Part shown: positions 1-64,000 of the stretch, piece after piece
Layout: each line of letters opens with the position of its first letter
Position numbering within the stretch: the stretch's first letter is position 1
Assembly (NCBI GenBank): GCA_020055645.1
Contig: CM034550.1
Coordinates: 18,737,001 to 18,801,000, forward strand
Length of the DNA stretch: 64,000 nt
DNA from: Tomocerus qinae
Lineage: Eukaryota; Arthropoda; Collembola; Entomobryomorpha; Tomoceridae
Direction: 5' to 3'
Notes under the pieces: model-generated
The model's database searches: none
Seen by the model: only the letters and a program-made list of their open reading frames with translations
What the model was told of the DNA's origin: nothing
Program-made: the position numbers and the translations under genes

Positions 1-547
1 AGGCATACCTAAACAGATACAAATAGAATGTTATCCTAAACTGATTATTGTTCATCAACGGTAGTTAAAATATTTAAATAGTTTTTAAATAGATATAGAC
101 ACACAATATGTAAAACTTTCCTATATATAAAGATATTTAATCAGTAATAATATAATTTTACAGTACAAACACAAAACATGCTAATTTGTGTCTTTATTTC
201 CATGAATTCTTATATAGGTTAAAAATAATTACACAGTACAAAAACTTATTTTTTACCTTTCGAATGTAGCTTTGGCTTATGCTCAAGAATTTATTCCTTT
301 ACAACAGCAGAATTATGAGTTCATCTATATGGAGTATATATAACAATAACCTTATAGGAAGGACGGATACCATTATACTTTTTCAGAAAGGTCTATATAA
401 CAATAACACAAAACTATCCGTACAAAACTTACAAATAGCACTATATAGATGCATTTTACATCCCATAAATATGCTAATAACCTAAGTGAAGTAGGTTCAA
501 AAGTAAATATATAAAATAGGTATATATTTGTTGATAAATGTACTTAC
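1..547. other. Non-coding stretch at left edge
   Basis: No exon could be supported here. If the membrane-anchor exon at 548-676 is real, this is the start of its first intron. I looked for a following acceptor plus open frame on the minus strand. The best candidate, ending at a GTAAAA donor near position 257, runs into an in-frame stop at the phase needed, so I do not call it. Confidence 0.5.
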
Positions 548-676
548 ATACTTATATAGCTCAATATTATGGTACGTTACGTTCTTGTCGATGTAGGTCA
601 TCACAATCTTGACAATGCAAATCAGCACAATAAACAATGCGATGACAAAAGCCACATTAAACAAACGGTGACACAT
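548..676 (-). CDS. Possible N-terminal exon of a type II membrane protein (partial)
   Basis: Read on the minus strand, an ATG at 676 opens 43 codons that end at a strong donor (TAT|GTAAGT) in phase 0. An in-frame TAA lies a few codons upstream of the ATG, so this would be a first coding exon. The peptide has a short basic N-terminus (MCHR), a strongly hydrophobic segment at about residues 5-27, then a polar stretch with an N-V-T glycosylation sequon. This is the layout of a Golgi or ER type II enzyme anchor. The rest of the gene would lie left of the window. It sits about 640 bases 3' of the brp stop codon on the same strand. I cannot assign a family, and a chance hydrophobic ORF is possible. 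Confidence 0.42.
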
Positions 677-1314
677 GTATTTTGGTGGACAGAGTTATTT
701 GGAAAGCTTTCCTCTGCCGGAAATGAAATACAATAAGGAAATTGTTTTTAATTGTTTCGCTATAATTTGAAATATATCTCTGTACGACTCAAGTCATTAT
801 TTTTAAGTGCCTTATGCAATTAAAACTATAATTTATGTACTAGGCGTGTATGTAAGATCTTTTTCGTCAATTGTTGGGTCTTGAAGATATTTTTAGTCAC
901 ACAAAACGTGCTTAAGATTTAAATGCATAATGAATATATTTTGATATTAAACTACTTTAGAAGTTCATTTGGCTGATGCTGACATGAATTGCAAGCAAAA
1001 GGCAGGTCTCTTCGTTAGGCTGAAGTAGTCAGCATTTACTTGAGAACATTCAGCAGAAAAGTCATCGCATCGATGTTAACCGCATGAAAATGTTCCGTGG
1101 CTACAGTTCAACTGTTTTAGCTCCCGTTTTTATGCTTCGTGTGTAGGAGTTTTCGCTCATTCTATAAAGAATTAAACAATAGCATGTTAACATTCTGTTT
1201 ACATTGCAGCTTATAAGTGCACATGAAATAAGAGCTGGCTGCCAACATGATTCACGACAAATTCCACATAAACATCTTGCACGTTTTATGCGATGAAATA
1301 ATGTCATCTGAGTA
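677..1314 (-). other. Presumed brp 3' UTR / short intergenic region
   Basis: This lies between the last brp stop (1315-1317) and the putative membrane-protein exon. A weak ATTAAA poly(A) signal on the minus strand (TTTAAT at 747-752) could end brp. The 68-codon minus ORF at 1101-1307 is cysteine-rich but has no recognisable similarity and is probably UTR noise. Confidence 0.4.
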
Positions 1315-1468
1315 TTATACCTCTATATGGATTTTTCCAATCAGTTCGTCTCTCTCTTTCTTTAAGACTTCCAAATTATTCTCTTCTTTACTGTTGTGAA
1401 TCCCAGTCATTTCAGCCAATGCAATTTGAGCGTCCTTTTCAGACAGCTTCGTCGTCAAGCTTTTCTGT
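1315..1468 (-). CDS. brp: brp last coding exon: ELKS-like C-terminal tail
   Basis: The acceptor (ATTTTTACAG) joins in phase with the 1611-1906 exon to give LFDLRQKSL. The segment LSEKDAQIALAE followed by LKKERDELIGKI corresponds to the ISEKDANIALLE and LKREKDRLV region of vertebrate ERC1/ERC2. The protein ends in H-I-E-V and a TAA stop. The final GTATAA could also act as a weak donor, because the identical hexamer is used as a donor after the exon at 11466-11975. Another C-terminus therefore cannot be excluded. The remembered Drosophila Bruchpilot lacks this tail. Confidence 0.85.
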
Positions 1469-4400
1469 CTGTAAAAATTACACATGATAAACAAAGTTGA
1501 ACATGCTCGTCATAAATGAGTAAAACCTTATATAGTATGTATAAATACATAAACATCCCTATGAATGTTAATGCTATATTTATTACGTGTTATTTTATAC
1601 ATTCTATTACCTCAAATCAAATAACTCTGAACTTCTCTCGCTAATTTCAATTTCCAGGGCTGTAATTTGCGTTTTTAATTCTTGAATTAACTTTTCATCT
1701 TCTTCGTGTTGGGATCTTGCATCAAATTCCCTTTGCTCAGCCAAATTAATAGTTTGTCTCAATGCTTCTTCTAATTCTAAGCATCTTTGATCTCTCTGGT
1801 CGGCAAGCTTGATGATTTGTTCAAATTCTTTGGAATGTATATCAAGACTTTTTTCAACTTGGGCCAGATTCTTTTTTAAATTATCATTTTCTTGGATCAA
1901 TCCATCCTAAATAATATAAAAGATACACTTATACTTGCAAGAATACATATGCGAAAATTCATATTATCATAAATTCTTCTGTACCTTGTCTTAAATGGTG
2001 ATACACACGATTAATTTGAAGATGGATTATTATGTAAAGAATGCAATGCAAAAAACAAGCTTTCGTTAGACAAATAAATACACAAATACGTCTTAGGCTA
2101 TTTTCAACCTAAAATCATATCGTTAAAAATAAAATCAGACTGCATAATAAATTGCATGGACTTGGTAATTATATATTTTTTAAGTTTCGAATTTACTTTT
2201 ACTTCGATTCGGTCAGCACAATCAATCACTTACTACTCACTATCTATATAAACAACCAAACAGACTAGAATATAATGTAAGTAATCTGATTCAGCCAGAT
2301 ATGTCAAAATCCAGAACAATGAAACTGATGCCTGGAATATTTCACTTTAGTCATGTCAACATAGTATTTCACATTATCATACACAGACAGACAACCACCA
2401 CTATATACCATAGCATTCAAGTTTTACAACATTCAATATGTTCACACTTAGTAATTAGGTTAACATTATTCTTATTAGTGTTTCATTAATTATGTTAGAT
2501 ATATGTATTAGTTTATTATTACTTATGGATATTATTATCTTATTTTTATGAATTTATATTCATAAAGTACATTCATTTCATGCATGTTAAAACACTCTGG
2601 ATTATTTTTGTGTTGTATAAGTATCTGTAGATATTATATCGGCTACTTTTACTACGATACTGTTCAACTACACGTTTGAAACACAAATATACATTAAAAG
2701 GTAAATAAAAATGAAAAAGAATGTTTATAATAATACATTTTTGCTACCCATCGGATACCCCGTATTTTTGACTATTGGAGGAAATTGAGACAAATCCCCC
2801 AGTTAATTAGTAACAATAACAATGTTAGTTCTGTGAATACTTTTGATAATAAGTTATGTCTGCACTATATTTGTTCGAGTACACGCATAACGAACGTTAC
2901 AGATCTTCATTCAACTTGAACAAACAATACATAGGATTCGTCAACAGTCAACCAACTATTACTCACTTACTTATGAACAGTTCATTTTATGTATGTTTTC
3001 TTTTCGAAAAAAATAAATCCATTTATTGTTAACAGTTTTTTTTAAGTTTACGTAGTATGTCTTGCGACCTGACTCGACTTGAACATTGAATATTGGACAA
3101 TTAACCAACATTTAACTTATTTAATAATGTAAGACGACTGTGGTATAGTATAGTAGTTAATATATTAGTTTTATAGGATTATTAACGTGTAAATTAGTTC
3201 TTCCGACGTTGCGGCACTTTATAAAGACCCAATGAGGCAATATCTATGTAATTACGTCATAATATAAGCATGAGGAAAAGTTGAAGGATTTGGACAAAAA
3301 TTAATTTTCTCGTTAATTATAATTGTAAATGTAAGTAATACTTCTGTATGGTTTATGGCAGTGGTATGTTTATTATCCAAATTATATGTATTGTTGTAAG
3401 TAGTGTTTTATGTGCTAGTTATTCATTTTCTCGCTCACTCCATCATCAGTATAGTAGTGTGCTTTCAAGGAAAACAATTCCCGGAATCCCATATAAGGCA
3501 TCCGTTTATAATCAACGTTCTCCTGCACTGTGCAATTTAAGAACGTAACGATAAAACGCAAACCAATCAATAGATAGTAGGTCCTCAATAAAAATGATAC
3601 AGGTATAGATCATTAACAAACTTTGTATGCTTACAAAAAATAGTTTAGTATTAATATATCGAAAATATCAGCAACATGACTAATTAGCTAACGTAAATGG
3701 TTATTTTTCATGTGTGTATTGTATACTGATTAATACGTCCAATTTACTATCTACTGATTCCAAATCCCACAAACCCAATTTTTTACAGTATTAGTATTGC
3801 TTTCTCAATTCTACCTATCTATATATATAAGTCATAGGCAGTATATCTTAATTTTAAGCTTATATGTAGTATAGTAGATCAATATTGTATTATAACCTGT
3901 TCTGGCTATATATGCTTTGTATAGTTTGTATGGAGAAGTTACACAATACCGATTTATTACTCACATCAAGCGTAGGTGATGCATTTTATTCAATCCATGA
4001 TTTACATTGCGACCAATTTAACTCCATAAATCCTAAAAGCACAAAGGATGTCTACAGAAATGACAGATATTAGTAATATGCATGTGTGTATACTTATGCA
4101 CTTCGGCCAGCCGACTCTATCTCTAAAAGAAGCCAATAAATTTTATCTGGAGAGGAATTTCTGTAAAGTTTGGCTACTCTATCAATATATTTCTAAATGA
4201 TCTATATACAGTAAAGCTGTAACTCTAAGTGCACTAAATTGAATTAGTAATGTGTTGAAGGGACAGAAAGAAGGATGGGAGGGTCTAGTAAGTATATTAT
4301 GTCATAGTGTTCTTTATATTTGATACCTGATACCTTACAGATTAACTTGATTCTAAAAATATTCTCTCCGCATAAATAATAATGGATTATTGCCAACGCA

Positions 4401-7400
4401 ATTCCTTATTGTACTCGAAGCCAATTGAAGCTTATATAGGCCGTGTGTTTGTGTTATGTTCTGTAGTTAGTAAGGTATCTGGCTTTTTTTGATAATGAGC
4501 CGAAATTCGAAAGAACATTGTACATAGGTATGTGATAAAGGTCAACGTGCCCGCACGTGTAATGTATGAGCACCCGTAAAAAGTTTTAATTAGTTAGCTA
4601 AGGGATGATTGGGTGTATAGCTTTTATTAATATTCTATTGTAACAGTAAGAAAGGCTGCTGATTAATTCACTGTTCTCTCTCTGCATCAGTACAGATAGT
4701 ACAGAAGGATTGGAATTGAATGTGTACTCTTCTAAATAGTAATTAATTGCAAGTAGACAAGAAGACGTCACGTTAGTATTATTAATTACATAGTATGTAT
4801 GTCTGCTCTAAGTAATTCTCATCTCTACAGACTCCTTTAAATATACCTTGTGGGGATTGTTGCTTTTAGTATTGCCCATTCTCGATCAGTTTCTCACGAC
4901 TTACATATACCCATTTGACTACTAAGAATCCTGGGTGGGTTGGATTTAATTAATATTATTGGGCATAGCAAAACTACATGCAAATTTCAATAATCAAAGG
5001 AGACTATGGAATTCAATTGGTCGCAATGCTATCAACGATAGAACGCTATGCTTGAACCACCAAGTAATTAGATTTAAATATCTTAGGCTTTAACTAACTA
5101 TTAATCAACTTATCGTGAAGAATACGCCTTGTCTTATATACCAACAATATCTATACTAAACTATGAACCTTTTGACTTGGTATCTTATCTTACGTAATAT
5201 ATATATGTATCCGAGTTTAATATATTTGTTAGTAACTTATGTTTTATTATTGTTAGTTATATTTATACTTATATCAATATGATTTGTATCTTTATGTATA
5301 GGTAATGATTCATCATAATTTCAGACGTGGAATTGAACATTCTACGAGCTAAACAACGAGACGAGATGTTCGCATTTTCTTGTTATTGAGTTAGTGAGTT
5401 GTACAATTACAATTAGTTTTTAGTCCATAGTCCTTGTCTTGAAATGTTATATTTAATTATTGCATGTATGCATGGAATGACTGATTGATTGGAATTCTTA
5501 AAGCTGTTGTTATTTAGGTTAGCTGATTAGAATTTGATTTGTAATACTTATAATAACCATCCAGGTATATTACGATTACTTATTAGTATATATGTATATA
5601 GTATATGTATGTAGGTAGGTAAAGGTTTGATTTTTATATTACATTAGAGAAGTCACACATGGATTTGATTTGGGTTTGCTTTTTGCATGCATCATGCAAT
5701 TAGTATTCAATAAAATCTTGAAATACCTTAAACTACATATTATCTAGAGCTGCATCTTTCCATAACATTAGGTTATGTGCTAAACAAGGCTAATTAATTA
5801 TTGTATTATGACTAGAATGCTGTCCACACGACTGCCTGCTGATTATTCCTTGTCCCTACATGTACATTGTATGTTTTCATTTCTCCAGTAGAAGAGAGTC
5901 ATTATTAACCAGGCTGTTATTTAGTATATCCATGTAGCACAGGTGAGTCCAGTACTAGTGGACAAATAAGGCTTGAGTTGTGATCTGATGTATGTAATTG
6001 TATTTCATTACTGTAGTCGTACGTAATTAGTATTGAGTCAACTTATAAATACAGTACAAAGTACAGAGTTATGCAACTTGGTTCAGAACAGATAGACAAG
6101 AGATTCAAGAGCACTCAGCTAGTATAGGTATCTACTATGTATATAGTTGTCGAGATTTAAGGGATAAGGTGTATAGTGTTTTGAGGCAATTTCCATATTG
6201 GTAGAAGATATACTGTGGGACCACAGTGGGGTTTCAGGGTCAATATTCGGGGCTTAGTAGTGGTAGGTTAGGTCGAATTTCAGACAAGTTCCATAGATTA
6301 GAGAGATATAGTGTGTGGTAGGTTTTGTAGTGGGACAGGCTGAGAAGAGGAATGCAATGCAACTGATCATTAGTAGTTTTGTTATTAGAAGAGTGATTTT
6401 AGGAAACCGGCTGGGCCCTGTGGTTACACACACAAACAACAAAGTGTAAGTAATTGGCTCATGTCATGTAATGTAAATACTAGATTAGTTTCCAACACAC
6501 ACACAATGCAAACAGGAAATTGCCATTTAATATTTACCTGGTCACTGGACGATTTCTGTTTCTCCACCCGAAGGGCTCTAATTTAAACAAATTGGAACAG
6601 TTAAACTTTGGTAATGTACACAAATGTGAATGATAGAATCATAACTTACTCTTGTAGTTGATGAATAGTTTTATCTTTTGTGTTTTGTTCTTCTTGACTC
6701 ATTTTCATGAGTTGTAGCAACCTCTCCATTTCTCCTTGGATTCTATGAGCCTCTGCTTTGGCATTTTCCATCTCCTTCTTATAAGTCTCCAAGTCTTTTA
6801 CCATAGCTTGAGTATTTCCAGCAGCTGCAGCTTGACCTTTGTTTTGCTGTTGTTGTTGCTGCATTTGTTGTTGATGTTGTTGGTGCATCTGCTGCATTTG
6901 CTGCTTTTGGATTTGTAATTCGCTAATAAGAGCGTCAATCTCTTGTGACTGCGATTTAACAGTTTGGTCAAGTTCTTCAAGTTTTCTTTGCTTGTCTTGA
7001 ATGCCCCGATTATTTGCATCCAATTTTTGGCGACTCTCTTCTAATTGTCGTTTTTGCTCATCGATTTGTTTTCTTAATTTTTCTACCTCGACAGTGCTAG
7101 TACTAGATTGGGATTGAGAGCTTTGAGTTACTTGGTGCAGCTTTTGTTGTAGTTGGGCAATATCCATCTGTGTGAATTAAAAAAATGTATGAATTAGGAC
7201 AGGAAGGAATATTTTACTACTTACATTTTCTAGTTTACTTACCTGGCGCTTTTCTAATTCTTCTACTAGAGACTCCAACTGACTTTGCAATCGGTTTCGG
7301 TCGTTTTCAGCCACCTTTTTGAGTTTGTCCATCTCAGCACCAAACATTTTCTCCTTTTCGCACTTTTCTTTGAACTTGGCTTCGATATCTAAGAATCTCT

Positions 7401-10400
7401 TTCTCTCATCTTGCAGAACTTTCTTAATTTTCCCGAATTCTGTATCATATTCTCCGAGTTTAGATCTCAGTAGTTGCAATTCCTTATCCTTATCGTCACC
7501 CTGGACTCGGGAGTTGAGCTCTCGCTGAAATTGTACCAAAAGTTCTTGGGATTTTTCTAGTTGCGTGACAAGTTCGTCTCTTTCTTTGGTTAACTGCATC
7601 ATTTCATGTTCCATCTTAGACATCTGCTTTTCATATTTGTCCTGTTGGGATTTATATCTTTCCAGCTTTTCTTGGATTTTGTGCTGGTCCTTAGCCTTAT
7701 GTTGCAACTCCGCATTTTGATTATCAAGCATTTGTTTCATTTTGCTCATGTCATTTAATTTCTCCTCTAGCACTTGCCTCAGTTTCAAGTTTTCAGTTTG
7801 TTTTTCTTGTATTTCGGCAGCGAATTTGTCCACATCAGCATTAGATTTACTTTGACTAGTGATTTGCTGTTGTAGCTTCGTAATTTCATTTGTTTTTGCT
7901 GTAAGTTCAGCTTTAAGATTTTCGACTTCCTTAATCCTAGTATTTAATTCTTTGCTAATAGTTTTCAAATTATTTTGTTCCTTATCTAAATTTAATTTTA
8001 TTGCTTGGTTTTCCGCAACAAGCTTTTCGAAATCTTCATTGTGCTTTCTCTCGACTCCCGACAGAACTTCGGACTTTTCTTTAGTGATTTTCATATTTTC
8101 ATTCTTTACTTCAGCCAGTTCAGATCGAAGTTTGTTAACATCTCTAGATCTCTCTTCCAATTGTGTCTTAATAATATTGTATTCCCTAGTTTTTTCTTCA
8201 ACGTTGTTTTTAGCGGATAGGAGTTCTCGATTGATTCTTTCCTTTTCAGGATCGAATTTGTAGCCCGAAATTTCTTCTTTAAGTTTCTTTATTTCCGTTT
8301 CTAAATTCCGTTTTAATTCGGATGCGGAGTCAAGTTCTCTATTTTGTCTGTCTAGTTTCTCCTTTAGCCTTGAAATCTCTACGGATGATTTGTCAACATC
8401 TTCTTTACTCTTGTCTAGTTGCGCCATGTATTTATCTATTTGCTGAACTAATTTCCTATTTTCTTCCGCATAGTTAGACTTGGTTTCTTCTGGCGTTCGT
8501 TCACTGCTTTCCAATTTCTCGATTTTCTGTCGGAGACTCTCCTCAAGCTCTTGAAGCTTAACAATTTTTAACATGTTACGATCGTTTTCTTTCTCCATTA
8601 ATAACTTCTCCTTTTCTAAGTCTTCTATATTTGACTTTAATTTATTCATTTCGGATTGAAGTCGGGTGTTTTGTAAGGAAGTGGACTCCATTTCCTGACG
8701 CAGGCGGTTAAGATCCTCTATAATTCATTAATTAATGATCATAGCAATTTAATGTAGTTATACTTCATATATATTTCCCTTTGACAACTCACATGCAACT
8801 TCCTACTCTCATCATTCCTACCTAAACACGCTAATCTTGATCAAAGTACTTGGTATACAAATTCCTGCCTGTCATCAATTGACAAAAAAATATTCCTGAG
8901 CCATTAGTGGTTTGGTAGACAGAGAATACAATTATTGTAGTTCCCTAAATTAGATTCTAGTTGAAAGTTATTAAAAGACTACGTTCCTCAAGTCTCAATT
9001 TATTCAATTGCGTTTATTTATTCTGACAAAACCATTAGAGAGAAAGGAAACTGGTGTAAGTAGGTATAACGTAATGAGCGTCTTTGAGTGTTTTGCTTTC
9101 ACTCTATGAACTGTCTAGAGTAACATTAAGCCCAGCGGAGTAAATTGATAAAATTAACTAGCATCCGGTTCATATTCTACTGTGCAGACAGCACATTGGG
9201 TCTTGTCCTCTTCTGCCCTCGTACTTTTTGCTTTGATGCTTATTCTGCAGTATTTCAGTATTCCATCGGCTTCACGAAGAGAAACGTGCATGAACTGCAA
9301 ATGTTTCGTATCAAGGAAAAGAAAGCAATAAAAGCCTTGTGTGATATGAAAACGATCTACTAGAACACAACAGAATGCTATACGGTATACACTTTAACTC
9401 TTATAATAAGGAAGACTGCTACTTGTAGGACAAGGGAGAACTAAATCGATGAATTTTCTGTTGCGTAATGTAATACGACTATGAGGGAGGTAAGTATAGA
9501 GCTGGTGGGTGTTTCTACGATATACATAAATATATTCCGTTTCAAGTCTCATTCCAACAAGAACTAAAACAGGAAACGGGGACGGGGCACCTACTACAGT
9601 GTACGGAAAAGAGACAGCGATAAACATTTTCGAGAGGAAACCAAAATCAACACCAGGGTATTCATTCGACAAAAAGGCTAGATGTCTAAGACTATCTCTC
9701 TGCATAATGCAATATGCTAACTAAGTTAAAGTGAACTACGTAGGTTTACGTATCTGTGTTAACCAACCGAGGAAAACTTACCCGAATGTTTCTCCTGGGA
9801 CGCGTGTGCTCTTCCGTATTGTGTGTGCAGTCTGTCCAGCTCTACTTGTAGTTTGGTGACCTCTTCGGTTGCTTTCTCCTTCGCATCTTTCTCCTTCCGT
9901 AACTCAAAAATAAGTTTGTCCAATTTCTCCCTTCCGATTTCCACTTCCACTTTAAACCGCTCGTTGTCATCTTTGTATTTATCTTCCACCTCTTTGAGTC
10001 GGGATAACTGTAGACAATTCCGATCGTAGATGTCTTGTAGTTTTGAATTTTCATCCCGCAGCTTATTAATAGTAAGGTTCGTTTTGTCTAGTTCATTCAG
10101 ATTGGTTTCCAATTTGGAATTCACTCTGTAGAGTTCTGATTGACATCGTTCATATTTCTCAAGAACACGATCTAACTCTAACTTCAAACAATCTCTTTCT
10201 TCCAAAAGTTTCCCTGAGCTTAATTGACTCTTCTCTAATTTATCTCGGATAATCTCTATTTCTGTTACAATGGATTCTTTTTCGGAGATCAATTTTTGAT
10301 TGGTAATATGGACTTTTTCCAATCTCTCTTGTATAAGTTCCAGCTCACTTTGCAAAGACTCTTTGTCTCTCATTGCTTTACTATGTTGGGACTGTAGCAA

Positions 10401-13400
10401 ATCTATTCTCTCTTGAACCCGCTCGTTTTCACTCGAAATATTCTCCTTTTCCTTCTGAAGTCTTTGCAATTGCATTAGACTCTTATCCGATTTATCTCGC
10501 GTTCTATCTAATTCCATTTGGAGCTGCTCCTTTTCTTTTTGCAGACGCGTTGATTGTCCCAGAGCTTTGTCCAGCTGCACTTGGATGTTCTCGTAGTCAT
10601 ACAACAACTTCTCACGTTCATTTTGCAGCTGAAACAGAGTAACACATAAATCCAATTAGCATATATACTCTACCATTCCAATTTGCATTGACATACTTCA
10701 ACCTATCTGTAGTACATAATCATAATAATATAGCAGAGACTGATTATATTGTACTAGTAGTTTTAGTTTGATTCTTTTTTGTTACAAATTGCATTTTTGC
10801 TATTACAAAATGTGCATTACAGCCACTGTTAAGAAAAATTGTGGAAAACATTATGATTTTGACTGCCAATTATATCCATGCTTTTACTTTGTTAACACGG
10901 AGAATAAAAGCAGGAACATAATGTGCATTTAATACACGTAAAAGGAATGGTGTGCCCATTTCCCGTCTGTTTATAACTTGGATGTAAAGAAAAGTACATC
11001 TATTACACATTTGAAAGGAAAGTTTTGTCATTATCTGGATTCTCGGAGTACAGTGCAGTTTTTGTTAGTTTTAGTGTATCATTAAAACTATATTATTACA
11101 GAACAGAACACTTGATATGTATATTAAATGAAAGCAGACAGACAAATATTAAACAAATAAAGCAAAATGAATGCAATGTAAAATGTAACTGGCTGGATTC
11201 GTATCATGAACAGAGCCTTAAGGCAAAGCCACATGAGTCTGTATGTGAAAATAGTAAAAAGTTTTATTATGCTGCATTGATTTTCTGGCTATTGTTCCCA
11301 CAAAAGCTCAAAAGTATCTCACATCAGATTGCGCAAGTTTTGTCGCATAAAAAGTACAAAGTAGATAGAGAGAGATCCCGGACTCCACTCTATTTCATTG
11401 ATGGCAGAATGTGGAAAAGTAGTAGAATATGTAGAAGTACATTACAACAAGAAATAATTTTATACCCTTCTGGCTTCCTGGACACTTTTATCAAGTTTTT
11501 CCTGTACTCGGTCTAATTCCCCTTGAGCCTTGTCAAAAGCCTGTTGTGTTTTGTCAATTTGAAGCTGCGTTTTGCCAAGAGTAGCCTGACTCCTCTCTAA
11601 TTCCTCTTTGAGCTTTTCCAGCTCCATTGACGCCTTGTCTTTTTCCGAATGAATCCTCTGTAACACAACTTGACTCCGTTCATATTCATCTTTGATATTA
11701 TCCTTCTCACTTTGTGCGTTTTCAAGTTTGGCTTTCAATCGGTAAATCTCGCCTTGAGACTTTTCTATTTTTTCTTGCATCTGTTCTAATTCGGTACGAG
11801 CACGTTCGTAATCTGATTGATTCATTCGCAGTTCAGCTTGAGAGCGTCTTAAATCCGCTGTTACTCTGTCATACTTTTCTTGAAGACGATCCAACTCTTG
11901 ACTATTATTGAAAGTATTCCGGCCAAAAGTTGTCTGACTTCGTTCCAAGTCTGTTCTCAGCCTTTCGCTTTCCGACTTTTTATTTTTACATATATATATG
12001 CATATCATTTGTATAATTAGTGGGTCATGACCATCATGTGTTGATATTCATATGTCATTGCAGTTTTTTCACAGGTCACAATGCAGGTTGGAGTTAATCA
12101 CAATCACATGAATGACATGTTAGGAAAATACAAACAAGAAACACAAAGCATTAGATCCAAAATGTTCATCGCTCCTGGTCTTCATTTTATAATTTTCTCT
12201 GTAATACAAAACTACTTCTAATGTGTAACTAACTTAATTAACTACAAATCATTTACTATTCTACTGTCAACAATCCAAACTCCAAACACTACATTTGTGT
12301 TAAATACTCAAAAACACAATAAACAAGAAACTTTACAGTACATACAAAAACTAGACTCAACTAAAAGTATCACAGAAAATTAAAACTTACAAATACGTCT
12401 ACAATACTCTACACTATTCTTAAACTTCAAAAACATTCAAAAGAGCCAAACTAAATAAAAAACATTTTTAATTTCATTGTTCATATCACAGAAGTATATA
12501 GTAAAAGTTTATATAGCGGATCACTGTGCATTCAATTGACAAACTACTGACTAGTAGACACACTGTATTATGTTTGCTACAAAAATAGTTTTGTATGTAG
12601 GAGGACTTTAATGATTTCAGATGTGCAGTCTAAATTGCTCTAAAGTGCATCTACATCGTATGAAAAGCTTACTTAGGTATTTATATAGGACAAAATTACA
12701 AAAATACAAACTAGACAAAAATAATTTAGTTCTACATCTAATTGTACATTTCTTAAAACGCTTGCTTGCAATTTGCAGTAATGATAATCACTATAGTATA
12801 AATAGCTGTGCAAAATGCACTACGTAAACGTTATTAGCTGGGTGCATTTGTATTACGTTGCCAAAAAGTTCATTTTTTTATCGAATTGCACTTAGATTGC
12901 ACTTAGATATTAAAAGTGAAAAGTTTAATTAGATGTAATAAATATTGAATGTTTTACATACTGTTTTTGTTCTGAGATATGAACTTTCAAGTGAGAAAGT
13001 AGCCGTTTAGGTTAGTAGTTATACATGAATTAACATCTATTCATGCTAGCATTACATTGGTTTAAGGAAAATTACCTTGTCTTGTAAACGTACCTTCAAT
13101 CGATCATTCTCTAGCTCTAATTTTGTTACGCGTTGTCTATGAGATTCCCATTCAGAACTAGTTTTTCCAACTTCTGATTGAACTTTTTCCAGCTCGGCTT
13201 TACATTTACCTAATTCTGATTGAGATTGCTCAAGTTTTGTTTCAACTCTTTCCTGCAACAACACAAAAAACAACATTCATTGATCCCGATCTTTTATAAA
13301 TCAAATGCACAATAGTATAAACCTCTCAACTCCAGAAACTATGAATGAATCTTTGAATCTGACCCAAAAAGAACTTATAAATATTAATTTTATGGAATTA

Positions 13401-16400
13401 ACTGGAAGAATTATTGCATAAAGATGTCAAAAAGCATTCATTGTGAACAAAGACTTGAATTTGACCCAAAAATTTCCTACGCAGGCTACACTAACTGTAT
13501 TTTTTACATATTTAATAGAATTGGAAGAATGATTGTAATAGCTATCATAAAGGCACTTTGGGGGAAACAATTATAAATAGATAACCTTTTCAGCGATGGC
13601 TCTATCCAGCCTGACTTGCAATTTTTCTACATCGGATTCTAAAGTATGAACTTTGAGTTTGGATTCGGCCACATCTCTTTCATGTAATTCACGCTCTTCA
13701 TGTTTGTCTTGTTCTGCGCGATCTCTTTGATCCCGCAGTTGATTTATTTGCTTGTCTTTGTCAAGAATGGCTTCCTCGAGACTCGACAACCCACCGGAAG
13801 TATCCAGGAAAGGATGATGGAGATGGTGATGCATTAGCATTGATCCACCCGGTTGCATTGTCATTCCCGGCTGTCCTGGTTGTGGCTGTTGTTGCTGCTG
13901 CTGTTGCACGGCAGCTACGGCAGTCGCTTGTTGATATTGAGCCAATCTATTTAAAATCAGAAAAGATCAGTATTCTGAACATCTAAACACTGCAGTGAGA
14001 GAATTCCCTTGCCTTTTACATATTTGAAATGTAAAATCATATCGTAGCATATGAAAAAGTGGTATGCATACGTATAGCGTCCGTGGTAAATATTAATTTT
14101 TTGATTATCTTGTAAATACCTCGCCCTAGCCATATCTACTTGGTTATCCTTTTCCTTCAACAGATCTTCTAGATTTTCAATCTTCCTTTGCAGTACATTT
14201 ATTTTTCGGTCTTTAATCTCCATTTGGTCACGGATTTCATTAAATTCATTGGCAAAACGATTTCTTTCTTGAGCTGCTTGCAAAGCTGCGTTTGTCTTCT
14301 TTTCAATTATTCGATTCTTTTCTTCTATTCTTGTACGTAATTCATCCACCTAAGATCACAGTCAAGTCAAACGCTTAAATATCTATTAATAGACAATGCC
14401 TGCATTCAAAATATTTATAACTGTAAATAAAAAGATGTATGGATACTCAGTACTTGGGAAGCAGAAAATTGTAGCATGCATTTTAGATTTGTTAGTATAA
14501 GCTTATAAATGCTAATTATACATTACAATTATTTTTTCACCCCCTTTTACCAATGAAGTTCGTGAGCTGTAAATAGAAAGGTGCTTCTTTAGCCGATTTC
14601 GAAACAAATCCAAGTAAATACTTGTTTTTAGTAATGCTACAGACTAAAGTGCACAGATAAAAGATAGTAGGTGTAACAACATGTTATCTCTGTCACGTAC
14701 TAGATATACATATACAATACAGAGTACATAATCTATTGCGTCAATTGTTATTAAAACAAGTATAGTAGGCTACAATTATGCATAATAAATGTCCATAAAG
14801 AGCGGACGCAAGTGACGTTAGTAGTATAGAGAAATTAGTTAACGAAGCTGGCACGGCAAAGGCAAAAGAGTTGAGAGAACGTGACTCAGATGCAGAAATT
14901 AAGATTGTGTCGTTGTATAAACTCACACTCACATCAGCCTGCAACATATTGTAATGCTCTTCTTTCGCACAAAGAGATTCTTTGAGAACGGCAATGTGTC
15001 TTTGGTAGTCTTGTTGCTGTTCTTCCAATGTCTTCATCTTGGCTGTCATGGACATTATTTCTTGGTCTCTCTTCTGTACTTCCATTCGTAACTCATCGAT
15101 CTATTGAGTTCCCAAATTGAATTTGTGAGAAAAACAGGAAATGACAATTAAGGTATCGTAGTAGTAGTAAAAGGAAATATCCATAATTTACTTATCTGCT
15201 CTTTACTACAGATCTACATGCAAAGGAAAAGCATTTACTTGTTTTTGAGCTAGAAGCTGCATTTGCTGTAACATTGCTCGCTCTTCCTCTTTACCTGTTG
15301 CAGAAATTTACATATAGAGACAGAGAATAGAGTACTAAGGCTTATTTCGAACTGTTATATATAATAAAAATTTCAATGGATTGCATGACAAGGAAAGATA
15401 GACGTATCCTACACTTTCTATGATGTATTTATAGTACAAGTGTTTCGTATATAGTACAAGTACATGCGACTACTTACCAATCCCTTTGTTTTGTAACATC
15501 TCCAGAAGTTTCTTTATTGACTCATCTCGGGCAATCAGAGTTTGCTTTTGAGATTCCAATCGCAGCTCTAGCTCCTGCAAATAAAAACGAGTCCTTGTAA
15601 TTAACATTGAAATGAACAAAACTATCTCAATCCTGGTAGGATAAAGTAGAAAGAAATACAAATAATAATAGAACTATCTGTAATCTGTGTACGGCGTGCT
15701 TTATTGAGGAAGATAATAGTAAACCTTAATAGTTTCTCTGAGAATACGGATTTCCCTAACGAGGTGTTCATTTTCTGATATTAGGGCTTCCATTTGTCTT
15801 TGCATTTCCATTGAAGCTCCACCGCGTAGTGTGCGTATTCGGAGTTCTTCTTCCAATTGGCGGACGAGGAGAGCTTGTTTCTACCAGTCAATATTTACAT
15901 TTGAGAATAATTGTTTGCAACTGGCATTTTAGTTTGAGAAAATAAGGTACCTACCTGGTTTTCCGAATTAAGAAGTTTGAGTTGATCGGAGAGAAGAGAG
16001 TATCTGGCAGATTCTTCTTTTCTAAGCGCTCTCTCTTTCTTAAGTTCGGGAGACCAGAAGGTTTTAATACTGTGCATACTTGATCCAAGCTTTTGATTAG
16101 TTAATTCAAGCTCTTTTTTAAGATTGCCGAGTTCTCTTTGAAATTCAGAATTTTGTATTTGAAGTTCTCCCAAGTAAGTATTCGGATCGCCGCCGCCGCC
16201 CATTGGCCCACCTGATCTCATTGGTACAGGAGCCCCAGAGCCCGAAGAATGGCGACTTCGGTTCAGGATTGACACAGGTTGTTGCTGCGGACCTGGATTT
16301 CCGTAGTAATCATCTTCGACAAAATAGTTTGGATCTTGAGCTACTGATCGATAGGATAACATTGTCTTTACAGATTATAATCCCATTGTTTGCTTTATTA

Positions 16401-19400
16401 CTTGTACACAATAGAAACATTCCTTTATTCATCTAGAATCTAAACTACTAGACACCGTAAGTATTTCCTCGACAATTAAATTACTAGATCTAGAATTCTA
16501 TAGACAATATTGTGTAGGTTGCATTGCATAGATCATGCTTTAGCTTGGTTACTTATCCTTATTAGGTACAGACAGTGCTACGGAACTTTTCGAGGCATTT
16601 TTCAGTCAGGGAAACATTAATGAGTTCCTTTCGTATCTTAGACATAGCCATATGTGTATAAGCTTTCTGAGAGAACTCGCTCAGAGTGGTAGGTAGTAAG
16701 GTACAGGCATTATATAGGTATCTTGCATGTCATACCAATGGTTTTCAGATAAAATACTACCACAAACGACCTACCTATACTAACACCTAACAACCAAACT
16801 TTCCCATATAAACTTTCTTCCACGAAAAGTCTCATCACATTCTTTACAATTTTTTCAGGTCGTACCACTGCCCTCCGAAACTATCTATTAAGCCAAAATA
16901 GGACGTGGAAGGGTGATCTTCTAACTAATGACTATCTGGAAAACTACTCTCGCTACATGTCCAAGTATATACCTATTACACATATATGCCAAAATAATAG
17001 AGACATGAAGTAGTAAAACAAGAAAACAAATTGAAATAATTAAATTACCAACAAATAATAACATTCTCTCTAGTCTTCCTAGAACTCAATGATTTTCTTT
17101 CTCCAGCAGCAATAATTCAACATAGAAATATAATGAAATTGGTCTGTAGAGTTGAGAAAAATCCCAGGACATGTACATCCGTGCAGAAATACATTTAATT
17201 AGGCTTCTGACAATCTAGAACCTATTTTTCTTGGTAGTATTAGACAGATACTCTATTGAAAATGACTAAAAAGACAATAAAGGAAACGACAGATATCTGG
17301 TTTGTTACTTTTCTGATGGTTGATAAATAACAGAAGGGGTAAAAGGGGTGTGGTTAGGGTTAATGATAAAATGGAGAGTGATTTGGAGTCACGTTGAGGG
17401 TAAGCAGTGCAACAAATAAAACAAAACTCATGTAAACAAACCATACCCCTATGAATTAGTTGATGTCTGTCTGAAGCATGACCAAGACCTGCACTTTGAG
17501 CCTGCCTGTCAAGAGATCTGTCCCGAATAGGAATGAATTGAGTGTCATGAGAAGGTTGTTGTTGCTGACCTCCTCCACCTCCTTCATATCGGTTCAATCT
17601 AGATGTTGAGCGGGACCGATGTTGTTGTTGTTGGTGCTGATGTTGTTGTTGAGCTGCCGAGCCTTGGGCCGGTTGACCACCCGCCCTGTAGTCGTCCATC
17701 ATGTTGTAATCGTCCATCGTGTTGTAGCGATCCGAATAGTATCCCCGTTCTTGACCACCGTGACCGTGGTAGTAATCCGCGTGTTGTTGATGAGTTATCG
17801 GTGAGTTTGTCGTCGATCTGCTATTCGACAGCGGTCTACAGTCAATCAATATTCACAGACCATATTAATCCTCCACATTTTGACAAAAATTTAATTTTTA
17901 CCCTAATTTTCTAATTAATTACCAAATAGTTCTAAAATTATTTTACAATTCTATACTCTTCTATATTTAGTAGTATTAATACTAGTTTATATCTACGCCA
18001 GTAATGTTAATTGATCTTGGTTTTTGGTCTAAATCTCTAAATCTGTAGCTATATTGTATTAATGTTAATAATCTAATTGTAATAGTGATAGTAGTAATCT
18101 TTGTACAGTTCTACTACAACAAAAGCTATCCATAATAAATGTAGCAATATCATCAAGACATACCATATCGTAAAGAATAATAATAACATAAAATTACGAC
18201 TACCCTACCCATTACGACTAGGTATATACACATGAAATTGTCAAAATAACACTATCGTCTAAGTATTTTATGGAGGAAAATAAAAGAAGCACTTTCTCAA
18301 AAGGGATTAGAGTATTGAGCCGGAGGTTAGATTGGCAGCCGAATTATGTGCTCTAGATATCATAGCTACTCGTTTGACTTGCATTGCAAGAGCTAGCTAA
18401 GCTAACGGCATAACATGCTTTATAATTCAACTACACAGAAATACGACACACATGAAAACTGAAACTATGAGATTGTAATGGATGCGATTGACTTACATTA
18501 CATTACAGCTTACCTCACAGTTTCTTGTGTGAATCTATAGGATTTCATTTCATTACCAAGTTGAGTTTATCATGTAAGCCAGGTTAATTTTTACACTACA
18601 AAAAGCACTCATTGTTAGAAAACAGGAATCAGATTTTCATTTTCCTACCATAATTATTAATTTTGTACCTAATAAAATTGTAGATCCTACCTATTTACCT
18701 CTGATAAATCACTATCCTGGTTTTTATTGAAAGATTTATTGAAAATCATCTAAACTAATAATATTAGCTTATTCCAAATCATCACTCACCAATTTCTAAT
18801 TTGGCATATAAATATTAGGAGCACACAATACCTGAATTCAATAACATTAATTTTATGGATTTCCTTAGAAAAATAGTATAAAGTAGCAAATCATCCCTTG
18901 ATAGAATATAAAGATTGATATTGTTGAGCAGGATGCATAATATAGAAAAGTGTTATAAAAGATAACGGACGTATAGAATAGATAGAGTGATAAGGTATGT
19001 TCAATATTTTCTGTGTATTTAGAATTTGGAAAGACTTGATAGAAAGAAAATGTAGATGAGACGATGAAAATTAATGACACGAGTCTAACCTTTGATAATG
19101 AGGTCCTCCGGAAGCCTGTTGATTAGGGTAATGACTACGTCTCTCTCCAAGGGTACTAGCTGATCGTCTTTGGTGTTCGGGATGATTTTGAAACTGAATG
19201 GGGCTGCCCCTGCGAGAACTAGGGGCAGAAACAATATAGCTATGATCCCTAGGATAATTAGCCTGTTGTGGATGTTGTTGCTGTCGTGGGGAAAGGGATC
19301 GGGTGGTAAGACCACTGTCAAGTAGTTCACTAGTAGTTATATGGCCACTATGACTATTATTTCGTTGGTGACCTCTGGGATTAACGCCTGGTTTTGGTGA

Positions 19401-19487
19401 TCTCGTTGTAGCACCTGCAGTTGATCCGATTGCCCCGAGTTGTTGTGGTTGCTGTTGTGAGTGTACACCATTGTCGTAGTACGACAT
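1315..19487 (-). CDS. brp: Bruchpilot / ELKS-CAST-ERC active-zone scaffold protein
   Basis: Presynaptic cytomatrix scaffold that clusters calcium channels and tethers vesicles at the active zone. Exons (high to low): 19090-19487, 17447-17835, 15955-16343, 15725-15880, 15478-15574, 15239-15294, 14933-15100, 14120-14349, 13586-13946, 13076-13252, 11466-11975, 9782-10628, 7243-8717, 6650-7167, 6538-6577, 1611-1906, 1315-1468. They sum to 6261 nt (2086 aa) with all phases compatible. A TAA lies directly before the ATG. Residues 1-320 are low-complexity (Q, S, R, G, Y). About 320-810 match the ELKS core: SSMHSIKTFWSPELKKER, ARDESIKKLLEMLQ, IENLEDLLKEKDNQVDMARA. About 810-1937 match the long arthropod Bruchpilot coiled coil (SQGEIYRLKAKLENAQ, LLQLMKMSQEEQN), with a polyQ tract near 6840-6910. 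Residues 1938-2086 resemble the vertebrate ELKS tail (LEEALR, LSEKDAQIAL). Several donors are weak: GTTAGA, GTTTAC, GTTATC, GTATAA. Confidence 0.93.
1907..6537 (-). other. Large brp intron, no coding content seen
   Basis: A 4.6 kb intron separates the 40-nt exon at 6538-6577 (CAG|GTAAAT donor) from the exon at 1611-1906. It is AT-rich and contains only short ORFs without similarity (for example 2301-2489 and 3348-3548 plus, 6254-6442 minus). A short form of the protein could end inside it if splicing to the last two exons is optional. Confidence 0.6.
6840..6905 (-). repeat. brp: Glutamine-coding CAA/CAG repeat in brp
   Basis: The coding strand carries mixed CAA, CAG and ATG codons giving runs of Q interspersed with M and H. 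The codons are interrupted and the surrounding coiled coil stays in frame. Drosophila Bruchpilot has a comparable Q/M-rich stretch near its C-terminus. Confidence 0.75.
8718..9781 (-). other. brp intron
   Basis: Intron between exons 9782-10628 and 7243-8717. The donor is TCGG|GTAAGT and the acceptor is TATAG|AGGATC, giving a split GAG codon. The ORFs inside (9145-9363 plus, 9394-9705 minus) show no similarity or coding character. Confidence 0.65.
10629..11465 (-). other. brp intron with a GTATAA donor
   Basis: The splice reads CAG GAA GCC AGA AGG|GTATAA to TCTGTTTCAG|CTG CAA AAT and yields QEARRLQNEREKLLYDYEN. This aligns with the remembered Drosophila NRRLVLEKEKLTYDYDN region. The weak donor is therefore supported by homology. 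If unspliced, the frame ends after one Val codon. Confidence 0.75.
11976..13075 (-). other. brp intron with weak acceptor
   Basis: The downstream acceptor is ATAAAAAG|TCGGAA, with little pyrimidine tract. It appears to be the first AG after a CTAAT branch-like motif. No coding sequence is seen inside. Confidence 0.6.
16344..17446 (-). other. brp intron with NAGNAG acceptor
   Basis: Donor AGGG|GTATGG at 17446. The acceptor is a tandem CAGTAG at 16341-16346, giving either Val-Ala or Ala at the junction. No coding sequence is seen inside. Confidence 0.65.
17836..19089 (-). other. First coding intron of brp
   Basis: Joins CAA AG|GTTAGA to GTAG|A CCG, forming an Arg codon. The interior is AT-rich with no supported exon. 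Confidence 0.6.
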
Positions 19488-22400
19488 TTACAACTGTTTT
19501 ATTTGTACAAGTTATGATAACAAATTCTTCTTCCAAAAGCGATAGGAGGAGTTATTTTCTGTCTTCGACTAGACAGAAATCTCTTCTTTGTCCCTCCGTT
19601 TTCTTCTATCTATTTAGTAATTTTCAGCTTCCCCTCCCTCAATACTTAGAAATTAAGATTTATTTATATTTTCCTTAGATATTCTGCAGTAGTTGCTGTG
19701 ATAATATGGGGCACTGATAATTCTCTCCATAATTATATACTTATAAGTAATATCAGCAGATGATTATTGTCGACAGTAGTAGCGGAGGTGGAGCAAGAAG
19801 AATATTTACTTTTTATTGCGGGTTATAAAATAATTTCCCATTTAGAATAAACATTAAAGAAATCTACTATTTCAAGAAATTCAAAATAACTAAACTAACT
19901 ACAGTGTGGTTAACACATAGTAAAATAACTATTGATCTGTAATAAATGACGCAATGGAAAGGATAACGGACTAACTTCCACTTTCTCTAAGAACACTAAC
20001 CGAGGAGTAAATATCGACATTTGTGAAAGGAAAAATTTGGAGAAAACGAGGGAAAATCCCTGATTCAAGTGAAAGTTAAATTTTCATTCTTGGAAAATCA
20101 AATAGTAGACAAAGCAGATTTTCCGTTTTCTTTGTCTCGATTAATACAGAAACTAACACATTCAAAATCTGGGCTAAAAATCCGTGAAAATCAATTGACA
20201 TGAGATTATCGAATCAACGTGAATCAGACTGAGGGGATACTATAGTGTGCTAATTTCGGACTCTACTGGCTTTCTCTTTTGTTTAGTTGGCTTTTAAGTT
20301 GGGTGATAAGTCTCCATGTCCTTGCGTACAAAACTATAGACTTTATTAACTGATTTTTGTGTCTGGGTCTACTTATAATATTGAAGCAAGTCTAATTTGT
20401 CTGAATTATTGTTTTATTTGGTGTGTGTGTGAGTAAAAGAAGGAAGGAACTTGAACTAGTGTAGTCGTGTTATCGAGTGTGCGACACTCCCTAAAAGCAG
20501 AGAAGAAATATCATGTACATTGACTGCGGAATCTACTTTCCATCTAACAAGGTACTCTCGCTTTCTATAGTACAGATATGCTATGTGCATTCAAATGAAA
20601 CTTCTGAAATCAGCTTCTGCTCAGTCTCAGAAAGTCAATGAGTTCAGTTCAGCCCGTCTCGGAGATTTCCGGGGTGCCCGAATCCTACCAACAACTCCTA
20701 ACACATAGCAGAGTTAATGTACATTCATGTCTTTTTTCCCATTCCTCTTCTGTGTATGTTGTGGCTGTAGCATGGCATGTCATATTATTTGGCTACTATG
20801 CCCTGGATCTTTGCCTCCTTCCAGCAGCCTGGCCATTCTTCCTCTAGCCCTGGCCTCGGCTTTCTTCCCATCTACATTACGCATACAAAACATACCCACA
20901 TTTTCCTGCGCGTAAGGGGCGGACTCTTTTCTCTTGTTTTTAACTTCAATTCACTATTATTAATCTATAAACCAGACTCTACAACATTCTAATAAATAAC
21001 TACAATGTACAACCACCGATTATCGTTTGTTCTGTCCTCTCCGTTTCTTCAAACTAGACCCTTATTACATTTAATAATAAACAATTTATGCTGACTTACA
21101 ATCAACTTTATGTCTCAACATGTATCATCACTTCACTCGACGGGAATTAACTTTTGCTCCTTGTCCCACTTCCCAAATCCTTTTCCACGTACTTATACTC
21201 TACCCTAAACGTCACTAACTCAGGACATATGGAAAATTTAATGAGTCATTGTACATTGCTGGAAATAATATGAGCATGACAACTTTATGCACTTTTTATG
21301 ACTTTTCCTTCTCTTCATTATTGCATTTATTCATATCCATACTCCCGTTATCTCCATTTCATGCTTTTATACATATGCATCAATGTATTAACGAGTCAAT
21401 GAGCTTTATGGACAAAATTACTGCCCAAAGTCCTCTTTTTACTCTCCATACATCCCAAGAATCAACAATGTGTTCGCCAAACTCTTCCAATTAAAAGGGT
21501 AATAACATTTCTTATATTTTATGGAAATATTTTGCCTTAAGCGAATACATGAAATAAAACTCATTCGTTAATAATCTACCATCTAAAACACATTTTCTAC
21601 AGTCAAAATACACATTATGGATACTTTACTTGTATTAAACAAACCCGGATTGATATTCGAATTATTTTACAAGTTTTATTTCATGCTACAGCCAGTTGAG
21701 TAAATTATTGTCATGATTTAATTGCATCATTTGTATTAATATTAGATTTGTTTACGTAATACTCCTTTTATGGTTAAGATGCAAAAATGGAATAATGTGG
21801 AATTTTCTCGCGTCCATACTAAATCGATATTTATTGTTTAACTCCTTTTACCTTCTTACGCATCATTAACTTTGCTAGAGACTAATCATATTTGAGATAT
21901 TGAAAAATGACATGACTAGCATATTGTGGAACACCATTTTGCATTCATTCAACGAAATAATTTTAAATAGGAGTTTGATTCTGTTCTGGTGTCTTGTGAT
22001 TGTTGTGGCGTGATGCTATTTTGATTAGAGCTGATGTGGAATTTGTAACCAGAAGCTATATCCAATAAGTTTTCTTGTTATTCGTTTTCTTGATTTTTCT
22101 TTGATTTCTGGATAGACAGATAATTGAATGGAATGCATCAATTCAATGTCAATATCATGTTCAATATGTAGGCATATACATTACGAGATAGAAATATAAT
22201 TAACACTTTTCTTGTGGAAGACAATGTTTATACTGATTTTTATTACTTATTTGTAGTTTTTAATGATTATTTTTAGCTATATTATAGTACATACGTATAT
22301 TGTAACGTGATCAATCAATAATGTTCATTGTACGTCAAGTTATTATGATTATAATAATTATTATCAATCTAAAAAACACAGGTGATCCTAGCTTAAGGTC

Positions 22401-23840
22401 TTCATTATTATTGTCATCGTTTGGCCGTATTTTAGTTATATTTTGGCTTTCTTATTTTATAAACATGGTTTGGAGAGGGTTGGTATCATCATGGTATGTT
22501 CATGGTAAATGGTAGGGTATGGGTTGGTTAGCTTAATAATAGTTTTATTATTTATACTTACTTTTAGTAGTTTAGAAGTTCAAAGGTACGAATTAAAGGG
22601 AATGCTCGAGATATTTAATTATAAATGTGTACATAATGATATTTCTCTTTTTTTAAATATGTATCTGTACATTATTGGAGGAGAGGGTCAGATCAAATAA
22701 AGGAAATGATCGGTCTCTTTCTGTGGATTGTTCTGTACTTTCAATCAAAACGGAATCGATGTTCATTGGATAAAACAAGTACAATTTGGTTTCATTCACG
22801 TTATTGGTTCCATACACCACATTTACCAATAGTTTTTCCCATTTTTCTTTTTTCAATCTTTCTGTCCAGAGTATTGCTTCATGTTCATCTTATTATATAT
22901 AGTATAGTAATTATAGTAGTATATAGTAGCATAGTAAACAAGAGATATTTATATTTATATACATAATTCATTTCAAAGTTATTTCTATCAGTATTATAAT
23001 ATATATACAGTTTAATTCAATTTATATACATAACAATTTTGAATTGAATTTTTACTTTTTTCATTATTAATGTCATTAATGTCTCTAGTTAAATAAATAT
23101 ACATAATACATGAGTATATATGTATAAGTAGGTATAAGTAGTTTATATGTATCGTTGCACATAGTCCAGTGTACAGATATGCAACGTAACCGAACCAAAG
23201 ATTCATATTGTCATTGTGTAATGTCATATCTTGGGATGTGGCCTATTATACCCTTGGTCACATATTAAGTATACGCTTACGATATTTATATTTACACAGG
23301 AAGACTGCTACAATAGTATATATATTTATACATATGCAACGTGATTTGCTCTGATTTTCTGATGTGACTAGTTTCACTATTTAGTACCATCTAATTTGAT
23401 AACTACATTAACTTCTATTTAAAACATTAGCTAGTTATAGCTCTACGATTATTGCGACTAGGCTATACGCTTCAAAAAATTCTCAACAATCACAAGGATC
23501 TATAACTATAGATCTAAAGCTAGTATCCACCTGAGGTTTAAACAAATGACCACATTTTGTGTATGCACATAATTGCTATTTTAAGAAGGTAGGCTTATAT
23601 TTATGTATATATAACGATTAATCAGCTAATGAGAGTATTAGGGTAAAAATTGGGAGAAGAAGGCTTTCGTGTGGCATCCGAGCAAGACTTGAACATCTGA
23701 CTGAACTGACTTATTATTTTCACTCTCCATCCAATCGTTCTCCTCTTCATTTACAAAGTACAGTCCTTTTCATTCGGATGAACGTTTTTATTTTCTTTCT
23801 CAATCAATCAACAACGCTTGAGTGATGACTAATCCGGCTT
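19488..23840. other. Intergenic/UTR region between the calcium-channel subunit gene and brp
   Basis: No coding exon is supported. Possible content is the brp promoter and 5' UTR exon(s), plus the 3' UTR of the alpha2delta gene at the high end. A possible 5' UTR acceptor (AAAACAG) lies just upstream of the brp ATG at 19494-19500. The short plus-strand ORFs between 20638 and 22966 overlap in several frames and look random. Confidence 0.55.
23787..23792 (-). terminator. Candidate poly(A) signal of the alpha2delta gene
   Basis: TTTATT on the plus strand reads AATAAA on the minus strand, about 50 nt past the TGA stop at 23841-23843. If used, the 3' UTR would be very short. Confidence 0.4.
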
Positions 23841-26800
23841 TCATTGTTGATGCAGATGTAAGAGGATTAACAGCATGACTAGCAGAGTCACCTCGGGTAT
23901 TAAGGTACTTCCTGCTCCGCAGTCTTCTTTTATGTAATCCTCCTATTAAATATAAACATACAAATTATTGTAAATTACTTGATAAAATTTTATTTTTTAT
24001 TAGTAAGAAAAGTTGATCCAATTTCCAATGGAAAAGGCACCTCAGAGTTATACGATTGACACTGCGTCGGCCTTTGTCTGTACAGAGGAATGTAGGGAAT
24101 TCGGCAAAGTTGTGTAAGGACATCACTTTCTGATGTCGTATTCTCAAATTCGTCGTCCACAGGATAGTTGATCTCCTTCGGCTTAATTGTGGTGCTGTTA
24201 AGGCCGCAACGACATTTCCCATCCGTCACAACCAAAATGAGGTTTGTATGAGGGATGTAGTGAACATTGAAGTATCTGGAGTTAATAAAATCATTTACTC
24301 AGGATTTTCCTTGTTTACTCAACAAATTCCTCCAATATAACATTCCATACTCCTTTCACCTTGTAAATGAAATACCAATTGCTGACAAAATATTTCTCCA
24401 AGAATTTTTACACGAAAATTAAACTTCGCTTTCACGTTGAGAGAATTTACACATAAATAATTGCAAATATTTAAGTGTGATAATATTTAAGTTATAAAAT
24501 TGGTGTGTACTGAGAAAAAGTTTTCCAAAGATATTTTCGTGTGTATAGGCACAAAAGTGAAAAGTTTATGGTGAAAGGACTATGGAAAGTTGTGTAAGAG
24601 GTTGAATGAATGTTTCTTAATTAATTCTGCTAACCCATCGCATCCACTATGGCCACATTTGGTAAGAAGGCCGTGGTAGCTGAAGTTGTGCGTATTGTAG
24701 GAGGACCCATAGGTGTAGAGTAAGTACTCTTTATCACACGGTCTTAACCGTGACCTATTCATGGTGCTCATGTCGACTGGAACTGTGGTATCATCATTTG
24801 GCGAACTTTCGTCTTTTGCAATTACTATAGAAAATCAAGCAATGAAATCCCAATTACTCTACTGCTTATACCAAAAGAAACTTGTGAAAATTTGCAATAG
24901 TTTGAGAACTACTAATCAGTAAGTATCGTACCGTTAGCAAAAACAGAGGAGAAATCTGGGTTTATCATACTATGAAAATTGAGTTGCAAAGCAAGCCAGG
25001 CGAGATGTGCTATGAACCAGCTGAACAGTCTTCGCATGTGATCTAATGGCTATAGAAAACAAAATGCAAGTGTGATTGACAAATTTATGTTGATTTGCAT
25101 TCGTAACAGTGACAAAACTTTGTATTCAAATGTGATGTTGCAATTTGCAATTATGTGAGCATTCAGTGCATCGTGGTAAAGAAAACTTACAGTAGAAAGA
25201 AAACTTGCAAAGCTAGATTTCGCTGTTGGATGTGTACACACGGCCTGGTAGTCTACTACTCGTACTCTTCTATAAACATCACTATTCACCAACATTTCCA
25301 TGACCATACCATCAATCTCCCCGAAGAATTTTCCTAGTTGGGAACAAACACCGCCATTTCAACCCTAATCATATTTACTCTACAATTATCATAATATTAT
25401 ACATTCACGCATTTTAAATACCAGTGTCTTCATGTTTTTCAGAAATCAATATAAAACCGTTGTCATCCAAAACGAAGCAATCAAATTCTCCAGAATCGCA
25501 CGTTTTCTTACAACTTTGATCTCCTCTTTCGCTGCACTGTAATTGAAAATCAATTTTAATCAATAATTTATATTCTCTTTTTACCTAAATCAATCTATAG
25601 AAATAAATAATTAAAAGCCATTCAGAAATTCAGAGTTGTTAAGATCGTTAAATTAATAATTAATGTTGAAATAAAACTGAATTGAAGGGATTTACCGTGG
25701 AGGTGACTTCGAAAAACTTTTCAGCCCATATAGTATGATTTAACTGGATACCAGCAACAGCAACAGGAGCATGTCGGTTGTTCTTCTTGACGTAAATGGC
25801 CCGAGTTGCGGTTACAGTAGTGTCATTCCGAGTTCCAGCATCAAACGGCACGGAGAAAACGAAGGAATCTGGGTCAAATTCATATCTCTCCACCGCTCTC
25901 TTGTACCACAATTCTTCTGTTGCTCTCGGGTTCTCCTCGATGAAGCGACTATAGCAAGTAGAGCATATTTTATTCATCTTAATCGTTTAGTCTTTAGATG
26001 GAAGTACCCATTTCATGCAATGTGGATATTCCATTAAAACAAGCAATGAAGGAAGATACCTGTATGGTATCCTAAACACGTTTAACCATCGGATATTTAT
26101 GGAAATGGCTATTGAGCAAAATACTTGGTAAAAGCAACTAAAGAAACATTTAGGAGAATTACTTGTATGTGGCCGAAGACGGTTGAAAGGTGACAGGGTC
26201 AAATTGTATCCAACGTGTAAGACCACTTCGCGTGGCAATAAACGACATGATGATTCCATACAGCTTGATGAATTGGCTGCATGATAAATACCAATCAGTA
26301 CAAAGTTAGAAAACATCTTTTTTCAAATTACCTGTATAGTGCTTTTCACAACAAAAACCAACAGATAAGTATATATAAACACCACAAAATTGTTTTAGTC
26401 AGTAAAATTAAATAATTTAATAATAAGTATTTGCAGATAAACGGGGCATTTGTTTCATAACAATTTTTAAAGCTATAATTGATTACATTCATTCTGCAAA
26501 TACACAGCACAAGACAATTTTACAACTACCTAAGCTTCATTCACACTCACATAGACTCAATAATAGATAAAATTTATACTAGAATAACATCCAGAAATTT
26601 TGCTACCCATTTATCGCCTAATTTTTCTGAGATAAATATTCTGGTTACATAATTAGCTGCTTAGCGGAGCCTAATAGTTAATTACCTCGTCTACACATAA
26701 CCTTTTAGAGTTCCCAAAGACCAAATCTCAAGGAATCACGTTTTTATAAGGGCAAGTACCTTCCCGAATGTTAATGTAGGATATAGCAATGGCTATATAC

Positions 26801-29800
26801 TTAAGTGAAGAGGTTATATGTCTATAGTAAACTATAGAATGATGATGAGTTATATTATTTACCTTGGCATAAGTGCAAATAGTTTTGCAAGCGTGCTTTG
26901 CGTTTAAATTAGAGCGTGAGAAAATGGGAAATGCTTATTAATTAGATTAGTAAAGGTGACAATTAGTTTACAAAAGTGATTATGATTAGGTACTTGTATA
27001 AATGCATCATTAACATCAATTAGGATTAGACTTTTTGTGCATAATTAATTAAGATGGTATGAATAGTGATATAATGAGTATTTCATTTACAAGATAAGAT
27101 AGACTTACGAATCGTGCTTGTTGAATTTCCAGAGTTTCTTGGATGTGAAGACGTCAGTAACATTGGCATCAAATACAAGACTTTGAACAAGATCTCTATC
27201 ACCTGTAGGAATTCAATAAATATTTCTATCGGAATTCCATGTACACATGAGGAAACTTATATGAAAAGCATAGTTCCTTACAAACGTAAACATCAGATTC
27301 AAGGAATTTGTCTTTATTAGAATTTCCTGCAGAATGTCTCGGTCGATTAATTCCAACCCCAGTATTTCTCCACGCCCATGAATTTCTAGCCCGTTGGATT
27401 TCCTTGAGAAAATGCAATAGAAGGTCTTCTTTCGTTTTTTCATCTCCTTTCGTTCCTGTAGGTTTGTGGACTGTATACGGTTGGTAATAATCATGGCCAC
27501 CGCGAATATATTCGCAATAATTCCATTTTGGATTGATTTTCCAGTCTCGTTGTGTTGATAGGGAAAGGTCTGATTTCAGACTGTCTTCTGACTCCGGTTT
27601 GTCAAAAAATGTAGTCACGTCCATGCCTTGGGTGTCTCGTCGCAGCTCTAATTCTCCGTGGAATTTGTACAAATTAGATGGAACTGATATTCCTAGAGTG
27701 TAAGGAGTCTGCCCGATTTTCATGTACTCGTATCGTTGCTTCCTCGTCGTTACTCGTCTCTGTAATCAAAGAAATATTTTCACAATTACTTGCATACTTT
27801 TTCCTGTTCTCAGAACATACAAGTATGTATTAATTTGCTTTACTTACAAATTTATCTTGATGAATCCGGACTTTGAGAGTTTTGTAACCTTTATCTTGGT
27901 CAATCATGTCCTGCCTCATCTACGGTTAGTAAAAATTGATTTTCAAACAATTAAAAATAAACAATCGAATCATTAACAACCTATCTACTCCATATTAGAC
28001 AATTAAATTATGCCAAAGTAATTTTTTAATGGAATTTCAAGCGACCAGGTGGAAAATAAAAAAAAAGAATTTACTTCTAAAAGGGACGAATCGTTATTTC
28101 GGAAATTATCTTCAGCGTCTATTAGTTCCACCTCTGTTAGATCAACAGTGTTGTAATGCGGTTTCAGGACTTCATTGTTCAGCTGCAGAACCAACGAAAT
28201 ACAAATGATTTAAATATGTCGAATTGTTGTAACAAACATAGATCATTTTAAGTTGTAAATTATTTCTTAGCATTACCATTGGCCTCCAGTCGGGGTGGAA
28301 GACAACGTATCCATTATTAGTAACCAAGAATGAGTATCCATTTACTCCTAGCTTGAAAGGAGATACAATTCTCTTGAGTTCTTTGATAGGAACATCCGTT
28401 CCAGCAACACCGAGGAAAATTGCTATGCGTTCCTGAATAATGTCATCAGAGAAAATTTTATAAGTTTGTCATCATAAAAGATATCAAGCTGCACCTGTAA
28501 CCCCAATGTTAGTGAATGTGTTTTGGAGGAACATAGGTTTTAGGATTAACTTATAAAAAATGAAATAATTGCACAGATGCAAGCGAAAATGTCAATAGTT
28601 AAAAAGTTTTACGCTTTTCTACATTACTACAGATGCTGCATCTACATTATTTATTGCTTCTTACTTGTTGCTACACGTGTTATTGACACAGTGAGTTTAA
28701 TCGAGCAATATGTAGTAACTTTTGTTAGAAAGATACGGGTAAGTACTACATAAATAAAGTGCAAATTAAAAAACCTATGTTCCTTTAAATACAAAAGTGC
28801 AGAGTAAAGAAAAGTAGAAGCAAAACATGAATACATCTAAAGCATTATGAAATTAAACGATATAAATGGTTAAAAATAAATGATACCTCAATAATTTCTT
28901 CGATAGTGTGTGTCTGGTTCTTGAATTTACTGATTTTTTTCTATATCTCAAATTATACTCATTAGGTTCACAAATAGAGAATATCATTTAAAAGGATATT
29001 TCAAAAGTCAGGTCACGTTTCACACTTTCTATCCTTCAAGTTAAAATGTTAACCATAAAAAAAGATTTACTTCTGTATAGGAAATCTCAGGAAATTCGAA
29101 TCATTATATTTTCCATTGAAAACTTTAAACCGCAAATGACGAAATGGGCTGAGAGTAATTGACGCATCGCAAAATGCAGTCTCGGAGTAATTTTGCTCGT
29201 ACACATTAACAATTATCGTGCTTGTTGTTTGCTACTACAAAGCTTTAATACAAGGATTATTATCCTAGCACATGAATCCAAATGAAAATTATTATAATGT
29301 GCGTTACACGTTACAATACGAAGCAAATCAAAACATTGCAAGACAACTCAAAATAAATCCCATCAAATTATTCGGGGCTGAAAGAAACTGAATCATAAAG
29401 TGTATATAGTATAATCTCTTAGAAGCATTGTCAATTTCATTGAAGGAAAAAAGTCGAATAGGTAATTGAAACGGACCGATTCTGTTGTGCCTTGTCTTAC
29501 GGTGGAATTTCTTTGATCGAAAACGGGCACCGAAGCTGAAATCATAAACCGCATCCCATCTTCCTTTACTAGCAATGGCTGGTTATCTCCTCGTGTCTGT
29601 AAATTGTCAGAAAATTATATTATGAAGGTTTTCAATAATATTTCTCAAGAAATAATAAATATCTTAAATCTATAATTACAGGTGACTTTACTGCAATATC
29701 TGTCTAGCATAACAAAAAGCCATGACATATTATTTTCATGATCTTACGGTAATATCAGCATAGACTGGAGTCCATGTAACTTCATGAGTTTGATGCATAA

Positions 29801-32800
29801 CCATCGGTCTGGACATTACGGGCATGTACTTCAAAACCTGCTCCTGAACTTCACTAAGTGTAGCTACGTGCACATAGAATCCTGGTATAAAAACAAAAAA
29901 ATTATTTTTCTTACCTTGTAATACTATTTTTAAGAAATTATGATTTTTAATTTTTTAATTTAATAATTTTGTTGTGTATCAAAAATATTTAATTAGTACC
30001 TTTGTTAGCACAAGCCATCCACATGATCTCTCTTTTGTCCGTAACTTCTCTGCCGATGAGATATGTAAAGACTCGAACATGATGCATAGGATTTTGCCGT
30101 GCTTTGAATATCTCCTCGTAATTGTAGGGAGCCCCATCAGAAACAATCATAATAGCTTGATTACACTGACTGCTCTCATTATCGTTCAAATGCTAAAACG
30201 TGTAAAAAGTCGGCAGACACTTTAGTACAATATCATCCCTTTTATAATCAGATTTAACTAATCCTAATGTAAGTGTCATTAGAACGCTCCGACGATCTAA
30301 TACCTTTTCCAGAATATCAAAGGCAAGGTTGAGGGCGGAGGTGAAGTTAGAAATTCCGGCTGTCTGATCTTGATCCAGTCCTACTCTAAATTCTCTCAAG
30401 TTCTCTAAATTCGCCTATAATCCCAACAAACCAAATTATGTATTCCATGCACAGAATAGAATGGGTAAAAGGGAAAATAATTTAATTGAGAACAAAATTC
30501 TACAAAATACAAATCATAACTTTGACACATTACAATAATCTTTTTTGTATTTTGGGTTAGCAAAGACATTTATTTTATGCTTATTTCACACAATAAACAA
30601 TAAATCTGTTAATCTATATTTCAGAATAAGAGCTTTAATAGAAAATGTGGATATTGTAATGTATAGAGTAGAAATGATACAAAAATTCTTTAAATATTTC
30701 GGACTCGTTTTACAGTGAATATAATTGGCAATTTAGTAGTTTGGAAAATGGTTATTACATAAAATCAGTCCAGTGATATTGGTATAGTACTATAGTATAG
30801 TAATTCATAAATAGATACAAAGTGAATGAAAATATATGGGAAATAAGACAGGGGAGAGAGATAGGGGACGAACCTGAACAAGTTTATCTTTGAAACATGG
30901 AACAACTGGTGTGGTATCCTCGGAGAAATTGAATACATTTACATAGTCATTTTCAGTCAGAGTGTCAAGAATAGTGTTGACGACATGCTTGGCAATTTCT
31001 CTTCTTATGCCTGTCATTGATCCAGACGTGTCGTGTAATATTATCATATTCTTCGGACTATTTGCTGCTGAAATATACCAAGGGCGCATACGGCAGTCAT
31101 ACAAATCCGGAGTGTGCTTGTTCACGTTTTCATTCGGCCACTTCACCGCTATATCATTCCCCAACATTAATTTTACGCATCACAAACGTGATTATTTTGA
31201 GCACGTGTTTAATATCATTATTCGTAAGAACAATCGAAATACAAACCTGGATACTGCCGTAGAAAACCAGTGGCTGATCCAAAGTATTGCCAGAAAAGGG
31301 TTGGATTTTGTTCATAATTTGATCGAAATGTTTCATCCATATTTGCAGACCATCCGATTGATTCCAGAACATCATCTTCTGTATAGACGAAACAATTTGT
31401 TAGCACTTTAATCAATATTCTCTTCGACAGTTTCAGCTCTATGCTATCTCCCGTATTATTTGGGAGATTGAAAATGAGAATTAGAAGGGTTTTCATAGCT
31501 ATGACTTATTAATATTAATCCTCAGATGGAAATGTGGTTTATGTCAATTAAAAAGGTTTAAGCCTAGTATCGCTGTATTATCTAGCTGCAAATGATTTGC
31601 TTCCCTGGATTCTAGATTCTAGTCCAGTTACACAATAAATTTACATAATTCCTATTTTCATAATGTTTACCATCGTTAGTAAAATCACTATTGTGAGTCA
31701 GCTGATTAAAATATTTTTTCCGAGTACTGTAAATTGCAATTAGAATTCCAAACGAAATAATAGATTGAAGTAGGATTTATTAGTGTATTAGTATGATGAT
31801 AGGTTAATATTTAGATTATGTACATATTCGTATATTTGATTACGTGATCACGATCGTTGTTAATCGGCATGATTTGTGCATTATTGTGAAACAAAGTAGT
31901 AATGATAGGGTATAAAGTTCATAGGGTTGTGTTGGATGGCAGGTATGGTTGGTGATGCTACCACGTATCATTATGCAATGCATTAAGCAACTCAGGTTAT
32001 GACGTTATAGATTTTATCGATCAAACTGAAACCAGGATTGAATGTAGGTATGTATGTACATATGAGTAAAAGGTAATTAGATTGTCTACGCTTCCAGCTT
32101 GAAAGCCTAAAATCGTTCAAGAGTGAAATCAAATAAATTACTTTTGTCATAGATGAAAGTAGGAACATGAATAGAGCTGTGGTAGGAATTGACGGGCACT
32201 CCGAAATGATGATCAAATTTCAAATCAAGATGATGCTCCGCACCGCCCTCCTCTCCTTCGTCTTTATTCAGCTTTTTCGCATTGTAGTACGTTGCGGGGG
32301 GCTTCGGACGATTATCTACGGGCTTCGTGTAGAACTCATAAGCTTTCTCCTCTGCCCACCACATTATTTTCTGCAAAATTTTAACCATTTTATATAGCTT
32401 CAATCATAGAATTTTTTTTTCAAAATACACCCCAAAAATTTCTATTCCCAGCCCAAAATTCTTTACCTTCAATCTAGCCGTTATTTTTTTATTTTTACTA
32501 TACAGTACAATTCTTCAAGGCTATTTAAGTACCTATGCAATACAAAAATAGAAAATGTGGGAAAAGGGAGTACTTACCTTAATAGCTTCAACTTTCTCCT
32601 TTAGAGCTGTGTGAATTTCATTGCCCATATCGTTAATAATTTTGTCTAATTCTATTTTTCTCACATCCCCATTAACACTGTTTTGGAATCTCTGTAATAT
32701 AAGTAATATTGTCAACATTCGCATAAAAATAAACAAGTTGCACTAGGATTACTTATGCATGTAGAATTGCATTCCATAGGGAATGAATGCATCACACAAG

Positions 32801-33769
32801 GTCGCACGTATATAGGTAAGCTTTAGGTATATACCACATTAAATGCATGCATTCTATTAACAACTTAGATAATCAATATTCATGTTGCTTTCAGGCAATT
32901 GAAGTTTTGTCAATGTTGTGTCAATACCATCATTCCTCCATACTTTCATTAACACATAATGATATTTGTAAAATAAGTCTAGTACTCATAAAATATTCGT
33001 TACGTCAAATCATCTGCATATTAAATGCATTAATATTTATAACAAATCGCTAAAAGACAATTGCATGTCCATTTGGTGATAAAAAATTAAAATTAAAATT
33101 GTCACAATATTTCAGTTGCAATAAAAAATCAATACTTCTCAACTGGATTGAAACGGTGAAGCAGAGTAAATAAATACACAATGTTTTTCAAAGTGTATCT
33201 TGCACTAACGTGTCAGTTTAAAAATTATGTATCAAGCATATAGAACTACTACTTAAATTGACAACAATTTTTACGTTGAATTAGCATATTATATTATTGT
33301 GTGATTGGTCACAGCTTATTGTGGATGAAAAGGGCTAATTAAAGCAAGCAAAGCAAAGTTGATGTAAAATAATTTAAGTGAATCGTACATTTTGAAGTTC
33401 TGTGTATTTAGTAACAGATCTTCCGAATTCGAATAAAGGATTTCCAAATTTGGAGGCCCAATTTTCCAACCTGAAAAGCATAAATTAAAAGAAGTTGTGA
33501 AAGAAGAAAAGAAGAACCGAACCTGAAGAAGAGAAAAAGAAAAACTTTCTCCGTATTGTTATTGTAATGGTATGTGATGTATGTGCTTACAATTGTTTAG
33601 ATATTCCTTTATCTTGATGAGGATCAGCACTAACACAATTAGAATAGAGAATGAGGAAGACGAGTATGGAAGAATATAAGCTTGATCGTATATGAGAATG
33701 AATAGATAAATGTGCACAGATTTTGTCTCTAAACCTAAAGCGAACAAAGTTTTTGGCCTCATTCTCCAT
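23841..33769 (-). CDS. stj: Voltage-gated calcium channel alpha2delta subunit, alpha2delta-3/straightjacket type
   Basis: Auxiliary subunit that traffics Cav channels to presynaptic membranes. Exons (high to low): 33591-33769, 33389-33470, 32578-32691, 32142-32370, 31247-31378, 30874-31148, 30304-30414, 30000-30192, 29748-29881, 29501-29596, 28277-28432, 28075-28182, 27848-27919, 27282-27759, 27109-27202, 26163-26276, 25696-25948, 25422-25536, 25191-25333, 24932-25049, 24635-24824, 24041-24275, 23841-23942. Total 3723 nt, 1240 aa, phases all compatible. Signal peptide about 30-48 (cleavage after CVSA). Then WASKFG and FWQYFGSATGFLRQYP before the VWA domain, with an intact MIDAS DTSGS at 285-289. 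FTYLIGRE and MACANKG follow, then Cache-type segments (GVAGTDVPIKEL, FSVPFDAG, FFGEIDG), CDRDLVQSLVFDA, and HYIPHTNL near the C-terminus. The hydrophobic tail at about 1223-1240 suggests a GPI signal. FTYLIGRE and GTDVP are characteristic of alpha2delta-3/4 rather than alpha2delta-1/2. Confidence 0.95.
23943..24040 (-). other. Short last intron of alpha2delta with weak donor; open frame continues into it
   Basis: 98-nt intron between GAG|GTGCCT and TTTAATAG|GAGGAT. Splicing gives YNSEEDYIKEDCGAG, as in the family. If retained, the frame runs 16 more codons to a TAA at 23990-23992 and loses the hydrophobic tail. Confidence 0.75.
26277..27108 (-). other. alpha2delta intron
   Basis: 832-nt intron (TC|GTAAGT to ATCATGCAG|C). 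No coding content seen. Confidence 0.6.
28433..29500 (-). other. alpha2delta intron
   Basis: 1068-nt intron between ACC|GTAAGA and ATTATTCAG|GAACGC, joining NST to ERIAIFLGVAG. The open frame downstream of the donor (to 29393) is intronic read-through, not an exon. Confidence 0.6.
30415..30873 (-). other. alpha2delta intron inside the VWA domain
   Basis: 459-nt intron joining KDKLVQ to ANLENLREF. No exon found inside it. Confidence 0.55.
31379..32141 (-). other. alpha2delta intron
   Basis: 763-nt intron (AAA A|GTAATT to TCTATACAG|AAGATG). It joins IYDK to the DDVLESIGW segment in phase. No other coding content. Confidence 0.6.
32692..33388 (-). other. alpha2delta intron
   Basis: 697-nt intron between TELQN and RFQNSV. 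No other coding content seen. Confidence 0.6.
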
Positions 33770-34812
33770 GGTGAGATGGTTTGGGTGGTTGTGGACGATA
33801 TTTCGGTATCGTGGTCCTAAGAAGGGGTTAGAGGTCAAGTGAAGGGAGAACTGTTGCTGTGTGTAGATGACGAGAGTGGGATCGGTTGTCGGAGGAAGAA
33901 AAGAAGAGGAAGTAGTAGAATGCAAGTATGCACGATAATAGTAAAGAGAGAAGAAGAAGCGAGGAGAAAACGTTTCGTCCTTATTTTTGATGGTAAATGA
34001 GTGTAATTGCTTTGCATTCGGTGCACTCCATCCCGAATTTGTTTTGTTTTCAGTTAGTATAAGATAAGTAAGAATTAGTTTTGCGTAGGAATGTGTCTTG
34101 TCTGAGATGAATAGTGAAGCACTGTGTAGTTAAAAAGAGAGTTGTACTCTACAGACTACAGACGACAAGGGAAGCCAAGAAGATACGGCGTACAGTTTTC
34201 GGCACGCCAAAACTAAGGCTAGGCCAGGGAAGCCAGGAAAAGAGTATAGGATAGAGTGCAGGGAGAGGTAGAAGGGGATTCGGGGCGTGGGTAGTCTGAT
34301 ACACACACAGATTTCTACAATACACCAAAAAGTAGTATCTGTCTGTAGTAAGAGTAATAGTATTAGAGTAAAAGTAAGTAGTTGTCTCGTTTCCTCGGTC
34401 CTGCCTGCCTCTGTTGGATTGGATTGTCTGTGCAACTGCACCTCACATACATAATATCATATACATATCCATTAGTATCTAAATATCTAAGTATATCATT
34501 ATGTAGACATTTCCTCAAATCAAAGATATACAGATATAACCATCCTACTACAATACTGTCTTTATCATCAAGTTACTACGTTAAGTAACTAATAACTATT
34601 GCATACTACTACTATATGTCTATATAACATTGTATCACAAACCAATGCTAATGCTTTAACTGTGCAATCCTCACACTTGAATAGCAAAGGCAACTCTCGG
34701 GCAAAGAACGCTCCGAAATGTTCCGAGGAGGGAAAAAGACCGAAACCGAGAACACTTCGGACAAAAGGGATTTCCACATAGCGTATGTTATGTGTGCAAT
34801 ATTTGTATCCTA

Positions 34813-34831
34813 CTCTCTCTCTCTCTCTCTC
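34813..34831. repeat. (CT)n microsatellite
   Basis: Nineteen bases of uninterrupted CT alternation in the intergenic region upstream of the alpha2delta gene. On the strand of that gene it reads GA, which could serve as a GAGA-type promoter element. That role is speculative. Confidence 0.8.
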
Positions 34832-36748
34832 GACACGAGCTTCTCATTTCTCGTATGAGAAAATATCTATAGCCTACAGACAAGTCGCCGGAGAGAAGCA
34901 CAGCTTTCAGAAACAGAACCGAGCCGAATGAACCAGATAAGAAAAGACAATGTTAACAGTACCTACTACTGCTTTTATACTAGAATATTGCAACTGGAAA
35001 AGTAAAAGTATAAAATGCAGGATATAGTACTAGATAATATGTAGATACATATACATGGGTAATGTTATGTGAAATGTATCTAAACAGAATATAAATGCAA
35101 GGGAGACAAGTTTCGGGCTCGAGACTACTATTGCTATACTTACTGTGGTTTTGTTGCTAATGTTATTTTTCTATAGGTAGTCTTATTCTTAGCTACACTT
35201 TTTCTAAACCATCTTATACACAGTTACTACTTCTTTTTGCGTTCTTTTATTCTTCGGTTCACTTCTTTTATTTTCCAACGGACTTGGCCCAGGCAAGAGT
35301 GGCCAGGGCCAGCCAGACCTCACAAAAGAAAGCTACTTAGGACTTGGAATATGTAATAGGCTATTGTATGAAACGAACAGAACAAACGGAATAATACGTA
35401 TAATGTCCGTGATACTCGCCCGAGAACAGAAGAACACAATCATAGCAAATGTGTGATGTAATAAAGAGAAAGTAGGGAAAGGACGACTTTGGGAGGGGAA
35501 AACTTTCTATTATATCTATATACTTTATAGCAATAATAATAATATCCGAGATTTCCTATTTTCTCTTTCCCCTTGGCATATTGCTTCTTTCTATTCACAT
35601 AATAATCCTAGATATGATAATATTGATGACTACTACTCCATACCATTTTTACATTAACTTCCTTCACTTCAAATGAGACTTTTATTTTTGTTAATACATG
35701 CTAACTACAAATGAAGTCCACTTTTATTATCTTTCCACTTACCACTCCTGACGAGAATTACTTCCTCTGAACCAAATTAACCACAACCGCAACCCGACAT
35801 ATCCTACTACGTGTCCGAACTGGAGCTTGCCTTATGAACCGCGTAGTCTTTTCCTGCGATTCTACGACAATTTCCTCTTCCATTGACCTGGCATAATGAA
35901 ACTCTTGAAACTAGGCATCCTTAAGTTCATTTACATAGTAGATTTATGGAACTGAAATTCATTTTGGAAGTAATTAGCTCCCATGCTTACGCACTTGTTG
36001 CCCACTCACACGCTCCTTTTCATTCTCATTTAAATCTAACATTTAACCGGAAATTACCATGAAATTGGAATTGAATTCCCAAATTATCGACAGAGAGGAG
36101 CAAATCCGACAAATTAATGTTGCGTTCAACGGTTCAACTATATTAAAAATTACCTAAGCCAAAAATATAATGAAATTCTTGCTCTCTAAAGTAATTTTTG
36201 CTATCAACTAGGGTTGACTCCTGAGATGATATGGACGTTTTGTTTTGTTGCATTTCAGTTTTTTATCTTTTAAGTGGTCCATGTGTAAACTACAAAAACA
36301 TCCATGTAAGCAAAAAATCAAGAAATTACTCAGGGATTTCCAGCAATCGGCAATCCGGCGACTTTTCCAGGATTTCCCGTTGCTGTTGCAGGGAAACGCC
36401 AAGCCCATTTGTATTGACTAAACAGAGTTGTACTGTCAAGTCTTATATGCTGGTAGTGGAAGAGGCGCAAATTCCTAAATGATCTTATTCTACACAGATT
36501 TCAGAGATTTCCTTTCGTATGTTCACTTTCATTTCAACTTTTTGACTGCAAAAAGGTTGTGAATGTAATTCTTCTTCGGAGGTGAAAGGTTAGTTTATTT
36601 ATTATTTTGTACAGAAAACTGTAAAGGACAGTTATAAAACAATTAATTACTGTCCACGTGTAGGAATTTTGAAATTTTTGATGTTTAAGGCATAAGGTGT
36701 GTATGGGTTTATAATTTTTGTTTACTTATTTTATCTTTGTTTAAACAG

Positions 36749-36757
36749 TGAATCATA
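36749..36757 (+). other. LMBRD2: LMBRD2 5' UTR segment before the start codon
   Basis: An acceptor (GTTTAAACAG) ends at 36748, nine bases before the ATG. The start codon is therefore near the beginning of the second transcribed exon if the 5' UTR intron is real. Confidence 0.5.
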
Positions 36758-39700
36758 ATGTCAAGCTGGCAGCTGGGATTCGATTTAGTTGTAGCATTTA
36801 TACTTGCTGCATTCCTCCTTTTTAATTATGGAAATTGGTATAGACATCACATTATTGTCACAATTTCAGTTCTTATAGCATGGTACTTCTCTTTCATCAT
36901 TGTGTTCGTCTTACCCATCGACATTTCAAATGTAAGTAACAAAATACTTTAGTAAATGTATTGAAAAAACTGAGAATATTTTAATTCAACGCTTCCAAAA
37001 TATTATCTACACAAATTCGTATGCTAAATTAGAAAATCTAATCTATTTTTGTAGGCCGCGTATCAGCAATGCATGAACAGCACTGGAACGAATGTGACAA
37101 ATGTGTCAAGTGTAACATCGTCACCTTTACCATCGCTGGCACCTAATAATGAAACTGTTGTAGTGGACGATGGAATCCATATAAATGACACAAACATTAC
37201 ATCGATTTGTAAAAAACCGTCTAGTTTTGTAGGTAAGTTGCGAGTGGACTAAAATATTGATCTTATCTTTACTTTCAGACCATTTAATTGCGTGATTATA
37301 TATTTTTGTTTACCTTGTAGGGGAACATGTCATGAAAAATCTGTGGAGAATTGTATATTGGACAAGTCAATGTCTCACCTGGTATGGTATTCCATATTTT
37401 CATTCATTAAATTATTTGTTTGTCTATGTGCTATTATATCATCATGTCATATATTGTTAATTTCAATAATTTATAATTTAAAACAGGTTAATACTACCAA
37501 TGATGCAATCGTACACTCAAGCCGGAGATTTCACAGTGAAAGGAAAATTGAAATCAGCTTTAATGGACAACGCAATATATTATGGATCCTATTTGTTCAT
37601 TTGTGGAATTCTTCTTGCATATATAGCTGTAAAGCCAGATTTACACTTAGACTGGTATGTAGCAGTTTTAAATGATGGCAAATTAAATAGTACATAAATT
37701 ATATGTAATAATTGTAAAAGCTGCCTATGATTGAAATAATAGGCATGGACTGAAAGCTATAGCATCTTCAGCGTCAAACACATGGGGATTGTTTCTCCTT
37801 GTCTTTATGCTTGGCTATGGCTTAGTAACTTTACCCAGATCATTGTGGATGTCAAGTTGTAAAGGTCATAGTCTCAACAATGCGTACTTCAAAATGGCTA
37901 AAATGAGTCAAGAACGCAATTCTGCTGAAGAAGCTCTTGATGACGTTCTAGAGGTAATTTGGTTTCATTCTGCTTCTAAATTATTTTTGACATACTTAAT
38001 CATTAATTACCGCTGTGAAAACTGAATTGATGGTAGTATATGTAGTGGTAAAGCGCTTTATAACTGTAACTGGTTTTTTTTTTGCACTTAGACCATCCAA
38101 TGCTGCGTAAAGTCTCTAAATGGTAGGCGGTCACATCTAACTACTCATCTAGATACGATACAAATGCAAATTCCAGTGGAATTCCGTGAAAGAATGTTAA
38201 GAAGGCGCGTAGACTCATTTAATGCTAACCAAATGGATGAAAAAGTGTTGGCAAAATTGCACAAGCAAGTCAAAAGAGCTTTACAAAGTTACAATCGGAC
38301 AGAAAAGCAATGGGAGCAGCAAATATCACGAACAATTTATTTGGAAGGTGAGTTGAGCCAGAATACTAAACACTCAAATCCTAATTGAAGCATTCGAAAG
38401 AGATCTAAATAAAGGCGTAGTTTTGACAGGCTTTTAATCAAAGTCCAGAAAACCTAATTAAGCTATGAATCAAATATTAATTTATTAAATACCGTTGCTT
38501 CCGAATTAAATTTCACGCTTTCTGTATTTATTATACTTATAGATTTACAACGAATTTTATTCCTTCTGTTGTGGAAGAAATTGTGATTAAAAGTCTATAT
38601 TTTTCATTTTCAGATGTTGAAAAAAATCTTCGCAACAGAGACCACAAATTCAAATCGTCATTCCCAGACACAGAAAAGAGTTTCTTGGCCAAAGCACTGC
38701 TTTTCAACTCTACAATAGGTACGCTGTTGTATTACAGAATAGTTATGGACCTATATGTATAGTAATTAGTAAATTAATGAGTAATTTTGTTGGTTTTATT
38801 TTCAGAGTGGTACTGGAGGTGTGTCACATTCCGCTATTTACTTAAAATAGTATCAGTTTGCTTAGGAGTGATGTCCATTCTCGTGATATGGTCAGAAGTG
38901 ACGTTTTTCAATGTATCTCCAGTATTATCGTTGTTTGCTGTGTTTTTAAATATGGCAAAAGCTAACTACGATTACATTTCGATGGAAATGGTGTCAACTC
39001 TGACTATTGCTTACTTGGCCGTTTGTGCGTTTTACACTGTTTTCAAGATAAGGGTTTTCAACTTTTACTACTTGGCTAGATCTCATCAAACAGATGAATA
39101 CAGTCTCATCTTCGCTGGAATGTAATTTAATTTCCATTTACATGATATTTTGACAATACATTCTGTTTTAAGGTGTTTGCTTACAAAAAATAAATATTTT
39201 GATTACATTTGCAGGTTGTTGTGCCGTCTGACCCCGCCCCTGTGTCTGAACTTTTTGGGCATGATTCATATGGATTCTCACATAATTAAATCGAGAACTT
39301 TGGAGACATCATATACTCAAGTTATGGGACACATGGTAAATCGATTTTTGTATATTCCAAAATTCCAATAATAAATGAACCCTAAATTAACAAATTACTA
39401 AAAATTTGTAGGATGTATTAAGTCTTATATCAGACGGTTTCAATATCTACTTCCCCATCGGTATTTTATTGATATCAATGCTGACGTGGTTCAAAGTGGG
39501 GTCAAGAATATTATCTTCTATTGGTTTCCACCAATTCCTTGTCGATGATGAAATAACGTCTGATTTGGTCAGTGAGGGTCAGCAACTGATAAACAGAGGT
39601 ATGTATGAATTTTTCCTTGACATTAATAACTCAAAATCCGGTTGTCATTGTCGTTAAGTTTCAAATGTCAATCTTATTAACTATAATAAGATTTATTGCC

Positions 39701-40163
39701 AATTCTGTAAAGTCATAACTGACAAAATAATAAGTTAAAAGTCACATTTAATTGTTTTACTTGACAATTCTCATTTGTATTATCCACCTTACAGAGAAGC
39801 GTCGCAGGCAAAGAACAACTGAAAATGCAGAAAGACGGAAAACCTTTCAAGACAGAATTGCAAGTCGAAGTCACGGTACTTCTACCGATCAAGTGCAGCA
39901 GAATGAAAATGGTTAGTCGTATAGGATAGTAATTGCCATTTTTAAAAACATTATAAATAAACTAAACGGAAATTTTTACAGTTTCTGCAAGTCGCAGTCC
40001 TCATCATTCCACACTGGGAGGGACAACTTATGGTGACGATGACTTAACATCTGTATTAAAAGACCATCAGCAAATAATTTATGGAAGTCCAGAATCAACT
40101 TCAGCCATACGTAGTAGTCATCAGAAATACCAGCCTCCTCGAGATTTATTTGATGACGTATAG
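36758..40163 (+). CDS. LMBRD2: LMBR1 domain-containing protein 2 homologue, multipass membrane protein
   Basis: LMBR1-like polytopic membrane protein. In mammals LMBRD2 has been linked to GPCR/beta-adrenergic signalling regulation. Exons: 36758-36931, 37055-37232, 37321-37381, 37487-37654, 37743-37953, 38092-38347, 38614-38718, 38806-39121, 39215-39335, 39412-39598, 39795-39911, 39982-40163. Total 2076 nt, 691 aa, close to the usual length, all phases compatible. TM1 about 6-25 and TM2 about 32-54. The loop encoded by exon 2 (about 59-117) carries six N-x-S/T sequons, so it is probably luminal or extracellular and glycosylated. Family landmarks are [43 protein letters not shown] followed by HQTDEYSL, and [20 protein letters not shown]. 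The cytoplasmic tail (about 580-691) is basic, then S/D-rich, ending LFDDV. It is divergent from the alpha2delta gene. Confidence 0.95.
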
Positions 40164-40610
40164 TAGACAATTAGCTTTAAAATTGTGATTAACTTAACAT
40201 ACTATGCAATATGATATACCTTTTAGAGAACTCAATTTTTAAACTTTACACAGTTTAAGAGTCCCAACCAGTCAAGAAACCTAATCAAACATTTGTTCAA
40301 CTTGTATTATTTTATCCGGTTAGATCTGTGTTACATTATCGCTAAAAACGCAATATTCCGCTAACTACCGTACTAATTTTAGTAGTAAGATCGTTCATTA
40401 GAATTTAACTTATGAGGTGACTGATTGTCTATATTAATTAAGGGTTTGCGGCAACGTAAAGTAACTTATTACAGTTGCATCAATCTAACCTATTAACCCA
40501 TACGTATCAAAATACAATTATGAGTTGTGTCTTCATTTATGTGCCTAATTAATACTTTTTATTGTGTGTACATTTGTATTTATTATACTTACTTTATGTG
40601 TAGTAATAAA
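40164..40610 (+). other. LMBRD2: LMBRD2 3' UTR with poly(A) signal
   Basis: AATAAA at 40605-40610 is the first full signal I noticed after the TAG stop, giving a 3' UTR of about 450 nt. Confidence 0.5.
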
Positions 40611-43574
40611 AGGAAAAGTTATTTATTATTATTTAGCTACAAATGCCGACTATTTTATAGTTATGTTATATCTCGTTTTTGATAAGCGAAAATGATGCAT
40701 AATGTAGTCTAGCTATTCATTCCCCATTAGTTTGAGTAAGTATAAGAGTATAAAATCCCCACTGAGAGATTAGAGCTAATCGTCAGCAAATGTTGTTTAG
40801 AAGAGAAAAGAAACATCTAGTAGTTTCCACTATGGTGGTGCTCAATGGCGAGGAAAGTATGGGAAGACACCCTGTGTATTACGTAATAAGACAGGATTGG
40901 AGAATAATGGGATGATTTTTCGGGTATAAGTATAGGTATCACATCAGCGGCCTGGCATCACACTATCATTTGCTCGTGAGTCATTGAAACAGACTGTGTA
41001 GGTCGTCATAAGTCGCAGTAGAAGTCTCGGAGAGAACTAAATGGGATTAAAGAACTTGAAAAGTAATGTAACTCGGGACTCACAGAGGCATTTCCTATGA
41101 AGTCATTCGCAGTCAAGTTAAGGTTTCATTTCTCCCGAATGGCGAATGTCTCTGGCCTATGAAGCTTTATCTTTAGTGTAATTCTGTTGACATGACTTGC
41201 TGCTGTGGTGCTTTACTTTTACTTACAAAACTCAGCTAAGTCTCATACTCATAAGCACAGGAAAGGATATTTTTGTAACATGTTTTTTCCTTAGTGGATT
41301 GGATACTTCCTACGGTATTCTCTACAACAGTCGCTACTAACTATACGGCCAGATTCTCCTCTCTCTCTCTTGTAAACGACTTTAGATGTATATACTACTA
41401 CTTATTATACTCTTGTTCTAGTTCCGTTCACTTCAGCCTGGAGATTAAAATAGTTTGGAATTGGGCCAAAAAGTGTATTGATTGCAGACAGTTATGTACA
41501 GCTCTGTATTTTACTTTTGCTTACCATGCTCGTGTATACTTATATCTCTATACTTTTTATTATAATCTCTTATACATATCAATTTTAGAGTATAATATAC
41601 TATATAGTCAAGTTAAAGTAGCATGACTTGACTCCTTTTGGCTTCACTCACTTTACTTGGCCAAAATTTTTTGCTACATTTTCATTCCGGGCTTTACTCT
41701 TCTACATAGTGCATAGCTAGAAAATAACCCAAGTAAGACATGAGGATAACATGCATTCAACTTGAAATGTCTGAGTAGAAACAGGGAAAAGATAAGGTGC
41801 TTCTATTTTCTCTTTCATCACTATTAAATATTAGGATAGCGCCAGGGCCAGCAGTCGACTGAGAATGTAAATATGAATTTTTTATCCACTACACTCTGCC
41901 TGTTATTAAAGCATTCAATGACTTCCCTTTGATGAGAGAGAATCACATCACATTTCTAAATTAACAACTTATTTGCTGTACTTGGCACATTATGACATTA
42001 CTCTATCTACCTTACTATAGTACATTTAAACCGCTCTATATACATTACATGCGGCATAGTCAGCAGCATTAATGCAGACAGCAGGTTTTGTACTTAGTTT
42101 GCCCTGTCAAAGATTTAGGTATCAGTATCATGTAACAAAATTAGATTAGTGTCAATAATTCCCAAGAATTTCTTCGTTCTATGCAGTATGTATGTCAAAA
42201 CTAAGTAAGCATACTACAAACAGAACATCACAGACTCTTTTTTTGGTTTATGATGATTTTTATAAGAATGCCGTTTGTTTCCGGGAATTCTATTTTCATT
42301 TGGATCATGCATACTAGCTGGCCGTGGGTTACACTCTGTTTACACAAGGACAAGTTAAGACACACTTTCGCTTCTTAGAAAACGCTAGTTGAGTTTCTGA
42401 CGAAAACTTGCATTAGTACCTTACGTCTTAAAGTTTACATTAATACTTCGCTGACAATCTATTTTTAATATCAAACAAGGAACTTTTTAAGAGAGAGAAG
42501 TCATAAAGTAACCAGCAACTGTGCTTTTGCATGTGTTATTAATCATCGTAATGAATTAGGTATAATGTACCTCTGCGTATATACTTGTGTATAGCCGTGT
42601 GTGTATAGATAGGTAAGTGGTGAGTAGTATTTGAGTGGTGTAAATGTACAAAAGGTTCGCGTGTATTTATTTGCATACTTTCTCACAGCACTTATCAAAA
42701 GCAGTTCCTACAGTAATTAATTATCCTTAAAATTGCTTTCGAACGAACGTGGTCAGCTTTTACATTCTAAAGAGATGTGATGGTCTAAGCGGTACCTATT
42801 ATGTACATAATGTTAGCATAGGTAAACATAAATCTTCACATTAGCTATACAAAAAGCAATCGAGTCTGTATGCATAGTATCTGCAAGTGTCTGCAGTCTA
42901 CTTTTCTAAGTACAGTTACAAATTTCAAGTCTTATCTCAATTTATTTCCTAAGTTGTAGCAATAATAAATAGAATTACTCAGCCAAAATGGCCTATAGTA
43001 CAAAGGTAAAGTTGCTACAGTTGATGTTTTCCATACTAAATGTGTTCATCGAGTATTTAATGCACTTTTCTACAGTACAATATTGTACAGTTCATCTCAG
43101 CCAGTTCTTTTCCAATGATATTCCCTTCCTTCCCTTATTCTCAACTGAACTGTACTGTTTTGTCCTGATAGGTAATCAAAATGGTCTGAAGAGTGAAAGT
43201 AGAAAAGCACTGTTATATTACGTTAGATTAACTAACTACGTAGTCTAACTGCATATACAAGTATGAATATCACTCTAAATATAATATGTTAGGTACAGGT
43301 ATAGTAATATTAGTAAAGGTGCAATGCAGTCAAGAAAAGTACCACATCAAACCAGGGAATTAAGAAGTATATATTTACTATATTAAAAGAAGCCTATAGT
43401 ATATAAGTATATAGTACACACCAGGAGACTAGTACTGCACTAATGCCACAGATGAGATAGAGATTAGAGACCAACGAACTCTGGTCCGGTTGGTGTGTTC
43501 CTTCTGTTACTGTCTGTTCTGTTGGTATTTGCTGTTGTTGTTCACTTGCAATTAAGTAGATACATTTGCAGCAT

Positions 43575-43588
43575 CACACACACACACA
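43575..43588. repeat. (CA)7 microsatellite
   Basis: Seven uninterrupted CA units. Confidence 0.8.
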
Positions 43589-45954
43589 AGTGCCTTCACT
43601 CGCACAAACTTCTTATTCAAAGTCCTCATGTAATGTACTGCTTCATTTATACTCCATGTAATCTAAGGCATGGGAATGTAAACTAAAGTAACGATAAATA
43701 AAGTACATATGATGCATGTATGGATTGTTCCTACTACAAACTCGTAGATTGATTATAGTAGAACACACTGATGGAAAGATAGAACCACATGCTACCTATA
43801 TAGCCATAGAATAGTTGTAGTACTACAGGTAAAGTAGAAATAAACAATCATGTCTATACTACACTTAACTGTCATGTCATGCCCGGATAAAGCCTATCTT
43901 AAATACTACGACAGAACTACTACTACTATAACAGGTAAAATATTGTAGTAAACAGAGTCTGAGAATTCATAGCAAGTGTATACATCAACAATTTTTTCTT
44001 TTTGCTCATTTTTACAACAGTTATTTCCTATCTTTGTAACTATCTTCTTGTGATACATAGATGGATAAGTGATGTGAGGAGGGATGTGATGTGATGCAGT
44101 AACTCCACTACGGCAAATGGATTAAGTATGATATACAACTTAATATATGATATTGTTCCTCTATTAGTAATTCCTGTCCTGACTTGTGGTATCTTGTGGT
44201 ACAACTCGTTTCTCGCTATTATTACTTATTGCCATTAAATTCCCTATTATTATGTACCTAGGGCTAATAAAATTACCTTAGATTGGAACAAGTGCACAGA
44301 AAACCGCACCAAACCACAGATTACATACTCAGATAATTTACAGAACTCAGCGTTCAGACGAGGATAATACCTACTTACTTGTACTTACGGTAGTTCAGCT
44401 CCGATTGTAATGGAATGTGCACAAAATTATCTCTCTGCAGTAGTAGACTCCTACTAGTTCCTATCTACTATTACATATTACACCTAAACTTTATATTATA
44501 TATAATACTAAACTTATTAGCATCACAGGAAGAGAGAGAGAGAAAAGTAAAATACTTTTTTGGTTTTGGCTACTTATGATTTGAACTCATCTCCAATTAT
44601 TACGCATGCAATGTCAATGAGAGTATCGTTTGTGTGAAACTTAATATCAGCATGCACTGCTTAAATGTACATGTAGAATGTAAACAACTAGGTATGTAGC
44701 CCTAATATGTACTATCACCTCCATCGTATAATAAATACCATGTGCACAATCCTTTTCCTTTGCTCCTATTATTAAGAGGTTTGTTATTATTGCTACATGT
44801 CACATGTGAGATTCAGACTGTGCTATGCTATACTTAATAGTAATGAGATGCAATACTTAGGTATGTGTGTATAGTATGCAGGAAGCGTATAAGAGCTAAA
44901 GGCTACTACTTTCAACTTGTGAGAGTGTAAGTAGTATTGACGACGATGGTGCATTGCTTCTCATTGCAAGCCCCATTCCATAGTTCAATGTTTCACATCA
45001 GTTCAACTTGAGCAGAGAATTTTTTGATCTTGCACTTGCACTCTTATATACTTTAAATGTGAATGTGACTTCCCTTGGCTCACGGACAGAGCGACCGTTG
45101 CGTTGCGTTTCACGCTTTCAGACTAATACTACTAAGTGTTGTTAATTTTAGTATCTCTCTACTTCAATGCTTAGTTACTATCTCTGATGAACTCTGGTGG
45201 CATTTTATTTATAGATACTCTAACAATAAGAAGAAAGGATTTATTTATATTGGATCACTATCCTAACCATTATAAATTCTACTAGACTTACTTCATGAAT
45301 CAACTCTTATGTGTGTGACTTTGTTAATAGCTATAGTCACTTTGTACAAGCCACTTTTATCGTTGTACTCATTATGTGTAGCTAATAATAACAGTTTACA
45401 CAAAATAGAAACATTTCGAGTTTGTTAGCTTTTCTGTACTATGTACCTAGAGAATACTACATTTTTACCTATTTTTTCTTTTAAAAATACTTAGCCTTTG
45501 CGACAAGACAAATGAAATCGAATTCAGGGCTATACATAGCTAGCCAAGTGTAAGTACAACAAATGTAAATGGCTTACATCGACTAGAAACGAATCAGAAA
45601 ATCTAGCAGTATGTTTAATTAGATAGCGGTATGTCTTATTTGTAATAGCGCATATTGCTTTGAAATTGTTGTAAAGCAACCTACGACCTACGTCAGTACA
45701 CATATTATAACATTCACATTTCGCATACCGATAAGCCATGCATTCTACTACCACTCCTGCGATTATCATTTTCTATGGAAGGACTATTTGAACGTAGTAT
45801 AATAGTAGCTCTGCAATTATCGTTAGAGTATAATATATGAAGAAGAGTTTTTATTGATGAATCAAAAAGAATTCCCTCTGATTAACAGAGAGAAGCGACT
45901 TTATCTAAGTAGAATGAAAGATGAAATGGTTTGCCTTGTGGCTTTTTTATTCTT

Positions 45955-45982
45955 CACACACACACACACACATACATACATT
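45955..45982. repeat. (CA)n/(CATA)n compound microsatellite
   Basis: Nine CA units followed directly by CATA units in intergenic DNA. Confidence 0.8.
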
Positions 45983-47639
45983 AGTGATGCTGCCTACATA
46001 ACGAGGGATGCTAATGTAACTATCTGTTCCTGTCTTTTTGTTGTAAATAGATAGGCATTTATAAAATTCACATCCGTAAAAAAGTGAGGCTACCTATTTA
46101 CTATGTATACGGTAGTGGCATAGCTATTAGTATGAGGTTACTACAAGTACCTGTTTAAGTGGAATAGTTAAAATAAGCTTTCCGCCTAGGTTTAATGTAG
46201 TCTGTGGATTTAAAGTTTCTTTAGGTACTTATGCAAATAATTAATGTTGATAAACAGGTAATGCATGATTATGTTTTATAATGGACATTTGCGGACGAGA
46301 GAGAGAAGACTGGACGTGGACAAAGATAATCTGAAATATAATATAGTAGTGTGGAATAGTGAAACCTGTTCCTGTCTAACTTCATCTTCAGGTTAGATAA
46401 GTTTCATTGGATACGTTATGTTACTAGGACTGGACTCTAAAAAAATATCCTTAAGTTCACTTGACTTGACTTTGACTACGGGCTTATCTTCATTGTTCGT
46501 ACACGTAACTCCCGTTTTTTCTACGCTCTGCTTGCTTACAAATCTGTTGGAATGCATTCGTTTCCCCTTTTCCACCCGTCATCCTATTCTCTATATGACT
46601 ATGACCCATCGTCCGTTCCGTCTAGCACACCAACTAATGCCTTTACTCGAAACTCAGTAGTAAGTAACTACTACTGCTACAATTCTGCAGATACGAGTAC
46701 ATGCACGTAAATACGTATGAAACTAAAGTAAAGTATATACAGAGAGAGATACAACATTGCACTATCTGCATTTGAACGAGGAGCGGATGGAAGTTGGTTC
46801 TTGTCGTATATATTTCTCTTTAACTCACGTACAGACAGTACTACACACTCGAGGAGGAAATAATATCAACAGAAAGACTACCTTTACAGTATATTCAGTA
46901 GTAACAGTAACACGAAGGAATTGTGAGATGCAGAGAGAGATGTGCTCGTACATAATATAATACATGACTCTCTCTCTATAGTGTGTACACTGAATTGTAC
47001 TAGAACAGACAGACATAGAGAACACAGAGTAGTGAGACTTTTTTACATCCCCGATTACCCAACCCAACACCCAGCACTGAATACTATACGAAGAAGAAAG
47101 GATTCCACAGGGCTATCAGTATACTAAGGTATGGCATAGGTAGAGCAGAGCCAGAAGAGTCACTTTTTACTCAGCAATAAGAGCTCCAGCACTGACATAG
47201 CTCAACCAAAGTCTTTACCAGTGAGAATCACAAGAATCTGCATAGAATCAGAAACAAAGAATATATTTTAGTTCATTCACTCGTTTGCTCATTCGTTCAT
47301 TCACTTACTATACATACAGGAATAATCGGTTGCTACACACACTCTATACTGTCGCTATCTCTTCCTTCCGTCTCCAACAAAAATTCAGGAGCAATAGCAA
47401 ACTCATGTTATTGTGAGAAACTCTCCGAACCGAATGGTAAATACACAACGTTTTTAACTTTTAACGTAGCGGAGGAGATATCATTTCCATACAACTCCAA
47501 ACATCTCTCTGCCTCTGCGACTCTTAATTCTTAGTCAGAGTCCTACGTGGATGGAATTCAAGTGCAACCTTTTTCCAAACTTCTAACCAGCGCTAAATAA
47601 GTGAGACTGTTCAACTGTTCTGTTCTGTTTCGTGCTCTT

Positions 47640-47696
47640 GCTGTGTACTTATTTCCCTTGTATAATTGGAATTCGCGTCCACTTGATTATCTTAAG
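47640..47696 (+). other. Candidate non-coding first exon of the LIM-domain gene
   Basis: A very good donor (CTTAAG|GTGAGT) ends this segment at 47696. It could splice to the acceptor at 50902, 135 bases upstream of the ATG of the LIM gene. The left boundary is arbitrary and there is no transcript evidence. Confidence 0.25.
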
Positions 47697-50600
47697 GTGA
47701 GTTCTCGCTTCATTTACATTTATTAACACTCATTTACAACATCGTCTCAACTATCTCTGTATTTATGTATCACATTATTCAGAAAATCCAACTATTCCCA
47801 TTCATACTCACAAATATGGGCTACTAGAGCCGGTTAGGTAATTAGCAAAGGTCATTTTTCCTAGATTACCTAATTTTGCAAGAGTATGGTTGAAACTTTA
47901 GTGTGCATACCTTGCACATATCTAAATACGATCTGCCAATACAAAATAATAATTCCGCAATTGAGTTGAATTTTATGACATTCTGGCCCATTAAATATTA
48001 TTTTATTACTCGATTCACAGTGCTGCAGATTCCAATGCAAACATTTGGTACAATAAAATGAAATTACAGTGATTACTCTATTAAGTAGACAATTAGAAAA
48101 GAGCAATTAAACTTCAATTAACTAGGAAATATTTATTTTAATGTACATTGAGGTGGGTTCAGAAAAAGCTGAGCCAATGTAATTGGATCGAGGATAATGT
48201 AGGAAAAGGGATTCAGAGCTGTCATGAACTGCATATGGTATTCGAGTGCACGTAGAGCCTACAGGTAGAGTATAGATCTCTATTCATGTGTAATTCAGCT
48301 ATAGATAGAGAGCAGGTGTGTTTTACTATGTGATAGAATGGAAGGTATTGTCTTGAAGGTTTTTGGATCGGTTTACTTTACTTTTTACCTTTATAACTTA
48401 TCTCACATTTCTTTTGTTAGATCATGAGATGCACTATGAGAAGTGGGATATCTATGCGTGCTTTCTCGTTAGTGCATTTCATTATTGAAGGTGGCTCCAT
48501 TTCGAGTCCTTTACAATGAGTAAAATAATACTGCCCCTGCATATCTGACAGACTAACTAAGTATGCACAGCCAACAATGGTAAATTGCTATATTAGCAGG
48601 TTAAGGTATTGGGTGCTCGTCGTGGAATGTATTATTTGTTGTACATTTAGTACTAATACTACAAAGTACTCGAATACAACTCTACTGTACTTATTGTATT
48701 CCATATTTTTATAATGTGCATTCTATTCTGGTCTAGACGAGATTAATAGTTTGCATAGCACAATAAACAACCGTTTAGCTTTGTACTGTGTACGTGCAAA
48801 TGTACACTTAGTAGATACTACTACGATGAAATAAAATTCATTGTACGTTATTGCATTAACCAATAGAAGAGCTATAAATACTTTACACAGTTAAATGGAA
48901 CAAGTGACATTTACATCATTTGCTCTGTAAGGAATGAATAAATCCTTTTCTGGCATCTTAGAATTAGTTTAGTTAAGTAGGTAGGCTCTTTGTAAGCGAA
49001 TTAAATGCATAACCTAAATTCGACTCTTTTTTCAATATATTATTATGTCTTTGCATTCTTATGCATTCTACTTTCTTAACTTTGACATAAACTATCCCTA
49101 TGTAGATTCAGGTCCATATATTAAACATTGGTGCCTATAAATACTTGCAATATTATCCTTGGTACCTAATACTATTCAAATGTAAAAGTTAGAGATTGTA
49201 ACAGATCTTACGCATACATTTAGATACAGTAACCAGATTTACATAACTATGTTAAATTCATAAAGAATAATGAGTGTGAGTGGAGGAGAAACTGTGTTAG
49301 TCATTCCATTCCCAGCAGTGATTCACTTTTACATGGAAAATCCGGTGTTTACGCTGGAGTAGACTCAAGACTGGAATGAGTGGAAGAGAGATGAAAAGCA
49401 GACAAGAAAGAGCATAATAGAGAACTTGTTACTGGTTGTATATGGAATGGTAGGAGCTAGTTTAGCTAAAGAATGCAATTTTTATGTATCTGATTGCTAG
49501 TGAATGAGAGGAGTGCTCTAAATAATAAAGTACAGTACAGGAGATTAGATGCTGGGATACTGAATTACTGCACCTGCTGCGAACTGGTTCATCTCATTTT
49601 CAGATCTCATGCACTGCATGCTATATTATTATTACAGAAAATATTCTTAGCATAAAAGTGCAATGATAATGATAGGAGAAGATTAGTTCTGTTTCTAGAA
49701 CACTAACAACTAATCTCATGGATAATAAATACTTTAGTGCTAACTGCTAAGTAGTAAGTAACAATATGGCTAAGATTGCATTTTCACACTATAATATTTT
49801 TGACTGTGTATCATAAACCAACTATTAAGAGAGAATCCTATATAATCTTCTACTTATCAACTGCCTACATGACAAAAATGGGTTTAATTGAACGTAGAAA
49901 AAGTGGACATTGCACTATTTACTCTTTTCTACGGTGTAATCAGTAAGATTTTAATGTACAAACAGAAAAAGTAGCACATAGTAGTAGCAAATACGTAAAA
50001 ACATCTTTTGTGGCAAATTGGAATCGTGAATTCAAGTTTTCACCGGAATCACCAATATATATTGCATATTTATCATTGTTGGTTTCTAGTGCGGTCACTT
50101 ATGAGGTTGTGTTAGGGTTAACTTACACTTGTTCTTTATTAAATGACATGTATCAACTATTATTCTTGTGAATTGCTTTTAATGTGAGTTTAACTCGTGA
50201 TTAAAATGTACTTAATGAATGGTTTCCTTACACGAGCGCATAGTTATTACGACTTGTGAGTCTGGCTCCTGGTAGTACAGAGATTTTCTATCAATTTATC
50301 CCATAGAGCATTGTACGATTTATATACTATCATTTAATTGGAATAGGAAAAGAAAGGCGAAAAGAAATATCATTATTACACCGATACACTGATATTACCT
50401 ACAGATCGTAGTTAGTTAGAGATACAATCTTGTTTTCATTCATTCAATCAACACATTCTATCCGTCTTGCTATATAAACTTACCGAGAGCGGATATAGGT
50501 CTATAAATATATTTATTATTATGTATGAAATGACCCTGCTAAGGTTGATATCGAAATTTTCTTTGGAGATAAAGTATTTTCTAATGACATGATAGGAACA

Positions 50601-50902
50601 ACAATAGAGCAAAGAATTTATTGCCTTGTCTCAATAATAATGCTAAGATTGAAATAATGATACCCTTTATAGGAAACTGATTTCGTCAGTTAAACCACAT
50701 AGGTACATGACTTTAGTATTCTTTAGGGATACATTCACAATCTGTAGTATAGGTACACATAAATTATAATTAGATTGCTACATGAGTAGGATGTGTGTAA
50801 ATTTAGGTGTGTAGTGGGAAAAATTAGTGGGAAGGAGTTTCTGAATGTCACTTTTATATTAGAAACTAAATTAATAGTCCCCATGGTCTGTTTATTTTAC
50901 AG

Positions 50903-51037
50903 TGAGGTCCGATTCATCTGAATCAGAGGGACGAAACATAAGCTCCACGGATTTTGAACTCCGTGAACTATATAGTTGGATTGAGATACATAAATATACA
51001 ATCAGAGCCAAGAATACAAACTTAGAAATCATCCACT
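50903..51037 (+). other. 5' UTR of the LIM-domain gene
   Basis: The acceptor TTTATTTTACAG ends at 50902. The reading frame of the ATG at 51038 is closed by a TAG a few codons upstream, so this stretch is untranslated. Confidence 0.5.
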
Positions 51038-54000
51038 ATGTCATCCACCGAGTCAAAAATATTTAGTTCAGCCACGTCGACGATTACATCCTCCTCCGTA
51101 AGAAAATCGGAAATGAGTCGTATTTCTAGTAATATTAATGGTAACACTAACGATTTCTCACCGAGTGTTGATTTGCTAAGTGTGGGTGATGATGATGATG
51201 ATGTTGATCTTGAATGCATGTCAGTCAACCATACTAACAATGAAGGCAATGAAAATGGCACAAATGATGCCAATGCTAAAGGAAACATTTTCACGAAACT
51301 TATCGAGCGTGAGAAATTATTGTATGAAGACTTACTTGAAGAAGATGCTGATTTGGAATCACAAGGAGATGATTTAGATGTTGAGCTGATGGGCGTTTGT
51401 AATGCTAGTGATAACACTTTAGTTTCTGGAATGGAAGGAGAGATTTCTCCAGGCGAAAATTCCATTTCCCCACAACCACAACCTGATTTACTCATCCATT
51501 TGAGTGCGGATGACGATTTTGAGCCCGATAGTGATGATATTGACGCTCATCAGCCAGAAATTACTTACGGAGCTATACAGGAATCTTTTACGGAATATTA
51601 CCAAGAACAAGTTCGTTCTTACAATGGAAATGGGCATATAGATTTGCATGAAGATGAAGTAAATGTAATCAAACTTAACTTTAATCATTAGCTCTGCTTG
51701 GTTTGCTAACAGAGTTTTCTTTTTGTGCTTTATGGCTTAATTTCTGCGTGCGCCTTTTAATCAGTAACGATTTGCGAGGCATTTTCAAATTTCTCTAATC
51801 AGTTTTTATTTGTTCTTTTGCCTACCGTACTCAACTATTGTAGGCAAGTGTCAAGGAGGAAAAACGGAAACTCAAGTCGAAGAAAATTGTCACGAAAGCT
51901 GAAGAGAGTGTTGAATCTATTTCAAAAAGCTCCAAGAGTAAGGTGTCTTCTGAAGAAATCATGCACAGTTCCTTTGATTCAAGCTCGAGTCAACAGGAAA
52001 TTATGAGCAATCGGTCATCCGTTGGATCTGTCTCTGTTTCAAGCACTACAACCAAAATGATGAAGAAAATGTCATCGACTGAATCATCTGAGAACGTTTC
52101 AATTCAAATGGCTGTGCAAGAGGAAAGAATCGAAGATGTGCAGAATGGAGAAGAAAATCATAATGATATGGCTGTCAATGAGAAGCAGAGTAATGGCATG
52201 AAAAAAAAGAAATCGCTGAAAAAGAAAAATGAACACATCTCTGTCGTAAGTTATACCTCCGTTATTTCTTCTTCTTTTCAGAATCATATCCATATCCAAA
52301 GAGTGAAAGATTTTTTATTTGTATAAATAGTAAAAAATGTAGCTTTCGGCAATACCTAGCAAATGTTTTGATTAACGCTTGCATAACAAAGAGTGTTATT
52401 TGAGAGAATTATATTACTTCAGAGAGATCATAGAAACTTAGATGTACAATACAAACTTGATGAAAGTATATTTTTTAGATTTAAGCATGGTTTTCGATTT
52501 TGTTTGCACACCTTTTGTTAGTAAATATTAGTTAAGAGTAGCACAATTTGTAAAAAAGATGAAGAGATCATTTTTCTGCCGCTTGATTATGTACATAAAA
52601 TATTTGTGTTTAGCTGTTTTTTTTACTTTTAAGTAAAGATAATACGTATTGCATTAGTAAATTGTATCGAAATGATTTGAAACTAACAAAAAATCGTGGT
52701 TACTAATCGTTTTTAGAAACAAAATGACGAAATTGATAATGTGGACATGAAGCAAAACTATGAAAGAAACAGAGTAACCAATAACAAAGGATATGGGATC
52801 AGTAGAGATTATGACGATGTAGTTTCCTCAGCTTACAGCTCCCTTCCGAATACATACCTTTCATCTGTGTCGACATCCAACAATGTCTCAATTTCGAAAC
52901 TGGTATCTAATAATATATTCAACAGATTAATTGCACACAATACAGATAATTGCATAGCATGAAAAAATGTTCTCGTAGTACACACAGTTGTTGGTAATTG
53001 CAAATACACAGCCTTGGTACAAATACATAAGATAAGTAGTGCTTGTATTTAATTAAACTGTCTAATCAACTATTCACGATTGTACATATAATGATTTTAC
53101 ACACAAGCATGATGTTTCATTAACTCGGCTAGCTTTGTATGCTGTATTGGGTGTTTTAATTTAAATTAAGAGTGTTAGTTCTAATACTAAAATTAGTGAT
53201 TGTGTTTGTTTACATGTAGAAATCAATGTATAACAATGCAGCAAACGAGCACTCGAGTATCAAAAGGAAAATTGCTGCATCTAATTCAACTTCTTCGGCC
53301 CCATATAACGATTCACGTGTTTTTGCAAAAGTTTCTGTTGCACATTTGGTGATTGTTTTACCTATTCCTACTAAACACATCTTAATTTACATTGCTAATG
53401 AACCAAGATGATACACGAACTAACGTATTGTAATGCATGTGTTTTCTTATTTGCTCCATCGTCATTTACAGAGACGAAGTTTTGGTGATCTTACAAACAT
53501 AACTAACAATAACAACGAAGACGAACCACAGAAACTTCATTATGGTACTTCGGTGAGTGAACTTTTTCCCTGTATTCCTAGAACTAATTCCGACACTTAA
53601 AAGATTAGACTAAGTGATAAAATTAAGACTGCTAAATGTAATTAAGCCACAAATTTACATACTATTCCTACCTAGTTGTGGACTTTTGTCAAATTGCAAC
53701 TACTTAATAGACCAATAGCAGTAAGCTGACAAATTAGAATTTGCGTAATATTTGATGTAGTCAAGCAGGCGTTACTACAGATGTATACTTAGGAAGGAGT
53801 GGGAGTAGTATATGTAAACTTTACTGTTTAACCTTTATTCATTCCTAAGTAGATATTCTATCGCTTCTTGATGTACGAACATACGTAATAATGAACGTTA
53901 GCAAGATGAACGTAGATTTTGGCTAATGCTATAATTAACCTGCATGTTTATATAATGACTGACAGTTGCAAAAGACATCGACTGCTACTAATGGACTTGG

Positions 54001-57000
54001 ACTCCAATGCCGTTTCCGTTCCAGTAGTGCAACATCTGGGCGCATAGCTGAGTCTTCACAACATCTACCCCATAAATTAAATAATAGTCCTTTCCATGCT
54101 GTTTACCTACAGTTCAATAATGCTTCTCAATCAAAGGTTTATTTATATACCGTTTGCTTATTTTGTAACATTTTAGTATATCTTTTCATGGTTAAAATCA
54201 ATTAGTACTACACTATAAACCTAGGCTACTTAAGAGAGTGTTCACTCTTACTCTTTCGTCACCACACACTCAAATTAGCCAAAAACAATCGTTTGCTGAC
54301 AATGAGAAAAATAAATTCCGAGATGCCACAAGAAACAGACTGAGGTATAAGGACAGCATTAGGTAGCATTGAACTATTAGTTTAGTTTATCAGATTGTGA
54401 AGGAAAATGTATACCTTAATATTGTGTATTATTAACTTACTTAACACACTGACAATGAGTGAGACAATATGCTTTATGTTTAGTTAAGACGAATTTACGT
54501 TTTAGGGAACGAGGGCAATGATAATAAATAGAATTGAGATCTGTGCCGCATTGCCATTGCTTTTAGAAAATCATTTTGAGGTTTACGCGACTTGACATCA
54601 ATGACATGCCTTGCCAAAATACTTAGCTTAATGTTTGTTTTAGTTTTGTTTCTATCTTTCAAGTATACTAGTGCTGTGTACTTCAAAAACTTCAATTAAC
54701 ATGTTTTGTTTCATAACTATTCTATTGTCTTTCCTCTTTGTTCTTTGACTTTGCGTGTGTTTTATCAATAACTATACAATCCATGTGAAATATGACAAAA
54801 ATTCAAACTTGAGTTTTATAAAAAGATTGTTTTGCCCCAGTTTATATTATGCAATGAGTTAATAATGCCATATAAGTATTGTTGAATTGTATTATGACAA
54901 TTATTTTGATTTGCCAATTTTGCAAAAATCCATTTTATCCTGTTTAACAGAAATCCAGTTTCAACAAGTTTGACAAATTGGCAAGAAACGGTTCAGTTAC
55001 ATCAGTGGGCAGTCAGGATACGGAGAAGTCGTCTGGATTGTCAAGATCATCTTCAGTCGCTAACCATAGTCAGAATGTTAGTCCAATTCCCTTATGTATT
55101 GATCGTTTTTACCTCATTGTCAGAATACTAGTGTTGATTTCTTCAACTGTGAAATACAGTTAATACACTGCTAGTAACATTAACAGATAAGTCAGCAATG
55201 GATTCATAAATCTAATTGTGTAAATGTTACACTGTTGCAGGAAAATAATTAAGCCACATTGCGTGTCCGTGTCGGATTTCAGTAAATAGAGTTTGATAAT
55301 GTATTTAGTACAATTAGTGATACCGTGATTATGGTTCTAATAGGCAGGTAGTAAGTACATGTATTACGTGAGTACACTAAACAGGGATTTTAAGGGAACA
55401 AATTTTAATGAGGTGCTGATGAAAAGATTCGACATGTAAATGATAAATAATAATACAATTCCAGGGAGGAGATGACGGAACTCAACAACAAAAGGCTATT
55501 GTTGAAAAGAAATATTGTCGCTCATGCGAGAAGCAAGTATTTCAGATGGAAATGATCAAAGCTGAAAAGTCTCAGTGGCATCGCCACTGTTTCAAATGTA
55601 CACAGTGTAGCAAAACATTAAGGTAGAAACAATTTCTTACTTTTACTTTGTAAATTAGAGTTTAGGTTGTGTTAAAGTAAATTATGATTGTAATCTAGCA
55701 TAAATCTTAGAATTCCCTAACCATGTATTTTCTGTTAACTCTCATGTACATTAATTAAACAATTATGCATATCTAATGAGTGTTTGTGCTGTGTATATTC
55801 GATAGCGTGGACACTTATCAATCTCACGAAGGACAACTGTACTGCAAGCCTCATTTTAAAGAGCTCTTCCAACCCAAAGCTGTTTTCGAAGACACAGACA
55901 AAGATTCTGTGGCAGAAAGGAAAAACAAGCTGCCTGAAGTTATCATCAGAGAAAATCAACCGGTAGAGCTACCACCGGATGTAGTCAGAGGTTTGTTTTA
56001 TGAAATTTTCTTAATCATATCTTCTATTCTACAGTTTTCCTTTTGCTAATAGTATCTAAATGCACAGCCAATTATCACAGTTTTCTAAATGTATTAGGTT
56101 TCCAATTTTCTAATTATTAGTAGAGAATTATTGGTTTTCGTGAAACTAATTACGGATGTAAGGTTTCATGAACCTGTACTTAAGTTGCAACATACTCACT
56201 TCACTTCTTTGAGCACAATAACAGTAATCTTGTGCGCATTTAGCTACGGCATGTTACCTATCTTAAGATTGAATTAAGTGCTAACTATCTATAGTACCAT
56301 TAGTTTAAATGCTTATCTGTACGTGACAAAAGAGCGTCCGTCTTATTAGTTTCGGTTTCTGAAAGTTCGAAAGCTAGCTTTAAAATTACCGACCTTACTT
56401 TATCTAGTTGTGACTCAGGCAAAACTATTAAAATTAACGAGGTCGATAAAGTAGAACTATATCATAATCCTTGTTATTGTACAAGTAAAAGTATTCAACC
56501 GAGGGCGAGTGTTTCAGACACATAAAACTACAAAATCCTTAATATTTTTCAAGTTGCCCATGTCCACAGTCATAAATAATGTCAATAGGTATATGCTTAA
56601 GACAAGAGAGCTTAGTCTGAAAAATAATCCTACTTTTTGTGACTTTGATTTTATTCCCTCAGTTCTATTTTCTATTAAGCCGTGCACGTTGAAATGAGCA
56701 TGAATTCAGAGTCTAAACGAAATGCAACCACAAATATTCACACATGGCAGCACAACTGCAGTAGTCAGAGATTAAGCAGATTTATTGTAAATATGCAGAT
56801 ATAAGGTTACCTTTTCCATTCCCACGAATAAACAAGATTATCTAAATCATCTGAAAACCGTTTCATCTACAGCAAATTCTAAAGTCTGGTTCTAAGTGCA
56901 GAAAATATCTAAACAGAGTACTTGACTTTTACAGAGAGAAATAATAAACATGAAATATTATGTTTACAGTCAACAATTACACAGTAAGACAACACTTTAA

Positions 57001-60000
57001 GATAGGAAAGTTGTAAAGATACCGATTAAGGTCTTAACCGCCACCGTCATATCAGTTAAAAGTAAACGTGCATTCACCAAAGTATCGCAGAATAACTAAA
57101 GTCTATTACATTTTCATAATATATGTAATATTACATGGTAAAAAGTTACTACTCTCTATTCAGTAAATGTTGAGAATGAAAAGATACGCCAGTCTTTTCT
57201 GCTTATGTCAGCAGCTAGTTTGCACAGCTCCCAGTTGTCTTTAAACTGTACATATGGATATGAGACCGCAATCGTTTGACTCATTCATGGCTATTCCTCG
57301 CAATAGCATGATGCATTCTATGAATAATATGCAATGTTAATGCTAAGTATGTGTGAGTGAGCAAATTCATAGCAATTCTTATTCTATATAGTGATAATTC
57401 CAATATTGTGTTGTGTATTTCGTAGGATAAATAGTTAATCTACATCCTGTATATTTCTGTATATCAGTTTTATTTACATATTCCTTGTTAGAAAACATTT
57501 CCTGTGTGTTTATTGTGTTCTTTGTACTCTTGCTCTGCATAATATGGACTTGTATTAACAGTTTGATTCCAGTTAGCTCTTCAGTGTGTCTTTAATAACA
57601 ATTTGTTAATACATTCTCATAATTCCAGTATATTTTCATTGCCGTGTATGTACAAAGGCCTTAATTACACATCAAGTTCATACATAAAATATTTGTTTGC
57701 TTTTAATAGCCATTATTCTGCTGAATGACTCATCCTGATAGAAACATACTTAATTACACACTACATTGTACCAATACCAATACCTACTTGCATTCAAGTC
57801 TTATGCAGTGAATTGATTTATGCTGCCTTGTTTATGACTCAGCGGACTCGTAAAAATTGACAAGGCCCTAAATATCAAATGTAGACATTTACTTCATTTT
57901 AGTAAGGTTTGTTTAACATTCTCTTTGGTCAGTATTTGATGTACATGGTTAGCATTACATCTATCTTCCTTTTTCCTATCTGAAGTCTTGGATTAATATT
58001 CATTCATTACACGGTGAACTAAGTCATACACAAACTACACTCGTGCCGAAGCATTTCATTTTCCATAAAGCTTCACTCTTCTCCTACATTTCTAGTGTGC
58101 AAGTCAAAGCAGAAGGAAATATTCGATATCGGTACAATCGCTTGCATGCATTTCTTGAACCCTATTATCGTGCATTGCAACTAGAAGTAAATCTATAATT
58201 TCTATAGATTATTGACGTAGATTTTAGTGGTTACGTTTATGAATCATTTCTGTTAGACACACCTGGAAGTCTGTCTGTGAGGTTACAAAGGTTTATTTTT
58301 AAAGTGCAATCTGGCTTATATTTAAATACTTAATAACTTACACTTAGTTCTTAAAATCATATTAACACCATACCATATTGCGAATTTCGTTGAAGCAGAT
58401 TAAAGTCTTGCATTAGTTATATTGGAAGAAAATAATATTATATCAAGTACTTACTAGAATATTGTTTGTTCATAAAAAGGTTATTCATTTCTTAGAACTT
58501 TTGAAAACACATTTATAAATATTTATAGAAGCATGAATTTTATTGCATTTTTAATTGCCAATCTTACAGAGTGCTTTTGAATTGCTATGCTATTCAAGTT
58601 GGTTGCACTTGTAAATCTGAATTCTATAGCAGGCATGAATTCTTTACTTGCTATTGGATTTACGTTACAGGAATAATAAAATTATTATTCTGGTACGTGA
58701 TGTACATAGAGTTTTTAAGAGTTCACTTGCTAAGATTAAAGTTTGGTCCCATAAGTGTCATATTTAGCATACTTGCACGTATTTCATGGTATCCCATTTC
58801 GTATTGATATTCTCAAGAGCTATAACTTTAAATAGTATTATTATTATTACATCATAATAATAAAGTTTTTATTTTTTTTACACTTTCAGCCTGTGAAAAA
58901 TCTGCTACTGGTCTAGAGGACATCCAGATTGACGTTCGGTCTAGGTTCGAGTTATTTGAACGACAGGCTACAAAGGAGGTTCAGCTAAAATCCCCAAGTC
59001 CAGACGAAACCCATAATCGTGTCAACGTCAAAAAGTAATCAAATATTTGGCTTCTGTTTTCATGATTTTGATAGTACATTGTTTATATAAATTATTACTG
59101 ATTGTTCGAACAAATGGGTAAGTGTAAGTAAACAGTGTTTGTAAGGGTATTAATTGTGTTTGCTTAGTTAAAATACTTTTATAGTATTGTCTTTTATAAA
59201 TAAGTATGATCGTTTATAAAAGGAAAGTGTTATTGTCCTTGATAGAATTAGGATAATATTTTCATGAAACTCATCCTTGTGTGTATTGATAGATCGGCTT
59301 CTGTCATTGCTAAGCTTGCGAAGTACCAAACAAATATTGGCATGGATATCGGGGTTCCTGACGATGCTTTGAATGGAAACAGCGAAAATTTGGAGAATGA
59401 AGAATCTAGCGATGAAAATGACGATGGAACTACTCCTTCAGCTGGAAAGAAAGTGCGTGATTCTTGTATTAGAAAAGGAGGATTAGAAACGATTTTCTAG
59501 GATTGACGCAGCCTATTTATATCTGGAAGTAATTTTATTTTTTGTGTTGCAGATGAAATCTCCGTTGGCTGTAATGAATGAAATAATGCAATTCAAACAA
59601 ATGGAAGATGTGCGAAGCAAATGGGAGGTCGGTATGAACAATAACAAAAAGGAACTGAACGATGCCCGGAAGGAGGAAATGGCTAAATTTCGAACACGTT
59701 TGTGTCTTGGAAAGAGCAATCAGCTTAAAGAAATGTACGAGAAGGCCGTAAATGAGTCTGATGAAGCCGCGACCCCTGGAACTGTAAACGAAGAATTGGA
59801 ACAACTTCGTCTGGAGAAGGCCAAAAGATTGAGGGAAATGTTTGAGCGTGGAGAAGTTGTGAATGAAGATGAAGGATTTGAAGAGTCAGAAAGTGTTGCC
59901 AATGGTGCTACAAAAAGTAACGAGAGAATAGTGGATCGTGATTTGGCAGTTTTCGAGTCAGCTGTGGCGAAACAGTCCAGGAGCCTTTTTAAAGAAATGG

Positions 60001-61599
60001 ACAAGACCTTGGTGAGGTCAGGAGGAAGTACAGTCTTCCAGTTTGGAGTCGGAGGAATTAAAACTCCCACCACGCCTGATATCAGAAAAACTATTGAGGT
60101 AAGGTTCACACCACAATATCATTAACGGTACAAATAAATGATGCTAAGAATTCTAGCGTAGTCATTTTGCAAACTCTACAGGAAATTAGAAATGCGCTGA
60201 TTATTTTTTAGAATTTGATAATGAAATGAGAAAGTTGCATGAAAATAAGTAGCTAATAAAATCATGCGATAATAATTCAGTTCCCACAAAATGAAAACAA
60301 AGTTCAATACGGGAGACAGTCATCGGAAGAGATTAGACGAGATATAGTTCGCTCCTCTGATGCAAGCGAAGATGTCGGAGTAAAGACAGAAGAACTTTCT
60401 AACAAATTCAAATTTTTCGAAACGTATGAGAAAGAACTGCAAACAAAAGCCTTGTCAAAGAAACGGGAGTTCCGTATCACTCCACCCCGTGATGTTAATG
60501 GACAGGTTAATTCATTTCATTCTGACTGACTCCTGTTTCCCCTTTGGCTGTTGGTGTTTTCTAAGTAGATCATAACCTTATGTCGTTAGCAGTTTGCGTT
60601 AATGATGTATTATTTCTCTACCCAATTTCACTAACAATGTTACCGTTCTATCAGATACTAAGCCGGTACTTATGTAGTATACATACCTTCTTATACTGTT
60701 ATAATACATTCCATATAAATGCTTATTATTAATGTGTACTACAGTAATATGTATAACAATAGTAAACACAATGACAGTAACATTCATTGGATTCGATGTG
60801 AATAGGCTTTTTTAACATTTGCCTAAATACTAAATAGATGAGCTATACTTACCTTGTACTAATTACCCAATTCGAAAGTTATTAATGTTACTGTGTGGCC
60901 TATTTGTAAATATTAGCGAGTGTAGCAATATCCTATACAATTGACAAATACCTACAAACGCTTCAAGTTAATTTTAGTGTTTAGTGCAAAAAGGTTTTTC
61001 CTGGAATTTTGTCCTATATAACTTTCAGAGTAACTTTATGGTTTTATTTGATTATTAAACAAAATAATTTTTAATTAACTTGTGAACGATTCTTGCGCTA
61101 TTTCCGTGTGTAATGCTCACTAATGCAGAAGTAGATTATGATTATGCTTAATATACTAATAAATGTTTTGTTTTTATAGGTCATTAAAGGTGAGGGTACG
61201 AAGCGAAATGAATCCCCCGAAGATGCTAGTCGGGAAGTGTACCGCGATCCTAATGTGGTACGCTCCGAAGACAAAGTTGGTTATGATACAGAGGAAATAA
61301 TGCAAACTAAAACTGCATCAAAGATGCTGAATGTCTTCAGACAGTTAGAGGAGAAAAATTCAGACATGAGCACATCCCTTGTTGACGGAAATCCTAGACC
61401 AATGAAGCAATTCACTCCTCCACGTGAACCTCAACGCTTTATTGACGATCAGGACTCCGAAGAAGAGGAGCAGGAGGAGGATGACGAGGAATACGATGAG
61501 GAGGAAGAGGAAGAAAGAGCTTTAGATGATCCCGTTGCGAATGCACAAAAAATTGCCCATGACGAGTTCTTAAAGGAAGTTGGGGTATGTCATTTTTGA
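51038..61599 (+). CDS. Single-LIM-domain cytoskeletal protein, EPLIN/LIMA1-like
   Basis: Probable actin-cytoskeleton protein, inferred from its LIM domain. Exons: 51038-51658, 51844-52245, 52717-52902, 53220-53348 (or 53330), 53472-53552, 53966-54136, 54951-55076, 55465-55622, 55806-55990, 58890-59034, 59293-59452, 59553-60098, 60281-60505, 61180-61584. Total 3540 nt (1180 codons), phases compatible. If the last donor is unused, the frame ends GVCHF at 61597-61599. The N-terminal half (1-570) is disordered: S/N/D-rich with a KKKKSLKKK cluster. A perfect LIM domain lies at 590-641: C-x2-C-x17-H-x2-C-x2-C-x2-C-x17-C-x2-H, ending YCKPHF. VRSRFELFE follows, then a charged helical region (59553-60098), FKFFETYEKEL, and a long D/E-rich run. 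The remembered vertebrate LIMA1 LIM domain also ends YCKPHF. Xin/XIRP-like relationship is possible; no clear Xin repeats are visible. Confidence 0.85.
51844..54136 (+). other. Block of phase-0 exons (likely cassettes) in the LIM gene
   Basis: Exons 51844-52245, 52717-52902, 53220-53348, 53472-53552 and 53966-54136 all begin and end in phase 0, so any subset can be skipped without a frameshift. They encode low-complexity S/N/K/E-rich protein. Several donors are weak (GTATCT, GTGATT or GTTTCT, GTTTAT), which fits optional inclusion. Confidence 0.6.
54137..54950 (+). other. Intron of the LIM gene
   Basis: 814-nt intron before the exon at 54951-55076. No coding content seen. The minus-strand ORF at 54495-54695 has no support. 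Confidence 0.55.
55991..58889 (+). other. Largest recognised intron of the LIM gene (2.9 kb)
   Basis: Donor GTCAGAG|GTTTGT, acceptor ACACTTTCAG|CCTGTG, joining VVR to ACEKSATG through a split Ala codon. It separates the LIM domain from the C-terminal half. The short plus ORFs inside (56509-56697, 58571-58807) are not exons by splice signal or composition. Confidence 0.65.
60506..61179 (+). other. Intron of the LIM gene
   Basis: 674-nt intron, GGACAG|GTTAAT to TTTTTATAG|GTCATT, phase 0. No coding content seen. Confidence 0.55.
61447..61530 (+). repeat. GAG/GAT-rich tract coding an acidic run
   Basis: Purine-rich codons encode a stretch of mostly Glu and Asp with occasional Tyr, Gln and Ser near the C-terminus of the LIM protein. 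This is low-complexity coding sequence. Confidence 0.8.
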
Positions 61600-61952
61600 A
61601 ACAATATTACATCAAAAGATTCACCTTGGACATTCCATAGTATAGTTTATTCCAAAAATATTTGGTCGCATAATTAATGGTGATAATTACAAGGCAAACA
61701 AATTACATCAAGAAGACATTGTTACACATATTACAGTTCATATATTTACAGAGATTCTGATTATCACTCATTCTACTAGAAATTTTCAGTCTTTTAAATA
61801 TCTATAGAATTCGTCAGTTATCTATATATTTTACAACACTACGTACTATTACTTACATGAATTTGATTACATATTATATACGTAATCAATCTAATTCGTA
61901 CATTTAATGACTAAGTTGATTCTTTTACCCAAAATGGATGGTTTGTTGACAG

Positions 61953-61967
61953 TGTCAAGAAGAATAG
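61953..61967 (+). CDS. Candidate terminal mini-exon of the LIM gene
   Basis: After the phase-0 donor at 61585 (GTTGGG|GTATGT), a good acceptor TTGTTGACAG ends at 61952. It is followed in phase by TGT CAA GAA GAA TAG, giving the end KEVGCQEE instead of GVCHF. The peptide is too short for homology to decide. Confidence 0.33.
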   Translation, partial: CQEE

Positions 61968-62349
61968 CGTAAGATAGATTTAGTTGATTTAATAATTTAA
62001 TAGTGTAAACACAGAATGACAGAAGCATATATCATTGTCTCTAACTGACAATTTGGTAATTAGTATATTATCAATCATAAAAGCACTAACAGTACAAATT
62101 GATAAATTTTATGTCTTGAGAGTTTCTCTTAATTAAGGAAAACACCTGCCGTGTTCATTTCACACATGTACTTTAGATTACATTTGAAGTTCAGATTACG
62201 TACATGTTTTTACTAAGACCTGCTGTGGATATATAATTATTTATGATCGCTAATCTCTATTGAATTCGTTGTGATTATCATCGAAATTACAATTCATCAA
62301 AACGAAAGTGGCTGGTTAAATTACATGGAAAAAGGCTATATAGACATCA
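61968..62349. other. Short convergent intergenic region
   Basis: Between the 3' end of the plus-strand LIM gene and the 3' end of the minus-strand small gene. No coding content or clear poly(A) signal could be assigned. Confidence 0.45.
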
Positions 62350-62835
62350 CTAAAGAGTCGGCTCATCCTTTGAGCATCTAGCAGTTAATTCTTTCTCAGC
62401 TTTTCGTCTAAATTCACGGTTGACCTCAGTACATGCCTTGAGTTCACTCTCGTTCAGAAAAGTCATGATTTGGCTCAAAACCTAAATAAAAAATAATTCA
62501 AGAAAGAATGCCACATTCACTTTAGACTTATTTGGCTTAAATATAACAATAGGATATCTTACCTGTGGAGGTAGCTTGTCTCGGTTATATTTTCCCCCAG
62601 GTTTGGCATGGGACGTTTTCTTAGTTATTTTCCCGTCAGCGACATTGGTGGAACACTTGCCACAGTATTTGTCTGGTTTTGAAGGTCTTGAGCCACAGCG
62701 AGTGCAATTTGTAAGCTGGGAGTTACTCTGAATATCATTGCCTTCAGCGTCAGGATTTTTAATGTTGATCCTTTCAAAGTTTTCCTCGATAAAGTTAACA
62801 TCCTGCTCTTGCTGTGGCTGAGGATTTCCTGCCAT
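62350..62835 (-). CDS. Small zinc-ribbon / F-box-like protein
   Basis: Two exons, 62563-62835 and 62350-62481, joined CCACAG|GTAAGA to TTTATTTAG|GTTTTG in phase 0, give a complete 134-aa protein (start MAGNPQ, stop TAG). Residues about 43-63 hold a CTRC and CGKC pair typical of a structural zinc ribbon. Residues 89 onward (LPPQVLSQIMTFLNESELKA) follow the F-box pattern of an L-P start, hydrophobic spacing and F-L. A helical end follows with basic REFRRKAEKE. An F-box would suggest Skp1/cullin binding, but the match is short and the assignment is inference. I do not recognise the family. A 5' UTR acceptor lies just upstream at 62849, and a 5' UTR exon ending at donor 63145 is plausible. Confidence 0.72.
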
Positions 62836-64000
62836 TTTATCTAACGATCTATAAACAAACAAAAATTAGTTGATTAAAGTCACTTTTTATTACGAGCGTT
62901 TTGTTACCGTTTTCGCACATTAATTTGTAGAATGAAATCAACTATTGCAGATATGATAATTCATCCTAGATTAAAATAGCATAAACCTGAAACTAGATAG
63001 TACATAGTTTATAGCTTAGTACTGTTGGATGGCTAATTAAATGTATTATTATACATTTATCTTAAACATTCCCATATCTAATTCATAAATTATTTCTAGT
63101 TAGTAATCAATGGAACAAACGGACATATAAACGCATAATGTTTACCTTTACGTTTGTATTGTATTTGTATTGTATAAACAGTACAGTAAGAAATTGTAGT
63201 TGTGCGCTATTCTTCTACATGTAGCTATATGTGTGCCATGTACCATCATATTCCATTGATTCACTCCTACTAATTTGCAAGGATTCGCATAATTTGCAAA
63301 GTGGTAGAAGAAACAACATCGCACTAGAATACATATACCTACAAAGACCTACATGCAATATTGTTATAAATGCATACGGAATACGGAGGAAGTACCTACG
63401 AGACTGAAATAATAGACAAAACTTAACCTACAATGCTTTTAAATGTAAACTTGGTATTTTCTTAAGAAAATACGCATAACGATAAACATAAACGTATAAA
63501 TTATTAGACTTTCAATTGCAATAATATTCTTTATGCACATGATTATCGTATAATGCAGCTCTTTATCTATTCTAAGATATATTTCGCGATTTAAATATAG
63601 TTAAAGTAATATCGAAAGGATTTTCCGATTAGATAAATAATGTATATATCCACTGCAGTAGTGATCGAATAACCTTAATACCTAATGTCCCTGAACTGAC
63701 GTCTTTCTGATAATATAGGTTGTATATTAGTAAGTTACACATCTATTGTTGTAAGTTGTACATGATAATCAACTGAAAAATGCAAATGCTAATTGGATTT
63801 ACATTCGCACTTAATCCAATTGGTTTTATACACGATGCAAATAATTCATCTACCAATTAATTATTTTTAATTGCAAAATGCAACTGCACATAAACGGGAA
63901 AGCTACTGCACTGCTAAACTATTCTTATTTCAAATCGAGCTATATATTGCAGGCTATTTGGTACATGCTTTTTCTGCTTTTCGTTATTTTACCGAAAATT
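62836..64000. other. Right edge, mostly non-coding
   Basis: Contains the 5' UTR of the small zinc-ribbon gene: second segment 62836-62848, and a candidate first exon ending at 63146 with donor TAAAG|GTAAAC. I found no further coding exon on either strand up to 64000. Confidence 0.5.

Follow-up and report, generated by a model that had tools for sequence, protein, structure and literature searches.

In the collembolan Tomocerus qinae the gene for Bruchpilot/ELKS (brp, of the ERC family) lies directly beside a gene for a calcium-channel alpha2delta subunit, an adjacency that very probably survives from an ancestral animal gene neighbourhood already described as the Wnt5-7 block. Both proteins serve the presynaptic calcium channel: alpha2delta sets channel abundance, and Brp/ELKS is a scaffold of the active zone. 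Gene models from a single genome window (the whole stretch of DNA analysed, 64,000 nucleotides of contig CM034550.1) form the evidence base, and they confirm the arrangement described in the first-pass annotation: brp (1315..19487) and the alpha2delta gene (23841..33769) both lie on the minus strand in head-to-tail order, separated by 4353 bp. The ancient ERC-alpha2delta linkage proposed in the same annotation is also supported, and it had already been published (PMC8851819, PMC2922100), so that the pairing is real but not new.

The ancestral neighbourhood is known from comparisons across animals. In 2022 a comparison of 49 animal genomes placed erc1/2 and cacna2d together in microsyntenic block 953, the "Wnt5-7 block", with wnt5, wnt7, fbxl14, atxn10, cacna1d, ninj, and dcp1 as the other members, and inferred the block for the bilaterian ancestor (PMC8851819). 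The name given there is erc1/2, and no paper was found that names brp in the block. In its available text the species that retain erc with cacna2d are not specified, and 45, 48, or 56 blocks at the bilaterian node are reported for shuffled genomes vs. 256 for real ones, which leaves some doubt over any single block (PMC8851819). In vertebrates Erc2 and Cacna2d3 are likewise linked, but they occupy opposite sides of Wnt5a, which lies between them; Erc1 is found near Fbxl14-Wnt5b, and lamprey Cacna2d3 lies on one side of Wnt5 (PMC2922100). One vertebrate paralogon counts both ERC and CACNA2D among its neighbouring families (PMC3826523), and an older linkage of WNT5/7, ERC1/2, and FBXL14 has been described (PMC9750109).

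The pair in the window would descend from an ancestral Wnt5-7 block that contained both erc1/2 and cacna2d, and in this lineage the two are immediate neighbours, the other members not having been found in the parts of the window scanned. Vertebrate ERC and CACNA2D genes are convergent, whereas the genes here are in tandem, and gene order is therefore not collinear. A second human pair is presumably ERC1-CACNA2D4, and the Drosophila genes may lie far apart on 2R. In the available part of its description, the second vertebrate copy, the Wnt5b region, is named with Erc1, Fbxl14, and Adipor2 and not with CACNA2D4 (PMC2922100).

Two of the nine block families were detected in the window, in a scan that covered part of the introns and nothing left of brp; that scan detected none of wnt5, wnt7, fbxl14, atxn10, cacna1d, ninj, and dcp1 (0/7). 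The window thus shares with block 953 the co-occurrence of erc1/2 and cacna2d, but shows the pair alone, as tandem immediate neighbours. An isolated pair would not qualify as a block, since the definition asks for three or more member genes and allows no more than five intervening genes (PMC8851819). The pair might instead be a bystander, held in place by Wnt5/Wnt7 regulatory elements in the introns of the genes; the published data are consistent with such a regulatory block for wnt7-atxn10, and erc1/2 and cacna2d belong to the same block (PMC8851819), but no Wnt match was obtained in the window stretches scanned. Wnt5 could still lie to the left of brp, beyond the window edge. Overall, the bystander explanation is considered unlikely.

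The gap between the two genes (19488..23840, 4353 bp) contains no recognised gene. A six-frame scan of it returned no Pfam family (0 in 6/6 frames), and in the window as a whole no tRNA was found and no Rfam family reached the gathering threshold. On the plus and minus strands of the gap, gene-like chains reach scores of 3.4 and 7.8, compared with 142.6 and 642.2 for brp and alpha2delta taken together as the two recognised genes. Both gap scores are above the highest value from the corresponding 10 shuffles (2.1 and 4.8), which leaves room for a tiny gene or an additional exon. A poly(A)-signal-like hexamer, AATAAA, is located at 23787..23792 on the minus strand, approximately 50 bp after the alpha2delta stop, and is weak evidence because it is one of 11 copies on that strand of the gap. 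Given this hexamer, an operon or read-through transcript, although conceivable, was not adopted. The gap is AT-rich, and such hexamers are common in it.

Selected co-regulation, in which shared neuronal enhancers or a chromatin domain keep the genes adjacent, would suit two products that both act at the presynaptic calcium channel (PMC9352347, PMC5830537) and two genes on one strand spaced by 4353 bp. However, the block is low in gene density in most of the bilaterians studied, and the lack of a functional relation among its members was taken to speak against a co-expression constraint (PMC8851819), while the hexamer past the alpha2delta stop, common as it is in this gap, fits independent transcripts; co-regulation is accordingly judged quite improbable. 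Both co-regulation and the Wnt-bystander explanation address why the linkage was kept and are compatible with its ancestral origin. Chance or secondary adjacency, by contrast, would dispense with that origin, and the case does comprise just two genes in one genome. Two named genes are neighbours in a random order with a probability of about 2/N, which for an assumed N of 10,000-20,000 gives about 1e-4 to 2e-4 for this pair, and vertebrates also show linkage of these families (PMC2922100, PMC3826523), leaving chance a very slim prospect. The pair has most likely stayed together through slow decay of an old linkage and not through a shared switch. In this insect-like case two genes of the ancient block adjoin directly, and no further member was found nearby; such cases can help to tell inertia from regulatory constraint as the cause of linkage.

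The alpha2delta gene comprises 23 exons encoding 1240 aa, reading from an ATG at 33769 to a single stop at 23841. Its last six exons were placed using anchor peptides selected by visual inspection, as the 3' end of the initial automatic prediction was incorrect. The product contains VWA_N, VWA, Cache-like, and VGCC_alpha2 regions in that order: Pfam matches above cut-off are VWA_N (2.1e-31), VWA (2.3e-10), and VGCC_alpha2 (9.5e-18), with dCache_1 (5.6e-11, 42.9 bits) just under its cut-off of 45. The VWA region carries DTSGS, and direct inspection of the 1240-aa model reveals a hydrophobic leader and an anchor-like hydrophobic tail at the C-terminus. With a 1021-aa partial model, the best match among solved structures (PDB) was CACNA2D1 (E 7.6e-111), far closer than CACHD1 (4.9e-13). 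An LRTM-like gene has been reported near Cacna2d3 in vertebrates; a nested counterpart within the alpha2delta gene was not adopted, as no Pfam family was matched in any of the 3 plus-strand frames.

Assignment of this subunit to the alpha2delta-3/4 class, as put forward in the first-pass annotation, is favoured and not proven. The sequence is 37.8% identical to a fragment of human alpha2delta-3 and 30.6% identical to alpha2delta-1 from PDB, in a pairwise comparison that covered these two references. Among the Drosophila genes, stolid is most like mouse alpha2delta-3, and straightjacket most closely resembles the alpha2delta-2 of mouse and rat (PMC7426832).

The brp model has 17 exons encoding 2080 aa, from an ATG at 19487 to a stop at 1315. 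Just ahead of this stop is a sequence that could act as a weak splice donor (GAG|gtataa, score -0.35), and the true 3' end of brp may therefore lie beyond the left window edge. As modelled, the protein terminates in HIEV, and the GIWA PDZ-binding tail of ELKS/ERC proteins was not found within the window. A small exon predicted by the automatic model (3439-3522, 84 nt) was dropped as doubtful, leaving the frame unaffected, and the intron at 1907-6537 contains no Pfam family in 6/6 frames. Exon 15898-16374 has no PDB match at E 0.1. Scans of virus, bacteria, and archaea contig collections with the brp N-terminal part and the alpha2delta VWA region gave no confirmed locus (4/4 scans), as expected from the make-up of those collections.

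Both ends of the brp product match the ELKS profile Cast of Pfam, with a coiled coil of 1003 residues between them. The N-terminal ELKS homology is encoded by exons within 13586..16343 (minus strand) and consists of separate matches within Cast 2-493: positions 2-71 (81.4 bits), 138-173, 291-348, and 348-423 are above cut-off, and 434-493 (28.4 bits) is just under the cut-off of 29.1, while positions 72-137 and 174-290 are unmatched and exon 15704-15880 gave no match at 0.001. Four exons (7243..13252, minus strand), flanked on both sides by phase-0 introns, encode the 1003-residue coiled coil, none of whose thirds matches Cast at E<=1 (3/3). The four exons that follow (1315..7167, minus strand) encode the C-terminal 335 residues, which when joined match Cast 464-754 (E 1.1e-13, 50.9 bits, cut-off 29.1). 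Taken singly, exon 6649-7176 matches Cast at 3.2e-8 (32.7 bits) and exon 1318-1509 at 1.2e-5 (24.2 bits, below cut-off), and exon 1610-1906 does not match. Generic coiled-coil similarity was rejected as the source of the C-terminal match, since the reversed sequence (0/1), shuffles by heptad position (0/3), and the thirds of the insert (0/3) all failed to reproduce it.

The window brp thus carries the N-terminal and the C-terminal Cast regions of an ELKS/ERC protein. As in vertebrate and nematode ELKS/ERC its Cast matches run in order from position 2 to 754, but they are interrupted near Cast 464-493 by the 1003-residue coiled coil. Drosophila bruchpilot similarly begins with an ELKS-like N-terminal part and continues as a long coiled coil (PMC5830537, PMC4935463, PMC5728718); its C-terminal part is described in the available text as unrelated to ELKS (PMC5830537, PMC4935463), in contrast to the last 335 residues here. 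It is somewhat likely that arthropod Bruchpilot is an ELKS protein split by an insertion of about 1000 coiled-coil residues, with the ELKS C-terminal region kept at the gene end, and, as part of the same reading, not an ELKS front half joined to an unrelated tail. Confirmation of the split in other insects would alter the comparison of fly Brp with vertebrate ELKS function, given that the papers cited above regard their C-terminal parts as unrelated. This side result on the build of Brp is possibly weightier than the adjacency itself. As phase-0 introns flank the insertion, in-frame skipping could yield a short, ELKS-like isoform.

The window has a G+C content of 29-38% (in 2-kb steps) and carries spliced animal genes, marking it as eukaryotic. 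A splice-aware, purpose-written gene finder, trained on the clear exons of the same window and designed to return one gene per region, was applied to four regions and yielded genes for the calcium-channel subunit alpha2delta and for the ELKS (ERC) protein Bruchpilot (brp) on the minus strand, together with an LMBR1-family gene and a LIM-domain gene on the plus strand. As the first-pass annotation had observed, alpha2delta (23841-33769) and brp (1315-19487) are immediate neighbours, and the 4353 bp gap between them (19488-23840) contains no Pfam family in any of the six frames. The longest ATG-initiated ORF of the gap has 86 aa and is not unusual for its composition, the maxima from 300 shuffled sequences having a median of 67 and a 95th percentile of 99. 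Gene-like chains in the gap score 3.4 (+) and 7.8 (-), with shuffle maxima (10 each) of 2.1 and 4.8, and lie far under both real genes (142.6 and 642.2); additional 5' brp exons inside the gap are possible. An AATAAA hexamer occurs ~50 bp past the alpha2delta stop codon, and is weak evidence of separate transcripts because there are 11 such hexamers on that strand of the gap.

The earlier proposal that this adjacency reflects an ancient linkage is right in outline and is not new, having already been published (PMC2922100; PMC3826523; PMC8851819). Wnt5a is flanked by Erc2 and Cacna2d3, at Wnt5b Fbxl14 has Erc1 close by, and in lamprey both Cacna2d3 and Adipor2 lie to the same side of Wnt5 (PMC2922100). 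For Ciona and the fruit fly, Erc1/2 and Fbxl14 are likewise reported to lie close to Wnt5, the text not being specific on which species has which (PMC2922100). ERC and CACNA2D both appear in the list of neighbouring families for a single vertebrate paralogon (PMC3826523), and the links among WNT5/7, ERC1/2, and FBXL14 are described as the older ones (PMC9750109). The accessible parts of the linkage literature, including PMC2922100 and PMC3826523, yielded no statement on the ERC1-CACNA2D4 pair named in the first-pass annotation. Across 49 animal genomes, the Wnt5-7 microsyntenic block (block 953) includes wnt5, wnt7, fbxl14, atxn10, erc1/2, cacna1d, cacna2d, ninj1/ninj2, and dcp1a/dcp1b (PMC8851819). 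Given the published linkage and a chance of ~1e-4 to 2e-4 that the same two families would fall side by side, accidental adjacency is a poor explanation. Retention of an ancestral linkage is favoured as the reason for the pair, which would then be a remnant of that arrangement. The regulatory part of the first-pass interpretation, that the two genes are kept adjacent through shared regulation, is unproven and appears unlikely, since the density of block 953 is low across most of the bilaterians examined and it contains functionally unrelated genes, features that, according to PMC8851819, point to no co-expression constraint; retained linkage is therefore favoured. That the genes are adjacent because of the joint role of their products at the presynaptic calcium channel is a hypothesis.

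Microsyntenic blocks were defined in PMC8851819 as at least three genes with ≤5 intervening, and by that definition, as it is given there, an isolated erc-cacna2d pair would not count as a block. Beyond alpha2delta, the next two recognised genes are those for the LMBR1-family and LIM-domain proteins, neither of which belongs to block 953. Pfam scans covered 19488-23840, 33770-36751, 40164-51020, and 61597-64000 in six frames, as well as 1-1314 (-), 1907-6537 (both strands), and the alpha2delta gene (+). No Wnt, F-box, ataxin-10, ion-channel, ninjurin, or Dcp1 family was found in the stretches scanned, the sole match in these block-member scans being a sub-threshold one to DAG1 (E 0.068).

The final alpha2delta model comprises 23 exons encoding 1240 aa, from the ATG at 33769 to the stop at 23841 (-), in exact agreement with the coordinates first proposed. 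In the automatic model the 3' end was incorrect and an artefact lay close to the first intron; its last six exons were replaced by exons placed via anchor peptides chosen by eye and scored splice sites. VWA_N, VWA, and VGCC_alpha2 score above the Pfam cut-off and dCache_1 slightly under it. Among solved structures (PDB; partial model) CACNA2D1 is matched at E 7.6e-111 and CACHD1 at only 4.9e-13. Over the same region, identity reaches 37.8% with a provisional human alpha2delta-3 fragment, compared with 30.6% for alpha2delta-1 (PDB), a pairwise comparison rather than a phylogeny, which favours the alpha2delta-3/4 class suggested earlier. Of the Drosophila genes, straightjacket most resembles alpha2delta-2 of mouse and rat, whereas for stolid the closest resemblance is to mouse alpha2delta-3; one-to-one matching is considered unsafe (PMC7426832), and the window gene is therefore assigned to no particular insect paralogue.

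The brp model comprises 17 exons encoding 2080 aa, from the ATG at 19487 to the stop at 1315 (-), and appears to carry homology to ELKS, as represented by the Pfam profile Cast, on either side of a long coiled coil (1315-16343, -). Exons and joined segments of the gene model, rather than the full-length protein in one piece, were scanned. In the N-terminal part, Cast positions 2-71, 138-173, 291-348, 348-423, and 434-493 are matched in exon order, the last slightly under the curated cut-off (28.4 versus 29.1 bits); positions 72-137 and 174-290 are unmatched in the exons scanned. Residues 743-1745 form a 1003-residue coiled coil (exons 13076-13252 to 7243-8717, -), none of whose three thirds matches Cast at E≤1. 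By comparison with Drosophila Brp, a coiled coil of this Brp type suggests that the source is an arthropod, probably an insect. Beyond it, the last 335 residues (four exons joined) match Cast 464-754 in a single stretch (E 1.1e-13, 50.9 bits), with no match from the reversed sequence or from any of three heptad-position shuffles. Scanned singly, exon 6649-7176 gives 3.2e-8 and exon 1318-1509 gives 1.2e-5 (below cut-off), exon 1610-1906 is without a Cast match, and the final 149 residues reach Cast 629-754 at E 0.00097, again below cut-off. Because the N- and C-terminal matches share ~30 positions of the profile, the break point can be placed only roughly. Both introns that bound the insert (7243-13252, -) are phase 0 (chance expectation ~1 in 3), and an isoform skipping it would thus stay in frame. 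Drosophila Brp, by published description, has ELKS homology in its N-terminal half only, in contrast to the two-ended homology predicted here: homology is assigned to the Brp N-terminus in PMC5728718, and a figure legend in PMC5830537 gives a conserved C-terminal stretch in mouse and worm and none for fly. No description of a split ELKS was found in the available portions of the Brp literature, an absence that is weak evidence. The model ends in ...HIEV, and GAG|gtataa (1315-1330, -), a possible splice donor of low strength, immediately precedes the stop at 1315; no Pfam family is present in the three minus-strand frames of 1-1314. The gene may run on past the left edge of the window to its actual 3' end, whether or not this encodes an ELKS-type GIWA tail.

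The LMBR1-family membrane protein gene (36752-40163, +; Pfam PF04791 in all five ORFs scanned) lies upstream of alpha2delta in divergent orientation. It is followed by nearly 11 kb (40164-51020) in which none of the six frames has a Pfam family above cut-off and the gene finder scores lower than the average for shuffled sequence. The LIM-domain gene (51026-61596, +; best PDB matches CRP1, 2.7e-21, and EPLIN, 5.5e-17) encodes a long, CRP1/EPLIN-like product that has a single LIM domain and contains acidic as well as low-complexity segments. In a 127-codon ORF at 62485-62865 (-), a sub-threshold match to DZR (E 0.029) hints at a zinc ribbon.
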